Shown piece by piece: positions 1 to 64,000 of a stretch of DNA of 64,000 nucleotides. Below the pieces are notes generated by a model. It had not been told where the DNA came from, ran no database searches, and worked only from the letters and a program-made list of their open reading frames with translations. This stretch comes from Ruegeria discodermiae (GTDB taxonomy: Bacteria > Pseudomonadota > Alphaproteobacteria > Rhodobacterales > Rhodobacteraceae): assembly GCF_030758345.1 (NCBI RefSeq), contig NZ_JAVAMO010000002.1, positions 1-64,000 of the forward strand, written 5' to 3'. Position 1 is the first letter of the stretch. Each line of letters opens with the position of its first letter. The translations under genes and the position numbers were made by a program.

Positions 1-1
1 G

Positions 2-154
2 TACGACAAGCGTCGCTACAAACGCCGCAACCGCATTGAGATCATGTTCGGTCGTCTGAAGGACTGGCGGCGGATTGCCACCCGATATGACAGATGCCCA
101 AAGGTATTCCTTTCGGCCATCGCTCTAGCAGCTACCGTGCTGTTCTGGCCGTAA
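2..154 (+). CDS. IS5-family transposase, C-terminal fragment (cut by window edge)
   Basis: The open frame enters from the left edge and codes for about 50 residues before a TAA stop. It carries the basic YKRRNRIE-x-MFGRLKDWRR block followed by ATRYD, which is the usual C-terminal end of IS5-family DDE transposases and includes the last catalytic Glu region. Whether the element is intact to the left cannot be seen. It points rightwards, toward a second, oppositely oriented and broken IS5 transposase fragment beginning 175 bases further on, so the edge of the window is an insertion-sequence accumulation site. Confidence 0.8.
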   Translation, partial: YDKRRYKRRNRIEIMFGRLKDWRRIATRYDRCPKVFLSAIALAATVLFWP

Positions 155-216
155 ATCAATGGGTCTAGAGCCTAGGAAACGTGGTCAACGCCTCAAGGCT
201 CAGACGCCAAACACCG

Positions 217-252
217 CCCCGTCACCAGCCTCGGCTAAGGTCGGTGACGGGG
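217..252. repeat. 10-bp inverted repeat between two IS fragments
   Basis: Perfect arms CCCCGTCACC and GGTGACGGGG enclose a 16-base spacer that can extend the pairing imperfectly. No T tract follows, so a simple terminator is not favoured. It lies between two IS5-type fragments and could be part of an insertion sequence end or a relic hairpin. Confidence 0.5.
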
Positions 253-328
253 TCAGATTAGCAAACCCCAGATACAGAAGGCTCAGGATCTGAAATTTTG
301 GAGCTCGGCGGTGTTTCCCTTGAAGGTT

Positions 329-682
329 TCAAGGATCTGTCCGCACTGATTGCTGTGAGGCGACCGTGCTGGACGCCGTGCGATGGGCTTTTAGATATGT
401 GGCACCGATCATGACCGTCTTCTTTTCACCGTGCTCGGCGGCCAGACCAACCATCATTCGTGCGAAGATGCCTTTCTCGCTCCAACGCCTCCACCAACTG
501 TAGAGCGTCATGTGCGGCCCCTAGGCTGCCGGGGCGTCTCGCCAGCGCAACCCATTGCGATCAATGAAGATAATCTCACTCAACACCCTTCTATCATCAA
601 CCCGTGGCCTGCCGTGCGACTTTGGGGAGAAGGGGGAAAGCTTGGCCATCTGCCCGTCTGTCAGCGAATAAAGGTCGCTCAT
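329..682 (-). pseudogene. IS5-family transposase, N-terminal part with in-frame stop
   Basis: Read on the minus strand from the ATG at 682, the frame gives MSDLYSLTDGQMAKLSP, then RWRDAPAA followed by an in-frame TAG. The same frame continues after the stop as GPHMTLYSWWRRWSEKGIF and on to EHGEKKTVMI-ATYLKAHRTASS. In intact IS5 relatives the stop position is normally Tyr (APAAYGPH), so this is a nonsense mutation rather than a gene boundary. Similarity ends near 329, where the frame runs off into unrelated residues, so the catalytic C-terminal half is missing. It is a dead transposase remnant oriented against the fragment at 2-154. Confidence 0.8.
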
Positions 683-1189
683 GTCATCGCTCCGTTTTTG
701 GAGCCGTGAATCACGAAGCGATGCAAAAATGAATGAATCCTGACCCTAAATCTGAACTCAAAATTGAAAAGGCAATGCTGCAGAGTGGCTCGTCGAAACC
801 GACACCCGCTCCAACAACGAGATCTTCCATCAGCTAATTCGGCCATATCCATATCAAGGATGCCCGCGTCGATACCCCCGGCACCGTTCTCCAAGTCTGC
901 CGGATCGGCGAAAGGCAACTGACCGAAAAGTTCAAGGCCCTGTTTGGCGGATAGCCGTAGACAATCGAGATAAACACGTACAAATTCTTGCTATATTGCT
1001 GATCGCAAGTTTTGCTCTACTCTCGTCAAATATCGTAAGCGAAAGCAATAGTTTGAACGATTTCAACACTCAGGGATTTTCCTCGACTCCCATTCAGTTC
1101 ACACAAATAAATAAGCACTTGGCGCAACTAATTCACAAAAAAAGAAAAATATGATACAGTAGGCTGAATTATCGTTCTTTGTTTAGGTT
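683..1189. other. Spacer without a supportable gene
   Basis: The first half (about 765-950) has short plus-strand stretches that read like decayed coding sequence (one frame gives AAEWLVETDTRSNNEIFHQL, another IKDARVDTPGTVLQVCRIG ending at TAG 950-952), implying at least one frameshift. I do not recognise the protein. The last 200 bases are AT-rich with several short A/T runs and probably hold the promoter of the operon that starts at about 1190, but no clear -35/-10 pair stands out. Confidence 0.4.
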
Positions 1190-3169
1190 TTGTTCAGGTA
1201 CGATGGTTTGAGCATCATAGTTGGCCATACAACAGAAAACTCATCACGGATTTGGGTGAGAGGAGACAAACGGCATAAGCGAGTCAGTTTGCAGCTGAGG
1301 GAAAAACTCGATAGTCCAGAAGCAGAACCCCGCCAAACCAAATCAATCCGTCTTCATAGTGGTACCGACTACACTTCTGTCTGGGAATTTTTGGGCCTAA
1401 GGCCAGATACGCGCTACGTCGTATTCGCAACATTCGATTCGACATGTATGGAGGCCAAAGAAGATATCGTTAGCGGCCAGTTTCGTACATTTCCCGAACA
1501 AGGCACAGAGGATGAATTGTCATTCAGTTTCATATTGTCAAGCTGCAATCTATCGATTTTGAGCATCAACAATCTACTGTCAAAAATAGTCTCATATGCC
1601 GGTGTGATTGTTGCAAACCGATCACTGGATCGCCCCACAGAAAGCTGGAACTTCCCGTCGCGGTTTTTCAAATGGACGCGTGGGATCCTAAGACCACTCG
1701 CCAAGGCTCTTAGCTGGGCATCAATTTGGATTGTGAACAAGACAACTGGCTTTAAACAGCCTGATCGACCAATTTTGCGCAGTCCCTTTCTGAAGCTCTC
1801 TGAGTTGTTTGATAGCGTCACAGTCGGTTTTGAGGCTGGAAGCCATATCCCTATGGTCGGTGATGAGGTCTATCAGGTCGGAACCGGTGCGACAGGTATA
1901 TTGGCCTATACAGCTTCAGTTAAATCCGGGGATTTAAAAAAAGGCACCGCCATCGGCGAGCTAGTCCTGACCCAGATTAAAGGAGAGTTCGCGTATTCGG
2001 GACAACTGAGTACCGGAGGAAAGCGAGTCGGTATGACAACTGAAGCTGAGCGACGTGATAACTATTGGTATTCTAGACCAGACTTTGTCATCCATGCTGG
2101 CGACCAAATATACTATGACTTTCCATCAACAGACCTCACTCCGTCACGAGATGAGTACCGGCTCGCATACAGGGAAGCCTGGTTTGAGGACAAACCCCTC
2201 AAGCATTTCTTAACGCAGTGGCCGAATTACATGATCTTAGACGATCATGAAATTGTCGATGAATTCCCCGATATTTCCGAAGAAATCAAATCGAAGGTGA
2301 AACCGAGAACATACCTTGAGGCTGCAGGCATAGCCTATCAGGAATATGTGCACAGTCGTCATCCCCCCAGTGTAAATAAAACACCGACATCGAATAACCT
2401 GCCTGGTCCGTTCAATTATTCCTTTTGTCGAGGAAAGGCGCGTTTTTTCGTCCTGGACACAAGGACGCGACGAAAAATTGGGAAAAATACTTGGCATATG
2501 ATCGACGGAGGGCAAATGCGCTCTTTGCTGAGCTGGATGAGAGAATTCAAATCCGACCTGAAATTCGTGGTCAGCAGTGTCCCGTTCGTCGCCAATGTGA
2601 AAGGCGGAAAACAAGACGATGATTCCCGTCGAAGCTGGTACGGAGCCTACAGCAACGACAAATGGAGCGGTGAGAAATTCGAACAACAGCGGGAGGAAAT
2701 CATTGAATTCATTGCACGTGAGAGAATAGAAAGGCTGGTATTTTTAACCGGAGACATGCATTGCTGTTATCACGCGACAATGCGTATCGGGACGGGAAAT
2801 AGATACCAAACGACTACTGTACACGAACTGGCTGGCGGACCGATCTACCAGCTTCAGCTCTCCGATATCGAGTTGTTCGACACCGATGCCACCCGTCATA
2901 CAAAAAATGCGAACGTCGAATTCAATGTTGAGCTGAACGAAATCCACAATTCTGCCAACGCGGTCATGCACATTGAAGTAAAGTACGCGAAACGTACTGG
3001 GTTAAGCCCTAAACCGTCGATCACACCGGAAATTCAGTGGAGTGTCATTCGAACACTGGTCGAGCCGCTGACTCCCGGAGCAGAAACCCGACCGCGCGGC
3101 GAGCCCGCAATGGCCGGATGCATTTCATTCGTCGAAACCCGAAATGCAGAGGCGCTATATGTCTGGTAA
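1190..3169 (+). CDS. PhoD-like metallophosphatase (alkaline phosphatase D family)
   Basis: The protein (about 659 aa) belongs to the PhoD-type metallophosphoesterases. The N-terminus resembles the PhoD_N beta domain (GHTTENSSRIWVRGD). The metal-binding blocks follow in order: SSCNLS near 120, HAGDQIYYD with Asp at about 305, DDHEI at about 351-355, and TGDMHCCYHA with Asp at about 522. About 120 poorly conserved residues are inserted between the first and second blocks. No Tat or Sec signal is visible, unlike classical secreted PhoD, so a cytoplasmic location is inferred. The start is a TTG; no better in-frame start with a ribosome site is evident. It is the first gene of a four-gene operon and overlaps the next gene by a few codons. 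Base composition is clearly AT-richer than the rest of the window. The substrate is unknown. Confidence 0.75.
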   Translation: MFRYDGLSIIVGHTTENSSRIWVRGDKRHKRVSLQLREKLDSPEAEPRQTKSIRLHSGTDYTSVWEFLGLRPDTRYVVFATFDSTCMEAKEDIVSGQFRTFPEQGTEDELSFSFILSSCNLSILSINNLLSKIVSYAGVIVANRSLDRPTESWNFPSRFFKWTRGILRPLAKALSWASIWIVNKTTGFKQPDRPILRSPFLKLSELFDSVTVGFEAGSHIPMVGDEVYQVGTGATGILAYTASVKSGDLKKGTAIGELVLTQIKGEFAYSGQLSTGGKRVGMTTEAERRDNYWYSRPDFVIHAGDQIYYDFPSTDLTPSRDEYRLAYREAWFEDKPLKHFLTQWPNYMILDDHEIVDEFPDISEEIKSKVKPRTYLEAAGIAYQEYVHSRHPPSVNKTPTSNNLPGPFNYSFCRGKARFFVLDTRTRRKIGKNTWHMIDGGQMRSLLSWMREFKSDLKFVVSSVPFVANVKGGKQDDDSRRSWYGAYSNDKWSGEKFEQQREEIIEFIARERIERLVFLTGDMHCCYHATMRIGTGNRYQTTTVHELAGGPIYQLQLSDIELFDTDATRHTKNANVEFNVELNEIHNSANAVMHIEVKYAKRTGLSPKPSITPEIQWSVIRTLVEPLTPGAETRPRGEPAMAGCISFVETRNAEALYVW

Positions 3170-6100
3170 GCCTGAATTTGATGCTGTTGTGATCGGAACA
3201 GGTTTTGCCGGAGCTGTAACCGCGGCGCGACTTGTACAGGCGGGATTAAATATCTGTGTGCTTGAACGCGGTAGACGATATGAGGCGAATGACTTCCCCA
3301 AGTACCCGACCGAAAATCTTTTCACCGATCTAAGTAATGATGGTGAATACTCGCCTCCTCCCGATTTTTCGCGTTGGCTTTGGAACGCTGACAGCGGCCT
3401 CTATGATTTCCGAAACCTCGGCGATGTGGTTTCGCTTCAGGCGGCAGCATATGGAGGCGGCTCGACAATCTATGCCAATGTCCATCTTCGCCCAGCCGCC
3501 GAAGTTTTTGAAGCAGGTTGGCCGGACGAATACCGTATCGATCGTCTAAAGGACTATTTCGACCTAGCCGCCTATATGCTGCAGGCTGCTCCCATCACAA
3601 AGCGCCTTGCCAAAACCGCGCAGCTACGACGCGCGGCGTCAGAGCTGAGCAAGAAACACAATTCCTTGGGCAGTCACCCACCATCTTGGTTCCTCGTCCC
3701 CTTGGCAGTGAATTTCGACAACCCCAAACGCAACGTTTGGAAGCGTAGACAAGGTGCTTGTGACATGCGTGCGAAATGCTGTCTGGGCTGCGGTGCAAGT
3801 GCTAAGAATTCACTGGACATGAATTATCTTGCTATCGTTGAAGACGCCACTGTCAATGGCAAATCGCTTGCAGCAATCAAGACATTGGCAGAAGTCAAGT
3901 CAATTAAGCGAGTTAAAATCTCAAAAGATGCTTACTATCAAGTGTGTTATTGGGATCACTTGAGCAATTCCGGAATCCGGCCCTCTAACCAAACTGAAGA
4001 CACTGCATCTGCCAATGAAGGCCTCCTAAAAAGCGTGACCGCCCAATACGTTTTTTTGTGCGCAGGATCAATTAATACAACAGAGTTGTTGATGGACAAC
4101 CGTAAGAACCTTTGGCCCAAAGACAGCGGTGTGGCACTGGGTTCGCACTACTTTCCGAATGCAGATTCACTCGCAGCTATTTTTGATTGCGATGAAGATC
4201 ACGAATCCGATTACGGGCCAATTGCCACTTCTGCACTGCTCTATGACCAGCCCTCAGAGGACGCGACATATTCTACCCTGATGGAATTCAGCGAAGGTTT
4301 GACAAGCCAATATGCCCAGCACCCTCCTACCGCAGGAGACCGCATAGTTGGATCCAAGTCGCGTGCAACGGCAGAGTTGGCATATCCACCATTGCTCGAC
4401 TGGGGGGAATGGGAGCATTCATCAACCTCACCCGCAAGAGGCGAGCTGCTACTTTGCAATCAAGCATCAGAGTTCACTGATGGAGAAGAGCTGCTGTTCA
4501 GACCGCCAGGCCGAAAAAATAAGATAGCGCGCGCCACCGTCCGCTCTACCCGCAAGCGACCAAACGACTGGATGCTTGTAGAGGACGGTGGGTTTCCTCC
4601 GGATGTCAGACCCCTATTGGGGGCCTTTCGCAGCCCTTTGTGGCTGTGTCGCAATCGGTTCAGCGAACACACTTCCACCGATCGGATATTCAAGACTTTA
4701 CCGCGCGCAACTCGGGCACGGCATCTGCATGTTCAAACTCTGGCCGAAGCGGTTGGCGGAACTCAGCGCAACGCGGTGCTGTCTGGAAACCCACTTTCGA
4801 AACTCCTGAAAAACAGCAGGCCGGAAACGTTCCGATCGTTCGAATACAAAGACATAAAGAGCGGTCTTACTCATCAGGATATTTTCGAACGAAATCTGGT
4901 CGAGCTGCTTCCCAAATGGCTGACGGGTGCGATAGAAGACCGAACTCAGGAAACATTCGAACATCTCACCAAACATGCTGAACCCATGTTGGGCCGGTTG
5001 CTGGACAGCGTCGCCAGGACGCTTTCTGAACGTGTGGATACCAGCGCGATATCGTCTCAATTGGATCTTGACGAAACCAATGACAACGATATCGAAGAGC
5101 AAAAAATCATACTTGTTCGCGGAATGCTGCGGCTGGCGGTCCAGCTAATATTAAACAGCGAAGCCGGCCTTGCGCGCCTTGCGACGAACGCGCTGACCAG
5201 CGGCACTCCAAAAAACCTTGAAGAATTGCTCAATCTGGCTGGCGACCTTGTGCTTTGGGCGCTTGCGCATCGCTCGGTTCAGGGGCACACCGCCCTAATC
5301 CTGTTGATGGGCAGAGATTTGCATCGTGGAAAACTCAGACTGAATGATGACGGTCGGCTGATTGCAACGCTTCCCGGCCAGCACATAGTGTCAGCGCGAA
5401 GCGCGCAGGAACGTCTACTTCGAACGCTTGCCAAGGACGCGTGGAACGGCGAACTCCGCACCAATCCGGTGTGGTCGATTTTTGGCCAGCGCGTCACCGT
5501 TCACAGCCAGGGTGGATGCCCGATGGGGTCGGCGATCGACAACAGCGTTACTGACCCATCCGGGCAAGTTCACAAGTGCCCTGGACTGTACGTCATGGAC
5601 GCCGCAGCCTTTCCAACCTCGGTCGGTGTCAATCCGTCCGCGGCCATCACTGCGGTTGCCGAATATAAGGTCGAGAAATTCATTCGCGAAGTCCTCAAAA
5701 GAGATAACTGGGCCGCTCCGGACATGATTGAAGCCCGTGAATGGACCAGTGGCAAACAGCACCAGCTCGATCCGATTGGCACGCGGTCGAACCCCACTCA
5801 GTTCGATATACCGGGAGCAATCGGCCTTAAGTTCAGCGAAACATTGGTTGGATTTTTCTCTTCAGACACCGATGAATGCAGCCCGGTCGACTGGCAACAG
5901 TTCCAAGGGTTCGAAGAAAAAATTGGCGAATTCGACACGGCAGAAAAGCAGGGCGTCGAGTCGGAATCTACCATTGATCTTGTTTTGGATTTGAGCATTG
6001 CAAATCTGAACGACTTGCTCGTTCCGGCAAGAAACTCGCATCCTGCAAAACTTAGGGTGAAGGGAACTCTATCGATACCCGCCTGGCCCAACAATAAAGG

Positions 6101-6551
6101 CTCCAAAGGCTTTGTTCTGGATGAAAACAGTTTCGTACAGTTGTTCCTTCTGCCTCAAGGCGGATCTGCTCGAACCCGATATTTCCGTTACCAACTCCGC
6201 TTCCAAGACGGCAACACGCAGTACAGGCTTCATGGAGGAAAGATCATTCGGGATGACCCGGAATTCGATGTCTGGAGTGATACTTCGACGCTTCACTTTG
6301 ATTTGATGGAATACATATCCGGAACCGAAGTTCTTGCTGCCAGAGGCATCGTGCGAATGCCTATTGAGAATTTCCTCTCAGAGCAGCTTGGATCCTTCAA
6401 AGTGACCGGCACAGATGACCCGGTCAGACAGACTTGGGCTTTGGCCGCTTTTGGGCGGTATTTCTTCGGTCATTTGGTGGATATTTACCTACCCGAGACC
6501 AATCGCGTTCTGGACATGGCGAAACAACTCGTGAGCCGAACACATGCCTGA
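3159..6551 (+). CDS. Very large GMC-family (cholesterol-oxidase-like) flavoenzyme
   Basis: About 1,130 aa, roughly twice a normal GMC oxidoreductase. The N-terminus has the FAD dinucleotide-binding motif VVIGTGFAGAVTAARL, and the family's C-terminal catalytic block is present: HSQGGCPMG (His about 782) and VGVNPSAA (Asn about 825). These are the positions of the active-site His and Asn of the cholesterol oxidase branch. A long insertion of mostly helical, unrecognised sequence (about 380-740) separates the two FAD halves, and roughly 280 further residues of beta-rich sequence (from about 860) follow the GMC fold. I chose ATG 3159 because an AGAGG precedes it by 7 bases; ATG 3144 is also in frame. 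The gene overlaps the phosphatase upstream by 11 bases and the hydrolase downstream by 8, so translation is coupled. It is expected to oxidise an alcohol, possibly sterol-like or lipidic; the substrate is inferred only. Confidence 0.75.
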   Translation: MSGKPEFDAVVIGTGFAGAVTAARLVQAGLNICVLERGRRYEANDFPKYPTENLFTDLSNDGEYSPPPDFSRWLWNADSGLYDFRNLGDVVSLQAAAYGGGSTIYANVHLRPAAEVFEAGWPDEYRIDRLKDYFDLAAYMLQAAPITKRLAKTAQLRRAASELSKKHNSLGSHPPSWFLVPLAVNFDNPKRNVWKRRQGACDMRAKCCLGCGASAKNSLDMNYLAIVEDATVNGKSLAAIKTLAEVKSIKRVKISKDAYYQVCYWDHLSNSGIRPSNQTEDTASANEGLLKSVTAQYVFLCAGSINTTELLMDNRKNLWPKDSGVALGSHYFPNADSLAAIFDCDEDHESDYGPIATSALLYDQPSEDATYSTLMEFSEGLTSQYAQHPPTAGDRIVGSKSRATAELAYPPLLDWGEWEHSSTSPARGELLLCNQASEFTDGEELLFRPPGRKNKIARATVRSTRKRPNDWMLVEDGGFPPDVRPLLGAFRSPLWLCRNRFSEHTSTDRIFKTLPRATRARHLHVQTLAEAVGGTQRNAVLSGNPLSKLLKNSRPETFRSFEYKDIKSGLTHQDIFERNLVELLPKWLTGAIEDRTQETFEHLTKHAEPMLGRLLDSVARTLSERVDTSAISSQLDLDETNDNDIEEQKIILVRGMLRLAVQLILNSEAGLARLATNALTSGTPKNLEELLNLAGDLVLWALAHRSVQGHTALILLMGRDLHRGKLRLNDDGRLIATLPGQHIVSARSAQERLLRTLAKDAWNGELRTNPVWSIFGQRVTVHSQGGCPMGSAIDNSVTDPSGQVHKCPGLYVMDAAAFPTSVGVNPSAAITAVAEYKVEKFIREVLKRDNWAAPDMIEAREWTSGKQHQLDPIGTRSNPTQFDIPGAIGLKFSETLVGFFSSDTDECSPVDWQQFQGFEEKIGEFDTAEKQGVESESTIDLVLDLSIANLNDLLVPARNSHPAKLRVKGTLSIPAWPNNKGSKGFVLDENSFVQLFLLPQGGSARTRYFRYQLRFQDGNTQYRLHGGKIIRDDPEFDVWSDTSTLHFDLMEYISGTEVLAARGIVRMPIENFLSEQLGSFKVTGTDDPVRQTWALAAFGRYFFGHLVDIYLPETNRVLDMAKQLVSRTHA

Positions 6552-7776
6552 GTCTGCTAAAATCAACGACCACGAATTCTGGTCTGGTCCCAGAAAAGGC
6601 GAAAAAGTCAAGCTGTGTTTGCGCCGCTGGGTTCATTCTGCGCCGATTGCCGCACCAGGTTCCCAACGCAAACCGGTCCTTCTGCTGCACAATGCGAGCG
6701 GTAGTCATAAGATTTATACGATTCCAGACTCTCGCGAAAACCAGCCACGTTGCCTGTTGGACTGGCTGGTTTCAGAAGGTTTTGATCCATGGTTACTGGA
6801 CTGGCGGAGTAGCTATCTGACGGTAGCCGATCCCGACAATCAAAAAGTACTGACAAACCATGGGGATGAATTCAACTTTCACAATGCCGCGGAATTTGAC
6901 ATCCCGATGGCCGTCAAAAAAATGCAAGCGCAACTGGGCAAAGAGCAGCCGATCGGGATCGTCGGATTCTGTATGGGTGCCGCCACGCTGGCCGAAGCGA
7001 TTGCCGGTGGCTGGCTCGACAACATAAACGTGACCCATGCCGTGTTCATGACAATTGGATTGTTTTTCGCAGTCCCGTTTGACACCCGGCTTAAAGGGGA
7101 CGAACGAACGTTAGAACGGCTGAAAGTCAGCGCAGATTCATTTCATTCCGTCGATCCTCGCGTTCGTGAAGTCAATGAAGGTGATGAGGTCGAGTTACAA
7201 GCGCCCTGGCCCGATGAACTGGAGGGCCTTTACAACATGTGGCCCGGTCGGTTCAAACCGCACAATACAGGTCAGAGCCAATCAGAGCCATCCGATGTCC
7301 GCTGCGCGCTTGAGATGTATAACCGACTGAGTTTCATCTATGGGACAACCTATGAGGAACGGAAACTCGTTCCGGAAATTCACCGACCTGAAGGGTCGCG
7401 TCAGCCGGAACTGGTTGGTCAATTCGGCGCTATGCCGCTGCATATGCTTATTCACGGGGCCCAAGACGTCAGACGAGGTTGCGCCGCCGACTACAACAGT
7501 TCGGAAGAATTGAAGGACGCCCAATTACTGTCATCAGATGCACTTGCTCGGTTCGGAAAACTCGAGCGGGTGACCCTGATCACTGGCGAAAAAAATCGTG
7601 TCTGGCACCGCGAAAGTATCGACCTCATGTACGAGTGGCTCCACAGACTGCCATCCAATCATTGGCGAAAGCTTAACAAGATCATTTATCCGGATTTTGG
7701 GCACCTTGACCTACTATGGGGCAAGGATTCTGTTAGAAAGGTATTCCCCGAAATTAAACATGGACTCGAAAATTGA
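6544..7776 (+). CDS. Alpha/beta hydrolase with cysteine nucleophile elbow (PhaC/lipase-like)
   Basis: 410 aa, alpha/beta-hydrolase fold. The strand VLLLHNASGS forms the oxyanion-hole region, WLLDWR lies on the next strand, and the nucleophile elbow reads GFCMGA, placing Cys at about 143 in a G-x-C-x-G motif. That arrangement is typical of polyhydroxyalkanoate synthases and relatives rather than Ser lipases. The C-terminal end has DFGHLDLLWG, a plausible catalytic His block preceded by HGAQD and other acidic candidates. It starts inside the stop region of the GMC gene (8-base overlap), and the following cyclase starts 17 bases before its stop. Pairing with an alcohol oxidase suggests hydrolysis or acyl transfer on the same unknown lipid-like substrate. 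PHA synthase itself is unlikely because the N-terminal PhaC domain is missing. Confidence 0.7.
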   Translation: MPESAKINDHEFWSGPRKGEKVKLCLRRWVHSAPIAAPGSQRKPVLLLHNASGSHKIYTIPDSRENQPRCLLDWLVSEGFDPWLLDWRSSYLTVADPDNQKVLTNHGDEFNFHNAAEFDIPMAVKKMQAQLGKEQPIGIVGFCMGAATLAEAIAGGWLDNINVTHAVFMTIGLFFAVPFDTRLKGDERTLERLKVSADSFHSVDPRVREVNEGDEVELQAPWPDELEGLYNMWPGRFKPHNTGQSQSEPSDVRCALEMYNRLSFIYGTTYEERKLVPEIHRPEGSRQPELVGQFGAMPLHMLIHGAQDVRRGCAADYNSSEELKDAQLLSSDALARFGKLERVTLITGEKNRVWHRESIDLMYEWLHRLPSNHWRKLNKIIYPDFGHLDLLWGKDSVRKVFPEIKHGLEN

Positions 7777-10700
7777 CCTGTTTGCGTGTAGGTTTATATC
7801 CAAGGTAACTAGCAATCCTTGGGGGGGTGACGGCGAGACTGCGTTTTTCGTCGGCAGCCGAAAGATGAACCGATCTCGGCATCAATTAAACAATTCGATT
7901 TCCGAGACGAATCAATCCAGTCTCAAACCTGCGACCTCAGCCGCAGAAGCCATATCGACGGACGTTCAGCGGCGTCAAGCAACCGTAGTATTCGCTGATA
8001 TAGCAAACTCAACGGCGCTTTGCGAGGAGATCGGCACAGAGAATTACTATGTAATTCTAAAGCAAGTTATGACCATTCTGGTCGATGAGGTGCAGGCCCA
8101 AGGAGGCGCCGTAACTGAATATGCAGGTGACGGTGTCATGGCGCTGTTTGGGGCGCCTTCTCCGCTGGAAGATTCGGCGCTCAGGGCTTGTAAGGCCGCC
8201 GTCCGTATTCACGACGCAATTTCGCATTTGTCTTCAGAAACTGACAGGCAGCGCAAGACCTCGGTCCAGCTTCGCATTGGTATTAACAGCGGGACTATCG
8301 TGGGCGGAAGGCTGGGTATCATCAATACTCACGATTTTACTGCACTTGGTGACACCGTTAACTTGGCTGCAAGGCTCGAGAAGCTCGCTTCGCCCGGCTC
8401 AACTTTGCTAAGCGATTCCGTGTTTAGCGAAGTCGAACCTCATATCATCGCCGAGGCTATCGGGGAACATTCCCTCAAAGGGTTCCAAGCTCCAGAAATG
8501 GTATTTCGCCTGATCGCTTCACGCCCGGGCGTGTCACGGTTTGATGCAGCGATCTTCAAGGGCCTTACAACATTCACTGCACGACAAGGTATTGTTGACT
8601 CTCTAATGGAGTCGTTCAGCCGATCTGAGAGCGGCCTGCAGGTGGAACTGATATCTGGCGAGCCCGGTATCGGGAAATCCAGATTGCTACACGAATTCAT
8701 CCGTCAGTTGGATCTCCATAACGGCCGTGTGAAAGTTTTTGAAGCTCATTGCACGTGGGATGGTCAACAGATTCCTTTCCGGCCCGTAATCGACTTCATC
8801 CGGAGCGGGTTTCATTTGACCGACAGCGAAACCGTATCCAGTTCGGAACAAAAACTAAGGAAAGGGCTCGAAGCTCTTGGACTTCCGACCGGCAACAATT
8901 TGCATCTTCTCTTGAACGTGCTCGGCATCGTTCCGTGGAAAGGTGATCTCCACAATCGTCATGTCGAGGTGGTGGGAAACCTGACCAGAAATTTGATGAT
9001 CGACATATTGCGCTCGCGCTGCGCCTTGTGTCCTGTGGTGTTTCAAATCGAAGACCTACAATGGATTGATAGCGCGTCGGAAGAGCTGTTGACTCATGTA
9101 ATTGATAGTTGCTGCGATCTACCTATGTTAGTTGTCGGCACTTTCAGGCCCGAATACGAACCGCATCGAATTGCTCACGACCTTGTAACGAAAAGAGTAC
9201 TACAACCGCTCAACTCAACAGAAATGTCTCAGCTGCTAAGAGCGATATTAAATGGCATTAGTCCTCCAGAAGAGCTTCGTTTCTTTGTCGAAGGCGAGGC
9301 TGACGGGAATCCTCTCTTCGCCGAAGAAATTGTGCAATACCTGATGAATTCCGAGGCCCTGATTGCAACACAACAGGGCTATACATTTGAAAAACGATTC
9401 CTCGAATTATCTCCTCCCGCTAGCATTCAAAATCTCGTCCTCGCGCGAATCGACAACCTGACAGAACCTGCCGCAAAATTACTACAGGCCGCTTCGGTTC
9501 TAGGCAGAACGTTCTCAATGGAGTTGCTGTCGGGACTGTCGGGCGAAACCGCGACATCGGGCCGACCCATCGAAGAGTTGTTGAAATCGAACCTGCTGAT
9601 TGCCGACAAATCGGCTGGCCCCGATATCCTGAAGTTTCGACACGCGCTGGTCCGCGATGCCGTGTATGACACATTGCTGATCAGCAAGAGGCAGGAGCTT
9701 CACGCCAAAGCAGCCTTTGAATTAATTGCCCGATGGGAGGGTCGTGAAAACGAAATTGTTGAAACTCTGGTATATCACTTCGAGCGAACAGAGCATAAAC
9801 GGGATTTGTTTCACTATTTACATATGGCAGCCTCGAAATGCCTTCGCATCTACTCTTTGGACGATGCTAGGCGCTATTTTCAACAGACCTTGACGCTCTA
9901 TGACGAATTCCCTGGCACTATAGATCAGCGCTCGTTGGCAGCTTTGCTTGCAGATGCGATGCGGGAGATACAACTGAGATCCGACTTTCGCGCGATTGTA
10001 AAGCTGGCGAAACGATACTGGCCCCAGATAGAAGAAATGCCCAGCAGTCAAGAAAAGTCGCTGGTCCTGATGAATTACGGACATGCGCTGTCTCATGCGC
10101 ATAATTTTGCCTTGGCCGAAGCAGTTACGCTCGAAGGTATCGGCATCGCGCAGGAACTTGGTGATCTGGAAACGGAAGCCTATGGCAAAGTTGTGCTGAT
10201 GAAGACGTACAATAAAAACATTTCAGGACAACCACCTGACATCGTGCAGAAAATTGGTGCGGATGTCATGTCCGTAGCCCAGAACAACGCCGATGGCTAT
10301 CTTGAATCTGTCGCAATATTCGAGATCGCCAGCAGTTACATGCACCGGGGACAGATCGACAAAGCCAGAAAACACGCTGCAGAATTATATGCAGTTGGGC
10401 AACGAAAAGACGATCCAAGAATTGAAGCGTTTTCATCGTGGTTGCACGGTTGGCTCGACATTCAGGAAGAGCGTTTTCAACAGGCGATGGATCACGCCGA
10501 CAATTGCAAGCGAAGCGCCCTGACGACCGCAGACAGGCTTGTCGGGAAAATGGTAGAGGGATCAGCACGTACACTTAGCGGCGATCCAAACGAAGGCCGT
10601 AAAATCCTTCAAAATATTCACGACAAGGCAACTAAGCTTGGCGATAAGAACATGTTATCCGGCGTCGAGCCGATGCTGGGTGTCGCCATCGTACTGACTG

Positions 10701-11143
10701 GCGACTTAACGGCGGGGATGCGATGGCTCAAGGCCTGTGCCGCCGAACGAGATCGCGTCGGGTACAAAGGTGGCAGCTATTTCACCAAGTTGGTAATGGC
10801 AGAGGTCTATATGCGCCTCTATCTCCGACAAGGACAACTTCCGATTGGTAAGATAATCAGGAATTTACCCTATATCGTGTTCGTAATCCCCTCGGCTGGG
10901 CGACGTGCAGAACAACTTTTTCGGGAAGTCGAAAAAAGTGGTCAATACGACTATCCGTCGATTACCCATGTACGTGTCAACCTTGGATTGGGGCTAATAC
11001 ATCAAAAGCGAAAGCACATAGAAAAGGCCAGAGAATACCTGAACGAGGCCCGTCTGGTTGCCAAGGAACTCAACGCAACGGCATTACTGAACAAGACAGA
11101 GGAAGCCATTGCTTCGCTGGAGGCAAAACATGCGATTGAGTAA
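7760..11143 (+). CDS. Class III adenylate/guanylate cyclase fused to STAND-type ATPase and helical repeats
   Basis: About 1,127 aa. The order is a short variable N-terminus, then a class III nucleotidyl cyclase domain (about 70-250) with metal-binding Asp in VVFADIANST (about 80) and in YAGDGVMALFG (about 124), and TALGDTVNLAARLE near its end. An AAA-type ATPase follows, with Walker A GEPGIGKSR (about 300-308) and a FQIEDLQWID Walker B-like segment. The C-terminal 500 residues are helical and TPR-like. This layout is that of the large cyclase-ATPase signalling proteins common in alphaproteobacteria and actinobacteria. ATG 7760 gives a 17-base overlap with the upstream hydrolase, matching the overlapping style of the operon; ATG 7865 is an alternative. 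The protein probably senses a signal and makes a cyclic nucleotide; the link to the three enzymes upstream is positional only. Confidence 0.8.
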   Translation: MDSKIDLFACRFISKVTSNPWGGDGETAFFVGSRKMNRSRHQLNNSISETNQSSLKPATSAAEAISTDVQRRQATVVFADIANSTALCEEIGTENYYVILKQVMTILVDEVQAQGGAVTEYAGDGVMALFGAPSPLEDSALRACKAAVRIHDAISHLSSETDRQRKTSVQLRIGINSGTIVGGRLGIINTHDFTALGDTVNLAARLEKLASPGSTLLSDSVFSEVEPHIIAEAIGEHSLKGFQAPEMVFRLIASRPGVSRFDAAIFKGLTTFTARQGIVDSLMESFSRSESGLQVELISGEPGIGKSRLLHEFIRQLDLHNGRVKVFEAHCTWDGQQIPFRPVIDFIRSGFHLTDSETVSSSEQKLRKGLEALGLPTGNNLHLLLNVLGIVPWKGDLHNRHVEVVGNLTRNLMIDILRSRCALCPVVFQIEDLQWIDSASEELLTHVIDSCCDLPMLVVGTFRPEYEPHRIAHDLVTKRVLQPLNSTEMSQLLRAILNGISPPEELRFFVEGEADGNPLFAEEIVQYLMNSEALIATQQGYTFEKRFLELSPPASIQNLVLARIDNLTEPAAKLLQAASVLGRTFSMELLSGLSGETATSGRPIEELLKSNLLIADKSAGPDILKFRHALVRDAVYDTLLISKRQELHAKAAFELIARWEGRENEIVETLVYHFERTEHKRDLFHYLHMAASKCLRIYSLDDARRYFQQTLTLYDEFPGTIDQRSLAALLADAMREIQLRSDFRAIVKLAKRYWPQIEEMPSSQEKSLVLMNYGHALSHAHNFALAEAVTLEGIGIAQELGDLETEAYGKVVLMKTYNKNISGQPPDIVQKIGADVMSVAQNNADGYLESVAIFEIASSYMHRGQIDKARKHAAELYAVGQRKDDPRIEAFSSWLHGWLDIQEERFQQAMDHADNCKRSALTTADRLVGKMVEGSARTLSGDPNEGRKILQNIHDKATKLGDKNMLSGVEPMLGVAIVLTGDLTAGMRWLKACAAERDRVGYKGGSYFTKLVMAEVYMRLYLRQGQLPIGKIIRNLPYIVFVIPSAGRRAEQLFREVEKSGQYDYPSITHVRVNLGLGLIHQKRKHIEKAREYLNEARLVAKELNATALLNKTEEAIASLEAKHAIE

Positions 11144-11660
11144 TGCGGTTCAACACCCAGATTGAGTGTTGTTCGGGGTGCGGTTAAGCAGCGGATTTTT
11201 TAACCCGTTGACCGTCCATAATCCCCGATGCCAACCTGTTCAACGGGCCAAACTAGAAATGGTTTCAGTTAGGACTTACCATGTTTAAAACCACGATAAG
11301 CGGCGCGAAGGCGACCGTTAACCGCATGTTGACTCTGCCGAGAGCCGAAACTGCAAAGTCTTGTTTTGAACGTCCGATTCGGGCTGGGATCGGTCATCCG
11401 GTTGGCCGCGCCCAGGTCTGCAAGGCCAACACCGCTTGCCGCACCGCCCGAAGTCCGGAGAGAGCCCAGAGAAGACTAGGATGCGACTGCAGCAACTGTG
11501 CTTTGCACCTATTGGCAGACCATGCCGGACGACTGCCATGGCGACGCTGATTTCAAGTCAAACCCGGCTTCTATGCTGCGTGCGACGATTTGTTCTTAGT
11601 GGCTTATTGACCACGTGTTAGTTTTTCATTGGGCGAACAATAGGCAGCTAGGAGCATGGA
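11144..11660. other. Intergenic region, weak stem-loop, no supportable gene
   Basis: Directly after the cyclase stop, CAACAC and GTGTTG (about 11150-11170) can form a short 6-bp stem, too weak to call a terminator. An open frame of 89 codons at 11281-11550 exists, but its composition (many Arg, Cys, Pro) and absence of a ribosome site argue against a real gene. GGAGC at about 11650 could serve as the ribosome site for the amidohydrolase at 11661. Confidence 0.4.
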
Positions 11661-13703
11661 ATGCTAAAGACCCATCTTACCCGGCGCGGGATGCTTACCT
11701 TGCTCGTAAGCGCGTCGTCGGCTGCCATCGCAAGCGCAACCTCCGCTGACACGGCGTTCTCGCTGCAGGACCTTGGAGAGCAGCTTGAAGCTCTACCTGA
11801 GATTACCGTCTACACTGCTCGCCGCGTGATCACGATGGAGGGCAATGAGCCAAATATTGACGCGGTGGCTGTTGTTGGTGATCGCGTTTTGGCAGCCGGG
11901 TCGCGCGACGAAATTGTCGACCGGATTGGCCAGCAACCCTTCCGCGTCGACGAGACCTTTGCCGACAAGGTCGTGATCGCCGGGCTTATTGACCAGCACG
12001 TCCATCCCTTTCTTGCCGGTCTAACCCTGACGGCAGAGATTATTGCGATTGAGGACTGGAACCTTCCGACGGGTCTGACGCCGGCGGTACGGTCAGAGGA
12101 AGAGTACCGAGAGCGTCTGGTGGCTGCTGAGGCCGCCATGGAGGATGCCGATACGCCGCTTCTCACTTGGGGTTACCATCACTTTTTTCATGGCAACGTA
12201 CGACGCCAGCAATTGGATGAAGTCAGCACGACGCGCCCCATCATCATTGTCCACCGGTCCGCCCATGAGTTTATCTTCAATACGGCAGCTATGGATCTGC
12301 TCGGCATTGACGAGGCCTTTGTTGATGACCTTCAGGGCCTTGCAGCAGAGCAATCGAGTTTCGAAGACAGCCATTTCTTTGAGGCTGGCATGTTTGCGGT
12401 CCTGCCAACCGTCGCCCCGATCCTGGCGACGCCAGAGCGCTTGATTAATGGATTGAGGCTGACGCGAGAGTACATGCATCGCGCAGGTGTGACGGTGGGT
12501 TGCGAGCCTGGGGGTGTTTTGTCGCGGCCGCTTCAAGACGCGACAAACTCAGTGTTCTCAGGCTCGGATGTACCGGTCCGTATGTACTTCATAGGCGACG
12601 GCAAATCATTGCACGAGTTGTACTTTGACGACGGCAGGATGATCGAAGAAACGGAGAACCTGCTGGCGTGGGGAGAGGGCAAAACGAGCTTCCTTCCACG
12701 GCAGGTGAAGCTCTTTGCGGACGGGGCAATCTATAGCCTGCTTATGCAGGTGTCCGAGCCCTACGTAGGCGGCGACTTCCACGGTGAGTGGATCATGGAA
12801 CCCGATGTTTTCAACTCAGCGTTCGACGCCTATTGGGAAGCCGGCTACCAAATTCACGTCCATCAAACTGGTGATCTGGCTGTAGACATGGTTCTCGATG
12901 CGGTCGAGCGGAACATGCGCCGCATGCCGCGCTCGGATCATCGGACCACACTCGTGCATTTCGGCTATTCGCGCCAGGATCAGGCCGACCGGATCGCTGA
13001 GCTTAGCTGCAACGTTAGCGGCAATCCTTACTATGTGACGGCGCTATCGGATCGCTATGGTGATATCGGCCTCGGACCCGAACGCGCCGACGACATTGTG
13101 CCGCTTGGCCCGATCAAGGCAAATGGCACCCCGATTTCATTCCATTCCGATGTCCCAATGGCACCAGGCGAACCCCTGTACCTTGTGTGGGCTGGCGTGA
13201 ACAGAACAACCGTGTCAGGTCGCGTCGCAGGGCCGGATCATCGCCTGTCCGTCGAGGACGCATTGCGTGCCGTCACCATCGATGCCGCGCAATCCATCCG
13301 GCTCGAAGCAGAGATAGGCTCCATCGCGCCCGGAAAAATGGCTAACTTCACGATTCTTGAGGAAGACCCGTTCGAAGTCGACCCTGACGCGATCAAAGAC
13401 ATCGGTATCTGGGGGACCGTCCTGGAAGGTCATATCTTTCCGGTAACAAACGATTTCAGCCTCGACCGTGCGTCGCTTTTCCCACCAAAGGACGCAATTC
13501 AACGTGCGCGCGCACCGCTCTACGCGCTGGCCGATGTACCACGTGTTGCGCAACGCGGCGTTCAATCTGGTTGTTCTTGCTGTGCCTCACCAGCCAGCGG
13601 CGCCTGCACGCCTTCTGTCGCTGGCCAGGTCTCGACCATTAGTTGCTGCGGAACGAATGCTGTCGGTTGGGCCGTCGTGTCGGAATGGGTGACAAAGGTC
13701 TGA
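11661..13703 (+). CDS. Tat-exported amidohydrolase (YtcJ-like) with cysteine-rich tail
   Basis: 680 aa. The N-terminus MLKTHLTRRGMLTLLVSASS has a twin-arginine followed by a hydrophobic stretch and an Ala-rich cleavage region, so periplasmic export by Tat is likely. The body is an amidohydrolase of the YtcJ group: beta-sandwich start ITVYTARRVITMEG, metal-binding DQHVHPFL, later His residues in HVHQTGD and LVHFGYS, and the late Asp in SFHSDVPM. The closing segment SIAPGKMANFTILEEDPFEVD is the usual family end. About 80 extra residues follow, with two Cys clusters (GCSCCASPASGAC and ISCCG); these are atypical and could be a metal or disulfide tail, or result from a frame change. The gene stands alone between non-coding stretches and its substrate is unknown. 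Confidence 0.75.
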   Translation: MLKTHLTRRGMLTLLVSASSAAIASATSADTAFSLQDLGEQLEALPEITVYTARRVITMEGNEPNIDAVAVVGDRVLAAGSRDEIVDRIGQQPFRVDETFADKVVIAGLIDQHVHPFLAGLTLTAEIIAIEDWNLPTGLTPAVRSEEEYRERLVAAEAAMEDADTPLLTWGYHHFFHGNVRRQQLDEVSTTRPIIIVHRSAHEFIFNTAAMDLLGIDEAFVDDLQGLAAEQSSFEDSHFFEAGMFAVLPTVAPILATPERLINGLRLTREYMHRAGVTVGCEPGGVLSRPLQDATNSVFSGSDVPVRMYFIGDGKSLHELYFDDGRMIEETENLLAWGEGKTSFLPRQVKLFADGAIYSLLMQVSEPYVGGDFHGEWIMEPDVFNSAFDAYWEAGYQIHVHQTGDLAVDMVLDAVERNMRRMPRSDHRTTLVHFGYSRQDQADRIAELSCNVSGNPYYVTALSDRYGDIGLGPERADDIVPLGPIKANGTPISFHSDVPMAPGEPLYLVWAGVNRTTVSGRVAGPDHRLSVEDALRAVTIDAAQSIRLEAEIGSIAPGKMANFTILEEDPFEVDPDAIKDIGIWGTVLEGHIFPVTNDFSLDRASLFPPKDAIQRARAPLYALADVPRVAQRGVQSGCSCCASPASGACTPSVAGQVSTISCCGTNAVGWAVVSEWVTKV

Positions 13704-14312
13704 ATACTCTAACTGTGCACTGGAATGAGAGTGTCCGCTTCGTCCGCGAACTGTGAGTTCAAATGGCTTGCGATTTTCGATCGCAGCGAACGGCTGTTTC
13801 GACGCACCGCATCGCAGCGATACTTGGGCCGGACCAATTGCTTCTCAATGCCGAGTGCTGGGGCAGGGTATTCTGCTGATCAACCAAGCCCTAGTAAAAC
13901 ACACTGCGCCGGTTTCCAGGTTGCGAATAGGCTCATTGGCATTCTGTTTAACGTCGACTTGACGCGCTTGAACCGTAGAAACACTCAAAATGCGCAAAAA
14001 TCTTAAGGTGTTGAATTCAATGGGAAGCGAGTCTCAATAATTCAGTCCCATTATTTACGTACTCCGACATCGCGCATCACTGCAAGCAATATTAGGTATA
14101 ACGATGATTATGTAAAATAGGTTGTGGCTGACTTTGTATTATGGTAATTGTACTCGAGCATTTCACCTCAGCATACGTAGCTGCTTATTGCAGCCAAGTC
14201 GACTGAACACCGAAAACGCCGCAGGCCACGCGGTCAGTGAGGGCACCACCGCGCGCACATCTTTGACAACCAAAGCCTTTCGCAGAGGCCAGAACGCGTT
14301 TCAAAACGTAGA
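13704..14312. other. Non-coding, degenerate stretch
   Basis: About 600 bases without a convincing gene. Short open frames exist in both directions but lack ribosome sites and recognisable sequence. The segment 14020-14140 is AT-rich. It separates the amidohydrolase from the transposase graveyard and probably consists of broken mobile DNA. Confidence 0.4.
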
Positions 14313-14700
14313 GAATTCGGCCATTGGGAGTGCGATTTGATGATGTTTCGCAAAGAGCATGGAAAGGTCAATGCTGTCGTCATGCGCAACGAGAATCGTC
14401 CATCGACGCCGATCATGGAAGCGCTGATCAACGGGCTCGCTCCGCTGCCCGCTGATGCACGTCAGTCGATTACCTTCGACCGCGGCACCGAGTTCTCGGA
14501 CTGGCAGAGGCTGAAGGATGGAATGGGAGCTGACAGTTGGTTTTGCGATCCGCAGGCCTCCTGGCAGAAGGCACCGTCGAGAACACCAACAACAGCTCCG
14601 GCGCTACCTCCGAAGATCAACCGAACCGACGGTGATGACAAGTCGATTTTTGAGGTCGATTTGCCATCGCTTCAATCTGAGTTCACACCGCATTCTTGGG
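14313..14700 (+). pseudogene. IS30-family transposase remnant (deletion plus frameshift)
   Basis: The frame reads EFGHWECDLMMFRKEHGKVN, the start of the IS30 catalytic domain, then jumps straight to AVVMRNENR. About a dozen residues normally present between them (a region like VTSLVERVSRF in relatives) are gone. It continues RQSITFDRGTEFSDW and FCDPQASWQK, which contain family-typical DDE positions. Near 14575 the reading frame shifts: one frame keeps GTVENTN, the next continues RRYLRRSTEPT and SRFLRSICHRFNL. The element has no N-terminal helix-turn-helix and is fused on its right to an IS3-type fragment. It is a dead remnant. Confidence 0.8.
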
Positions 14701-15211
14701 ATCGGTCGCATTTGGTTTTATGGTTCTACTCAGTCGCGACCTGCTCGAAGTGAGCGGCAAAAGTTGCGCGACGATCGGGACGCAGACCAGCTGGCCAAGA
14801 TCAAAGCGGCTTTCTCTCGAAGTCAGAAGCGATATGGCTCAAAGCGCATACACCGCGATCTGATCGCCGATGGGACCCATGTCTCCGAGCGGCGTGTGGC
14901 CAGAATAATGCGGGAAAACCGGGTCTCTGCGCGCCTGCACAAGCGTCGAAAACCGCGCACCACAGACAGCGATCACAGCCTCAAACCCTCACCAAATCTG
15001 TTGGAACAACAGTTCGAATGTACCGTTCCAAACCGGGTTTGGTTCGCCCCTTCTCGTGACATTCACGATGCGAATGCCCTGCCAGGCAGTGGACACTACT
15101 TACGTCGATAACGACGAAGGATGGCTCTACGTTGCCGCAATCAAGGACATGACCACGCGTGAAATCGTGGGTTGGGCCATGGACGATCATCTGCAATCCG
15201 AACTGGGCTGA
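14700..15211 (+). pseudogene. IS3-family transposase OrfB remnant
   Basis: The plus strand codes for RDADQLAKIKAAFSRSQKRY and GSKRIHRDLIADGTHVSERR, then VARIMRENRVSARLHKRRK, the N-terminal half of an IS3-family OrfB integrase. After PNRVWFA the frame is disrupted by a roughly 40-base extra or altered segment, and homology resumes in another frame as TTYVDNDEGWLYVAAIKDMT and REIVGWAMDDHLQSELG before a TGA at about 15211. The remainder of the rve domain is absent because the sequence switches abruptly into a broken efflux gene. It begins in frame with the decayed IS30 sequence, giving a chimeric open frame. Confidence 0.8.
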
Positions 15212-16166
15212 CCAAAAAGGTGTTCGGCGCCTCGTCTACGATCAGGTGCTGCTGATAGATCGGGCTAAGTTCTACACCGGCAGGAATGCTCGATTGCAAC
15301 CCGGCAAGTTTCTGGTCGACGCGGTGGCCCTCCTCGACGGCGTTTTTGATTTGAACGCCCGCGACCCCGACGGTAAAGGCTTCGACCTCGTCATGCCGGA
15401 TGATCAGAGAGGGGTCCGCGACCCGGCTGCGCTCTATGGTGGCGATGTCGGCAAGGCGAACCAGCTTGCCGTTGACGCCAATGGTCAGGTTCTGGACTTC
15501 GGCAACCGTGTTCGACCCGTCTGGCCGGTTGATGCGCACCCCGTTTGCGTGCCCGGCCTCAGCCAGAGCATTGGCGGTCGCGACATGGTGACCGATCACC
15601 GCAGGCGGCACACCCAGATTGGCGGTCAGAGTCGAGGTTGGGCTGAACATAGTTCGCCTCGTCCGGAAGACCGCTGAGCGCCACATCCGCGACCCCGTCC
15701 ACCGATAGCAATTCGCGCCGGATGAAGGTGGCCAGCTCATGGCGCTAGCGGTTGGTGAACCCGGGGCCGGTGACGGCGAAATAGATGCCGAACACATCAC
15801 CATAGCGGTTATTTACTAAAGGCGTGTAGGCCGCGTTGGGCAAAGATGGCGCTGCGTCATCCACCCGCGCGCACAGCTTGCTCTACACCGCGGGCAAGGC
15901 ACTGCTGGAAATGGTCTTTTGATGTCGATCTTGTCGACCACCGACATCTTCTGGATTTCGCTTTCCAGCTTTTCCGTCACCTCATGCGCAACCTCGCCCG
16001 CCGTGGCGCCGGGATAGAGGGTGACAACTGTCGCGGTCTTGATCGGGAAGGCAGGATCTTCGAGTCGGCCAAGCGAAAAGAACCCGACGACCCCGCCGAA
16101 CGGGCAGGTCAGGATGACAATCCAGGTCGCAATTGGATTGTTGGTGCTGGAACGCGCGATCTGCAT
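15212..16166 (-). pseudogene. RND efflux permease, broken N-terminal part
   Basis: On the minus strand from about 16166 the protein starts MQIARSSTNNPIATWIVIL and continues GRLEDPAFPIKTATVVTLYP and GATAGEVAHEVTEKLE, typical of AcrB/CzcA-type RND pumps: first membrane helix, then porter domain. After IQKMSVVDKIDI the frame shifts at least twice. The reading is recovered as NLGVPPAVIGHHVATANAL, then LTIGVNGKLVRLADIATIER and VELSPIYQQHLIVDEAPNTF, where the IS3 fragment truncates it. About 300 of the usual 1,000-plus residues remain. With the adaptor remnant upstream it marks a former efflux operon destroyed by insertion and decay. Confidence 0.8.
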
Positions 16167-16175
16167 GGTCTGTTC

Positions 16176-16732
16176 TTACTGGCGGAATTCGGTGAAACGA
16201 CGTGACTGCGGGCCATCGGTCAGAACCGGCACGCCGGCGGCGACGATCTCTTGCCTCGTGGCCAGACCGGCAAGGACCTCAAACCCGCCATCGCGGCCCA
16301 TGGCAAGATCGATCGGCACGCGGCGCAGGCTGCCGGTTTCGCCATCTGTGCTGTCGAACGCAAAAACCGAGGTCTCTCCACCTTCACCTGCGGACACGGC
16401 GGATGCAGGGATGCGCATTAAGCTGGTCTCTCGAGCCAGTGTGGCCAAAACGCACACCGAGGAGCCGGGGAAAGCTGTAGCTCCTCGGGGGGTGTCATGC
16501 TCAGAGTCACTCGGAAGGTCTGGCCGATCTGCGAGGTCTCGGCATTCACCTCCCGGACCTCCAGTGGAAATAGCTCGTCGCTGGCCGGAAACTTCGCCTG
16601 CAAATTGATCTCGGTCTTGGCACCGACCCGTTGAAACAAAACTTCGGCCACATCGATCTCGATGCGCAAATCGGGCATGCCATGCAAGCGCACAACATGG
16701 GTGCCGGGCGAGACCGTGGTGAAATTGGCCAC
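16176..16732 (-). pseudogene. RND periplasmic adaptor (MFP) remnant
   Basis: Minus-strand frames give MANFTTVSPGTHVVRLHGMP, then EIDVAEVLFQRVGAKTEINL, then QTFRVTLSM, the beta-barrel part of a membrane fusion protein. After a frameshift near 16430 the reading continues RIPASAVSAGEGGETSVFAF, RRVPIDLAMGRDGGFEVLAG and QEIVAAGVPVLTDGPQ, the membrane-proximal C-terminal domain. The N-terminal signal, hairpin and lipoyl parts are missing. It lies immediately upstream of the broken RND permease in the same orientation, as expected for an adaptor-pump operon. It cannot make a working adaptor. Confidence 0.75.
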
Positions 16733-16970
16733 TTAACGAGGGGTGGACCAAATCAAACTTCCTTGAAGTTACAAGAGGTTTCGCAGGTTATGAGGGGGCG
16801 GTCGACGTTGGATAATGTGTCTTATATTTCAAAAATATGCGCCCCATAGCTAAAGTCATTCTCTGCCGCAAATGGGCGGATTTCCGCCAGAGAGGCCGGA
16901 TCGCACCTCTTCGATTACCGCAGACATTCACGCGGTAAAAGTGCTTGAGCGATAGGGTGCGTTTACTGCG

Positions 16971-17840
16971 TCAGATATATTTTGACTCAAGTGCGTCATA
17001 GTGATCCTTACGCACAGTATCCTGACGCATCCGAAATCCGGCCAGAGGCCCATCCTCAGTCATGATTCCGTCGGTTTTCAACTGCGACAGCGCGTTGACC
17101 ATGCCATATAGCGCGCCCTGCAGCGCGACATTGGCGTAAAGCACAAGGCCAAAGCCCATCCGATCAAGCGCATCGAAATCAAGGATCGGGGTTTTGCCGC
17201 CGACCACAAGATTGACTAGTTGCGGCGTGCCCTGCAGTCGACGCGGGATCTTACGAATCTCCTCCTCGGACACCGGCGCTTCGACAAAGGTGATGTCGGC
17301 GCCGTCCTCGATAAAGGCTGCGGCCCGGTCCAGCGCTTCGTCCAGCGTGCTGCCAGCGCGGGCATCGGTCCGGGCGACGATCATGAAATTCGGGTCCTGG
17401 CGCGCATCGACAGCGGCCTTGATCCGGCCCCGCGCTTCGTCCAGCGGCACCACATCCTTGCCCGAGAAATGACCGCAGCGCTTGGGGTTCACCTGATCCT
17501 CCAACTGGATTGCGCTGGCCCCTGCCCGCTCCAGCATCCGTACCGTATGATGCACGTTCAGCGCGTTGCCGAAGCCGGTATCGGCATCCACCACGATGGG
17601 AAGATCGCTGGTGTTGCGGATCGCCGCGCAATGTTGCGCGATGTCGGTGAGGTTGATGAAGCCCAGATCGGGCATGCCGTAGTAGGTGTTGGTCACGCCT
17701 GCGCCCGAGATATAGATCGCCTGGAACCCCAGATCCTCGATCACTCTTGCCGCCAAGGCGTTTGCGGCCCCCGGCATTAGCACGGCGCGGCCAGTGGTCA
17801 GGCGCTCGCGAAAGGCCTTGTTGATCTCATGTGTCAGCAT
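16971..17840 (-). CDS. Isocitrate lyase/PEP mutase family protein, methylisocitrate-lyase-like
   Basis: 289 aa, the normal length of this family. Visible signatures are the TIM-barrel start VLMPGAANALAARVIEDLGF, metal ligands in VVDADTGFGN (Asp about 85 and 87), IQLEDQ (Glu about 114), and the catalytic loop PKRCGHFSGKDVV with Cys about 122. The K-R-C-G-H loop is that of methylisocitrate lyase (PrpB) and close relatives such as 2,3-dimethylmalate lyase, while oxaloacetate-decarboxylase homologues usually lack it. It cleaves a C-C bond of a 2-substituted malate or isocitrate. It lies behind the IclR regulator on the same strand and next to acnD-prpF on the other, which fits 2-methylisocitrate to pyruvate plus succinate. 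The exact substrate cannot be read from sequence alone. Confidence 0.8.
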   Translation of the reverse strand: MLTHEINKAFRERLTTGRAVLMPGAANALAARVIEDLGFQAIYISGAGVTNTYYGMPDLGFINLTDIAQHCAAIRNTSDLPIVVDADTGFGNALNVHHTVRMLERAGASAIQLEDQVNPKRCGHFSGKDVVPLDEARGRIKAAVDARQDPNFMIVARTDARAGSTLDEALDRAAAFIEDGADITFVEAPVSEEEIRKIPRRLQGTPQLVNLVVGGKTPILDFDALDRMGFGLVLYANVALQGALYGMVNALSQLKTDGIMTEDGPLAGFRMRQDTVRKDHYDALESKYI

Positions 17841-17939
17841 CTTGCATGTCCTTCAGCGCGACCCGGTGTTGCGCGTATCTAGCGGATTGGCCGGGTTCGC
17901 GGCAAGGTGGTCCGGTTTTCGTTTCATCAGAGAGAACGG

Positions 17940-18608
17940 CTAAGCAGTCAGTGATCGCGCCAGGCTTTCCAGCAGCGGCACCACGGCTTTGCGGGCGGCG
18001 TCATCGAACCGGCTGGCCAGCCCCGAGACGGTCAGCGCGCCCTGTAGCGCGCCGTCGCGGGAAAAGACCGGTGTCGAGACGGATGAGATATTGGGGTTGG
18101 TTTCCCCCACCGACATGATTGTTCCGGCAGAGTTGAACCCGTCTGTCCCGCCCACGTCCTCGCCGCTGAAATGGCGCAGCACCATGCCGGAAGCCCCGGT
18201 GGACAGCCGCAGCCGCATCCCCTCTTCTACATGGAAGCGCAGCAGGTTGGGAGAGTTTTCTCTGTAAAGACAAACCCTTTCGTTGCCCGAGCGCACGTAA
18301 AAGGAGGCGGTCTCTCCTGTGGCCTCGGCCAACATCCGCAAAGCCGGTGCCACATGTTCACGTCGCGTGAAGTCGCGGCGAAAGATCAGGCCTAGCCGCC
18401 AGACGCTGGGACCAACGCTGAACACCCCCTCACTGTCGCGCTGGACAAAACCATAGATCGCCATCGAGGTGGTCAGTCGCAGGATCGTGCTTTTGTGCAG
18501 CCCGGTTTCCTCGGCCAGTTGCGCTAGCGTCATCTCGGGGCGGTGGGCCGAGAAGGCGTTCAGGATCGACATGGCCCGTTCGACGGATTCGGTTCTGGTG
18601 GCGCACAT
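17940..18608 (-). CDS. IclR-family transcriptional regulator
   Basis: 222 aa. The N-terminal winged helix-turn-helix is clear (SVERAMSILNAF, then MTLAQLAEETGLHKSTILR with LTTSMAIYGFV) and is followed by the IclR ligand-binding domain (GLIFRRDF, ASFYVRSGNERVCLYR, STGASGMVLR, SSVSTPVFSRDGALQGALTV). It is transcribed with the lyase gene, which starts 99 bases downstream, and divergently from acnD with a 103-base intergenic region. That layout suggests it controls both units. Its effector is presumably a pathway intermediate, but nothing in the sequence identifies it. Confidence 0.9.
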   Translation of the reverse strand: MCATRTESVERAMSILNAFSAHRPEMTLAQLAEETGLHKSTILRLTTSMAIYGFVQRDSEGVFSVGPSVWRLGLIFRRDFTRREHVAPALRMLAEATGETASFYVRSGNERVCLYRENSPNLLRFHVEEGMRLRLSTGASGMVLRHFSGEDVGGTDGFNSAGTIMSVGETNPNISSVSTPVFSRDGALQGALTVSGLASRFDDAARKAVVPLLESLARSLTA

Positions 18609-18711
18609 TGTCTTTCTCGGGAGTTCTCTCTGGTGAAACGCTGCCTGTCCGACCTTGCGAGGTTAGGGGTGGATTGTCTAGCTCTGTCGCGGAATGACCG
18701 GAGGGTGAGAC

Positions 18712-21303
18712 GTGCAATATCGAGACGTGGCAGGCACAGAATTTCAGGCAATCGACTATGCGCAAGGGTTGGATCAGCGACTGACCACCCTGCCCTATTC
18801 CTTGCGGGTACTGGCGGAAAATGCCGCCCGCCACTCTGAAGGTGGCTTGGATGCTGCCCTCGTGGCCAATCGCAGCGGGGACGCGGTGCCCTTCCGCCCG
18901 GCGCGGTTGTTGCTGCATGATATGCTGGGCATCCCGGCGCTGGTTGACATCATGGCGATGCGCGATCTGCTTGAGTCGCATGGCGGCGATCCCGCAGACG
19001 TCGACATGAGCCTGCCGGTCGATCTGGTGATCGACCATGCGATGACGATTAATCACTGGGCCGAACGGTTTGCTCTGCAAAAGAACATGGCGCGCGAGTT
19101 CGAGGTGAACCGCGAACGCTTTGCCTTTCTCAAAGCCTGCGAGGCTCGGTTTCCACGTCTGCGGGTGATCCCGCCCGGTGGCGGCATCTGCCACCAGGTC
19201 AATCTGGAATTCCTCGGCCAGACCGTCTTGCCGTCGAACGAAAACGCCCAGGTCCTGATCCCCGATAGCTGCCTTGGCACTGACAGCCACACCACAATGA
19301 TCAATGCGCTTGGTATCACCGGCTGGGGTATTGGCGGGTTGGAGGCTGAGGGGCTGCTCTTTGGCGAAACCACCGCCGTGAATGTGCCCAAAGTGATCGG
19401 GCTTGAGGTAATCGGTGACCCCTCGCATGACATCACCGCAACGGATGTCGCGCTGGTCGTGGCCGAAAAACTGCGCGCCCTGGGCGTGGTGGACACGTTT
19501 GTCGAGATGTTCGGGCGCAGCTACGAACGGCTAAGCGTGGCCGACCGCGCCACGATCGCCAATATGTCGCCCGAATATGGCTCGACTCAGGTGTTCTGTC
19601 CGGTCGATGCGAACACAATCCGTTATCAGCGAGAGACCGGGCGCAGCGCTGAGACGATCCGCAACACCGAAAGCTATTGCAGAGCGCAGCAAATGTGGTC
19701 CGAGGGCGTCGATCCCCGGATCGAATATGATCAGTTGGTGACGCTGGACCTGAGCGCCATTGGCCGCTCTGTCTCGGGCCCGTCCCGACCGGAACAGCGG
19801 ATCGATCTGGACAAGGCCACAAAAACACTGGCCTCGCAGGATGAGGTGAAAGCGGCCCGCCGGGTGCCGGTGGCGGGTGCGGATCACGATATCGGTGATG
19901 GCGACGTGATCATTGCCGCCGTCACCAGCTGCACCAACACCGCCAACCCTCGCAACATGATCCTGGCCGGGCTGATCGCCCGCAACGCGGTGGCGCGTGG
20001 GCTGAGTGTCGAACCGCATGTGAAGACTTCGCTTGCACCGGGATCGCGCGTGGTGGCGCGGTATCTGAAGGCAAGCGGGTTGCAGGAGGATCTGGACAAG
20101 CTGGGCTTTGAGGTCGCGGCCTTTTCCTGTTCGACCTGCAACGGCATGTCCGGGCCTTTGCGGCCCGAGCATGAGGCGGCGATCAAGGCGCATCACGTGA
20201 AGGGTGTCGCGGTGCTGTCGGGAAACCGCAACTTCGCGGGCCGCATCCATCCGCTGGCCTCGCGCAACATGATCGCCTCTCCCCCGCTGGTGGTCGCCTA
20301 TGCACTGATGGGCACGATCCTGCGCGACATCTCGCGAGAGGCGTTAGGGTTGGATCAAGACGGCAAACCTGTGACGCTGGCGGATCTCTGGCCGTCAGTT
20401 GAAGAGGTGGATGAGATCATCAACAGCTATGTGACGGCGGATGATTTCATCAGTAATTTCAAGGCAATCGGCGACGTAAATGACGACTGGACTGCATTGG
20501 AGACGGGCACTGGCAGCTATGACTGGGCACCCAGCACCTATGTCAGCTTCCCTCCGTTTGTGAAGACGATCCCGCCCGATCCCCATGCCGTCGCGCCGCT
20601 CACAGGCTTGCGGCCTCTGGCAATATTGGGGGATTCAGTGACCACCGATCACATCTCCCCCTCGGGCACCATCACGCCGGACTCCGAGGCCGGGCAATTC
20701 CTGATTGCCAAGGGTGTCGAGCCACGCGATTTCAACTCTTTCGGCACGCGGCGGGGCTGTTCCGATGTCATCATCCGCTCGACCTTCGCCAATTACCGTC
20801 TGCGCAATGAAATGGTGCCGGGCAAGGAAGGATCCTGGACTCGGATCGAACCGGAAGGTGAGGTCACAACGGTGTTCAAGGCCATCGAAACCTACCTTGA
20901 GCGCGACCAGCAATTGGTGGTGATCGGCGGCAAGGAGTATGGCTGCGGCTCGTCTCGTGATACGGCGGCGAAAGCGCCCTGGCTTGCCGGTATCCGCGCC
21001 GTGATAGCCGAAAGCTTTGAACGTATCCACCGCTCTAACCTCGTTAACATGGGCATCGCGCCGCTTTGTTTCCCCGAAGGTGTCACCCGCGAGACCCTGC
21101 GTCTTGACGGGTCAGAGGTCTATGACATCAGCTTGTCAGACGATCTGACCGGGGCCAGCCTGACCATCCGCCGCAAGGATGGCAGCAGCGATGTGACACC
21201 GCTGGACCTGAGGCTATATAACGACCGCGAGCGCGAGGTGTTTGCCCATGGCGGCCTGCTGCCTATGGCGTTCCGGTCTTTCCTTGGCAAAGAGGCGGCA
21301 TAA
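18712..21303 (+). CDS. acnD: Aconitase-family dehydratase, AcnD-type (2-methylcitrate dehydratase)
   Basis: 863 aa, the length of AcnD/AcnA-type monomeric aconitases. The 4Fe-4S cluster ligands are visible: Cys 407 in VTSCTNTANP and Cys 473/476 in FSCSTCNGMSG, the family spacing. Other aconitase marks are DSCLGTDSHTTMINALGI, YGCGSSRDTAAKAPWLAGI and the C-terminal swivel domain with GDSVTTDHISPSG. The start is GTG 18712 behind a GGAGGG ribosome site. AcnD rather than housekeeping aconitase is inferred because prpF follows with only one base between them. AcnD dehydrates 2-methylcitrate to 2-methylaconitate, which PrpF isomerises. A methylcitrate synthase is not present in the window, so the source of substrate is open. 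Confidence 0.85.
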   Translation: MQYRDVAGTEFQAIDYAQGLDQRLTTLPYSLRVLAENAARHSEGGLDAALVANRSGDAVPFRPARLLLHDMLGIPALVDIMAMRDLLESHGGDPADVDMSLPVDLVIDHAMTINHWAERFALQKNMAREFEVNRERFAFLKACEARFPRLRVIPPGGGICHQVNLEFLGQTVLPSNENAQVLIPDSCLGTDSHTTMINALGITGWGIGGLEAEGLLFGETTAVNVPKVIGLEVIGDPSHDITATDVALVVAEKLRALGVVDTFVEMFGRSYERLSVADRATIANMSPEYGSTQVFCPVDANTIRYQRETGRSAETIRNTESYCRAQQMWSEGVDPRIEYDQLVTLDLSAIGRSVSGPSRPEQRIDLDKATKTLASQDEVKAARRVPVAGADHDIGDGDVIIAAVTSCTNTANPRNMILAGLIARNAVARGLSVEPHVKTSLAPGSRVVARYLKASGLQEDLDKLGFEVAAFSCSTCNGMSGPLRPEHEAAIKAHHVKGVAVLSGNRNFAGRIHPLASRNMIASPPLVVAYALMGTILRDISREALGLDQDGKPVTLADLWPSVEEVDEIINSYVTADDFISNFKAIGDVNDDWTALETGTGSYDWAPSTYVSFPPFVKTIPPDPHAVAPLTGLRPLAILGDSVTTDHISPSGTITPDSEAGQFLIAKGVEPRDFNSFGTRRGCSDVIIRSTFANYRLRNEMVPGKEGSWTRIEPEGEVTTVFKAIETYLERDQQLVVIGGKEYGCGSSRDTAAKAPWLAGIRAVIAESFERIHRSNLVNMGIAPLCFPEGVTRETLRLDGSEVYDISLSDDLTGASLTIRRKDGSSDVTPLDLRLYNDREREVFAHGGLLPMAFRSFLGKEAA

Positions 21304-21304
21304 G

Positions 21305-22444
21305 ATGCGACGGGGACTGAGGGCGGCTTTCTATCGCGGCGGCACGTCGAAGGCGGTGGTGTTCAACGGGGCCGACCTGCCCGCTGATCAGGCCGAGCGC
21401 GACCGCATCTTCCTGCAGGTGCTGGGCAGTCCCGATCCCTACGGGCGGCAACTTGACGGTATGGGCGGCGGGATATCGTCGCTGTCCAAGGTCGTGATCG
21501 TCGAGCGGTCCGCGCGTGAGGATGCGGATGTGGACTATACCTTCGTGCAGATCGCGGTGGATCAGCCGGTGGCTGATTACGGTTCGGCCTGCGGGAACAT
21601 GTCCTCCTGCGTCGGGCCGTTTGCGGTGGAGGAAGGTCTGGTGCAGGTCGCCGAAGATGGCGAGGCGCTGGTCCGCATCTTCAACACCAATACTGGCCAG
21701 ATCTATCATGCGCGGTTTCCGGTGCAGGATGGGATGCCCGTCGAGCAGGGCGATTTCGTGATCCCCGGCGTGTCAGGCTCCGGCGCGCGCGTGACACTGG
21801 ATTTCCTGCAACCGGGCGGCGCGGCCACGGGCCGGCTGCTGCCCACCGGCAATCCGGTGGACCTGCTGGAGGTCGAAGGGCTTGGCACGGTCGAGGTCTC
21901 ACTGATCGACGCCGCCAACCCGGTGGTCTTTGTGGCGGCGCAGATACTGGGCAAGACCGCAACAGAACTCCCGCAGCAGCTTGATACGGATGCCGAGTAC
22001 ATGGCCTGCATGGACGCCATCCGCCGCGCCGGAGGCGTGGCGATGGGCATGGGTGGCTCTTCCGGCGAGGTGACGCTGTCCAATCCCAAGGTCGCGATCA
22101 TCGGCGCGCCGTCTGACTTCACCGCGCTGGATGGCAGCACCTATGGCCCTGATAGCCACGACATAGGGGTGCGGCTGATTTCCATGGGCAATTCCCACCG
22201 GGCGATCACGCTGACGGGCGGCATGTGCAGCGGCGTCGCCGCGCATATCCTCGGCACGCTGGTCAACCGGATCGCCGGTGCGGCCAGCCCGGTGCGGATC
22301 GGCAACCCCTCCGGGGTTCTGCCGGTCAATGCCCATGTGCAGCAGAGCGACGGTGGCCCCAAGGCGATCTCGGCCAGCACTTTCCGTACCCAGCGCCGGA
22401 TCATGGATGGGACGGTGTTTTTCTCGGATACCATCAATACCTGA
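21305..22444 (+). CDS. prpF: PrpF-type 2-methylaconitate isomerase
   Basis: 379 aa, matching the PrpF family (diaminopimelate-epimerase-like double fold). The N-terminus RAAFYRGGTSKAVVFNGADL is diagnostic, as are LGSPDPYGRQLDGMGGGISS, the Cys-bearing DYGSACGNMSSCVGPFA, and the later HRAITLTGGMCSGVAAHI. It starts one base after the acnD stop, so the two are translated together. PrpF converts the trans-2-methylaconitate made by AcnD to the cis isomer used for hydration by aconitase B. Some homologues isomerise related unsaturated acids such as methylitaconate, so the substrate assignment depends on acnD. Confidence 0.88.
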   Translation: MRRGLRAAFYRGGTSKAVVFNGADLPADQAERDRIFLQVLGSPDPYGRQLDGMGGGISSLSKVVIVERSAREDADVDYTFVQIAVDQPVADYGSACGNMSSCVGPFAVEEGLVQVAEDGEALVRIFNTNTGQIYHARFPVQDGMPVEQGDFVIPGVSGSGARVTLDFLQPGGAATGRLLPTGNPVDLLEVEGLGTVEVSLIDAANPVVFVAAQILGKTATELPQQLDTDAEYMACMDAIRRAGGVAMGMGGSSGEVTLSNPKVAIIGAPSDFTALDGSTYGPDSHDIGVRLISMGNSHRAITLTGGMCSGVAAHILGTLVNRIAGAASPVRIGNPSGVLPVNAHVQQSDGGPKAISASTFRTQRRIMDGTVFFSDTINT

Positions 22445-22671
22445 AGCAGGCAGCCCCGATCCGAGGTCCTGGAACCTAAATTTGCCCTCGGCATTACTAA
22501 ATGTAGAGGGCGTGCCTGTGACGGTCAGACCCGTTGAATGAAGCACGCATGAGAAGTTCTTCATTTTGCGGCTCAACCCGCCAAATGCGCTTTGCGTGTG
22601 CCATTTGCACCCCATTTGTGTGTGGAAACACCATCTGAGGTCGTCAAGCGGCCGGGAAAGGAGACACCAAC

Positions 22672-23364
22672 ATGACATGTGCCAGAACCTACCTGACGGC
22701 CCCCGCTTTTGCGGCAGGGCTTGCCCTTCTCACCTTGGGCGCGGCGCAACCAAGTCACGCCTCTTCCGACCAGTATCTGCCCGAAGGCAGCGTTACAGCG
22801 ACCGAGATGATCCCCCCTCCGCCCAAGATGGACAGTGCCGAATTTGACACCCAGATGACCATTGTCGCGTGGGAGCAGCTGACTCGCACGCCGGAACAGG
22901 TCGAGTTTGTGGAAACCCCGCTCACTGTCGAGCGGTTCTGGCCAATTCTCGGACAGGACATGTTCACCGTTGATGCGGCCGGGCTCAAGACGCTGATCGA
23001 CCGCGCGATTGACGAGGTCCGCTCGGACTATGACGCGCTGAAATCGGTCTATGACCTGCCCAGACCCTTCGCTGTCAATGATGCGATAGACCCGATCGGC
23101 GAGGTGCGCCCGGTTGGCGCCTATCCCAGCGGTCACTCGATCCGGGCAGTGGTCTATGCAAGGCTGTTGTCCGAGGCCTTCCCCGAGCATGAAGCGGATC
23201 TGATCGATCTGGCTGAGCAGATTGGCTATGGCCGGGTGACCGCAGGGGTGCATTACCCGATGGATGTGATTGCGGGCCAGGCGCTGGGCCATGTCTATGC
23301 CGATGCGATCATCGCGAACCCTGCGTTTCAGGAGGCCGTTGCGCAGGTCCGCATCTCGTCCTGA
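22672..23364 (+). CDS. Exported PAP2-family acid phosphatase
   Basis: 230 aa with a Sec signal peptide (hydrophobic PAFAAGLALLTLGAAQPSHA followed by a polar mature start). The phosphatase motifs of the class A acid phosphatase/PAP2 family are present in order: K-x6-RP in LKSVYDLPRPF, the PSGH block in AYPSGHSIRAV, and G-R-x4-GVHYPMDV holding the catalytic His and Asp. It should act in the periplasm on phosphomonoesters. A good ribosome site (AAAGGAG) lies just upstream of ATG 22672. It stands alone, 227 bases after prpF, and a shared hairpin separates it from the convergent rpmB. Confidence 0.85.
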   Translation: MTCARTYLTAPAFAAGLALLTLGAAQPSHASSDQYLPEGSVTATEMIPPPPKMDSAEFDTQMTIVAWEQLTRTPEQVEFVETPLTVERFWPILGQDMFTVDAAGLKTLIDRAIDEVRSDYDALKSVYDLPRPFAVNDAIDPIGEVRPVGAYPSGHSIRAVVYARLLSEAFPEHEADLIDLAEQIGYGRVTAGVHYPMDVIAGQALGHVYADAIIANPAFQEAVAQVRISS

Positions 23365-23391
23365 CCTGCCTGCAACGTCCAAACAAGAAAA

Positions 23392-23416
23392 CCCCGCGCC
23401 GGTTCCGGTGCGGGGC
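23392..23416. terminator. Bidirectional hairpin terminator between the PAP2 gene and rpmB
   Basis: CCCCGCGCC and GGTGCGGGG form a GC-rich stem (one G-T pair) around a short loop. On the plus strand AAGAAAA precedes the stem and CTATTCCTT follows, so the minus-strand transcript meets a better T-rich tail than the plus one. Its position between two convergent genes suits a shared terminator. Confidence 0.65.
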
Positions 23417-23441
23417 TATTCCTTAGTCATCCGGTCAGAGA

Positions 23442-23732
23442 TCAGGCAGTGGCGGATTGCGCCTTTGCGATCTCTTTCTTGACCTTCAGCGCGTTGGCCG
23501 ACAGCTCGTCATCCTTGGCTTTGGCCAGGAATGCGTCCAGACCACCGCGGTGATCAACCGAACGCAGGGCCGCAGCCGAGATCCGCAGCTTGACGCCACG
23601 ACCCAGGGTTTCGGACTGCAGGGTCACATCATTCAGGTTGGGCAGGAACCGGCGACGGGTTCTGTTTTTGGCGTGGCTGACATTGTTGCCAGTCATCGGG
23701 CCTTTTCCGGTCAGTTCGCAACGGCGCGACAT
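23442..23732 (-). CDS. rpmB: 50S ribosomal protein L28
   Basis: 96 aa from [20 protein letters not shown], the usual alphaproteobacterial L28 start, with the basic block [20 protein letters not shown] and the C-terminal [20 protein letters not shown]. An ATG three codons upstream (23741) is in frame, but the family start is at 23732. It is a structural protein of the large ribosomal subunit. It is monocistronic here, as is common in Rhodobacteraceae, and ends before the hairpin at 23392-23416. Confidence 0.95.
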
Positions 23733-23932
23733 GGGTTTCATCCTTCGTATCTGGCGGCAGCTCTTCTGACCCTCTGTCAGACATCTGCCAAATCATGAAG
23801 GGCGCGGCCCGAAGGCGCGCCCGAAAACTGGTTGGATGCGTGTAAGAGGAATCACCGGAAGGGTCAAGACGGGTATCGCGAAATCTTTGCCTTTGCACCC
23901 CTTCCGCCGGGCTTTGGGCAAGCCCGAAAAGC

Positions 23933-24910
23933 TCAGTCGCGTCCGAGCGTTGCCAAAAGGGTCTCGGCGGCAATGGCAGGACCTAGGCGACCCTGAGCCA
24001 CCTCGTCGCTCAATTGGTGCATCTGGCTGCGTGCCTGAGCCGTTTCCAGCCGCGCCAGCAGGGCGTGACGCACCTCCTGTTCGAACCAGTAGCGTGCCTG
24101 ATCCGCCCGGCGGCGGTCCCAGAAGCCATTCTCGCGACGCCAGGTCACTAGCGATGTCATGTCCTCCCAGGCTTTGGTCAGCCCCGCCTCTTCCAGCGCC
24201 GAGACCATCAGCGCCTTGGGAAAACCCTCGGGGTCCTGCGGGCGCTTGCGCAACAGGCGCAGCGCGCCGGAATAATCGGCGCAGGTGCGGGTCGCGGCAG
24301 GTCGCAGATCGCCATCCGCCTTGTTGACGAGAATCAGGTCCGCCATCTCCATGATGCCACGCTTGACGCCCTGAAGCTCATCTCCGCCCGCAGGTGCGAG
24401 CAAAAGCAGAAAGAGGTCGGAGATCTCTGACACAACGGTTTCCGACTGGCCCACCCCCACGGTTTCGATCAGCACCACGTCAAATCCTGCTGCCTCGCAC
24501 AGGCTCACCGCCTCGCGAGTGCGCCGTGCGACGCCACCCAGATGCGCCTGGCTGGGCGAGGGGCGGATAAAGGCGTTTGGGTCGCGCGACAGCCGGTCCA
24601 TCCGCGTCTTATCACCCAGAATTGACCCACCCGAGCGGGCCGAACTGGGATCGACCGCTAGTACCGCCACGCGCAGCCCCTGCCCGGTCAGAAACATGCC
24701 AAAGCTCTCGATGAAGGTCGATTTGCCGACGCCCGGCGTGCCGGACAACCCGATACGGATGGCCTGACGGCCAGATTCGCGCAGCCTGTCCAGCAGTGCT
24801 GCAGCTTCGGCGCGGTGATCAGCGCGTTGGCTTTCGACCAGCGTGATGGCCCGCGCCAGTGCCCGGCGCTCGCCGTTCAAAATTCTGTCAGACAGAGTAT
24901 CGGTGGTCAT
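23933..24910 (-). CDS. meaB: MeaB/ArgK-type GTPase, methylmalonyl-CoA mutase chaperone
   Basis: 325 aa, full length. It has the G1/Walker A GTPGVGKST (57-65), the Mg-binding AVDPSSARSGGSILGDKTRM stretch characteristic of MeaB, GVGQSE as the G3 region, and LVNKADGD as the G4 NKxD box. MeaB loads and protects the B12-dependent methylmalonyl-CoA mutase during adenosylcobalamin delivery. The mutase itself is not in the window. It is transcribed divergently from the DUF3108 gene. Together with acnD-prpF about 2 kb away it hints at propionate-type metabolism, though the two units are not co-transcribed. Confidence 0.92.
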   Translation of the reverse strand: MTTDTLSDRILNGERRALARAITLVESQRADHRAEAAALLDRLRESGRQAIRIGLSGTPGVGKSTFIESFGMFLTGQGLRVAVLAVDPSSARSGGSILGDKTRMDRLSRDPNAFIRPSPSQAHLGGVARRTREAVSLCEAAGFDVVLIETVGVGQSETVVSEISDLFLLLLAPAGGDELQGVKRGIMEMADLILVNKADGDLRPAATRTCADYSGALRLLRKRPQDPEGFPKALMVSALEEAGLTKAWEDMTSLVTWRRENGFWDRRRADQARYWFEQEVRHALLARLETAQARSQMHQLSDEVAQGRLGPAIAAETLLATLGRD

Positions 24911-24993
24911 GGCCCCGCCATTGCTGTTGTGGTGCCTTCATGCCGTGGGTATATCGCCTTTGTCCAGTACCGAACCGACGGGGATCAAAAGCG

Positions 24994-25695
24994 ATGCGAA
25001 TGATAGGAGCCCTCCTGCTTCTGTGCCTGCCCGGCCTGGTCGCGGCACAGCAGACCAAAGGGCAATATGACGTGCGCGCGCTTGGTGCCAAGGTCGGTGA
25101 CATGGCGCTGTCCGGCGCGGTGAATGGATCACGCTATGCGGTGGCCTCGCGATTCGAGACGACCGGTCTGGTAAATGCGCTGTCGGGGGTCGCGTTCCAG
25201 CTGGAATCCAAGGGCCGCGTGCAGGGCAACACATTCGAGCCGCGCAGCTATATCGAAGAGATGAATACCGGTCGCCGCCAGTCCAAGGAACGACTGACCT
25301 ATTCCGGGGGCGTTGCCCGCTCAGGAGATCGGGATACGGGCCCGAAATCCGATCATGCGGTGACAGATGCGGAACAGAAAGGCGCGCTCGACCCGCTGAC
25401 GGCGCTGTTTGTGGTGATGCGCGACCAGCCCGCAGAGGGGCTGTGCGATCTGACGCAGCGCGTTTTTGACGGCAAGCGGCTGACCGAGCTTGAAATGTTG
25501 CGCCGTACCGAGGCCGGGCCGCTGATCACCTGCCACGGTATCTTTCGCCGTGTCGCGGGGTATTCGGCCGATGATCTGAAGCGCAAGCGCGATTTCGAAT
25601 TCACCGCCACCTACGCCCCTGCGGGCGATCTGATGCGGCTGGTCGAGGTGCGCGCCGACACCCTTTTTGGTCCCGCCACGGTCATCCGGCGCTAG
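24994..25695 (+). CDS. Exported DUF3108-type protein
   Basis: 233 aa from ATG 24994. A short Sec signal peptide is visible (GALLLLCLPGLVAAQQ) and the mature part starts QTKGQYDVRALGAKVGDMAL. That start and the beta-rich repeats that follow (YAVASRFETTGLVNALSGV; RRQSKERLTYSGGVARSG) are typical of DUF3108 periplasmic or outer-membrane-associated proteins, whose function is not established. Two Cys residues, in LCDLTQ and ITCHGI, could form a disulfide. An upstream in-frame ATG at 24859 would remove the signal and lacks support. It lies 14 bases before hrpB and is probably co-transcribed with it. Confidence 0.75.
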   Translation: MRMIGALLLLCLPGLVAAQQTKGQYDVRALGAKVGDMALSGAVNGSRYAVASRFETTGLVNALSGVAFQLESKGRVQGNTFEPRSYIEEMNTGRRQSKERLTYSGGVARSGDRDTGPKSDHAVTDAEQKGALDPLTALFVVMRDQPAEGLCDLTQRVFDGKRLTELEMLRRTEAGPLITCHGIFRRVAGYSADDLKRKRDFEFTATYAPAGDLMRLVEVRADTLFGPATVIRR

Positions 25696-25709
25696 ACGCG
25701 GGTGATGGG

Positions 25710-28166
25710 ATGACCCGACTGCCCATCGAAGACGCGCTGCCCGACCTGCTGAACGCGCTGCGCCACTCGGGCCGGGCCGTGCTGCAGGCCCCGCCCGGCG
25801 CGGGCAAGACCACGCGGGTACCGCTGGCCATGCTGGAGGGCGGGCTGACCACGGGCCGTATCATCATGCTCGAACCGCGCCGTCTGGCTGCCCGCGCCGC
25901 AGCCGAGCGGATGGCTGAAACTCTGGGCGAGATGGTCGGCGAGACGGTGGGCTATCGCATCAGAGGCGAGGCAAAATGCGGGCCGCAGACGCGTATCGAA
26001 GTGGTGACCGAAGGCATCCTGACCCGGATGCTGCAATCGGACCCGGATCTGCCCGGTGTTGGTGCGGTCATCTTCGACGAATTCCACGAACGCTCGTTGA
26101 ATGCCGATCTGGGTCTGGCGCTGTGCCTCGAAGTGGCGGGAGCGCTGCGCGACGACCTGATCCTGCTGGCAATGTCGGCAACGCTGGATGCCGGGCCGGT
26201 GGCCGAGCTGATGCAGGCGCCGCTGGTCAGTTCCGAAGGGCGCAGCTATCCGGTAGATCTGCGCTGGCTGGACCGGCCTTTGGCAAAAGAGGCGGACCCG
26301 ATAGCGGCGCTGTCGGATCTCGTGTGCACCGCCGAGCGGGAAACACGCGCAACGGGTGGCGATGTGCTGGTCTTTCTGCCCGGCGAGAGCGAGATTCGCA
26401 GGCTCCAGGCCCGCCTGACCGACCGCCTATCCAAAGATTGCGTGCTGCATCCGCTGTTTGGCGCCCTGCCCTTTGCCGAGCAGCGAAAGGCGATCGCGCC
26501 GGCGCGCAGCGGGCGTAAGGTGGTTCTGGCCACTTCGATCGCCGAGACCTCGCTGACCCTGCCAAATGTGCGCGCGGTGGTCGATATGGGCCGGGCGCGG
26601 CGGGCGCGGTTTGATCCCGGTTCGGGCATGTCACGCCTGGTGACCGAGAAAGTCACGCGCGCTGAGGCCACCCAGCGTGCAGGCCGCGCCGGACGAGTGG
26701 CTGAAGGTTCGTGTTATCGTATGTGGTCCAAGGGCGAAGAAGGCGCCCTGATGGCGTTTCCACCCGCTGACATCGAGGCCGCCGACCTGACCGGGCTGGC
26801 ACTGGAACTGGCGCTTTGGGGGGCCGCACCCAGTGACCTGCCCTTCCTGACCGCCCCGCCCGAGGGCACGATGCAAGAGGCGCGCGCGCTGCTTACGCTG
26901 CTGGGAGCATTGGATGCGCGTGGGCAGATCACCGAACACGGACGGGCGTTGGCGCGGCTGCCGCTGCATCCGCGTCTGGGTCATATGCTGCTCAGCGCTG
27001 GGCGGGACGCCGCGCCGCTGGCAGCCCTGCTGGCGGATCGCGATATCCTGCGCGGGGCGCCGGTGGATCTGGGTCTGCGGTTGGCGGCGCTGCGCGATCT
27101 GCAGCGGTTTCGGCGCGAACGGCCCTATCAGGCCAATCCCGGCACCGTGAGCCGGGTCAAGGACGAAGCCCGGCGGCTGGCGCGGCAGGCCCCGAAGGCG
27201 GGCGAGACTGCCAGCCCGGCCGTGATGGCCGCACTGGCCTATCCCGACCGTATCGGGCAACGCCGCGCGGGCGATGCGCCGCGCTTTGTGCTAAGCGGCG
27301 GCAAGGGCGCCGTGTTGGATGCGGGTGATCCTCTGGCAGCTGCGCCTCATCTGGTGGCCACTGACACTGACGGCAACCCGCGCGAGGCGCGCATCCGGCA
27401 GGCGATACAGATCACCGAACGCGAGATCCGCGTCAGTTTCGGAGCGCAAATCGCCTGGGTCGACAGCTGCGAATGGTCCAAACGCGAGCGCCGCGTGATC
27501 GCGCGCAGGCAGGAGCGGCTGGGCGCGATCACGCTTGAGGATCGGATCTGGAAGGACGTCCCATCCGATCGCGTGGCGCAGGCCATGCTGGAAGGCGTGC
27601 GCGATCTGGGCCTGCGTCTGGAGGGTGCGGCGGCACGGCTTGCCACTCGCGTGGAACTGGCCCGCGCCGAGGGCGGCGATTACCCTGATTTCTCGCTTCA
27701 GGGTCTGACGGACACGCTTGAAGACTGGCTGCTGCCGATGCTGGACGGGGTGCGCAGTGCGCAGGAGTGGCGGAAATTCGACCTTTTTCCCGCGTTGCAG
27801 GCCGCGCTCAGCTGGCCCCAGATGCAGGAGTTGGACCGCCGCGTGCCGGGGCAGTTCACCACGCCGCTCGGGCGCAAATTGGCGATTGAGTATGGGCCGG
27901 ACGGGCCCGAGATTTCGGTGCGTCTGCAAGAGATGTTTGGCGTCACCTGCCACCCCGAAAGCGGCGGTGTACCACTAAAGGTTACCTTGCTGTCACCGGC
28001 GCGTCGCCCGATCCAGATCACGCGCGACCTGCCGGGATTCTGGGCCGGGTCCTATGCGGATGTGCGCAAAGACATGCGCGCGCAATATCCCAAACACCCC
28101 TGGCCCGAAGACCCCACGCAGGCCGACCCCACTCTGCGTGCCAAGCGCCGCCCCTCCGGGCGTTAA
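25710..28166 (+). CDS. hrpB: ATP-dependent DExH RNA helicase HrpB
   Basis: 818 aa, normal HrpB length. Motif I is APPGAGKTT (27-35), motif II DEFH within IFDEFHERSLNADLGLAL, motif III AMSATLDAG, and motif VI QRAGRAGRVAEGSCYRMW. The C-terminal HrpB-specific domain includes the late block with LPGFWAGSYADVRKDMRAQY followed by HPWPEDP, which is diagnostic of HrpB against HrpA and other DEAH helicases. It is a cytoplasmic RNA helicase of unclear physiological role. It follows the DUF3108 gene by 14 bases. Confidence 0.93.
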   Translation: MTRLPIEDALPDLLNALRHSGRAVLQAPPGAGKTTRVPLAMLEGGLTTGRIIMLEPRRLAARAAAERMAETLGEMVGETVGYRIRGEAKCGPQTRIEVVTEGILTRMLQSDPDLPGVGAVIFDEFHERSLNADLGLALCLEVAGALRDDLILLAMSATLDAGPVAELMQAPLVSSEGRSYPVDLRWLDRPLAKEADPIAALSDLVCTAERETRATGGDVLVFLPGESEIRRLQARLTDRLSKDCVLHPLFGALPFAEQRKAIAPARSGRKVVLATSIAETSLTLPNVRAVVDMGRARRARFDPGSGMSRLVTEKVTRAEATQRAGRAGRVAEGSCYRMWSKGEEGALMAFPPADIEAADLTGLALELALWGAAPSDLPFLTAPPEGTMQEARALLTLLGALDARGQITEHGRALARLPLHPRLGHMLLSAGRDAAPLAALLADRDILRGAPVDLGLRLAALRDLQRFRRERPYQANPGTVSRVKDEARRLARQAPKAGETASPAVMAALAYPDRIGQRRAGDAPRFVLSGGKGAVLDAGDPLAAAPHLVATDTDGNPREARIRQAIQITEREIRVSFGAQIAWVDSCEWSKRERRVIARRQERLGAITLEDRIWKDVPSDRVAQAMLEGVRDLGLRLEGAAARLATRVELARAEGGDYPDFSLQGLTDTLEDWLLPMLDGVRSAQEWRKFDLFPALQAALSWPQMQELDRRVPGQFTTPLGRKLAIEYGPDGPEISVRLQEMFGVTCHPESGGVPLKVTLLSPARRPIQITRDLPGFWAGSYADVRKDMRAQYPKHPWPEDPTQADPTLRAKRRPSGR

Positions 28167-28318
28167 GCGAAAAAGGGCGAAAACGTGCCGCTCTTGCCAC
28201 TTTTCCCGTGGTTATTATGCAAATTTTTGGATTTATGCCCCCCAACTGCACTCGGCTTTGTTGAAAATTCGGGCAAAATGTCCAAGTATCAGAGCTATAG
28301 CCGCGTATATAAGTGGCG

Positions 28319-28795
28319 ATGAAAGGGTCGGCAGTAATGTATATGACGTTAAAGAGTACCTGGGAAGAGGTCGTGCGTCCCCTCATCCTGCGCCCGGAGG
28401 CGGTGCAGGTTGCTGCGTTATGCGTGCGCGGTAAAAAGAAAAATCGCGAAGTGCTGATGATCACCAGCCGCGGCTCCGGTCGTTGGGTCATACCGAAAGG
28501 TTGGCCCATTGATGGCAAGACCGGCGCCGGATCGGCGCTGCAGGAAGCCTGGGAAGAGGCGGGCGTGCAGGCACAGAAGGTGGATGAGGACCCGATCGGC
28601 AGCTTTGACTATGCCAAGGTAATGGACGACGGTGCCGCACAGCCGGTTCGCGTCAGCGTCTACCGGATCAAGGTGGATGCGCTTGCCGATGAGTTCCCCG
28701 AGGCAGGTCAGCGCGAACGGCGCTGGATGCGCCCCGAAGACGCCGCCGATCTGGTGGCAGAACCCGAGCTGCAAGACCTGTTGCGCGCGCTCTGA
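28319..28795 (+). CDS. Nudix hydrolase
   Basis: 158 aa. A Nudix box is present in modified form: PKGWPIDGKTGAGSALQEAW followed by EEAGV, where the core A-x-x-E-A-x-E-E-A-G-V holds the metal-binding Glu residues. The strand ITSRGSGRWVIPKG and later FDYAKVMDDGA fit the diphosphoinositol-polyphosphate-phosphohydrolase-like branch that cleaves nucleoside or inositol pyrophosphates. The start could be ATG 28319 or 28337; GTG 28313 is less likely. The gene stands alone, with about 150 AT-rich bases upstream that probably hold its promoter. Confidence 0.85.
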   Translation: MKGSAVMYMTLKSTWEEVVRPLILRPEAVQVAALCVRGKKKNREVLMITSRGSGRWVIPKGWPIDGKTGAGSALQEAWEEAGVQAQKVDEDPIGSFDYAKVMDDGAAQPVRVSVYRIKVDALADEFPEAGQRERRWMRPEDAADLVAEPELQDLLRAL

Positions 28796-28877
28796 TCTTG
28801 CGGCTTGCCACGTGTAGTCCAGTTTTATCACAGGATTCGCGGGTGGGCCCTGCGCAATGCGTTATGCTGGTGGCATC

Positions 28878-30344
28878 ATGAGTGACCACCTGGACGAAAT
28901 CCGCTGGACCAAGCTTGATCGTGATCTGAACCGGATTTCCCGCGCCGAGCTTGCCGCCTCCTACGCAGCCCGCCCATTGGTCGCGCCGGGTCTGGCACTG
29001 GCATTCATCGTTCTGGTCGGTCTCTCTGCAGCGCTGTTTTTCGGCCAGACCACCGGTGGGCTGGTTGTGGTCGCGGCTGCGATCTTTGGTGCGTATATGG
29101 CGATGAATATCGGTGCCAATGACGTGGCCAACAACATGGGCCCGGCGGTGGGCGCCAATGCGCTGAGGATGGGAACCGCGATTTGCATTGCCGCATTGGC
29201 CGAAAGCGCCGGAGCGCTACTGGCGGGCGGTGCCGTGGTCGAAACCATTGCCAAGAACATCGTCGACCCCACGGCGATGCAGGATGCGCAGGTCTTTATC
29301 TGGGCGATGCTGGCGGCGCTGATCTCCTCGGCGCTCTGGGTGAACTTTGCCACGCTCATCCGCGCGCCGATCTCGACCACCCACTCGGTGGTTGGCGGGG
29401 TGATGGGCGCGGGTGTTGCGGCTGCCGGGCTGGCGGCGGTCAACTGGCCGATGATGGGCGCAATCGCTGCAAGCTGGGTCATTGCGCCCTTGCTGGGCGG
29501 GCTCATCGCCGCGGCAATTCTGGCGCTGATCAAGGCGAGTATTCAGGATCGAGACGACAAGATCGCGGCGGCCCGGGTCTGGGTGCCCATTCTGGTCGCG
29601 GTGATGGCGGGGGCTTTTGCGGCCTATCTGGCTGTTCAGGGCCTGCAACGGGTCGTCAAGGTCGAGCTAGGCACGGCGTTGCTGATTGGCCTGTTTGCCG
29701 GTGGGCTTGCATGGTCGCTGACCGTGCCATGGGTTCGGCGTAAATCTGCAGGGATGGAGAACCGGGCCCGCTCGCTCAAGAGCCTGTTTGGTCTGCCGCT
29801 CATTGTGGCGGCCACGCTGCTGAGCTTTGCCCATGGGGCCAATGATCTGGCCAATGCGGTGGGGCCGGTGGCCGCAATCGTTCATACTAGCCAGTTCGGA
29901 GCCTTTGCGGCGCAGGTGCCGGTGCCCGGCTGGGTGATGGCGATCGGGGCCTTCGGGATCTCGTTCGGTCTGTTCCTGTTCGGCCCGCGTCTCATTCGGA
30001 TGGTCGGCACGCAGATCACCAAGCTGAACCCGATGCGTGCGTTCTGCGTCGCGCTGTCGACGGCCATCACCGTGCTGTTGGCCAGTTGGCAGGGCCTGCC
30101 GGTCAGTTCCACCCATATCGCGGTTGGTAGTGTGTTTGGGGTGGGGTTCTATCGCGAATGGCACAACCAGTTTCGCCAGCGCCGGGCACCGACCCTGCGG
30201 CAGATTGCGACCGAGGAGCGCCGTCACCGCAAACTAGTGCGCCGGTCGCATTTCATGACCATTCTTGCCGCCTGGATGGTGACGGTGCCCGCCACCGCGC
30301 TTCTGTCGGCCACCTTATTCACCGGGCTGACGATCTTTATGTAG
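28878..30344 (+). CDS. Pit-family inorganic phosphate transporter
   Basis: 488 aa from ATG 28878. An internal duplication, the PiT hallmark, is visible: MNIGANDVANNMGPAVGANA in the first half and AHGANDLANAVGPVAAIVH in the second, each followed by STTHSVVGGVMGAG or SSTHIAVGSVFGVG. There are about 11 hydrophobic segments. It is an inner-membrane phosphate (or metal-phosphate) : cation symporter of low affinity. An ATG seven codons upstream (28857) is in frame but less likely. The gene is convergent with the PanE-like gene with only 10 bases between stops. No PhoU-like partner is adjacent. Confidence 0.9.
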   Translation: MSDHLDEIRWTKLDRDLNRISRAELAASYAARPLVAPGLALAFIVLVGLSAALFFGQTTGGLVVVAAAIFGAYMAMNIGANDVANNMGPAVGANALRMGTAICIAALAESAGALLAGGAVVETIAKNIVDPTAMQDAQVFIWAMLAALISSALWVNFATLIRAPISTTHSVVGGVMGAGVAAAGLAAVNWPMMGAIAASWVIAPLLGGLIAAAILALIKASIQDRDDKIAAARVWVPILVAVMAGAFAAYLAVQGLQRVVKVELGTALLIGLFAGGLAWSLTVPWVRRKSAGMENRARSLKSLFGLPLIVAATLLSFAHGANDLANAVGPVAAIVHTSQFGAFAAQVPVPGWVMAIGAFGISFGLFLFGPRLIRMVGTQITKLNPMRAFCVALSTAITVLLASWQGLPVSSTHIAVGSVFGVGFYREWHNQFRQRRAPTLRQIATEERRHRKLVRRSHFMTILAAWMVTVPATALLSATLFTGLTIFM

Positions 30345-30354
30345 GCGCGCAGGT

Positions 30355-31335
30355 TCAAATCGTGCGAATGTCGTCCGGCGTCAGAGCGTGATCGGGCGCG
30401 CTGCGGATCAGGGCTGAGACGCGGGCACAAATTGGTGTCTCGCGATCATATTGCTGCCCCAGCGCAACAACCTCACCCTGCAACGTGTCGATCTCGGTCA
30501 CCCGGCCCGCCATCAGGTCATAGGCCATAGAGGTCCGCGCATGCGGATCAATGGTCAACATCCGCGCTGCGATCCGCGAAAATAGAGGGGTCGGCAGGCG
30601 CAAGACATGGGGCAGCATCCAGGTCGCAAGCGGAGTGGTCGATTGCGTCGCGATACCGGCGGCTTTGAACACCGCCAGCGCCTCCTGCATCTGATCAGCC
30701 ATCAGACGCCGCCAGGCCAGGTCAAGCAACTGCTCCTGCAAGGTCAGCCCCGACAAGGCGTTGAGTGCGTTACTGAGATTGACCAGCAGCTTGCCCCATT
30801 GCACCGCCTCGATCTGGTCGCTTTCGCTCACAGCCAGATCCGGCACATTCAGGTCTTGGTCCAAGCCAACCGGCCCGGCCTCGATCACGACATCGCCTGA
30901 CGTCGCCCGGTGATAGCTGCCCGCCGCTTTGGGCACCACGTTGAACGGCACCATCCCGGCGCGGATATCACGATCTGGCAATACTTCGCGCAGGGTGTCG
31001 GCGTTGGTGATCCCGTTCTGCCAGGACAGAACCGGCGCATCGGGCGGGGCATATGCCGCGATCTGCTGCGCGATATCTGCGGTGGCGGGTGTCTTGACCG
31101 TCACGATCACTATCTCGGCGGCGGCGAGACCGGCCGGGTCGTCGGAAAGCGTCAGATCGCTGGCGGCGATATGGGCCGAAAGCCCCGAGAAATCGCTGAC
31201 GGTCAGCCCGTTCTCCCGCACTGCATTCAAGACCCGCGCGCGTCCCAGCAAGGTGACCTGATGCCCGCCCCGCGCCAGCAACCCGCCGGTGAAACAGCCG
31301 ATGGCCCCCGCGCCCGCGATCACGATGCGTGCCAT
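30355..31335 (-). CDS. Ketopantoate reductase family protein (PanE-like)
   Basis: 326 aa. The N-terminal Rossmann motif is IVIAGAGAIGCFTGGLLARG with HQVTLLGR, followed by IVTVKTPATADIAQQIAAY and LSWQNGITNADTLREVLPDR, family blocks around the NADPH and substrate site. The C-terminal helical domain has GKLLVNLSNALNALSG, with the conserved Lys and Asn. The predicted reaction is NADPH-dependent reduction of 2-dehydropantoate to pantoate, but many paralogues act on other 2-keto acids. Its start abuts the sitD stop (shared base), so it is probably the last gene of the sit transcription unit; a link to metal uptake is not obvious. Confidence 0.8.
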   Translation of the reverse strand: MARIVIAGAGAIGCFTGGLLARGGHQVTLLGRARVLNAVRENGLTVSDFSGLSAHIAASDLTLSDDPAGLAAAEIVIVTVKTPATADIAQQIAAYAPPDAPVLSWQNGITNADTLREVLPDRDIRAGMVPFNVVPKAAGSYHRATSGDVVIEAGPVGLDQDLNVPDLAVSESDQIEAVQWGKLLVNLSNALNALSGLTLQEQLLDLAWRRLMADQMQEALAVFKAAGIATQSTTPLATWMLPHVLRLPTPLFSRIAARMLTIDPHARTSMAYDLMAGRVTEIDTLQGEVVALGQQYDRETPICARVSALIRSAPDHALTPDDIRTI

Positions 31336-32204
31336 CAGGAAACCGGCCCTTCCGGCGAGGCGGCCTCGACCCGGCGCATCGACATGCGGCGGGTGATGAT
31401 CTGCCGCCGCACAAAGGCGACAAGGAACATCGCGGTCAGGATCAGCACGATGGTCGGTGCGGGCGCGCTATCGAGAAAGAAGCTTGCATAGGTGCCCATC
31501 AGCATCGCCGCCATGCAGACCAGAACAGAGACCCAGAGCATGGTCGAGAACTTGCGTACGATCAGAAAGGCGATCGCCCCCGGTGCAATCAACAGACCGA
31601 TGGCCAGGATCAGCCCGGCCGCCGCCAGCGTCGCCACGATGGTCAGCGACAGCGCGCCCAGCAAGCCATAATGCAGCCAGTTGACCCACAGCCCCGAAGC
31701 CTGTGCCTGCGCCGGATCGAAACTGTGCAGCAGCAGGTCTTTCCATTTCAGCGCCAATGCCAGCGCCACGCCACCCGAGATGATCCCGGCCTGCCAGAGT
31801 TCGTGCGGCTCCACCCCAAGCATGTTGCCAAAGAGGATATGATCGAGATGCGCGTTAGTGGGCACCGAAACATAAAGAACGATGCCCAGCCCAAACATGC
31901 CGGAAAACACCACGCCCATGACCGTGTCCTGCTTCACCCGGCTGTTGCTGGATAGATACCCGGTCGCCATCGCGCAGGTCATGCCCGCTGCAAAGGCGCC
32001 GACAATCAGCGGCAGGCCGAAGATATAGGCCAGCACGATCCCCGGCAGCACCGCATGGCTGACCGCATCGCCCATCAGGGCCCAGCCCTTCATCACCAGA
32101 AAACACGACAGCAGCGCGGTGGGTACCGAGACGATCATCGAGATCAGAAAGGCGTTCTGCATGAAGCCGAAGCGGAAGGGCAAAAGCAGCGTCTCGATCT
32201 CCAT
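31335..32204 (-). CDS. sitD: Manganese/zinc ABC transporter permease (second)
   Basis: 289 aa from ATG 32204, which overlaps the stop of the upstream permease in an ATGA. About eight or nine membrane segments. The family core FLVMKGWALMGDAVSHAVLP and GLPLIVGAFAAGMTCAMATG identifies the ABC-3 permease family of Mn/Zn/Fe uptake. A longer frame to 32450 exists but its extra part is the out-of-frame end of the neighbouring gene. It forms the transmembrane pore with the adjacent permease; the two-permease layout matches SitABCD/MntABCD rather than single-permease ZnuABC. Confidence 0.88.
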   Translation of the reverse strand: MEIETLLLPFRFGFMQNAFLISMIVSVPTALLSCFLVMKGWALMGDAVSHAVLPGIVLAYIFGLPLIVGAFAAGMTCAMATGYLSSNSRVKQDTVMGVVFSGMFGLGIVLYVSVPTNAHLDHILFGNMLGVEPHELWQAGIISGGVALALALKWKDLLLHSFDPAQAQASGLWVNWLHYGLLGALSLTIVATLAAAGLILAIGLLIAPGAIAFLIVRKFSTMLWVSVLVCMAAMLMGTYASFFLDSAPAPTIVLILTAMFLVAFVRRQIITRRMSMRRVEAASPEGPVS

Positions 32205-33091
32205 CAGGCGGCCTTTCGTTCTGGTTTGGGGGTCGGGCGGCGCGTCAGCGCCGCATCCGCCTTGCGCCGGGCCGCCAGCAGGCCATGCTTTGGCGCAAAG
32301 ACAAAGGCGGCAAGGAACAGGAGCGTCTGCAGGCAGACGATGATGCCTCCGGTCGCCCCGTCGAGGAAATAGCTGATATAGGCGCCGAGAAAACTGGTCA
32401 GCGATCCGATCAGGACCGAGGTCAGGATCAGCCTTGGAAACCGGTCGCAAAGCAGATAGGCGGTGGCCCCCGGCGTCACCACCATCGCGATCACCAGAAA
32501 CGCGCCGACGGTCTGCATGGCGGCCACCACCGAGGCCGAGAGCAGCACAAAAAACACCGCTTTCAGCAAGCCGGGGCGCAACCCGATGGCGCGGGCGTGG
32601 TTTTCGTCAAAGAAGGTGACCATCAGATCCTTCCACTTCGCCAGCAGTACTGTCAGCGAGACAAAGCCGATGATCGCCAGTTGCAACGTGTCCTCTGGCG
32701 TAATGGCGAGGATGTTGCCCATGGTGATGGTCTGGATCGAGATCGACATAGGGTTGATCGACACGATGAACAGGCCCAGTCCGAAGAACGACGTAAAGAT
32801 CAGCCCGATAATCACATCCACCTTCAAGCCGGAGCGTTCCGACAGGAACAGCATCGCCCCCGCCGCCAGCCCCCCGGCCAGAAAGGCCCCCAGCGAGAAT
32901 GGCAGCCCGAGGATATAGGCCCCGGCCACCCCCGGCACCACCGAATGGGACAGCGCATCGCCGATCAGTGACCAGCCCTTGAGCATCAGATAGGCGGACA
33001 GAAAGGCGCAGACCCCGCCGACCAATGCTGACACCCACATGGCGTTGGTCATGTAGCTATAGGCGAAGGGCTCGGCCAGGTACTCGATCAT
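32204..33091 (-). CDS. sitC: Manganese/zinc ABC transporter permease (first)
   Basis: 295 aa, ABC-3 family permease. The core [20 protein letters not shown] and [20 protein letters not shown] parallels that of the partner permease. A strongly basic C-terminal tail (about 30 residues, KPERKAA at the end) lies in the cytoplasm. The gene overlaps the ATPase gene by 4 bases (ATGA) and the second permease by one base, so the operon is translationally coupled. Confidence 0.88.
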
Positions 33092-33999
33092 TCCTGCGGC
33101 TCGCTGTGTTTATCGGTGCGCTGGGTCTTGTCGCCATATTGCACGAATGGGCGTTCGTCATCGGACAGGATCGTGACCTGCCGCGCGTCTTCGTCGTCAT
33201 GCAGCGTGTCACCGCCCAGCGTGAAGTGGCGCAGCACGCCGCCAAAGGCCTCTTCGAGGTTTTCGCGGGTAAAGGTGGTTTCGGTCGGCCCATAGCCCAG
33301 CACGGTGCCCTTCACCAGCACCGTGCGGTCGCAGAATTCCGGTACAGAGCCCAAATTGTGGGTCGAAACCAGCATCACCCGGCCCTCATCCCGCAACTCA
33401 CGCAGCAGCGCGACGATCTGATCCTCGGTTTTAACGTCAACGCCGGTGAACGGTTCGTCCAGCAGGATCACCTGCCCGTCCTGCGCCAGAGCACGGGCCA
33501 GAAAGACCCGCTTGCGCTGACCGCCGGACAGCTCTCCGATCTGGCGGTGGCGATAATCCTGCATGTTGACCCGGCGCAGCGCCTGATCGACCGCGTTATG
33601 ATCGGCCTGTTTGGGCCGCCGCAGAAACCCCATATGGCCGTAACGACCCATCATCACAACGTCTTCGACCAGCACCGGAAAGGCCCAATCCACCTCCTCC
33701 GATTGCGGGACATAAGCGACGAGGTTCTGGCCAAGCGCCTGTTTCACACCCATCCCGAGGATGCGGATTGCGCCTTGTGCGGCAGGCACAAACCCCATGA
33801 TTGCTTTGAAAAGCGTTGATTTTCCCGCCCCGTTGACCCCAACCAGCGCAGTAACCGTGCCGCGCGGGATTTCGAAGCTGGCATTCCACAGCGCGGTATG
33901 GCCGTTGCGATAGGTGACCGTCACATCCTGCGCGCTGATCCCGCCGCCTGGCCCGCCGGTTTCAGATACATCCCTGGCCAGGCTATGATCATCGCGCAT
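33088..33999 (-). CDS. sitB: Manganese/zinc ABC transporter ATPase
   Basis: 303 aa. Walker A is GVNGAGKST (54-62), the ABC signature [18 protein letters not shown], Walker [13 protein letters not shown], and the switch His in MLVSTHNLG. The phrase [20 protein letters not shown] is typical of the manganese/zinc branch. About 20 residues at the N-terminus precede the ABC domain, and the C-terminal about 60 residues extend beyond the usual length. It powers uptake through the two permeases that follow. Confidence 0.9.
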
Positions 34000-34026
34000 T
34001 TGGTTTTCCTTCTTGCCCGGCAGGCG

Positions 34027-34929
34027 TCAGTTCGTGGCGGCGGTCAGCCCTTGCGCCACGGTGCCGGAGGTGACTTTTAGCAGGTCCAGATAAGTCGGCA
34101 CTGCGCCCCCCGCATCACTCAGCGAGTCGACATACAGCTCGCCGCCATAGGCGACGCCGGTTTCGCGCGCCACCTGTTTGGCCGGGGCTGAGTTGACCGT
34201 GCTTTCGCAAAACACCACCGGAATGTCATTGTCACGCACCCCGTCGATCACCGCACGGACCTGTCGCGGCGTGCCGACCTGATCGGCGTTCATCGGCCAG
34301 AGATACAGCTCCTGCATCCCGAAATCACGGGCCAGGTAGCTGAACGCGCCTTCACAGGTGACCAGCCAGCGGCGGTCTTGCGGAATCTCAGAAATCGCAT
34401 CCCGCAAAGGCTGGATGGTGGCGCGCAGCTTGTCTTTGTAGGCGGCGGCGTTGCTCGCATAAATCTCGGCGTTCTCCGGGTCATGTTCGGCAAAGGCCTG
34501 TTCGATATTGTCGATGTAGATCAGGGCATTATCCAGCCCCATCCAGGCATGCGGGTTGGGTTTGCCTTCGTAACTGCCCGAGGCAATGGGGATCGGGTCG
34601 ATTCCTTCGGTCAGCGTGACCGACGGCACATCACCCAGATTGGACAGGAACTGTTCGAACCACAGTTCCAGATTCATGCCGTTCCACAGGATCAGATCGG
34701 CATCCGAGGCGCGCACGATATCCTGCGGCGTCGGTTCATAACCGTGGATCTCCGCACCCGGCTTGGTGACAGAGACAACCTCTGCCGCCTCTCCTGCCAC
34801 ATTCGCGGCCATATCGGCCAGAACGGTAAAGGTCGTCACCACTTTCATCTTGTCACCGGCCTGCGCGCCTGTCGCGAGCGCAATCGCAAGGGCAGCAGCA
34901 GAGGTGGTCTTGAACAGGGTCGTCAGCAT
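34027..34929 (-). CDS. sitA: Manganese/zinc-binding periplasmic protein
   Basis: 300 aa from ATG 34929. A Sec signal (TTSAAALAIALATGAQA) precedes the cluster A-I metal-binding protein fold: KVVTTFTVLADMAANVAGE, ligand His in PGAEIHGYEPTPQDI, second His in NPHAWMGLDNALIYIDNI, Glu in WLVTCEGAFSYLARDFG, and a late acidic ligand near ELYVDSLSDAGG. The His-His-Glu-Asp set is that of Mn/Fe-type SitA/MntC. An in-frame ATG at 34986 would place an odd extension before the signal and overlap the putative operator, so it is rejected. It is the first gene of the sitABCD unit. Confidence 0.88.
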   Translation of the reverse strand: MLTTLFKTTSAAALAIALATGAQAGDKMKVVTTFTVLADMAANVAGEAAEVVSVTKPGAEIHGYEPTPQDIVRASDADLILWNGMNLELWFEQFLSNLGDVPSVTLTEGIDPIPIASGSYEGKPNPHAWMGLDNALIYIDNIEQAFAEHDPENAEIYASNAAAYKDKLRATIQPLRDAISEIPQDRRWLVTCEGAFSYLARDFGMQELYLWPMNADQVGTPRQVRAVIDGVRDNDIPVVFCESTVNSAPAKQVARETGVAYGGELYVDSLSDAGGAVPTYLDLLKVTSGTVAQGLTAATN

Positions 34930-34970
34930 CCGTGTCTCCTTGCAGAGCAGATAGGTCACCTGCGTGTAAA

Positions 34971-35015
34971 TGCAAATCACTCGCAACTGTCAAGGCTTTT
35001 GCGAATTACTCGCAA
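34971..35015. promoter_or_regulatory. Twin Mur/Fur-family-like boxes upstream of sitA
   Basis: Two near-identical 16-base elements of consensus TGCRAATYACTCGCAA occur at 34971-34986 and 35000-35015, 29 bases apart. The second contains a perfect inverted repeat TTGCGA-n5-TCGCAA (34999-35015). They lie 42-86 bases upstream of sitA, where a manganese-responsive Fur-family regulator (Mur) is expected to act in Rhodobacteraceae. The match to Mur boxes is from memory of their general shape; no regulator gene is in the window. Confidence 0.65.
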
Positions 35016-35206
35016 TAAAGGCGATGGGCCGCTGCGTGGCGCCACCTCCTGGCCCGGATGGGCAATTTTGTGCAGACAAAAAGCGAACTCTACAACAAAA
35101 GGTTGCACGACTCGCCTGACTTGCTCAAAATTGACCTAGGGTAAGCTGTTCCGCGCAACCTTATCATTTCGACAGGTTTTGCAATGGGCCGACATCAGGA
35201 GGTCCC

Positions 35207-36133
35207 ATGATCAAGATATTTTTGCTCGGCCAATTTGCGGTCACTGGAAAAGGCGGGCGCAGCGCCGATCTGCACACCCGCAGGGGCACCGAATTGTTCA
35301 CGTTTCTGGTTCTAGAATCGGGCCGCACCTTTCACCGGGCCCGTCTAGCCGAACAGTTCTGGGGGCATCTGCCCGAGGCGCGCGGGCGCAAGGCGCTGAA
35401 CACCGAGCTTTGGCGCATCACCGCTGCGCTGCGCGCCATCGGCATGGATGTCGCTACATCGCTTGTCCGCACGCAGCACGAGGTCGGCTATGCGCGCCAG
35501 CCCGATCATGAACTGGATGTGGATCATCTGAACCGGGCGGCTGACATCGTGGCCTCCGAAGATCCCGAGACGGTATCCGCCGCCGATCTCGGCCGGATTG
35601 AGCGCGCGGTCGAGGCCTATCGCGGTGATCTGCTGGAATCGGTCTATTCCGACTGGTGCCTGCTTTGGCGCGAAAGCCTGCGTGCCAATTTCACCGAGGC
35701 GCTGGAGTTTCTGCTGCGCGCCGCGATGGGCCGGCAGGACTGGGCGTCGGGCCTGCGCCATGGGCGCGTGCTGCTGGCGCTGGACCCGCTGTTGGAACAT
35801 GTGCACCGGGCGTTGATGCGCTGCCATTACCATGCCGGGAACCGGCCGCTGGCGCTGCGCCAATACGCCCATTGCGAGCAGATCCTGCGAGAAGAGCTGG
35901 GCGTCGCCCCAATGGACGAGACGCGGCGGATTCAGGAAACCCTGCTGGCCGTCACGCCGCGTCCCAGCCGCGCCGTTGAACAACGCGTGGTCGAGGCGCC
36001 GCCGCGTCAGGACGGCACCCGCCGAAGCCCGGCGCAGAAGGTCGATCTGGCGCTTGCTAATATCAACACCGCGCGCGGCTGGCTCGAAGATGTCAGCCAA
36101 CAGCTGCGTGGCGGACCGTCCAAACCCGCCTGA
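35207..36133 (+). CDS. SARP-type activator (winged helix plus BTAD)
   Basis: 308 aa. The N-terminal about 100 residues form an OmpR/SARP-type winged helix (IKIFLLGQFAVTG; LHTRRGTELFTFLVLESGRT; RARLAEQFWG; ARGRKALNTELWRITAAL; a closing wing around EVGYAR). This is followed by a bacterial transcriptional activation domain of helical repeats (IERAVEAYRGDLLESVYSDW; WASGLRHGRVLLALDPL; QILREELGVAPMDETRR), then a Pro/Arg tail. A strong AGGAGG ribosome site precedes ATG 35207. SARP proteins activate neighbouring clusters by binding direct repeats of 11-bp period, and such repeats occur upstream of the next genes (36246-36276). It is the only regulator next to the unknown cluster that follows on the same strand. 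What signal it senses is unknown. Confidence 0.85.
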   Translation: MIKIFLLGQFAVTGKGGRSADLHTRRGTELFTFLVLESGRTFHRARLAEQFWGHLPEARGRKALNTELWRITAALRAIGMDVATSLVRTQHEVGYARQPDHELDVDHLNRAADIVASEDPETVSAADLGRIERAVEAYRGDLLESVYSDWCLLWRESLRANFTEALEFLLRAAMGRQDWASGLRHGRVLLALDPLLEHVHRALMRCHYHAGNRPLALRQYAHCEQILREELGVAPMDETRRIQETLLAVTPRPSRAVEQRVVEAPPRQDGTRRSPAQKVDLALANINTARGWLEDVSQQLRGGPSKPA

Positions 36134-36245
36134 CCAAACCGCGCGCTGGCGCGTGCGCGGGTCTCTCAAAACTGTCACATTGCCGGGTCCATTCGGCCCG
36201 CTGCCGCCTGAATTTTTGCGTAACTCGTTGTTTCTAATCGTATAC

Positions 36246-36276
36246 CCCTGTGATAGCCCTGTGATCCTGCGGTGAG
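36246..36276 (+). promoter_or_regulatory. Three-fold GTGA repeat with 11-bp period, candidate SARP operator
   Basis: GTGAT occurs at 36250-36254 and 36261-36265 and GTGAG at 36272-36276, exactly 11 bases apart. The first two are part of a perfect 9-base direct repeat CCCTGTGAT (36246-36254 and 36257-36265). SARP activators recognise short direct repeats with one-helical-turn spacing near the -35 region. The site lies between the SARP gene and the first cluster gene. A -10 box after it is not obvious. The third repeat overlaps the GTG at 36272, which argues that GTG is not a start codon. Confidence 0.55.
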
Positions 36277-36337
36277 AACGCGGTGTCGCGCCCTGTGCAG
36301 ACTGGTCCGGAACCCCTGCTCTGAGCCCGAGTCGCAC

Positions 36338-36583
36338 GTGTCCCATGCCCGTCACACCCAGTCCCATCGTTTTGTCGTGATCTACCGGTGCGAACCCCGT
36401 GAGATCGCCGGTGCCGCAGAGGTCTGGCGGGGTTGGGTCGAGCGCATTCCCGATCCCCGACAGCGCGCCGAGGGAGGTCAGACCGAAGAGCGGCTCGGCT
36501 TTCACGAGTTGCAGGAGCTGCCCGCGCTCATCACCCGGCTGATGGACGAGGCCACCGCCCCCGACAGGAGAACCCGCCCATGA
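36338..36583 (+). CDS. Small unknown protein at the head of the cluster
   Basis: About 81 aa if GTG 36338 is the start; a GTG at 36272 would add 22 residues but lies in the operator-like repeats. The sequence runs HRFVVIYRCEPREIAGAAEV and WRGWVERIPDPRQRA, then ERLGFHELQELPALITRLMD, a short beta strand followed by helices. I do not recognise it. Its stop overlaps the next start (ATGA), so it is translated with the large protein downstream and is likely real. Confidence 0.6.
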   Translation: MSHARHTQSHRFVVIYRCEPREIAGAAEVWRGWVERIPDPRQRAEGGQTEERLGFHELQELPALITRLMDEATAPDRRTRP

Positions 36584-38598
36584 ATATCTCATCCTCTCCG
36601 TCCCGGCCCATGCCTGTAACGCCGCGGATCAGTTCGGGCGAGCCGTCGGCGGCGATGCCTGTGACCGTGTCACCCTCGCGCCGGGAATTGCGGCGTGCCG
36701 ACCCGTCGCTCTCGTTTCAGGTCAGCGCACCGGGAATGCGGTTTTTCGACGTGATCGTCGCCACGGAACCGGCGCTGTTTGACCCAGCCGAGGCGCATCG
36801 CCGGACGCCGAAGAATTTCCGCTCGTCCCGGCAGGATTTTCAGGGCCTTCCCATCGAGATCGAGACCGGCTTTTATATGCTGCCCCGCGCCTTTATCCGC
36901 GATGTCATCAGTCAGGAACCGCGCCCGACCCGGTTGTTCTACCTGGCGGTGGGTTACAGCGATGAAACCGCGACGGACGGGATTTATTCACTGCCCCCCG
37001 ACCGGTTTGCCGAAGCTCCGTTTGTCAGCCTCGCCGGTGATCTGAGTGCGGCGAGCCTCAGCCATGTTCTGGGCATGGCGGTGCATCGGCTGGGTTCGGT
37101 CGGGCCTGCGGGTCGGGTCATGGCGGTTGCGCCAACGCCTGCGCAAACGCCGCTGCCCCGGATGATCGGAGGGTTGCCGGTGCAGGCCCCGAACCCGCAT
37201 TTGCAGATGCCGGTTGCCTCGCCACAACCCGTCAGCGCGCCTCCGACCAGGGCGATCAACGGCCCAAGCCCGGTTGCGCCGGGTGCTGTGAACGGCCCCG
37301 CGCCGGTCGCGCCCCAGCCAGCGCGGGACACACCTGCGCAAAGCACCGCTCCGGTGGCCGCAGACCCGGCGCCCCAGAACGGTGCGCCTGCGCCTGAAAT
37401 CGTGGCTCCTCAGCCGCAAACCGATGATTTCATTGATGATGACTATGCCTATGGGGCTAGATCCGGGGCATCCGCCATGTTCCGTGACTATGACGCAAAT
37501 GCCCCGGAAGAGGACCCGGTACCACATTACGACGACGGTCTGGGGCCAATGAACGGGGCCGGTGAAGCGCCCACCGCAACGCCCATCCCGCCGCTGGACG
37601 ACACACCACCGCCCTTGCCCGCGACTGGAACCGAAGCGCCGCCAGCTCCCGTGCAACCTGTCCCTGCCCCGACGCAACCGACCACCCCTGCCCCCGCGCC
37701 CGCCGCAGGCGGTGAGGGTTGGAAAGATGCGCTGGTCCAGACGGTTCTGGCCGAGGGCGTCGCGGGTCGCTACGAGGCGCTCAACCTTGACGGGGCGTTC
37801 CGGGGGCGTCTGGGCCAGACCCATCCCTATTACCAGCGCGCCCATGACGGGTTGTCGCTGGGGCCGCATCAGGCCGGGCAGGACAGCGGTGAGCTGGGTG
37901 AATTGCTGACGCTGATGCAGGCCGCCGACCCGGCCGGGTTTGCCGCCACCTTCGGCCCCGCTGGCGATCAGCTGATCGCTGTTACCACCGCCTCGGGCCC
38001 GCTGAGTGGCGATGCGCCGGACGGGCGTGGCGCGCGGGTGCAGCCGGTTGAGGGTCGCGATATCTGGGAAGACCCCTGGGTCGAACGCTTCCGCAAGGCC
38101 GCGCAGCATCCGCCCTACCAGGCAGCGATGCGCGCTCAGATCATCGCCCGGCGGCTGGAGCCGATGTTGCCGGTGGCCGACGCTCTGGGCATCGCAAACC
38201 GGCGCGGGCAGGCGATGCTGTTGACGCTGGCGATCCTGAGCGGTGTGCCACAGGCGATCACGCTCAGCCGCGCAGCGATCAACCCGTTTGACACACCGGC
38301 CAAGCTGGCCGCCGCCTTGCAGGCGCTGGGGCATGACAGCCTGAACGCCTTCCAGACAGCGCAAGGCCTTGCGCCCACCGAAACGCTTGATGATGCCAGC
38401 CACTTCGCGCTGCTGACTGCGCTGCGCGGGCTTGGCCCAGAGGCACCGGTGCAATTGCCCGATCCAGACTCCACCCTTGATACGCTGGTCACCTCGCTGG
38501 GGCCGGGTCCGCAGGGCGATGCGCTGCTGAAGCTGCGGGTCTCGCCTGCCTTCCGTGACAACGGTGCCACAGCCGCACTGGGGGCAACCCATGCATAA
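36580..38598 (+). CDS. Three-part protein: unknown N-domain, Pro/Ala linker, lysozyme-like C-domain
   Basis: 672 aa, no signal peptide. Residues about 44-175 form a globular mixed domain (SLSFQVSAPGMRFFDVIVAT; GFYMLPRAFIRDVI; FYLAVGYSDE; SLSHVLGMAVHRLG) that I do not recognise. A Pro/Ala-rich linker of about 200 residues follows, containing an acidic patch (DDFIDDDYAYG). From about 380 the sequence WKDALVQTVLAEGVAGRYEA, then LNLDGAFRGRLGQTHPYYQR and HDGLSLGPHQAGQDSGELGE resembles the lysozyme/chitosanase-like domains that often accompany bacterial caspase- or protease-containing proteins. ATG 36580 overlaps the previous stop (ATGA). The last 8 bases overlap the next gene. A muralytic role is only inferred, and without export it could be directed at an incoming or lysing target. 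Confidence 0.6.
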   Translation: MNISSSPSRPMPVTPRISSGEPSAAMPVTVSPSRRELRRADPSLSFQVSAPGMRFFDVIVATEPALFDPAEAHRRTPKNFRSSRQDFQGLPIEIETGFYMLPRAFIRDVISQEPRPTRLFYLAVGYSDETATDGIYSLPPDRFAEAPFVSLAGDLSAASLSHVLGMAVHRLGSVGPAGRVMAVAPTPAQTPLPRMIGGLPVQAPNPHLQMPVASPQPVSAPPTRAINGPSPVAPGAVNGPAPVAPQPARDTPAQSTAPVAADPAPQNGAPAPEIVAPQPQTDDFIDDDYAYGARSGASAMFRDYDANAPEEDPVPHYDDGLGPMNGAGEAPTATPIPPLDDTPPPLPATGTEAPPAPVQPVPAPTQPTTPAPAPAAGGEGWKDALVQTVLAEGVAGRYEALNLDGAFRGRLGQTHPYYQRAHDGLSLGPHQAGQDSGELGELLTLMQAADPAGFAATFGPAGDQLIAVTTASGPLSGDAPDGRGARVQPVEGRDIWEDPWVERFRKAAQHPPYQAAMRAQIIARRLEPMLPVADALGIANRRGQAMLLTLAILSGVPQAITLSRAAINPFDTPAKLAAALQALGHDSLNAFQTAQGLAPTETLDDASHFALLTALRGLGPEAPVQLPDPDSTLDTLVTSLGPGPQGDALLKLRVSPAFRDNGATAALGATHA

Positions 38599-39802
38599 CC
38601 CCCACCAGCAGGCGCAGACGCCGCATCTGGACCGGCCCGCGATTGACGCGATGCTGGCGCAAAGCAAGGCCTGGCAGGAGATGTCGCCCGCCGATCGTGA
38701 CGACATGGCCCAAGCGATGTCCAAGGTCTTTGGCTATCTGGGACAAAACCCGGCACAGGCTCCGGCCCGGCAGATGGCGCCTAACTTCAACCAGATGCGC
38801 GGCGGTGGCGGCGCGCCGCCGCCCGCTCAGCAGCCCGCACCTCCACCAGCGGCAAGCGGTGCGGCACCCGGTGGTGGGCCCGGCGGCGGTCAGGGCGGCA
38901 GCAACATCTTTCAGGATGCGGGCGACGCCACCCAGACGATGCTGGGGGCCATCGGCTTCCCCGATTTCTGTGCCTCTCTAATCCAGGGCACATTCCAGGC
39001 CATCGTCGACAGTTCCATCCAGCAGATGGAGGCGTATTCCAACCTGCTGGCCGAAACCGCCAAGACCGTCGACGTGTTCATGGAGGACAATATCTCGGAC
39101 GATATGGCCCGGGACCACCTGACCTCGAATTACGGTGATATCTTCCAGAAGGACATCACCTCGGGCCAGCCGCAGATGACGGTGAACACGACGGCGGTGG
39201 GCGCTGGGCAATTGCCGAGCTTCCTCAAGGATCTGGGCTTTGACAGCCCGATGGATCTGGACCAGAACGCGGTCGAGCAGGTGGTCGTGCCCCAGACCCG
39301 CAAGACCCTGGCCGAGATGCGGCATCAGTCGCTGGCGACCATGGTGATGATGGGGATCAACCGCATCGTGGTCTCGGATGGCGAGATCAACGCCAAGCTG
39401 GTCTTTCACATCGATGCCAGCCAGAGCACCTCGCTCACCTTCTCCGACTACAAACCGACCAATTGGTCGCTGGCGGGGCAGTTGGGCTCGAACCAGTTTG
39501 CGGCAAGCGGCCTGCTGGTGAACACCACCAACATCAACGCCCAGTCCGAGATCAACATGAATGCTGATCTGACCGGTGAGGTGCGGGTGCGGTTCCGCTC
39601 GGATTATTTTCCGCTTGAACGCTTTGCCGACAGCGCTGCGATCCAGCTCATCAACCAGAACGCCCATGTTGCAACCCAACCGCAACAACCCGCCGAGGGC
39701 GCAGCCCCGGGTCAGGGCGGCGAGACCCCGCCGCAACCGACCGCCCCCCTGCCACCGCCGCCGCCCTTGCCGCCAATGGATAGTAACGGAGGAGGCACAT
39801 GA
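38591..39802 (+). CDS. Unnamed family, paralogue 1 of 4
   Basis: 403 aa, no signal peptide. It has a helical N-terminus (WQEMSPADRDDMAQAMSKVF), a Pro/Gly-rich linker (about 60-110), then three blocks shared with the proteins at 45742, 47946 and 49334: GFPDFCASLIQGTFQAIVDS with SIQQMEAY (from about 122), LATMVMMGINRIVVSDGEI with Arg at about 258, and ADLTGEVRVRFRSDYFPLER with Asp at about 338. The tail is Pro-rich (LPPPPPLPPM). Between the second and third blocks strands alternate with Ser/Thr-rich segments. No known family is recognised. It overlaps the gene upstream by 8 bases and the one downstream by 4. Confidence 0.8.
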   Translation: MHNPHQQAQTPHLDRPAIDAMLAQSKAWQEMSPADRDDMAQAMSKVFGYLGQNPAQAPARQMAPNFNQMRGGGGAPPPAQQPAPPPAASGAAPGGGPGGGQGGSNIFQDAGDATQTMLGAIGFPDFCASLIQGTFQAIVDSSIQQMEAYSNLLAETAKTVDVFMEDNISDDMARDHLTSNYGDIFQKDITSGQPQMTVNTTAVGAGQLPSFLKDLGFDSPMDLDQNAVEQVVVPQTRKTLAEMRHQSLATMVMMGINRIVVSDGEINAKLVFHIDASQSTSLTFSDYKPTNWSLAGQLGSNQFAASGLLVNTTNINAQSEINMNADLTGEVRVRFRSDYFPLERFADSAAIQLINQNAHVATQPQQPAEGAAPGQGGETPPQPTAPLPPPPPLPPMDSNGGGT

Positions 39803-40083
39803 TCTGCGCGACGCTCGCCCAGACCCTGACCGCGTTGGCCGACGGCGCAACGCCCGAGCATCCCGGCCTGTCCGTGACCGAGGCCGAGATCGACCTGCCG
39901 CTGCTCGTGTCGCTGGAACGTGGGGCCGACGGGCCTGTCTTTGTTGCGCACCCGCCCTGGTCGGCCTTCCGGTCAGGGTTCGAGCCGGTCGCACATCGTG
40001 CGCGCATCACCATTCACGAGGCACCGCATCAGGCGCTGCCGGTTACCACAACCCCAGCCACCGGACCAGACGAGGCGAAGTGA
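39799..40083 (+). CDS. Small beta-domain protein, trypsin-co-occurring-like
   Basis: 94 aa. After a short helix (CATLAQTLTALADG) come beta strands LSVTEAEIDLPLLVSLERG, GPVFVAHPP and RARITIHEA. The pattern (strand, acidic-hydrophobic strand, hairpin, variable loop, final HRARI-type strand) resembles the small trypsin-co-occurring (Trypco) domains known from comparative genomics of bacterial conflict systems, and also the N-terminal part of the next protein. This is a shape-level resemblance, not a proven match. Start and stop overlap both neighbours (ATGA and TGATG), so it is translationally coupled. Confidence 0.55.
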   Translation: MICATLAQTLTALADGATPEHPGLSVTEAEIDLPLLVSLERGADGPVFVAHPPWSAFRSGFEPVAHRARITIHEAPHQALPVTTTPATGPDEAK

Positions 40084-41105
40084 TGTCCCCCGCCGGTGGC
40101 TATCCGATTGAGGAGTTTCTTGAGGCGATCACTGCCCAGCTTGATCAGACGCAGGATGCGCTGCGGCTCAAGGCCGTCAACCGCCCCCTGACCTTCGCGC
40201 TGAAGGATTTCAACGTCGATCTCAAGGTGTTCGTCGAGATGGATCAGGCCGGGCGGGTCACCTTCCGCCCCGCCGCCCCAAACGAAGAAGGAGCCAGCAC
40301 GGTGAGCATCGGTTTCACCACCATAACGCGCCCGATGATCGAGGAGAACACGATCTCGATGGAAATGGCCAATGCGCCCACGCTGGATGAGTTGGGGCTG
40401 GCCCCTGACGAGCGGCGGCAGCTGGCACGCGTCGGAGTGCGCAACGCCGCGCAGCTGCGCAATCTGGAGCGCAATGCGGGCGATGAGGGCCTGTCGCGCC
40501 ACTCCGGCATCAATCTGGGCCGCATTCGGGGCGCGCTCAATCTGGCGCGTCCGCGATTAAGCGATGTGGTCGATCCTGAAAGCACGGCACCAGAGGTGCC
40601 AGTTCCCAACGCAACAGCACCGGATCTGCCTACCCCGGACCTGCCGCCGCAACCGGCGCGCCAACCAGACCCCCCAAGCAATGGCGCGATCCCGCCGCAG
40701 CCCGATCCGGCCCCGCCGCCGCAACCCGGTGGCCTCTGGCCACCGCGCGGCCCGCTCTCTCCGGCTGCGCCACAGCCTGGGCCGATCGATCCTGCGCCAA
40801 CGCCTGATCAATCCCCGCCTCCGATCTCAAACCCGATCGCAGACCGGCTGCGACAGCACCGCCGCAAGCTCGCGATCAAGCCCGATGCCCGCAATATCGA
40901 GCTGCGCGGCGCCAACCTGACCGATGGTGGCCGCCTGCCAGTGGCCCGGCTCGACGGGCAGAGCCTGAACCTCTTGGCGGCCAAGCCGTCATCCGTCTCT
41001 TTCGCCCTGCCGCAAGGCTGGGCCATGGGACCCGGACGGTTGATTGTCGAGATGCCCGATGGCGAGATGGAGGATTTCGATCTCAGCGGAGGGTCCGGCG
41101 CATGA
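40083..41105 (+). CDS. Unknown modular protein: Trypco-like beta domain, helix-hairpin-like domain, Pro linker, Ig-like domain
   Basis: 340 aa. Residues 1-90 (YPIEEFLEAITAQLDQTQDA, then LTFALKDFNVDLKVFVEMDQ and STVSIGFTTITRP) look like a trypsin-co-occurring module. About 100-160 has an HhH/SAM-like helical pattern (LDELGLAPDERRQLARVGVR, NAAQLRNLE, INLGRIRGALNLARPRLSDV). A Pro-rich linker (about 165-250) leads to a short C-terminal beta sandwich resembling IPT/Ig-like folds (IELRGANLTDGGRLPVARLD; MGPGRLIVEMPDGEMEDFDL). No signal peptide or catalytic motif. A longer open frame begins at 39576, but the upstream part is the shadow of the neighbouring genes. It overlaps the subtilase gene by 4 bases. 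Confidence 0.6.
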   Translation: MSPAGGYPIEEFLEAITAQLDQTQDALRLKAVNRPLTFALKDFNVDLKVFVEMDQAGRVTFRPAAPNEEGASTVSIGFTTITRPMIEENTISMEMANAPTLDELGLAPDERRQLARVGVRNAAQLRNLERNAGDEGLSRHSGINLGRIRGALNLARPRLSDVVDPESTAPEVPVPNATAPDLPTPDLPPQPARQPDPPSNGAIPPQPDPAPPPQPGGLWPPRGPLSPAAPQPGPIDPAPTPDQSPPPISNPIADRLRQHRRKLAIKPDARNIELRGANLTDGGRLPVARLDGQSLNLLAAKPSSVSFALPQGWAMGPGRLIVEMPDGEMEDFDLSGGSGA

Positions 41106-42463
41106 GACGCAGCGGTCACCTCCAGCTCAAGCTGCGGCAGGGCGTCGAGACCCGCGCACCGGCGCATCTGGATGTGCTGGATGGAGCGCGCCGAGCGTCA
41201 GGATCGGTGGATGGCAGCGGTGATGTGGACCGCGCGATCCTGCGCCAGACCACCGGAATGCGGGCGCGCCGGGTGTTCCATGCGGGCGCCCATGTCAACC
41301 GGATCGGCCAGCGCGACGCTGACTATAACGATTTGGAAACCAAGCTTGGTCTGTCACAGGTCTTGTGTATCGAGCTGGCGGAACCAGTACGTGCCGATGA
41401 CGTGATCAAGGCGCTGCGCGATGCCGATGCTGTGGATTGGGTCCGTGCCGAGCCGCTCTCATCGGTGCCTCCAATGCACGAGGATCGCGACCACAATGCT
41501 GACCCGCGCGCCCCGTTCGATCATGTCGGGGCGCTGGCGGCGCTTGCCATCGAACCGGGATCACACGCCATTACCGTGGCGGTGATCGATACCGGTGTGG
41601 CCTTGGAGCATGAGGAATTCAGCGGTCGCCTTGTTGCGGGCTATGACACGGTCGATCTGGGTATGGGCCAGATCAGCGAAGGTGTGTCGTTGGTGGGTGA
41701 CAGCCTGGGTCGCGATTTCTGCGCCCGCGATGAAACCGGTCATGGCAGCCATGTGGCGGGCATCATCGGTGCGCGTGGGCTCTCGATGACCCATGGCGTC
41801 GGTGGGCAAAGCCGCATCGTGCCGGTGCGTGCATTGGCGGCGGCGCGGGCGGGGGAAGGTCCGGTCTTTGGCGTTGGGGGGCTGTCGGATATCGACGCTG
41901 CCATCAAAGCCGCCGTCGATTTGGGTGCCAAAGTGCTGAACATGAGCTTTGGCACCGCCCGCGATGATCTCGACCCATTGGCCCCGCCGCCCCATACCGA
42001 TGCCATCGCTTATGCCACCGCCCGCAATGCGATCCCGGTTGCTGCGATGGGCAATTCCGGGCTGAGCGAGGAATACTTCCCCGCCGCCCTGCCTCAATGT
42101 ATCGCTGTTGGCTCCATGGCGCTGGATGGCCGGGTCTCTGACTTTTCGACCAAAGGTCCGCATATCGCGCTCTGCGCGCCGGGCGAGGCGGTGCATTCCA
42201 CCAAGCTGCATGGCTATGGCCGCTCGACCGGGACCAGCCATGCGGCACCTTTCGTTTCGGGCGCTGCCGCTCTGTTGGCGGCCCGGGCGCGCAGGCGCGG
42301 TCATGACCTGACCACCGAAGAGGCACGCCAGGCGCTGTGTTATTCCGCCGAAAACCATGGCCGCCAGCCGGATGAGGATACCGGCTGGGGCATGTTGAAC
42401 ATTCCCGCCGCGTTGTCGCGGCTCGACACCATTATTCCGGCATATGAGGAGGTAAGCCCATGA
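41102..42463 (+). CDS. Subtilisin-like serine protease (S8), no signal peptide
   Basis: 453 aa. Residues 1-130 are a non-catalytic pro-region-like segment. The catalytic triad is complete: Asp 163 in VAVIDTGVALEHEEFSG, His 214 in DETGHGSHVAGIIGA, Ser 379 in STGTSHAAPFVSGAAALLA, and the oxyanion Asn lies in AAMGNSGL. The protease domain runs to about 440. There is no signal peptide, so the enzyme should be cytoplasmic unless exported unusually. It lies in the centre of the cluster, overlapping both neighbours by 4 bases. It is one of two protease genes and may process the four paralogues or another cluster product; this is inference. Confidence 0.9.
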   Translation: MRRSGHLQLKLRQGVETRAPAHLDVLDGARRASGSVDGSGDVDRAILRQTTGMRARRVFHAGAHVNRIGQRDADYNDLETKLGLSQVLCIELAEPVRADDVIKALRDADAVDWVRAEPLSSVPPMHEDRDHNADPRAPFDHVGALAALAIEPGSHAITVAVIDTGVALEHEEFSGRLVAGYDTVDLGMGQISEGVSLVGDSLGRDFCARDETGHGSHVAGIIGARGLSMTHGVGGQSRIVPVRALAAARAGEGPVFGVGGLSDIDAAIKAAVDLGAKVLNMSFGTARDDLDPLAPPPHTDAIAYATARNAIPVAAMGNSGLSEEYFPAALPQCIAVGSMALDGRVSDFSTKGPHIALCAPGEAVHSTKLHGYGRSTGTSHAAPFVSGAAALLAARARRRGHDLTTEEARQALCYSAENHGRQPDEDTGWGMLNIPAALSRLDTIIPAYEEVSP

Positions 42464-44604
42464 GCTTTATCGACACCGTCGGCGAGGACGGGCTCGCCAT
42501 TCTGTCCCGCTATGTGATGCAAGGCGCGGCCACAGAGGCCGAGACGCAGGCGCTCGCTGAGGTTGCCGAAGCTGCGTCAGACCATATGGATATCGACATG
42601 CTGGAGACCGTGACGCTGCAGCTGCGCAGCGCGCGCGAAGATCATACCAGCCTGCAAGCTGCCGAGGCCGCCTCGGCCCTAGTCGCGCGGGCCATCTGCA
42701 TGGCCAAGCTCGCCAATGCTGACGGTGCGGTTGAAAAGGACAGCGCCAATTGGCTGTCGCGCAATGTCACCGCCGCCAGCGTGCATCAGGACCGGGTGCG
42801 TGGCATCTGGCGCGCCGCTGCCGGTCTGGGCGGCGATCTCGACAAGGAATTCTTCGAGCATGCGCTCGCCTCAGCCCGTGAGGGCAAAACCATCCAGCCT
42901 GCGCCGCGGGCAGACACCCAAACCCCCGGCGACACGGGAACGGAGGATAAAATGTTCGACCCAACACCCATTCGGGACGAGATTCTCGAAAAACTGGCCT
43001 TCAACCCGGCGGGCCTGCCGCCCGCACTGCGCGATGGCACCAATCAGCAGATCTATGTGGACGCCGTCGTCACCTCGGTCGCGCTGCTGGGGCATGGCCC
43101 CAATGATGGCGATAACGCGGCGCTTTGGTCTGCGGCCACCACGGCGCTGATGTTGCTCGACGGGCATTACAACCCGCAGGATTCCCGCTTTTTCGCCCAT
43201 GCGCAGAAGGCAGTGGCCGAACTTTCGGGCAGCGCCGAGGAGTCCGGCACCGTTGCAATCGACAGCCACAAAAGCGGCGAGTTCGACAATGACGGTAACG
43301 AGCTGTTCCTGCAGATGACCGCGCCGGATCCGGAACAGACCCAGCGTATCGGGTATTTTGCCCGTACCTGGCAGATTGTCAGCCGCAAACTGGCCAAGGG
43401 CGATAAGGCGTTTTTCCAATCGCTTGCCGTTGCAACTCGCAAGGCAGTCGACACCTACCCAGAGCATCAGGGTGACATCACCCTGCTGACTCCCACCGTG
43501 GATGCCGCCTATAACGGCGATATCGCTTCGGGCGGATCGGGCGGCGGTGGTGGCGTTGCCAATGTCGATCTGCCGCCGCTCAATGACCCGGCTGGCTATA
43601 ATGATGAGATCGAGCGCGAGAATATCCGCGCGGTGTCGACCATCTATGTGAGCTATCAGCTTGAGTTCGCGATCAAGGCCTGCGCGCGGATACTGGAGCT
43701 GTTTGTGGCCGGTCTGCTGCCGATCCCGGCCTCGGACGGATCGGCGCGGGTGCTCGACAACCTCTACTGGGATCAGGACGATCTGCTGGACGAAGCCGCG
43801 CGGCGCTCGATCTATGCCCGCGTGTTGGGTGCGCCAGGGGGCGAGCTGGCCTTCGATATCCAGCCCAATACCGAGTTCAACACGCTGCTGATGCGCTCGG
43901 TTTCCGCTATCGCCGAATATGAGCGCCAGCGCAGCCTTGTCACCCAGTTCGACAATGCCGCGCGCGGACGCCGGTTCCAGCTGACCTCGGGTGAGTTCGT
44001 GCGCAAGGCGGTTCGCGATTTTGCCGCTAATGTCTCACTGCGCGGCTGGGCGGGCACCGCCTTTACCGCCGAACGCATGGCGCGTCAGATCAAGCAGGTG
44101 ATGAAAGTGCTCGGCCTGCCTGCGGTGCGCACTGCCTTTGGCGTCACCACGCCCTGGCAGGTGATCGAGCGGGTCAGCCAGCGTGAATTCGGCATCACCG
44201 TGAACACCGTGCTGCACCGCACGCTGGCGGTCGAGACCCAAAGCATCATGTCGGTGATTGCCGAAAACCACACGGTCTGGTCGCAAGGCGCGGCAACGCC
44301 GCTCTTCTCGGACACACAGGCCAATGAGGGCGATCTGAGCTATGCCGACTCGGTCCGTCTGGTCAACGCGGCGCAGCATTTCCGGGCGGTGACCGGCATC
44401 GGCGATGGTCTGATCGACGAATATTCCGAACCGGTCGAAACCCACGCCGCACCCAGCCTGCCCGATCTGGGCGGCATGAGTGGCATGGGAGGCGGCGCAA
44501 TGCCCCCGGTCGATATGACCGGCGTCAACGCGCTGCGCGATCTGGTCAATAGCGGGCAGACGCCCAGCCCTGATCAGATCCTGTCCATGTTGCCGCGGCT
44601 CTGA
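42460..44604 (+). CDS. Large unknown helical protein; C-terminal half shared with the protein at 47011
   Basis: 714 aa. The first 150 residues are helical and include AICMAKLANADGAVEKDSAN, vaguely like TerB-type acidic helices. A central helical part (about 165-350) has no recognised features. A Gly-rich hinge (GGSGGGGG, about 363) follows. The part from about 385 to 640 shares anchor blocks with the 312-aa protein at 47011: IYARVLG at 451, AERMARQIKQVM at 537, and TPWQVIERV with Trp 566. The tail is Gly/Met/Pro-rich. No signal or membrane helices. It overlaps the subtilase by 4 bases. I do not recognise the family. Confidence 0.75.
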   Translation: MSFIDTVGEDGLAILSRYVMQGAATEAETQALAEVAEAASDHMDIDMLETVTLQLRSAREDHTSLQAAEAASALVARAICMAKLANADGAVEKDSANWLSRNVTAASVHQDRVRGIWRAAAGLGGDLDKEFFEHALASAREGKTIQPAPRADTQTPGDTGTEDKMFDPTPIRDEILEKLAFNPAGLPPALRDGTNQQIYVDAVVTSVALLGHGPNDGDNAALWSAATTALMLLDGHYNPQDSRFFAHAQKAVAELSGSAEESGTVAIDSHKSGEFDNDGNELFLQMTAPDPEQTQRIGYFARTWQIVSRKLAKGDKAFFQSLAVATRKAVDTYPEHQGDITLLTPTVDAAYNGDIASGGSGGGGGVANVDLPPLNDPAGYNDEIERENIRAVSTIYVSYQLEFAIKACARILELFVAGLLPIPASDGSARVLDNLYWDQDDLLDEAARRSIYARVLGAPGGELAFDIQPNTEFNTLLMRSVSAIAEYERQRSLVTQFDNAARGRRFQLTSGEFVRKAVRDFAANVSLRGWAGTAFTAERMARQIKQVMKVLGLPAVRTAFGVTTPWQVIERVSQREFGITVNTVLHRTLAVETQSIMSVIAENHTVWSQGAATPLFSDTQANEGDLSYADSVRLVNAAQHFRAVTGIGDGLIDEYSEPVETHAAPSLPDLGGMSGMGGGAMPPVDMTGVNALRDLVNSGQTPSPDQILSMLPRL

Positions 44605-44634
44605 TCCGGGGCACCAGACTGAAGGGAGGGTCCG

Positions 44635-45729
44635 ATGACCTATCACACCCGTGCCGCCGATGCCGCCAAGAACGTGTTGCACACCGCCGCGCAACGCCTG
44701 ATGACCGCCGATCCGACTTCGGACCGGCAGGTGGCGCGCGCGCTCGACCGCTCGCTGGACTGGTCGCTGGGCGATCCGTCGCTGGGCGCCCAGGCCGCGC
44801 GCAGTTTTGAGCCCAGCTTTTTCGAAAACCAGTCCCGCGCGCTGGCCTTTCAGGTCACGCCAACCGGGCGCGGGATCGGCGCCGGGGATCAGCGCGAGAT
44901 GACAAACGACACCGTGCGCTCGATGATCTACAGCCATTTCGGCCATGATCCGCTGCGCTGGTATGACCAGCGCTCCGAACCCGCGCGCGCGCGCTATGGC
45001 GTCTCTGCCTCGGGTGGGGCGCATTACGCGCTTGGTGTCGATGGATCGGGCCTGCGTGAGGTGCAGGCGGCCTTTGAATGGGGACCACAGACGCTCGATC
45101 TGCTGCCCGCGCCGGTGATGGCGCTGGCGCAGACGGCATTGACGGCCCTGCCCGACCTACGCCCCTTTGCCACCGTGATCCGCACTTCGGCGATGAGTGG
45201 TGGGCAACAAGTCTCTTTCGAAATTCCCGGCGAGACCTCGCTGGAGGCGTTCAAACCGCTGATGGAGGCGCTTGGCATGGGTCCGCGCCATGGCGGCTTC
45301 CAGACACTGCTGGCCTTCGTGCTGGGCGCTCGGTTCAGCTTGCCTGAACGTGCGGCGACGCTGACCCTGCTCAACACGCCGAAAGGGCCGGAAATGCGGG
45401 TCGATGTGAATATCGACGCCCTGCCCGATACGCCTGAGCAGCTTCTGCCACTCTTGCGTCTGCCACTGACCGAACGCCCGCAGAACCTGTCGGCGCTCGA
45501 TAGCTGGATGACCGCGATGACGCCGGATGGCTATTACGGGCCGGGCTCGGTCACCGTGCTGTCGGTGCGCGTGCGCGCCGAAATGCCTGCGCGGCTGGCG
45601 CTGTTCCTGCGCCCCGTCGCGATGGAGACCGCCCCAGCGGTAGCCCCCGAGGCGCCGGCCCCGGTTCCCGCCCCGCCGCCGCCGCCGGGCAATGGCGCTC
45701 CTGTTGCGGCGCAGCCCCGGCTCAACTGA
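44635..45729 (+). CDS. Unknown cluster protein with Pro-rich tail
   Basis: 364 aa, mixed alpha/beta. An N-terminal helical part (ARALDRSLDWSLGDPSLGAQ) is followed by FEPSFFENQSRALAFQV and beta-rich sequence (VIRTSAMSGGQQVSFEIPGE; MRVDVNIDALPDTPE; GSVTVLSVRVRAEMP). The last 30 residues are Pro/Ala-rich (PAPVPAPPPPPGNGAP). No motif is recognised, and it has no detectable similarity to the other unknown cluster proteins. It lies 30 bases after the 714-aa gene, with a GGGAGGG ribosome site, and 12 bases before the second paralogue. Confidence 0.7.
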   Translation: MTYHTRAADAAKNVLHTAAQRLMTADPTSDRQVARALDRSLDWSLGDPSLGAQAARSFEPSFFENQSRALAFQVTPTGRGIGAGDQREMTNDTVRSMIYSHFGHDPLRWYDQRSEPARARYGVSASGGAHYALGVDGSGLREVQAAFEWGPQTLDLLPAPVMALAQTALTALPDLRPFATVIRTSAMSGGQQVSFEIPGETSLEAFKPLMEALGMGPRHGGFQTLLAFVLGARFSLPERAATLTLLNTPKGPEMRVDVNIDALPDTPEQLLPLLRLPLTERPQNLSALDSWMTAMTPDGYYGPGSVTVLSVRVRAEMPARLALFLRPVAMETAPAVAPEAPAPVPAPPPPPGNGAPVAAQPRLN

Positions 45730-45741
45730 CGGAGGCCCGCC

Positions 45742-47007
45742 ATGATGCACCCCGCCCCCAACCCGCCGCCACACAATCCTGCACAGACCCCGGCCGGTCC
45801 CATGGACGACACGCTGAACCATGTGCGCCAGAATGTCCGCAACGTGCTGACCCGCTCGGCTGCCTTCCGCGCCCTGCCGCCTGAGAAGCAGCGTGAGGTG
45901 GCGCGCGATACGGTCAAGGTGGCCCGCTTCATCACCGATGCCGGTGGCGAGACCGCTGGCCTGCCGATGTCGGTCTTTATCGACAACCCCGCAGGCACTG
46001 CACCTGCGCAAGCGCTTGCCGAGCCCCCGCGTCCCGGCGCGCCCAACCAGGGCCAGCGCGGCTTTACCGGTGCTGGTGTCGATTTCCAGAATGCCGCCAC
46101 CAAGAATGCCGGAACCGATCTGGCCAGCGTCATCGACGCTGTTGATTTTCCACAATTCTGCGCCTCGCTGATCGAAGGCGTCTTCAACGCGATCGTGCAG
46201 ACCTCGATCCAGCAGATGGAGGCTTATGCCACCATGGTCGCCAATGTCTCGAAGTCGGTCGACCAGTACATGCAGGACAATGTCTCGCAGGAACAGGCGA
46301 TGGACCAGATGGTCTCGGGCAATTCCGACCTGTTCGAACAGGATTGGAGCGGTGACGCCCCCAGCATCGCCCCACGCTCGGATGCCAATGAAGACCAGAT
46401 GGGCGGCTTTCTGCAAAGCCTCGGGCTGCCCTTTGATCTGGACCCCGGCGATGAAGAGGTGATGCAGCAACAGATCGTGCCCGCTGTGCGCAAAAACATG
46501 GCGATGGACCGCCAAAAGCTGCTGGCCACTATGGTGCTGATGGGCATCAACCGGATCGTGGTTACGGATGGCAAGATTCAGGCCAGCTGCATGTTCTCGA
46601 TTGATGCAAGGGACGTGCTGCGCCGCAATCAGGAGATCGATACGAGCTTTGAGCAGACCTACAACAAGCGCCACAACAAGAAGAAGCGCGATGGCTGGTG
46701 GATCTTCGCCAAGAACCGCGAATCCGAACGCACACGGCTGAACGTCAAGACCGATATCGACACCAACCAGACCGATGAAAGCGAAAGCAAATCGACGCTC
46801 AAGGCCAAGCTGACCGGCAATGTCGATCTGCGCTTCAAGTCCGACTATTTCCCGCTGGAAAACATGATGGAAATGCTGGGCACCAACGAAACGGTGATCA
46901 CCCAGATCGCGCAGCAGCCCACGCCGCAGCAACAGCAGGCAGGAGCGGCCCTGCCATTGCCGCCTGCCCCGCCGTTGCCCCCGCCCCCCGCCGGTCTCGG
47001 AGGCTGA
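45742..47007 (+). CDS. Unnamed family, paralogue 2 of 4
   Basis: 421 aa. It carries the three shared blocks: VDFPQFCASLIEGVFNAIVQ with SIQQMEAY (Phe about 136), LATMVLMGINRIVVTDGKI with Arg about 271, and KLTGNVDLRFKSDYFPLEN with Asp about 368. Between the last two it has an exceptionally basic insertion (YNKRHNKKKRDGWW) and acidic-polar sequence not seen in the others, so the family varies most here. The tail is Pro-rich (LPPAPPLPPPPAGLGG). It is less similar to the others than paralogues 3 and 4 are to each other. Three bases separate it from the following gene. Confidence 0.8.
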   Translation: MMHPAPNPPPHNPAQTPAGPMDDTLNHVRQNVRNVLTRSAAFRALPPEKQREVARDTVKVARFITDAGGETAGLPMSVFIDNPAGTAPAQALAEPPRPGAPNQGQRGFTGAGVDFQNAATKNAGTDLASVIDAVDFPQFCASLIEGVFNAIVQTSIQQMEAYATMVANVSKSVDQYMQDNVSQEQAMDQMVSGNSDLFEQDWSGDAPSIAPRSDANEDQMGGFLQSLGLPFDLDPGDEEVMQQQIVPAVRKNMAMDRQKLLATMVLMGINRIVVTDGKIQASCMFSIDARDVLRRNQEIDTSFEQTYNKRHNKKKRDGWWIFAKNRESERTRLNVKTDIDTNQTDESESKSTLKAKLTGNVDLRFKSDYFPLENMMEMLGTNETVITQIAQQPTPQQQQAGAALPLPPAPPLPPPPAGLGG

Positions 47008-47010
47008 GCC

Positions 47011-47949
47011 ATGCCCGACCCCGCTGCCACGCTCTCGCGCTCGCTGGACCATGTGGCCAGCCTGCTCGACCGCGCGCGTCCGGGGTTTCCGGCGACGGTC
47101 GCGATGGGGCTGGGCGGCGATCCGCTATTCATCGATCTGCCGGAATATCGCGGTGGTCTTGGCGGTCAGATCAGCGCCGAGGCGCTGCAGGTGGTGGCCG
47201 CGCTCTACTTCTCCGCTGAGATCGAGGGCACCTATTTGATGAGCGTGGGTGAGGAACTGGCCGCAAACCGCTTTACCCTGAACCTGACCGACCGCGAGGC
47301 GGCTGAGCGGCTGGAGCATCTGGCTGATGTAATGCAGCAGGGCTGGGTGGGGCGTGATCTGCGCAACCAGATCTTTGCGCGGGTGTTCGGTGTGGGTTAT
47401 GCCGACCCCAATCTGGGTGACACCGCCGTCAATCGCGAGTTCGAGCCGCAATTGGCACGGTTCTGCATCGCCCTCTTGCGGGCGGCGCAATCGCTGGGTG
47501 GGTATAGCCCCTCGACCGGGACGGCAATGCGCGCAGGTGTGGCGGCGCAGTCGCTGCTGGGCGCGCTCTCTGGTCGGATGCAGGGCAACACGCTGATCGT
47601 GGCCGAACGGTTGTCGCAGCAGTTGCGGGTGGCGCTGGATGCGCTCAACCACTCGGGTCTGGCGACGCTGTTCCGGGGCGCCAATGCCTGGGATGTGGTG
47701 CGCAATGTGCTGGGGCCGGACACGCCCGATCTGGCCGGTCATATCAACCGCGCCCAGACCGGCCTGCGTCTGATCGGCTGGATGGCCGATCACCTGCCCG
47801 CCCTGCGCAGCGCCGACAGCCGCGCAATTGCCGCAGCCATTTCCAGCGAACCACAGGCCGCTGGCTGGGCCGAGCTCTGGCTCACGGCTGCCGGAATCGA
47901 TCCGGCACCGCAGCCGACCCATCAGAGCGCGCCGGGGTGGTTGCAATGA
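47011..47949 (+). CDS. Unknown protein homologous to the C-terminal half of the 714-aa protein
   Basis: 312 aa, largely helical. Shared anchors with the protein at 42460: IFARVFG at 121, AERLSQQLRVAL at 198, NAWDVVRNV with Trp 227. Spacing between the second and third anchors is identical in both (29 residues). It lacks the N-terminal and central parts of the larger protein, so it looks like a stand-alone copy of that domain. The gene overlaps the third paralogue by 4 bases (ATGA). No signal peptide, membrane helix or catalytic motif. Confidence 0.75.
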   Translation: MPDPAATLSRSLDHVASLLDRARPGFPATVAMGLGGDPLFIDLPEYRGGLGGQISAEALQVVAALYFSAEIEGTYLMSVGEELAANRFTLNLTDREAAERLEHLADVMQQGWVGRDLRNQIFARVFGVGYADPNLGDTAVNREFEPQLARFCIALLRAAQSLGGYSPSTGTAMRAGVAAQSLLGALSGRMQGNTLIVAERLSQQLRVALDALNHSGLATLFRGANAWDVVRNVLGPDTPDLAGHINRAQTGLRLIGWMADHLPALRSADSRAIAAAISSEPQAAGWAELWLTAAGIDPAPQPTHQSAPGWLQ

Positions 47950-49337
47950 CTCGCTTCAACAGCCTGCCCGCCCCCTATAATCGCGCGCCCTCGCCCGAGG
48001 GTATCCGGCCCGGCGCTGAAACCGTGTCGCTGGTGCAGACCCAGATCGATGCGCTCTTGAACCGCACGCCCAGCTTTTATGCGCTCAGCGCCAAGGACCG
48101 CGACCGGATGCGCGGGCAGTTGACCAATATCAGCGCCTATGCCGCCGAATTGGCGCGCGATGCCTGGGCGCAGACCCAGAAGCTCGGCCAGACGCCGCTG
48201 GTGCGGCATGAACGCACCTACCGACCGGTTGCGCAGGACCAGCCAGCCCCGCAGGCACAACCTGTTGCCCGCACGCAGGCCGCTCGCGCCAACCTGCAGA
48301 CATCGGCCACCGGCCGTGTCGCCGATATCACCCAGTCCACCTTACGGGCCATCGCCTTTCCGACCTTCGTTGCGGACCTGATCAACGGCACGTTCGACGC
48401 CATCATCGGGACTACGATCAAGCAGATGCAGGCCTTTATGGAACTGGTCGAGAACGTCTCGAAATCCGTGGCCGAGTTCACCCGCGACAACATCACCGAC
48501 AATCAGGCGCGGGATTTTCTGGTGCAGTCCTACCCGGACCTGATGCAGATCGACACTTCTGAGGAAACCCCCCGCGTCAGCCTGACCGAGGCGGGCGAAG
48601 AGGCCGATGGCAGCGCGCTGGAGGGGATGCAGGGCCGTCTGGGCCTGCCCGACCCGGTTGCCTCGCTGGATGAAGAGACGATCGAGGAACAACTGGTCCC
48701 TGCCGCCCGCCGTCGTCTGGCGGAATCGCGGTTGCAGATGCTCAGCTCGATGGTGATGCTGGGTCTGCAGCGCATCGTCATCCGCCATGGGCGCTTGCGG
48801 GCCACCATGGGCTTCCATATCGACGCCAGCGACCGCGCCCATGCGGAAGAAGCCTCGACCTTCGATTTCAGCCATCAGAACTCGGTTCAGGGCATGTTCT
48901 ATGTGGCGTTTTCGGCGCGCACCTCGGTGGCTTATGTCAGTTCGCAGCAATCCGACAGCGACAGCGCCATCAACGTGCAGGCCGATCTGACCGGCGAGGT
49001 TGATTTGACGTTTGAGACCGATTACCTGCCGCTGAACCGTCTGGCCCGCGCCGAAAGCATCGAGCGCATTCGCGGCAACACCCCCAACCCCGAGGCCAAC
49101 CACCCGATCAACGCCGCCGCAGGCATGACCCAGCGCAGCGCCAGTGGGCCGTCTGCGGCGCAAGTGGTCTCGGACCGGATGCAGGCCCATGCACAGGAAC
49201 CCGCCCCGACCATCGCTGATGGCCTGATCGATGCCGCAGGCCAGGCCGGGCGGGCCGCAACCGGTGCGGTGGGCAGCGCCGTCGGCGGCGCGGTCGAGGG
49301 CGCAGGCGCCACTGTCACGGATGGAGGCGGCGGATGA
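47946..49337 (+). CDS. Unnamed family, paralogue 3 of 4
   Basis: 463 aa from ATG 47946. An N-terminal helical region (FYALSAKDRDRMRGQLTNIS) is also seen in paralogue 4 as FYQLPADAQSKMRGDLERIT, so the similarity extends into the N-terminus for this pair. Shared blocks are AIAFPTFVADLINGTFDAII (Phe about 138), LSSMVMLGLQRIVIRHGRL (Arg about 276) and ADLTGEVDLTFETDYLPLNR (Asp about 359). The C-terminus has an about 100-residue Ala/Gly-rich tail (GAVGSAVGGAVEGAGATV). No cysteine is present. It overlaps both neighbours by 4 bases. Confidence 0.8.
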   Translation: MTRFNSLPAPYNRAPSPEGIRPGAETVSLVQTQIDALLNRTPSFYALSAKDRDRMRGQLTNISAYAAELARDAWAQTQKLGQTPLVRHERTYRPVAQDQPAPQAQPVARTQAARANLQTSATGRVADITQSTLRAIAFPTFVADLINGTFDAIIGTTIKQMQAFMELVENVSKSVAEFTRDNITDNQARDFLVQSYPDLMQIDTSEETPRVSLTEAGEEADGSALEGMQGRLGLPDPVASLDEETIEEQLVPAARRRLAESRLQMLSSMVMLGLQRIVIRHGRLRATMGFHIDASDRAHAEEASTFDFSHQNSVQGMFYVAFSARTSVAYVSSQQSDSDSAINVQADLTGEVDLTFETDYLPLNRLARAESIERIRGNTPNPEANHPINAAAGMTQRSASGPSAAQVVSDRMQAHAQEPAPTIADGLIDAAGQAGRAATGAVGSAVGGAVEGAGATVTDGGGG

Positions 49338-50542
49338 ACGACATGATGACCCAATTTCAGGACACCAACCCGCTGCCCGGTCCGTTTGGCGAAAACACTG
49401 GGCCGGAGATGACGACCTCTCCGGCGGTGCAGGCGCTGGCCGCGGGTCAGGTCAAGGCGCTGCTAGAATCCGCGCCCGCCTTCTACCAACTGCCCGCCGA
49501 CGCACAGTCGAAGATGCGCGGAGATCTGGAACGGATCACCACCTATACAGCCACCCTGATCGAGGATGATTGGACCCAGTCCAAGAAGCTCGACCAGACC
49601 CCGGTTGTGCGCGAACAGCGCGTGGTCGACGGCACGATGACGGCCCCGGCCCGCGCGCAGGCCGAAGGGTTCCAGCCCAATCAGGAGGGCGGCTTCACCC
49701 CGGTCGCAGCTTCGAACGTTGCCCGCATCACCGAGGATACCTTGAATGCCATTGCCTTCCCGACCTTTGTCGCGGATCTGATCAAAGGCACCTTTCAAGC
49801 CATCGTCGACAGTTCGATCCAGCAGATGGAGGCCTACGCCGAATTGCTGTCGAACGTGGCCAAGACCGTGCAGCAATTCGAGGCCGACAACATCACCGAC
49901 AACAACGCCCGCGACTGGCTGGCTGGCGCCTATCCGCAGGTGATCCGGCTGGATACGTCCTCGGGTCAGCCACGCTTGGTCCCGCAGGAGGGCGCGGATG
50001 ACGCGCAGCAGCCAAATTTCCAGGGTGATCTGAACCTTGGCGAACAGGTCACCAGCGTCGACGAGGAGAGCATTGAAACGCTTCTCGTGCCCGCCGCGCG
50101 CCGCAAGATTGCGCAATCGCGCCAGCAGACGCTGGCCACCATGGTGCTGATGGGCATGAACCGCATTGTTGTCACCCGGGGCCGGATCAAAGCCGCCATG
50201 GGCTTTCGTATCGATACCACGGATACATCGCGCGCGGAATCGGCGCAGAAATTCGATTCCAAGACCGAAGCATCCGCCCGCTACGGCTGGTTCCTGTCGC
50301 CAGTCAAAGCCTCGATGAAAACCACCGTCAGCTATGTTTCAAGTTCCAAGAAATCATCGGAATCCGAGATCGATGTCTCGGCCGATCTGACTGGCGAAGT
50401 CGATTTGCGGTTCAAATCCGATTACTTCCCGCTGGAACGGTTCGCCGACACCGCCGTGATCGCGCAGATTCAGCAGAACACCCCGAACCCGGGCGCAAAC
50501 AAGCCCATCACCGGCGCACCCGGAGGGCAGCAACAGCAATGA
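49334..50542 (+). CDS. Unnamed family, paralogue 4 of 4
   Basis: 402 aa. Shared blocks are AIAFPTFVADLIKGTFQAIV with SIQQMEAY (Phe about 142), LATMVLMGMNRIVVTRGRI (Arg about 277) and ADLTGEVDLRFKSDYFPLER (Asp about 363). It is closest to paralogue 3, with which it is contiguous, consistent with a recent tandem duplication. The C-terminus is short (PGGQQQQ). The region just before the last block (VSYVSSSKKSSESEID) is Ser-rich as in paralogue 3. It overlaps paralogue 3 by 4 bases and is 51 bases from the double-protease gene. Confidence 0.8.
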   Translation: MNDMMTQFQDTNPLPGPFGENTGPEMTTSPAVQALAAGQVKALLESAPAFYQLPADAQSKMRGDLERITTYTATLIEDDWTQSKKLDQTPVVREQRVVDGTMTAPARAQAEGFQPNQEGGFTPVAASNVARITEDTLNAIAFPTFVADLIKGTFQAIVDSSIQQMEAYAELLSNVAKTVQQFEADNITDNNARDWLAGAYPQVIRLDTSSGQPRLVPQEGADDAQQPNFQGDLNLGEQVTSVDEESIETLLVPAARRKIAQSRQQTLATMVLMGMNRIVVTRGRIKAAMGFRIDTTDTSRAESAQKFDSKTEASARYGWFLSPVKASMKTTVSYVSSSKKSSESEIDVSADLTGEVDLRFKSDYFPLERFADTAVIAQIQQNTPNPGANKPITGAPGGQQQQ

Positions 50543-50593
50543 CCCTCTGCGCCGGACATAACTCATCATTTTCGATCCCAGAAAGGACATGCC

Positions 50594-53485
50594 ATGGCCA
50601 TGCCGCTTGACTACGCCCGTGCCCGCCCCTTTGCCGCCGTCAATCCCATCATTGATGCCACCAATCCTTGGGACGCGATCCGGCAGATCGCCAGCTTTGC
50701 CGCGCGGCACCAGAATTTCCGCGTAGGGGTGCAGAACACCAGCTATTTCCCGTTCACGGCCATCTGCAAACTGGTGATGACCCGGCCCTCGGGCACCTAT
50801 GGTGGTACGGGGTTTTACATCGCGCCAGACCTGATTCTGACAGCCGGGCATAACCTCTTTGGCAATGCCCCTGGCACCTCGACGCTGGAGGAGGCCACGT
50901 CGGTGTCCATCCGCCCCGGCCAGCAAAGCAACTCCAATATCCCGCACCGGTTCAGCGTGCGGACGCAGGACTGGACGATCCACCCTACCTGGCGCAGTTC
51001 CGGTGCCAGCGACCGGACCCATGACATGGCGGTGATCCGGGTTACCCAGGGCCCGCCCAATGGCGAGCATTTCCATCTGATCAACTATTCCCCCTCGCCA
51101 GAGGCCCCGATCGCGGTCTGCGGCTATGGCGGGCAGGATGTGGCCAGCGACCGCCAGCATCTGGATATCGACCGGGTGCGCCGCCTGACCGGCGGGGGCG
51201 AGATCGTCGAGTACAACCTGCAGACCCGCAAGGGCAATTCCGGCTCACCTGTCTTTGCCCATTTCAACAATGACAGCTCTGGCGGCGATCTGCCCGAAGC
51301 GATCCCGGTGATGGGCGTGCATGTGGCGCGAGGCCTGAGCGGGGACAGTCACCACAATCGCGGTGTGTTGCTGACACCGGACAAGATCGACTGGGCGCGC
51401 GGTGGCGGCATCATGTCGGTGGCCCAAAGCCTGTCGCGACCCGGTGTTGTCGGGGGGTTGCCGCTGATGACCCGCTCACGCGCCTCGGTGGGTGGCCTCC
51501 CTTTGATGCCGGCCCAGCCGATGCCCGTCGCAATGCCTGCGCCGGAACCCGCGCCAATGATGCCCAAAGATCCCGCGGGTGGTGCCGGGCCAACCCGGAG
51601 CGAGGCCCCGGTCACGGCGCAGGGTTACTATGCTCAACCCTTTGCGCGCAGCTTCATCGTTGCCAATACCAGCCGGGGCATGAGCGTGTCGCGCCGCACC
51701 TTCGGGCATGACACCCATGACATTTCGGGCACTACGGTGCTGGAGGTTTCGGTACCCAACATGCCCGATGGCGGTTCGGTCCGCTGGAACATCCCTGACG
51801 CAGATGACCGCACCCGCGTGCTGTTCGAGGCCGGGTCTGGCACCGCGCAAAGCGCCAGCGGTACCCGTGTCACGCTGCGCTCGCTGGCACCCGGCGTGGC
51901 GCATGTGGATTGCATGGTCAAGGATTCCTCGGGCACCACCATCGAATCCAACAAATATCTCGTCAGTTCACCGCATTTCGTGAAGATCGTCTTCGACGCC
52001 AATGTCGATACCTTCCTCGACGGTCTCGGATTACGCAGCCGTCGCGCCGCGCTGATCGACGAGATGCGCGAAGTGATGCAGCTGCTCTATGAGGACACCA
52101 ACATACGCCTGATCTTTCCTGGCGAAAACCTGCCCGCCCATCTGGTGGTGGGCGCAAATGCCGGTTTCCCCGGCGGAGAGGCAGTCGCGGCTTCGGTCTC
52201 GATCGCCAATGTCGATGCGCAGGTGGGCGCGAACGACCCGGAAGAGAGCCACGATACCGGCACGCCGACCGCCTTCGGCACCAGCACGCTGGGCCGCAAT
52301 CACCAGCCGGGCGATCTGCCTGCGCCGCTGAACCTGCATAATGTGGCCTCGGTCCTGCTGGGTCATATGCGGGTGATCGACGAGGTCGAAACGGTCGAGG
52401 ATACGCTTGCCGGTGGCAGCCAAAGCTCTGCCAATCTGGATCTGGCGGCGCAGATGTATGGCCGTCTGATGGGCGAAACCACCTCACATGAGGTCGGGCA
52501 TTTCCCGCATGGCAGCTTCATTGTTCATGGCGGTTCGCTGATGCAGAGCGGAAGCGACCGGAGCTTTGCCGAACGCACCGGCATGGCACCGGGCTCGGGC
52601 GGGGCGATCCTGACTGATAATGGCCGCAACACTATCAACCGTCTCAGCGACGCCAATCGCCGCGCCATCGAGAATGTGCTGCCGATCGACCCGCCGCTTG
52701 ATATCGCCGGGGAGCGCGCGCGCGGACGCGTTGGCAGCTTCAGCATGGGCCGCGCCTTCTCGGACAACACCGTGCATCTGCCCGGCGCGACGGTTTTGGA
52801 GGGATGGCAGGCAGAGGTGCTGATCTTTGCCATCGAAAACGCCATCCGCGCAACGGCGGGCGCGATCAACCCGGCCACCTATCTGGCGGCGGCCTTCATC
52901 GATTTCGATATGATCCTGACGATCTGCGACCGGCTTGATGTCACCATCGGCTTTGGTGGCGGGGTTGGCGCGGGTCTTGGGGATGGCGCCACCGCCGGGG
53001 CGGGCATCGTGTTTGCGCCGGGCCGTCGCATCGGGTTCTACGGCGCTCTGTCCGAGGTCACCGGCTGGGTCGCCTCTGCCGGGGTGAACGGCCAGTTCAC
53101 CGTGGTCCGCGGCGGGCCGGAAAACTTCGGCGGCACCAGTTATACCCATGGGGTCACCGTGGAAACCATCGGATGGTTCGATGACGGGCTGGTGGGGATG
53201 CCGGTTGGCGCGCATGTGATCACCAACACGCAGGATCAGCCCATCGGTGTGACCTTCGAAATAGGCCTCAGCGCCGGGGTGCCGACGCTGTCCCTGATCG
53301 AGGCGACTGCCCAGACGGTGCACACCCGCACCACAATCGCCACGCAGCAGGGTTTGGTCCGGCCTTATTCCATGGGCACCACTGATCCCAACGGGGACAT
53401 GAAGGCGGCGGCAATTGCCGAAGCGATCCGCAAAGGGGCCACGCCCGAAGCGGCGGCGCGCTTTGTCGATCAGCTTTTTACCTAG
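50594..53485 (+). CDS. Double peptidase: V8/trypsin-like serine protease plus Ig-like and HExxH metallopeptidase domains
   Basis: 963 aa, no signal peptide. Residues 1-300 are a chymotrypsin-fold protease of the V8/glutamyl-endopeptidase type: His 86 in ILTAGHNLFG, Asp 144 in RTHDMAVIRV, Ser 216 in RKGNSGSPVF. A Pro/Met-rich linker (about 300-350) follows. About 365-455 is an Ig-like domain (VLEVSVPNMPDGGSVRWNIP; AHVDCMVKDSSGTTIESNKY). About 460-700 contains GETTSHEVGHFPHGSF with HEVGH at 632-636, a zinc metallopeptidase signature. The last 200 residues are Gly-rich with beta strands (FGGGVGAGLGDGATAGAGIV). An in-frame second Met two codons on is an alternative start. It lies near the end of the cluster. 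Two unrelated protease active sites in one chain suggest a processing cascade. Confidence 0.85.
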   Translation: MAMPLDYARARPFAAVNPIIDATNPWDAIRQIASFAARHQNFRVGVQNTSYFPFTAICKLVMTRPSGTYGGTGFYIAPDLILTAGHNLFGNAPGTSTLEEATSVSIRPGQQSNSNIPHRFSVRTQDWTIHPTWRSSGASDRTHDMAVIRVTQGPPNGEHFHLINYSPSPEAPIAVCGYGGQDVASDRQHLDIDRVRRLTGGGEIVEYNLQTRKGNSGSPVFAHFNNDSSGGDLPEAIPVMGVHVARGLSGDSHHNRGVLLTPDKIDWARGGGIMSVAQSLSRPGVVGGLPLMTRSRASVGGLPLMPAQPMPVAMPAPEPAPMMPKDPAGGAGPTRSEAPVTAQGYYAQPFARSFIVANTSRGMSVSRRTFGHDTHDISGTTVLEVSVPNMPDGGSVRWNIPDADDRTRVLFEAGSGTAQSASGTRVTLRSLAPGVAHVDCMVKDSSGTTIESNKYLVSSPHFVKIVFDANVDTFLDGLGLRSRRAALIDEMREVMQLLYEDTNIRLIFPGENLPAHLVVGANAGFPGGEAVAASVSIANVDAQVGANDPEESHDTGTPTAFGTSTLGRNHQPGDLPAPLNLHNVASVLLGHMRVIDEVETVEDTLAGGSQSSANLDLAAQMYGRLMGETTSHEVGHFPHGSFIVHGGSLMQSGSDRSFAERTGMAPGSGGAILTDNGRNTINRLSDANRRAIENVLPIDPPLDIAGERARGRVGSFSMGRAFSDNTVHLPGATVLEGWQAEVLIFAIENAIRATAGAINPATYLAAAFIDFDMILTICDRLDVTIGFGGGVGAGLGDGATAGAGIVFAPGRRIGFYGALSEVTGWVASAGVNGQFTVVRGGPENFGGTSYTHGVTVETIGWFDDGLVGMPVGAHVITNTQDQPIGVTFEIGLSAGVPTLSLIEATAQTVHTRTTIATQQGLVRPYSMGTTDPNGDMKAAAIAEAIRKGATPEAAARFVDQLFT

Positions 53486-53571
53486 CGGCTTCGCCCGCGC
53501 CCGTATCCGGTCAGGGCCGCGCCCTGACCGTTGCGGTTGACGGTGCCGAGGCCGGTCCCGCTGGCAATATA

Positions 53572-54261
53572 GTGGTGCTGGATGAGACCCGCAGTTTTGC
53601 CGCTGACGAGGGGCTTTTTCAGTTGCCGCGCCTTGAAAGCGGTGAAGAGGTGTTCGAGGTCGATATCCCCGAGGGCCTGCAGTTGAGTCTGATCGATCTG
53701 GCAACGCCCGAGGCCTCGCTCGCCGCAGGGGCCGAACTGGAGGCGCGACCGGAGCGCGGAACAACCGGGCGGCTGCGGCTGGTGGTGCGCTGGGCGCATC
53801 CTGTGCCTGCGGGAAATGTCAGCTTCCGGCTGCGGGTCCATGCGTCAGCCGATGGCACCCCGCCGCCGGTGACCACGCCGCTGACCGAGCCCAACTCCCA
53901 CACCCGAATGCGAACGCTGATCGAGCAGGACGCGCCGGTTGATCTGGCCATTGATGGCCCGATCACAGAGGCCTTTCGGACGCAGATCATCGAGCGCGGG
54001 GGCCAGTTCATCGGGGCCGAATCCCAAAGCCATCTGGCCCGCCCGCTTGAAGGCCTTACGGCGGGTTCAATCGTTCTTATCGTGCTCGGAGTGCTTGCTG
54101 CTATCTGTATCGTGCTGGGTTTCGCCACCTTCGGCGCGGTGCTGATCGTCGCCATGCAGAAGGGGTATAACATCGAAAACGCTGGCTATAAGGTGGCCGT
54201 AGGTGAAGGTGCCGGCAGACAGGAACATGAGATGGTGTTCAACATCCGAAAACCGGAGTGA
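53572..54261 (+). CDS. Single-pass membrane protein at the end of the cluster
   Basis: At least 229 aa. Two beta-rich, lipid-free segments (EEVFEVDIPEGLQLSLIDLA; LRLVVRWAHPVPAGNVSFRL) precede one strongly hydrophobic helix (GSIVLIVLGVLAAICIVLGF plus ATFGAVLIV), and about 30 residues follow it. Only GTG codons (53572, 53575) are available as starts, with no ribosome site. Coding-like sequence in the same frame (ALTVAVDGAEAGPAGNIVVL) extends back across the stop of the protease to about 53386 with no ATG. Hence the true start is uncertain, and a -1 frameshift at the CTTTTTA before the protease stop could fuse the two. It is the only membrane-spanning product of the cluster and may anchor it. 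Confidence 0.65.
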   Translation: MVLDETRSFAADEGLFQLPRLESGEEVFEVDIPEGLQLSLIDLATPEASLAAGAELEARPERGTTGRLRLVVRWAHPVPAGNVSFRLRVHASADGTPPPVTTPLTEPNSHTRMRTLIEQDAPVDLAIDGPITEAFRTQIIERGGQFIGAESQSHLARPLEGLTAGSIVLIVLGVLAAICIVLGFATFGAVLIVAMQKGYNIENAGYKVAVGEGAGRQEHEMVFNIRKPE

Positions 54262-54283
54262 TATCCCTCGGAAGACGGGAAAC

Positions 54284-54318
54284 GGCCTGCGCGACGCAGT
54301 ATGCGGGCCTTTCTATTT
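54284..54318 (+). terminator. Hairpin plus T-rich tract after the cluster
   Basis: GGCCTGC (54284-54290) pairs with GCGGGCC (54303-54309) with one G-T pair, loop of 12 bases, followed directly by TTTCTATTT. It lies 23 bases after the last stop and would end the long operon. Confidence 0.65.
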
Positions 54319-54831
54319 GGCGATATATTTGGGTCAGTATGTCAAGGCATCATCGTCAAAGTTGTATAATTTCAACAATTCGACACTTCCTTGCGCCGCG
54401 CCGGACGAAGTCAGCAATGTGCCCCTGCTGGTCTCGGTAACCACGACCTCGCTTGCGCCCACAAACTCCAGCTCATCCACGCCTGTCCCCGGCGAAACCC
54501 GGCTCGGTGATGAACTGAACCTGCTCTACCCCGCCGAAGCACTTCTGACCTCTACGGTCTTTGCGCAGCTCGACTTCGTCTGGACCGGAACGGAATTTGC
54601 TGCCCCCTGATCCCCCCCGATCTGCCACTCCACTCGCCGCAGCGCCTATCCGGCGCTTCGGCGGCCTTGTTTCTCAAAGCCGCATCGTGATACCCGGTCC
54701 CTGCCAAGACTCGACCAATCCGTGCAATTCACATTGGTGCGCCTGCCGGGTTCGATCGCGACATGGTGGCCCGACAATTGAAGGATAAGGTATCGAGCCT
54801 CGCCAAAGTCGAGCTTTGCCGCTGACCCCGC
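54319..54831. other. Intergenic region without a supportable gene
   Basis: A 135-codon open frame (54203-54610) runs through the terminator and has no recognisable sequence. Near 54740-54825 the plus strand reads AGFDRDMVARQLKDKVSSL, faintly like the start of a tripartite-tricarboxylate solute-binding protein, but it ends at TGA after about 30 codons and could be chance or a remnant. Nothing else seen. Confidence 0.4.
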
Positions 54832-56079
54832 TCACCCGCCCAGATGGGTTTCCAGCATCAGGATCCAGGCGACCGTGATCCCGGTTGAGACCAGCCCGAT
54901 GGGCAGCACATCCTTCATGAACTGGGTGAAGGTGACCTCCTCCGCGCCCATCCGGTCGGCCATCTGCAACACGATCACATTGCTTGCTGCGCTGATGATG
55001 AAGACATTGCCCGCAAGGGTCGACACGCCCGCCAGCATCATCAGATTGGGCACCTCGAATGAGGGTAGCAGCTTCAGATACATGTCCACCAGCGGCACGT
55101 TCGAAAATACCTGACTGCCGAAAAAGCTGATCGTGGCGGTGACCATAGGTTCGTTCATGTGCTGACGCTCCTCGCCCAGCATCGCCTGCAGCGAGCCTGA
55201 ATCCAACAGCGCACCGGTCACGATGAACATCGAGACGAAAAACACCAGCGTTGGCCAGTCGAGCCGCGTGAACGTTCGTACCCGCGCCCCGTCAAACAGA
55301 TAAACCGGCAGGCAGGCGATGGCCGCTGCCACGCCCAGCGGATAGCCGAGCTTTGAGCCTGTTGCCGCCAGCACGCTTTCAACCGTGACCAGCACAACCA
55401 GAACCGCAATCGCCAGCAGGACCGGCCATTGTGTACCCTCCTGCCCTTCCAGTTCCTCCGTTCCGGCCTCTGGCGTGGTCACCACCATGCGCCAGGACAG
55501 CCAGAGCGCACTGCCGCCCAGACAGATCAGCGTGGGCACGATCAGCCAGATCAGGAAGGTGACCATGGGAGCGGGCACGTGGCCACTGGCCGCAATCAGC
55601 AGGTTCTGCGGATTGCCGATCGGAGTGGCCATGCTGCCAACGGTGACCGCCACACAAAGCGCCACCAGAAAGGTGCGCTGATCCGCGCCGGTCTGATGCG
55701 CCAGCATCAGCGCAATAGGAGTACCTATGATGGCGGCTGCGTCATTGGTCAGCACGGCGGCGACCAGCGCAAAGAGCAGCATGAAAGCCACCAGCGAGAC
55801 GCCCGGCGTGCGCCAACCCACCATCCACCCGGCGATCCGGTGCGAGATGCCGTTTTCATACAGCGCCCGCCCGATGGAAAACACCGAGAAGAGGTAGAGC
55901 ATGACGTTCCAGTCAATCGCCTTGAGCGCGGCCTGCGGCGTGATTGTCATGGTCGCTAGCAACACCACCGCCCCGGCGGTCATGACATGCCAGATTTTCA
56001 GAAATGACGGCAGCCATTCGCGAATGGCGATCAGGGTGAAGACGGCGATTGAAACCCCAAGGCTGAATGACACAGGCAT
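54832..56079 (-). CDS. ArsB/NhaD-like anion permease (ion transporter superfamily)
   Basis: 415 aa with about ten to twelve membrane segments. Hallmarks of this superfamily are VLTNDAAAIIGTPIALMLAH (the NDAA region) and GSMATPIGNPQNLLIAASGH (the TPIGNPQN loop) in the first half, and SQVFSNVPLVDMYLKL with a later SAASNVIV in the second. The sequence fits arsenite/antimonite, Na+/H+ or dicarboxylate carriers; the ligand cannot be chosen. It is transcribed with the MFS transporter gene, 38 bases away, in the same direction. No arsenic resistance genes are nearby. Confidence 0.8.
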   Translation of the reverse strand: MPVSFSLGVSIAVFTLIAIREWLPSFLKIWHVMTAGAVVLLATMTITPQAALKAIDWNVMLYLFSVFSIGRALYENGISHRIAGWMVGWRTPGVSLVAFMLLFALVAAVLTNDAAAIIGTPIALMLAHQTGADQRTFLVALCVAVTVGSMATPIGNPQNLLIAASGHVPAPMVTFLIWLIVPTLICLGGSALWLSWRMVVTTPEAGTEELEGQEGTQWPVLLAIAVLVVLVTVESVLAATGSKLGYPLGVAAAIACLPVYLFDGARVRTFTRLDWPTLVFFVSMFIVTGALLDSGSLQAMLGEERQHMNEPMVTATISFFGSQVFSNVPLVDMYLKLLPSFEVPNLMMLAGVSTLAGNVFIISAASNVIVLQMADRMGAEEVTFTQFMKDVLPIGLVSTGITVAWILMLETHLGG

Positions 56080-56117
56080 TCTCCGGTTTTGACTGAGTGA
56101 TCTACGGGTGGTGCGGC

Positions 56118-57389
56118 TTACTGGCTCTCCGTGCTGTCGGCAGCGGCCAGATCGCGGCGGGCATGTTCGGCGGTCTCGGGCATCAGGAAGGCAAAGATCA
56201 GCGCGCCCAAAATCGCCACGCCTGCGAGGAAATAGAACGCCATGTTATAGCTGGCGATCTGTACGATCTCTTCGGCGACCAGGTTACTGGCCGAGGCACC
56301 GACACCAACCAACGTCGCCAGCGCCCCCTGCGCCACGTTGAATCGCCCGGTGCCTTTTGTGACATCCGACACGATCAACAGGAACAGCACCGCAAATATC
56401 CCGTTGGCCACACCGTCCAGTGACTGGATCGCGACCAGCGCCACCGAATTGTCGGTCAGCGTATAAAGCAGCGCCCGGATCGGCAGGATCGAAAACGCCA
56501 TCAGGAACAGAGGTTTGCGGCCCCAGCTATCGGCGGTCTTGCCGCAGAGAACGGCCATGGCGATCATGATGAACTGGGCCGAGATGATACAGGCTGAGGT
56601 AAAGGCGATGCCCGATTTGGTATCGCCCCCGCTTGCCACTTTCTGGCTGACCAGCGGCAGCATGCTGGCATTGGCAAAATGAAACAGGATGATCGAGGCC
56701 CCAAAGATGATCAGGCGTCTCTCGCTCAGGATGGTGGCGAATCCGCTGGGCTGCTCCTGGCCTGTGCTGTCTTCGGCAACCCCGCCGCGCGCCGCCTCAT
56801 GGTCGATCTGAGAGGGTCTGATCATCGTGGTGCAAAAGATCATGCCGACACACATGACCGAGATCAGAATGAACACCCCGTCCACAAATCCCGCAAGCGC
56901 CAGCCCTGCTGCGATGGCGGCAGCCACCACATTGCCCGCGTGGTTCCAGGCCTGGTTGGCGCTGGTCTGTCGGGTAAACGCCTGACGCCCGACAACCCCC
57001 AGGGTGATCGCCGCGATCAGCGGTCCCAGAAAGGCCAGTGCCACACCCATTGTGGCCTGCGCCCCATAGATGGCGTATTGCGAATCCGTCACCACCAGCG
57101 TCAGCGCCGCGATCCCAACAGCGGTGATGCAGGCGACCATCAGCCCGCGCTTTGCGCTGGTCCAGTCGATCAGCGCGCCGGCGGGTGTCTGCGCGATCAC
57201 CGTTACGATGGACCCCAGCGCGAGCGCAAAGCCGATGCTTTGCGGCGACCAGTGCAGCTGCGCCAATAGATAAATTGCCAGATAAGGCCCGAACCCTGCG
57301 GTGACGTCGCCCGCGAAGAAGTTGATCCCCAACAAGGGCCGGTTAAGCGGCGCGACTGTGCCCTGCACCATTTGCGTACCGCTCGTCAC
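56118..57389 (-). CDS. MFS transporter
   Basis: 423 aa with twelve predicted helices. The N-terminal half has LHWSPQSIGFALALGSIV and AQTPAGALIDWTSAKRGLMV, an MFS loop motif between helices 2 and 3 with the D-x-x-x-K-R-G variant. The second half has LCGKTADSWGRKPLFLMAFS, the equivalent repeat. It belongs to a drug/sugar-like branch, ligand unknown. It lies upstream of the ArsB-like gene and about 200 bases from the end of the GMC gene on the same strand. The protein has no long extra domain. Confidence 0.8.
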   Translation of the reverse strand: MTSGTQMVQGTVAPLNRPLLGINFFAGDVTAGFGPYLAIYLLAQLHWSPQSIGFALALGSIVTVIAQTPAGALIDWTSAKRGLMVACITAVGIAALTLVVTDSQYAIYGAQATMGVALAFLGPLIAAITLGVVGRQAFTRQTSANQAWNHAGNVVAAAIAAGLALAGFVDGVFILISVMCVGMIFCTTMIRPSQIDHEAARGGVAEDSTGQEQPSGFATILSERRLIIFGASIILFHFANASMLPLVSQKVASGGDTKSGIAFTSACIISAQFIMIAMAVLCGKTADSWGRKPLFLMAFSILPIRALLYTLTDNSVALVAIQSLDGVANGIFAVLFLLIVSDVTKGTGRFNVAQGALATLVGVGASASNLVAEEIVQIASYNMAFYFLAGVAILGALIFAFLMPETAEHARRDLAAADSTESQ

Positions 57390-57597
57390 CGTCTGTTCCT
57401 GCGCACTGCAAACGCCTCCGGCTGGGATGATTGCCCGCGCGGCGCAAAGCTGCGCCGAGCGTGCACGTTTTCAGGCACTTTGGCCCGCAACGGGTCAATA
57501 AACAACCGCGTTTCTGCACGGAAAGCGTGAATGAGCCTTGCGTGCACATCCCAAAGCCGAGGCAAACAAGTCTGCTACAGGTGGTCTGTACGAGAGG

Positions 57598-59205
57598 TCA
57601 GGCGCGATCCTCAAGGATCAGATCGCTGGCCTTTTCGCCGATCATGATCGCCGGGGCGTTGGTGTTGCCACTGACGATCTCGGGCATGATCGAGCAATCC
57701 GCCACCCGCAATCCACGAATGCCGTGAACCCGCAGCCGCGCGTCGACCACCGTGTTCGGCCCCTGCCCCATCTTGCAAGTGCCAGTTGGGTGATAGATGG
57801 ACGAGGAATGGCTGCGTGCCCAGTCCAGCGTGCCCTCGTAATCGTCCAGCGCCAGATCCTTGGTCGGGCGGAACTCTTCCGAGATTTTGGATTTCAGCGG
57901 CGCTTCGCGCGCGATCGAGCGTGCGATCTTGACCCCTTCGACGATGGTTCGGCAATCCAGATCCGTTGCCAGATAGTTGGGGTGGATTTTCGGATAGCTG
58001 CGCGGATCGGGGCCATCCAGCACGATCTCACCCCGGCTTTCGGGCCGCAACTGGCAAACCGACATGGTGAAGGCGGAAAACGGATGCACGCCTTCGCCGG
58101 GGCTGTCGGCGGACCAGGGCTGTACGTGGAACTGGATATCGGGCGTATCCACATGCGGGCCGGTTTTCATGAAGCCCACCGCAAGGCTTGCGGCCATGGT
58201 CATCGGTCCGGCCCGGAACAGCGCGTATTTCATTGCGATCTTGGCCTGATTGATCAGGCTGCGCACCTCGTCATTCAGGGTGGGCTCATTACATTTGAAA
58301 ACCAGACGCGCCTGTAGGTGGTCCTGCATGTTCTTGCCCACAGCGGGCAGGTCGGCCACCACCTCGATGCCGTTCTCTTTCAATTGCGCGGCGTCGCCGA
58401 TGCCGGAAAGCATCAGAATCTGTGGCGAGTTGATCGCGCCCGAGGACAGAACGATCTCGCGCGTTGCGGTCACCTCACATTCCTGCCCCGACTTGTCGAG
58501 ATAACGAATGCCCGTGGCGCACCCCCCTTCGATCACCACGCGCTGGACCAGCGCGTTCGTGATGATCTGAAGGTTCGGCCGTTTGCGAGCCGGGTTCAGG
58601 AATGCCACAGCCGAGCTGCAGCGGCGGCCATTGCGGGTGGTCAACTGGAAATAGCCCACGCCTTCTTGCGTTGCGCCGTTATAGTCGGAATTGAACGGAT
58701 ACCCAGCTGCTTGCGCCGCTGCGACCCAGGCGTCGCAGATCGGGCGTTGCAGGCGCATGTTCGACACCGACAATTCACCATCGACGCCGTGGAACTCATC
58801 GGCGCCGCGCTCCTGGTTTTCCGAACGCTTGAACAGCGGCAGCACGTCGTCCCAGCCCCAGCCTTCGTTGCCCATCTGGCGCCAGCGGTCGTAATCCTCT
58901 TTCTGGCCGCGCACGTAAAGCAAACCGTTCAGCGAGGATGATCCCCCCAGCACTTTGCCGCGCGGCCAGTCAATGGCGCGCCCATTCAGGCCGTCATCCT
59001 TTTCGGTGCGGTAACACCAATCCACCGACGGGTTGTGCATGGTCTTGAAATACCCGACCGGCACGTGAATCCACGGGTTCCAGTCCCGTGGCCCGGCCTC
59101 AAGCAGGATCACGCGATTGCTCGGGTCCTTACTGAGACGATTCGCCAGAACGCAACCGGCAGAGCCCCCTCCAACCACGATGTAATCAGCTTGTTGTGTC
59201 TGCAT
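57598..59205 (-). CDS. GMC oxidoreductase, choline-dehydrogenase-like
   Basis: 535 aa from ATG 59205. The FAD motif is DYIVVGGGSAGCVLANRL, with the GMC signature GKVLGGSSSLNGLLYVRGQ, and the C-terminal IYHPTGTCKMG plus VSGNTNAPAIMIGEKASDLI carrying the catalytic His and Asn. It looks like an alcohol/choline dehydrogenase of the BetA group, but the BetA operon (betB, betI) is absent. It is divergent from the TRAP genes over a 127-base intergenic region holding a palindrome. It probably oxidises the compound imported by the TRAP system. Upstream start at 59244 is not supported. Confidence 0.88.
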   Translation of the reverse strand: MQTQQADYIVVGGGSAGCVLANRLSKDPSNRVILLEAGPRDWNPWIHVPVGYFKTMHNPSVDWCYRTEKDDGLNGRAIDWPRGKVLGGSSSLNGLLYVRGQKEDYDRWRQMGNEGWGWDDVLPLFKRSENQERGADEFHGVDGELSVSNMRLQRPICDAWVAAAQAAGYPFNSDYNGATQEGVGYFQLTTRNGRRCSSAVAFLNPARKRPNLQIITNALVQRVVIEGGCATGIRYLDKSGQECEVTATREIVLSSGAINSPQILMLSGIGDAAQLKENGIEVVADLPAVGKNMQDHLQARLVFKCNEPTLNDEVRSLINQAKIAMKYALFRAGPMTMAASLAVGFMKTGPHVDTPDIQFHVQPWSADSPGEGVHPFSAFTMSVCQLRPESRGEIVLDGPDPRSYPKIHPNYLATDLDCRTIVEGVKIARSIAREAPLKSKISEEFRPTKDLALDDYEGTLDWARSHSSSIYHPTGTCKMGQGPNTVVDARLRVHGIRGLRVADCSIMPEIVSGNTNAPAIMIGEKASDLILEDRA

Positions 59206-59292
59206 ATTTTGGCCCTCCGCCAGATTGAAACTGGTCCCGTGCAAGTTTTCCTTGCGTCACCATCTTTATTCTACTAAAAATGATACCACAAG

Positions 59293-59306
59293 TCTCATTA
59301 ATGAGA
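59293..59306. promoter_or_regulatory. Perfect 14-bp palindrome between GMC and TRAP genes
   Basis: TCTCATTAATGAGA is self-complementary over its full length and lies 27 bases before the dctP-like start and 87 bases before the divergent GMC start. GATACCAC (59282) and TGTACCAC (59311) flank it as near direct repeats. It is a good candidate operator for the IclR-type regulator encoded after the TRAP genes. Confidence 0.55.
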
Positions 59307-59332
59307 ATTCTGTACCACGGGAGGAAGAAGAC

Positions 59333-60565
59333 ATGAAAGTAGCTGACAAGCTCAGCAGAATATCTCGGCGTGATCTTTTCAAGCTGTCAGGGCAGTATGG
59401 CCTGTCCTCGACCCTGCTTGCAGCGGGATCTATGGGCGGAATCGTATCGCTACCGTCGCTCGCAGCAGCCGCCGAATCAACTTATGAAAAGCGATTCGCC
59501 AAAGAGGCCAAGTTCACGCTAAAATTCGGCGCTTCGGGCTTTAATGCCCGCAACCTGCTGATCGAACGAGCGGGCGCTCTGGAATTTGCCCGCGACCTGG
59601 AATCCCGCACGGATGGCGAGATTCGCGTCGAGTTCATCGGCGACAACCAGATTTGTGGTCAGCTGTCCTGCGTTGAAAAAACCCAGAACGGCATTGTCGA
59701 CATCTATGCTGCTTCGACCCAGAACTCGGCCGGTGGCGCGCCTTATCTGAACGTGCTCGACTACGCCTACGTGTTCCCGGGCCGCGCGTCGCAGTATCAC
59801 TTCCTCTATAGCCCGGAATCGAACGCGATCCTGCGCGAGCCGCTGGAGAAGCGCCACGGTCTGAAGTTCCTGTTCAGCCATTGCGAATTGCGCGGCCTGC
59901 AGATGGGTCAGTCTTTTGCAGACAAACCCACTGTGACCAAGCTGGAAGAACTCTTTGGCACCAAGAACCGTGTCACGGGTACTCAGCTAGGCCGGATTGC
60001 AATGCAGTTGCTGCAGCTGAACCCGGTTCCGGTGGCGTGGGAAGAAACGCTCGACGGCCTCAAGACCGGGCTTATCGACGGTGCAGAGACATGGGCGTCT
60101 GCGGTGGCCTACGCCAACATGGCGCCGGTCGTAACGCAGTCGGTCGACCTGCGGTTCTTCTGTGGGACCGAGCATACCTCGATGTCGGCCAAGGTGTTCG
60201 ACAGTCTGGGTGGTGAGCTTCAGGACGCTGTTCTGGAATCCTCCTATCTTGCTCAGGTTCACGTGCAGGCGGCGAACGAGGCCGCGCTGGTCAAAACCGT
60301 CGGCTTCTCTGATCCGCAACTGCCGGACACGATCTTTGCCGAAAATGATGTGCGCAACGCGTTCCTTTCGGACGAGCAGATCAAGCTGGCCGAGGAAATG
60401 TGCTCGCCCGAATATCAGCCCGAGCCATGGGCACAGTGGCGCGAACGCATCGACAAATGGGCCGGTGGCATCGACACCTACACCGAGCTTCATCGCATCG
60501 CACGCGAGGTGCCTGCTGACATGAAGCCTGAAAACGTCGAGCCCCGCCGCTGGTGGAAAGCCTAA
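59333..60565 (+). CDS. TRAP transporter solute-binding protein (Tat-exported)
   Basis: 410 aa from ATG 59333 behind GGGAGGAAG. The N-terminus SRISRRDLFKLSGQYGLSS with a following hydrophobic stretch is a Tat signal. The mature part has the DctP/TAXI-type start EAKFTLKFGASGF and motifs such as RTDGEIRVEFIGDNQICGQL, NGIVDIYAASTQNSAG and TGTQLGRIAMQLLQLNPVPV, with the conserved Arg of DctP-like proteins in LELRGLQ-like context. It binds a carboxylate-type substrate in the periplasm. The ligand is unknown. It is first in the dctPQM-like operon; an intergenic stem separates it from the small permease. Confidence 0.85.
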   Translation: MKVADKLSRISRRDLFKLSGQYGLSSTLLAAGSMGGIVSLPSLAAAAESTYEKRFAKEAKFTLKFGASGFNARNLLIERAGALEFARDLESRTDGEIRVEFIGDNQICGQLSCVEKTQNGIVDIYAASTQNSAGGAPYLNVLDYAYVFPGRASQYHFLYSPESNAILREPLEKRHGLKFLFSHCELRGLQMGQSFADKPTVTKLEELFGTKNRVTGTQLGRIAMQLLQLNPVPVAWEETLDGLKTGLIDGAETWASAVAYANMAPVVTQSVDLRFFCGTEHTSMSAKVFDSLGGELQDAVLESSYLAQVHVQAANEAALVKTVGFSDPQLPDTIFAENDVRNAFLSDEQIKLAEEMCSPEYQPEPWAQWRERIDKWAGGIDTYTELHRIAREVPADMKPENVEPRRWWKA

Positions 60566-60577
60566 TAATACGGTTCA

Positions 60578-60600
60578 GGCGGCGGGCTTGCCCCGCCGCC
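60578..60600 (+). terminator. Strong stem-loop between TRAP binding-protein and permease genes
   Basis: GGCGGCGGG (60578-60586) pairs perfectly with CCCGCCGCC (60592-60600) over a 5-base loop. No T tract follows, so it is more likely an mRNA-stabilising or partial-attenuation stem raising the binding protein above the permeases, a common layout in TRAP operons. Confidence 0.6.
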
Positions 60601-60658
60601 GTTCAAACCTCACAATCACATAATTTCGCCACTGTCGGTCTCAGGGAGGAGACAGATC

Positions 60659-61327
60659 ATGACGACTATTGTCAGCGATATCTCGGAGATCTTCAGCGCG
60701 GTTCTATCCAATGACGCCTGGATGATCAGCGAAGCGCTCAAGACCAACGCGGCCTGGGTGGTTGGTGCCTTTGCCACGTTCCTGGGCGGTGCATTCTTTC
60801 TTCTGCTTTACAAATATATACCGTGGGTCGAACGCAATCTGGAATCCACAGTCATGGTGTCGACCTATCTGCTGATCGGCATCATTATCTTTGTCGAGGT
60901 GTTCCGCCGTTTCATCCTGAACGTGCAAGCGCCGTGGTCGACAACCCTGCCGCCTTTCCTGTTCCTGATCATGACCTGGGCGGGCTGTGCTTATAACGTC
61001 AAGCTGAGGACCCATCTGGCCTTTGCCGAGTTCCGCTCCAACATGCCCAGAGCATTGCAATTCCTGTGCCTGTCCATGGATGCGGTGCTCTGGCTCGGAT
61101 TCTCCTGGATCGTTGTCGTCACCTCGACGCAGGTCGCGGCCAACTCGGCGGCGAATTTCCAGATCCTGCTGGGTACTGACAACGTGCTGCAATGGTGGTT
61201 CCTGGTCTCGGTCCCGCTGAGCTTCATCCTGATCGCCGCGCGCGCAATGGAGAACTGGCTGACCGATTTGCAAAACCTGCGCTCGGGCGAGCCACTGATT
61301 GCCCCCGTCGCCATCGGCGCGGATTGA
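60659..61327 (+). CDS. TRAP transporter small permease (DctQ-type)
   Basis: 222 aa with four membrane helices (WVVGAFATFLGGAFFLLLY; MVSTYLLIGIIIFVEVFR; FLFLIMTWAGCAYNVKLRTH; WWFLVSVPLSFILIAARAM). The sequence WAGCAYNVKLRTHLAFAEF includes the conserved cytoplasmic loop of DctQ. It ends 10 bases before the large permease ATG, preceded by GGAGG. It pairs with DctM-type protein to use the sodium gradient. Confidence 0.82.
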   Translation: MTTIVSDISEIFSAVLSNDAWMISEALKTNAAWVVGAFATFLGGAFFLLLYKYIPWVERNLESTVMVSTYLLIGIIIFVEVFRRFILNVQAPWSTTLPPFLFLIMTWAGCAYNVKLRTHLAFAEFRSNMPRALQFLCLSMDAVLWLGFSWIVVVTSTQVAANSAANFQILLGTDNVLQWWFLVSVPLSFILIAARAMENWLTDLQNLRSGEPLIAPVAIGAD

Positions 61328-61337
61328 GGAGAAGACC

Positions 61338-62699
61338 ATGACTGATGGAAACTGGATTACGATTATTTCGATTGGGGTCACCTTCCTATTCATGCTGGGT
61401 GTCCCGGTCTTTCTGGTGATCGGATATTGGGTGATCGGGATGAGCTTTGTGCTTGGCCTGCCCCTCATCAATACCGGGGCCGCGCTGGCGGATGTGTTCA
61501 CCGACGGCTTCGCCCTGCTGGCGATGCCGCTCTTCATTCTGACCGGTGACCTGATCAACCGCTCCGGCATTGCTCGCAGGCTCAGCGATTTCGCTTATTC
61601 CTGCCTCGGCTGGCTGCGTGGTGGCCTGGCCATGGCAAGCCTCGGGGCCTGCGGTCTGTTTGCCGCCATCTCCGGCTCGAACTCGGCCACAACGGCCACC
61701 ATTGGTTCGATGCTGCACCCTGAAATGGTCAAAGGCGGCTATGACGAGCGCTTCTCGGCGGCGACCGCCGCTGCGGGCGGTACGGTTGGGATCATCATCC
61801 CGCCCTCGATAATCTTCATCGTCTACGGCTTCCTGCTGAACCTGCCGATTTCCGAGCTTTTCGTGGCAGGTATCATTCCCGGCGCGATGATGGTGGGCGC
61901 CATGATGCTGGTCGCGTTTGTCATCTGCACCAAGAACGGCTGGGGTTATCTGATCAAGCTGCAATTCGGTCGCGTCTTTAAGACGGCGGTTGGTGCATGG
62001 CTTGGCTTTTTCGCCATCGGACTGGTGCTCTGGGGTATCTATACCGGCAAGTTCTCCCCCACTGAAGCGGCGGGCGTGACCGTGGGTTTCTGTATCATCG
62101 TGGGATTCCTCAGCCTTCCGATCTACAAGCTGATGGGCTCACCTTCCGAAGATCGCGACTTCAGCGAGCGGGGTGTTTCCGAATACCTTGTGGTCAAGGG
62201 CTTTGGCCCGCTGGAGCTACCCTCGATCACCATGCGTTCGGCGCAAATCGCGGGCATTCTGGCGCCGCTGATTGCAGTCTCGGTGGTGATGCAGCAAATC
62301 CTTTCGGTGCTGGGTGCTCAGCAGTTCATCGGCGATTTCGTGCGCGGCATGGGCGGCTACTATGCGGTGCTGTTCACCTCGATGGCGATCGTGTTTGTCG
62401 CAGGCATGGTGCTTGAAAGCCTGCCGGTGACGATCATCCTCGCCCCCATTCTAGCGCCGATCGCCCATTCGGTGGGGGTTGAGCCGGTCCAGTTCGGGGT
62501 GATTTTCCTGGTTGGCGCATCGATTGGTTTCATTACGCCACCCTATGGGCTCAACCTTTATGTCGCATCCGGGGTGACGGGCGTTCCCTATTTCCGCTTG
62601 TTGCGCTACACGGTGCCCTATCTGTTTGCCCTGCTGTCGGTCTGGATCATCGTCGCGCTGACACCTATCCTGTCGACGATCCTGATCCCATCGGGCTAA
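61338..62699 (+). CDS. TRAP transporter large permease (DctM-type)
   Basis: 453 aa from ATG 61338 with about a dozen membrane segments. Family blocks are AMPLFILTGDLINRSGIARR, GACGLFAAISGSNSATTATI, YDERFSAATAAAGGTVGIII with PPSI, and FGVIFLVGASIGFITPPYGL. The position, GGAGAAG ribosome site and 10-base gap to the small permease confirm an operon. It forms the transport pore, driven by sodium. The in-frame earlier start at 61299 is a shadow of the preceding gene. Confidence 0.88.
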   Translation: MTDGNWITIISIGVTFLFMLGVPVFLVIGYWVIGMSFVLGLPLINTGAALADVFTDGFALLAMPLFILTGDLINRSGIARRLSDFAYSCLGWLRGGLAMASLGACGLFAAISGSNSATTATIGSMLHPEMVKGGYDERFSAATAAAGGTVGIIIPPSIIFIVYGFLLNLPISELFVAGIIPGAMMVGAMMLVAFVICTKNGWGYLIKLQFGRVFKTAVGAWLGFFAIGLVLWGIYTGKFSPTEAAGVTVGFCIIVGFLSLPIYKLMGSPSEDRDFSERGVSEYLVVKGFGPLELPSITMRSAQIAGILAPLIAVSVVMQQILSVLGAQQFIGDFVRGMGGYYAVLFTSMAIVFVAGMVLESLPVTIILAPILAPIAHSVGVEPVQFGVIFLVGASIGFITPPYGLNLYVASGVTGVPYFRLLRYTVPYLFALLSVWIIVALTPILSTILIPSG

Positions 62700-62722
62700 G
62701 ACGAGGTATGTGAGCCAAGCAA

Positions 62723-63508
62723 GTGGACGGCCTATTGGATACTGGTGGTAAAGACGGGGCAATTCCCACGAATCTGCGGCTGCTCCTGGTACTTGAGGCG
62801 ATGGCCGAGGCCGGAGTTCCCGTTACACCAACAGAGGTGAATCAGCGCCTCGGACTGCCGAAGCCCACGATCCACCGGTTGTTTACAACGCTGGAACAAG
62901 AGGGTTTCATCCAACGCGAGATTGACGGCCGGGGGTATTCCCCCGGCCTTCGTTTGCGCAAGATGTCCACTGGCATCCTGTCTTCACTGCGGATCAGGAC
63001 CGCGCGGCTGGCCATTCTTAAGCAATTGGCCGAGGAGATCGGCGAGACCTGCAACATAGCGATCCCGGATCGCGATGCGATGGTCTATCTCGACCGGGTC
63101 GAAACCAAATGGCCGCTGCGCATCCAACTTCCCGTGGGCACGCGCGTGCCGTTCTACTGCACCGCCAGCGGCAAGATGTATCTCAGCAGCCTCGATCGTC
63201 GGCATTTGCGCAGCTATGCCATGTCCACCGATTTGGAAGCCAGAACAGCACTGACGGTCACAGACCCTGAACAACTGATCACAGAGGTCCTCGAGATCCG
63301 CGAACGTGGCTATTCCACCGACAATAGCGAGTTTATGGAGGGCATGATCGCCGTTGCCGTGCCGATCCATGAAGGCAATGGCCGCTTAGTTTCGACCCTG
63401 TCGGTACATGCGCCCGAGCAGCGGCTCAGCCTGACAGGCGCTGTCGCCCATGTCGAACAGCTGAAATCGGCGGCATTGAAACTGTCCAGCCTGCTAAGCG
63501 AAGACTGA
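62723..63508 (+). CDS. IclR-family regulator of the TRAP/GMC locus
   Basis: 261 aa starting at GTG 62723. The helix-turn-helix region is VTPTEVNQRLGLPKPTIHRL with FTTLEQEGFIQREIDG, and the C-terminal IclR effector domain has ILKQLAEEIGETCNIAIPDR, VGTRVPFYCTASGKMYLSS and RERGYSTDNSEFMEGMIAVA. It directly follows the dctM-type gene by 23 bases and probably regulates the TRAP and GMC genes; the palindrome at 59293-59306 is a candidate site. It ends 25 bases from the convergent flavoprotein gene. Confidence 0.9.
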   Translation: MDGLLDTGGKDGAIPTNLRLLLVLEAMAEAGVPVTPTEVNQRLGLPKPTIHRLFTTLEQEGFIQREIDGRGYSPGLRLRKMSTGILSSLRIRTARLAILKQLAEEIGETCNIAIPDRDAMVYLDRVETKWPLRIQLPVGTRVPFYCTASGKMYLSSLDRRHLRSYAMSTDLEARTALTVTDPEQLITEVLEIRERGYSTDNSEFMEGMIAVAVPIHEGNGRLVSTLSVHAPEQRLSLTGAVAHVEQLKSAALKLSSLLSED

Positions 63509-63533
63509 AGCCCCCGCCCCGGTGCGCTTTCCG

Positions 63534-64000
63534 CTAGCTGAACATGTCGGCAGTGATCGCGTCATACCAGCTCTCGGATTCCTCAAATGTTGCCTTGCGG
63601 ATGTCGATGGTCTCACCGGTTTGGCTGATGAATCCGTCCACGCGGGCGATTTTCTCTTCGGTCGGCTCATAGGTTGCCCCGACCTTGACGCCGTCATTTT
63701 CGGCAATCAGGGACCAACAGGTATTGGCGTATTTGGCCGGAAACACCCTTGATCCGGTCAGCGTCCCACGTACCGCATTCGCGCAGACCTTGGCCTGCGA
63801 ATTGGCCGAGAAACCCGATTTCGGCATATCGCCCTGCTGGCAGGCATCACCCAGCACATAGATATTGGGATCGACTTTCGATGACATGTCTGCTGCGTTC
63901 ACCGGGGCCCAATTGCCCTCGGTCACGCCCGCCAGTTCAGCGATCCGCCCCGCCTTCATCGCCGGGATCACATTACAGGCATCAACCTTGGTCTCTTCAC
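63534..64000 (-). CDS. Flavocytochrome c sulfide dehydrogenase-type flavoprotein (FccB/SoxF-like), C-terminal part
   Basis: The frame enters from the right edge and ends at TAG 63534-63536, giving the last 155 residues. The stretch KVDACNVIPAMKAGRIAELA followed by PNIYVLGDACQQGDMPKSGF plus SANSQAKVCANAVRGTLTGS is the FAD-binding C-terminal part of FCSD flavoprotein subunits. The final block (TCWSLIAENDGVKVGATYEP, FEESESWYDAITADMF) is the FCSD flavin-binding domain. The family oxidises sulfide or takes part in the Sox system in Rhodobacteraceae as SoxF. The cytochrome partner, if any, is outside the window. Confidence 0.85.
   Translation of the reverse strand, partial: EETKVDACNVIPAMKAGRIAELAGVTEGNWAPVNAADMSSKVDPNIYVLGDACQQGDMPKSGFSANSQAKVCANAVRGTLTGSRVFPAKYANTCWSLIAENDGVKVGATYEPTEEKIARVDGFISQTGETIDIRKATFEESESWYDAITADMFS

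What the first reader, a model, noticed from the sequence alone, without database searches (positions are those of the whole stretch)
35207..54318. SARP-controlled multi-protease cluster of unknown purpose
A SARP/BTAD activator is followed by 14 same-strand genes, most overlapping by 1-8 bases, ending at a hairpin terminator. Recognisable parts are a subtilase, a protein with trypsin-like plus HExxH peptidase domains, Trypco-like modules and a lysozyme-like domain; the rest are unrecognised. No secretion system, signal peptide, ATPase or metabolic enzyme is seen. The parts recall protease-based bacterial conflict systems, but the four-paralogue core is not part of any system I know. Base composition looks like the host, so it may be a long-resident accessory system.
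Basis: partly seen in the sequence, partly recalled or inferred. Interest (0 to 1): 0.88.

Follow-up and report, generated by a model that had tools for sequence, protein, structure and literature searches.

The report
Conserved operon carrying wall-degrading enzymes
A 19-kb block of mostly unrecognised bacterial genes turns out to be one tightly conserved unit, found in the same gene order in six phyla, that pairs a multi-subunit core of largely unknown folds with a changeable set of proteases and cell-wall-cutting enzymes and so looks like an undescribed machine for deploying them.

Summary
A SARP gene and 14 same-strand genes (35207-54261) form a tight operon that is a real co-inherited system. 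A search by the paralogue family (PA) alone gave 68 loci; 47 hold all six core families and 44 of these keep one order. PT-bearing loci come from six phyla. The four PA proteins belong to three ancient subunits whose operon position follows their clade. The 'unrecognised' 364-aa protein (PT) has the prenyltransferase-barrel fold (Z 26.8); its presumed diphosphate-binding residues are kept in 14 of 26 relatives, lost in the window, yet the gene is under purifying selection. Beside the core sit changeable hydrolases: papain- and trypsin-like proteases, amidases, GH46-like, M15, NlpC/P60. Many first-gene products share one N-terminal domain (ND); both complete first genes fetched afterwards carried it. 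Best reading: an undescribed, regulated assembly that deploys hydrolases, probably against other cells. Conservation and PT fold are shown; delivery is inferred (0.40). Rivals: intracellular protease-based immunity, programmed lysis, prenylated-protein maturation. No phage, T6SS or PADLOC match to the core, and no description found in the open-licence papers searched.

The parts
35207..36133 (+). SARP/BTAD transcriptional activator
   Evidence: Pfam BTAD 2e-20; SARP family in 7 loci, window included, one of them on the other strand; sigma-54 activators instead in other lineages
36272..36583 (+). small unknown protein (103 aa)
   Evidence: no Pfam match; tblastn relatives in L002, L003, L004, L005, L009
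36580..38598 (+). first-gene effector: ND domain + proline-rich linker + GH46-like region
   Evidence: ND HMM 5.2e-44; C-terminal region homologous to proteins such as L010's, which match Pfam GH46
36667..37065 (+). ND, N-terminal domain shared by first-gene products with different catalytic parts
38555..39802 (+). PA-a, core paralogue, first position (true start may lie downstream)
39799..40083 (+). TC2a, small conserved core protein
   Evidence: 50 ORFs of the family in the loci; position
40083..41105 (+). TC2b: Trypco2-like domain, then HhH-like and IPT/TIG-like parts
   Evidence: of 31 members Trypco2 in 8, TIG in 6, DUF4332 in 2 weakly; none in the window's own copy
41102..42463 (+). S8 subtilase
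   Evidence: Pfam Peptidase_S8 6.4e-38; D/H/S motifs
42460..44604 (+). BIG, large core protein, part of which is homologous to U312
   Evidence: hhalign 100%, 3.9e-73; order conserved
44635..45729 (+). PT: prenyltransferase-barrel (ABBA) fold, presumed diphosphate-binding residues lost in this lineage
   Evidence: pLDDT 91.4; CymD 1.1e-12, Z 26.8; residues; dN/dS 0.061
45742..47007 (+). PA-b, core paralogue after PT
47011..47949 (+). U312, homologue of part of BIG
47937..49337 (+). PA-c1, core paralogue after U312
49334..50542 (+). PA-c2, core paralogue, second c copy
50594..53485 (+). end-of-operon protease: trypsin-like domain, HEVGH motif, C-terminal glycine-rich stretch shared with other effectors
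   Evidence: Pfam Trypsin_2 3.5e-11
53482..54261 (+). IGTM: unknown module with one transmembrane segment; a like module is fused to an Amidase_3 enzyme in an acidobacterial locus
   Evidence: 31% identity, residues 48-258 to L015:6915-8243; hydrophobic segment 3.15

Best explanation
The region is a self-contained, switch-controlled gene system that builds a multi-protein assembly and uses it to hold, mature and deploy a changeable load of hydrolases, part of which belong to peptidoglycan-cutting families. Shown: PA-a, TC2a, TC2b, S8, BIG, PT, PA-b, U312, PA-c is one ancient co-inherited unit; the PA proteins are three distinct subunits; PT has the prenyltransferase barrel, with likely active-site residues in one branch and without most of them in the window's branch; changeable proteases and wall hydrolases sit at the ends, and many first-gene products share the ND domain. 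Inferred: PA-a/b/c form the scaffold or particle, ND docks the first enzyme to it, the S8 subtilase trims or activates components, TC2b (Trypco2 plus Ig-like) is an adaptor, PT prenylates a component in one branch and is a structural relic in the other, and the load acts outside the producer's cytoplasm, most likely on other cells, since wall cutters without evident signal peptides have no target in the cytoplasm.
For: Loci were found by PA alone (best 80 of 84 confirmed matches kept, 68 distinct loci, a few from one genome), yet 47 hold all six core families and 44 of these keep the order PA-TC2a-TC2b-S8-BIG-PT-PA; 38 run on unbroken through U312 to PA-c. The 3 exceptions are L026 and L039, without the first PA hit (L026 also with a split S8), and L027 with a split PT. 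In all 68 the mapped genes lie on one strand. A Burkholderia plasmid gives the same order by independent gene calls. PT-bearing loci in six phyla, some as metagenome-derived genomes. In a tree of 95 PA proteins, position needs 7 changes against a minimum of 6 (shuffled mean 56.4). PT fold; of six sub-threshold Trp_DMAT hits in 16 genomes four fall on PT. Load, 58 end-position proteins: C70 25, Trypsin_2 11, C39_2 11, C92 8, Trypsin 6, Amidase_2 6, GH46 6, Amidase_3 2, M15_4 2, DUF3238 2, PG_binding_1 2, VanY 1, NlpC/P60 1, CHAP 1, one protein often matching several. ND precedes GH46-like, amidase/C92/C70, trypsin/C92/C70 and DUF3238 parts; 2 of 2 complete first genes fetched afterwards start with ND. 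dN/dS 0.024-0.141 for the 13 genes compared.
Against: No experiment, secretome or micrograph supports export. The PA model is of low confidence (pLDDT 69.7, pTM 0.45) and without structural match, so 'scaffold' is a guess. No known export apparatus or holin is in the operon. Protease domains outnumber wall-hydrolase domains in the load, and C70, C92 and trypsin-like enzymes could act inside the cell. The signal-peptide test is crude: the one positive control (ZnuA) scored 1.56; no window gene exceeds 1.23, but 2 of 17 effectors reach the control (L049, whose segment lies inside ND, and L013), and starts were chosen mechanically. 5 of 19 complete first genes lack ND (after correcting L049). No immunity gene was identified.
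Confidence: 0.4

Rival explanations
1. An intracellular conflict (immune) system: Trypco2, trypsin-like and subtilisin-like proteases form a proteolytic cascade that kills or shuts down the infected cell.
For: Trypco2 was defined as a trypsin-co-occurring domain in conflict systems (PMC7159879, passages seen); Trypco2 in 8 of 31 TC2b members; protease domains are the commonest load; patchy spread; the S8 protein matches PADLOC models subtilase (4.8e-21) and IetS (1e-4), the trypsin-like one LmuA (1.9e-6) and RT-Protease_XI, all over the protease domain.
Against: No vWA, MoxR, VMAP, STAND or other NTPase among the 15 genes; no PADLOC match to the core proteins given; part of the load belongs to wall-hydrolase families, which have no substrate in the cytoplasm.
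Confidence: 0.25
2. A programmed self-lysis or release cassette: the operon is switched on to break the producer's own wall, freeing proteins or killing the infected cell.
For: Wall hydrolases without evident signal peptides plus one membrane-segment protein resemble an endolysin/holin layout; control by dedicated activators.
Against: A lysis cassette needs a few genes (recalled), not six core families kept in order across six phyla; the membrane module IGTM was found in only two loci here, though many loci end before that position.
Confidence: 0.15
3. A modified-protein pathway: PT prenylates and the subtilase processes the PA proteins or TC2a, as in cyanobactin-type routes with a subtilisin and an ABBA prenyltransferase (recalled).
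For: PT-barrel fold and the E, R, K-x-Y, R, Y pattern in 14 of 26 PT proteins; S8 protease in the same operon.
Against: No obvious short precursor gene among the 15; the pattern is mostly lost in 11 of 26 PT proteins including the window (one more is mixed), although the window gene is under purifying selection, so catalysis is unlikely to be the purpose shared by all.
Confidence: 0.12
4. A domesticated phage tail, T6SS or contractile injection remnant.
For: Structural-looking paralogues beside effector genes is the layout of such devices.
Against: Ten proteins against PHROGs: best 0.0055 (unknown function), the rest 0.11 or worse, among them one short-tail-fibre model at 0.13; no PA-b relative in 50,697 phage records and none confirmed in IMG/VR by a pattern scan; no sheath, tube or baseplate family in the Pfam scans.
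Confidence: 0.03

Closest known systems
Trypco-trypsin modules of vWA-MoxR (VMAP) ternary conflict systems (PMC7159879)
   Same: Trypco2 domain and trypsin-like peptidase in one operon; several peptidases
   Different: no vWA, MoxR or VMAP; a conserved core of PA, BIG/U312 and PT families; wall hydrolases in the load
ABBA/DMATS-type indole prenyltransferases (CymD, PriB, the Streptomyces coelicolor 5-dimethylallyltryptophan synthase)
   Same: the whole PT barrel, Z 26.8 over 320 residues to CymD
   Different: only 11-17% and 7-15% identity in the listed rows; presumed diphosphate-binding residues lost in the window's branch; sits in a multi-subunit operon
Polymorphic effector systems (T6SS effectors with a shared N-terminal marker, injection-system cargo; recalled)
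   Same: one shared N-terminal domain joined to different catalytic parts, beside a conserved core
   Different: none of the known delivery-machine genes; core folds largely unknown; no immunity gene recognised
Cyanobactin-type RiPP pathways (recalled)
   Same: subtilisin-like protease with an ABBA-fold prenyltransferase
   Different: no precursor peptide gene seen; PT of the window lacks the presumed active-site pattern

Membership tests
vWA-MoxR (VMAP) ternary conflict system | Trypco domain beside a trypsin-like peptidase | tested here: met
   Trypco2 in 8 of 31 TC2b relatives, not in the window's own copy; Trypsin_2 in the window
vWA-MoxR (VMAP) ternary conflict system | MoxR/vWA/VMAP NTP-dependent core | tested here: not met
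   Pfam scan of the 15 genes shows none
ABBA prenyltransferase | ten-stranded PT barrel of repeated alpha-beta-beta-alpha units | tested here: met
   five strand pairs in a model of pLDDT 91.4; all 50 listed PDB rows are prenyltransferases
ABBA prenyltransferase | conserved Arg/Lys/Tyr diphosphate-binding residues (role recalled) | tested here: not met
   window has A71, Q144, A146, Q192, F324 at the mapped sites but keeps E59; pattern kept in 14 of 26 relatives; the mapping rests on a weak profile alignment (E 0.0045, probability 8%) and on reading by eye
ABBA prenyltransferase | prenyl transfer activity | not testable with these tools
   needs an assay
Phage tail, T6SS or contractile injection system | sheath, tube, baseplate or related genes | tested here: not met
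Phage tail, T6SS or contractile injection system | tail or tube fold in the PA proteins | tested here: inconclusive
   low-confidence model, no match
Polymorphic effector system | shared N-terminal domain with variable catalytic C-termini | tested here: met
   5 of 19 complete first genes lack it
Polymorphic effector system | cognate immunity genes | not tested
   no candidate singled out
Polymorphic effector system | delivery to other cells | not testable with these tools
   needs competition assays
Cyanobactin-type RiPP pathway | short precursor peptide gene | tested here: inconclusive
   only two short genes in the operon, TC2a (94 aa) and 36272-36583 (103 aa); ORFs under 90 aa were not examined
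Known anti-phage defence system (PADLOC-DB 2.0.0) | match of the core to a listed system | tested here: not met
   only protease-domain matches among the 10 proteins given; SARP, 36272-36583, TC2a, PA-c1 and PA-c2 were not given

The most novel reading that the evidence does not exclude
A new class of bacterial protein-delivery machine, unrelated to phage tails or any known secretion system: a scaffold of three ancient PA subunits with a prenyltransferase barrel recruited as a part (in one branch turned into a pseudoenzyme), which loads ND-tagged and end-gene hydrolases and releases them onto the envelopes of other cells, spread by horizontal transfer among bacteria of six phyla.
Probability: 0.33. 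Interest if true: 0.95.

Novelty: categorically new. Interest (0 to 1): 0.85.

Why it matters
A multi-gene core kept in one order across six phyla, with no description in the family libraries searched for most of its parts, is rare. If it deploys hydrolases without a known export route it would be a new kind of bacterial weapon or lysis machine. The natural split between PT proteins with and without the active-site pattern lets one ask directly how an enzyme becomes a structural part.

Tried and rejected
PA against Pfam: of 62 members, 9 match DUF6683 weakly (best 0.0049, not followed up), 2 a phage scaffold model (0.027), and 14 other families one member each at 0.003-0.05; judged chance. PA profile against PDB sequences: best 0.012, judged chance. 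PA as a DUF2589 relative (an idea from memory): hhalign E 0.2 against 0.36 for a reversed control, not supported. PT, BIG and TC2b profiles and one PT protein against PDB sequences: nothing credible. PF11991 in the own genome: no hit, and none of the 14 control genomes rang, so that answer says nothing. In one search the other two of six sub-threshold hits lie elsewhere, and most of the 16 genomes gave no hit on PT. Fold searches of the PA model: no PDB or viral match at E 0.001; no Z of 5 or more among 223 chains, which with a poor model proves nothing. Phage or plasmid origin: no phage match; one Burkholderia and three cyanobacterial plasmids hold PA relatives, one plasmid PT. Prevalence: 2 of 394 sampled genomes of the window's family (the window's own and one of its genus); 1 of 398 of the phylum sample, the window's own; one search shows roseobacter-type records that do carry it but did not show up in these samples. 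Terminator claim not supported. The neighbouring cyclase-AAA-TPR protein (7598-11143) has a 29% relative beside the Burkholderia copy; left open. Literature searches gave listings with no description of the operon; the library holds only open-licence PMC papers, so this is weak.

Rows dropped and limits: alignments used chosen subsets (PT 26 of 58 found; PA 62; TC2b 31 of 53; BIG 25), the PA tree 95 of 214 sequences; the 58 end-position proteins are 47 from four ORF families, 9 picked by hand and the window's 2, many cut at a locus edge. ORF calling was mechanical, so merged and shadow ORFs occur: L049 was counted without ND although its frame 6091-9888 has it, and of the three downstream stretches two (L102, L103) were spoiled by shadow ORFs. 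Loci that lie in one genome were counted apart (for example L010 with L016, L011 with L013). In one search one PA copy of G772 is split over two contigs, and G778 lacks the first half of the core.
Full report
What is in the window. A BTAD/SARP activator (35207-36133) is followed by 14 genes on the same strand up to 54261. Of these 15 proteins Pfam recognises with confidence only the SARP, the S8 subtilase and the trypsin-like domain. NCBIfam and PHROGs (10 proteins each) give nothing credible, and PADLOC (10 proteins) only protease-domain matches. On the left lie zinc-uptake genes, on the right a citrate-type and an MFS transporter. The cluster is G+C-richer than its flanks.

It is one system. 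One scan of one genome per species for 84,980 species, with the alignment of the four paralogues (PA), gave 84 confirmed matches, of which the best 80 were kept: 68 loci. I called ORFs, grouped them by similarity and mapped HMMs made from the window proteins. 47 loci hold all six families (PA, TC2a, TC2b, S8, BIG/U312, PT). In 44 of them the order is PA, TC2a, TC2b, S8, BIG, PT, PA; in 38 it runs on unbroken through one to three PA-b and U312 to PA-c. The three exceptions are L026 and L039, without the first PA hit (L026 also with a split S8), and L027 with a split PT. The other 21 loci hold fewer families, many because the contig or fetched stretch ends. The 56 loci with PT come from Pseudomonadota (48), Myxococcota (4) and one each of Actinomycetota, Acidobacteriota, Chloroflexota and Thermodesulfobacteriota; several are metagenome-derived and a few pairs share a genome. 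A Burkholderia pyrrocinia plasmid shows the same order by its public annotation, in which the core genes other than S8 are 'hypothetical protein'. Two cyanobacteria and Corallococcus hold PA with TC2b only in the stretch seen; a Tolypothrix plasmid has S8, a peptidoglycan-binding protein, a BIG/U312 relative, one PA, TC2a and TC2b, without PT. An M23 peptidase (L068) and a subtilase (L069) lie near PA in two cyanobacteria.

The paralogues are distinct subunits. Of 18 genomes searched for PA, the ten with a full system hold four or five copies, if the split copy of G772 is counted once; G778 lacks the first half, the other seven have one or two matches. In a tree of 95 of 214 PA sequences, position in the operon follows the clades: 7 changes where 6 is the least possible and 56.4 the shuffled mean. 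The b position was duplicated in one branch, the c position in the window's branch. BIG and U312 are related to each other.

The 364-aa protein is a prenyltransferase barrel. AlphaFold with 26 sequences gave pLDDT 91.4 and five strand pairs with helices between them. Foldseek and VIA-align put the indole prenyltransferase CymD first (1.1e-12; Z 26.8, rmsd 3.2 over 320 residues); all 50 rows listed in each are prenyltransferases. Weak sequence support: of six sub-threshold Trp_DMAT hits in 16 genomes four lie, by position, on the system's own PT, and a profile alignment to three clear Trp_DMAT proteins is collinear over 313 columns (E 0.0045, but probability only 8%). At the sites mapped from it 14 of 26 proteins keep E, R, K-x-Y, R and Y; 11 lack most of them, the window among them, though it keeps the E; one is mixed. 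Yet dN/dS of the window PT against its nearest relative is 0.061, within the range of the 13 genes compared (0.024-0.141). I take this branch of PT to be a kept pseudoenzyme with a structural part; that is inference.

The ends of the operon carry a changing set of hydrolases. In 58 proteins at or near these positions Pfam finds C70 in 25, Trypsin_2 in 11, C39_2 in 11, C92 in 8, Trypsin in 6, Amidase_2 in 6, GH46 in 6, Amidase_3, M15_4, DUF3238 and PG_binding_1 in 2 each, VanY, NlpC/P60 and CHAP in 1 each, one protein often matching several. So protease-type domains lead and wall-hydrolase families recur; single proteins combine amidase, C92, trypsin and C70. A domain of about 128 residues (ND) stands at or near the start of 17 first-gene products (one cut by the locus edge) before quite different catalytic parts. 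By script 13 of 19 complete first genes have it, 14 with L049 in its proper frame; three roseobacter-type loci with a short first gene, and two loci where another effector gene lies further upstream, do not (the further gene in L041 has part of ND). As a forward test I fetched the missing upstream DNA of three loci: both first genes with a complete start (L098, L100) begin with ND; in the third (L099) the contig ends inside the gene. In Nocardioides the gene after the last PA combines Amidase_3 and trypsin-like domains. The last gene of the window is a membrane-segment module that in an acidobacterial locus is fused to an Amidase_3 enzyme.

Where it acts. A crude hydrophobicity scan shows no signal-peptide-like start in the window genes (highest 1.23, control ZnuA 1.56) nor in 15 of 17 effectors; L049, inside its ND, and L013 reach the control. 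Wall hydrolases without such signals either leave by another route or wait for lysis. Together with ND, the core and the dedicated regulators (SARP here, sigma-54 activators elsewhere) I favour an assembly that deploys the load on other cells, at 0.40. Several carriers, such as Lysobacter and myxobacteria, are known as lytic or predatory (recalled, not tested).

How it spread. In even samples, PT was found in 2 of 394 genomes of the window's family (the window's own and one of its genus) and in 1 of 398 of the phylum, the window's own. Two records titled Ruegeria differ widely: the window PT is 95% identical to that of 'Ruegeria spongiae' and 33% to that of 'Ruegeria sp. R13_0', but 41% to an acidobacterial and 38% to a Nocardioides one. 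This points to horizontal transfer.

What is known. Trypco2 was defined in a study of NTP-dependent conflict systems (PMC7159879; passages read); a second paper that uses the name was seen only in listings (PMC10907252). The passages and the listings of the other searches show no description of this operon, within a library of open-licence papers only. I therefore rate it categorically new as a system, while its enzymes and the PT fold are known kinds.

Noticed in passing
window 7598-11143: Cyclase + AAA_16 + TPR signalling protein; a 29% identical relative lies directly downstream of the Burkholderia copy of the system.
   Followed up: partly
window 53482-54261: IGTM, the last gene, has one strong transmembrane segment and resembles the C-terminal part of an acidobacterial Amidase_3 protein.
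   Followed up: partly
L105 3612-13783: Tolypothrix mobilizable plasmid with a compact version of the core (one PA, no PT), two large unknown proteins and a peptidoglycan-binding protein.
   Followed up: partly
L013, L016, L018, L049, L056, L104: A DUF3467-like protein accompanies the system in betaproteobacteria, near an effector gene and a sigma-54 activator.
   Followed up: no
L085, L092 (G772) and L086 (G791): Clear Trp_DMAT-family prenyltransferases on other contigs of two genomes that also hold the system, four matches in the polyangial one.
   Followed up: no
L063, L064, L065: PA genes without the rest of the core in the fetched stretch, possibly remnants.
   Followed up: no
PA family (alignment A3): 9 of 62 PA proteins match Pfam DUF6683 weakly (best 0.0049).
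   Followed up: no
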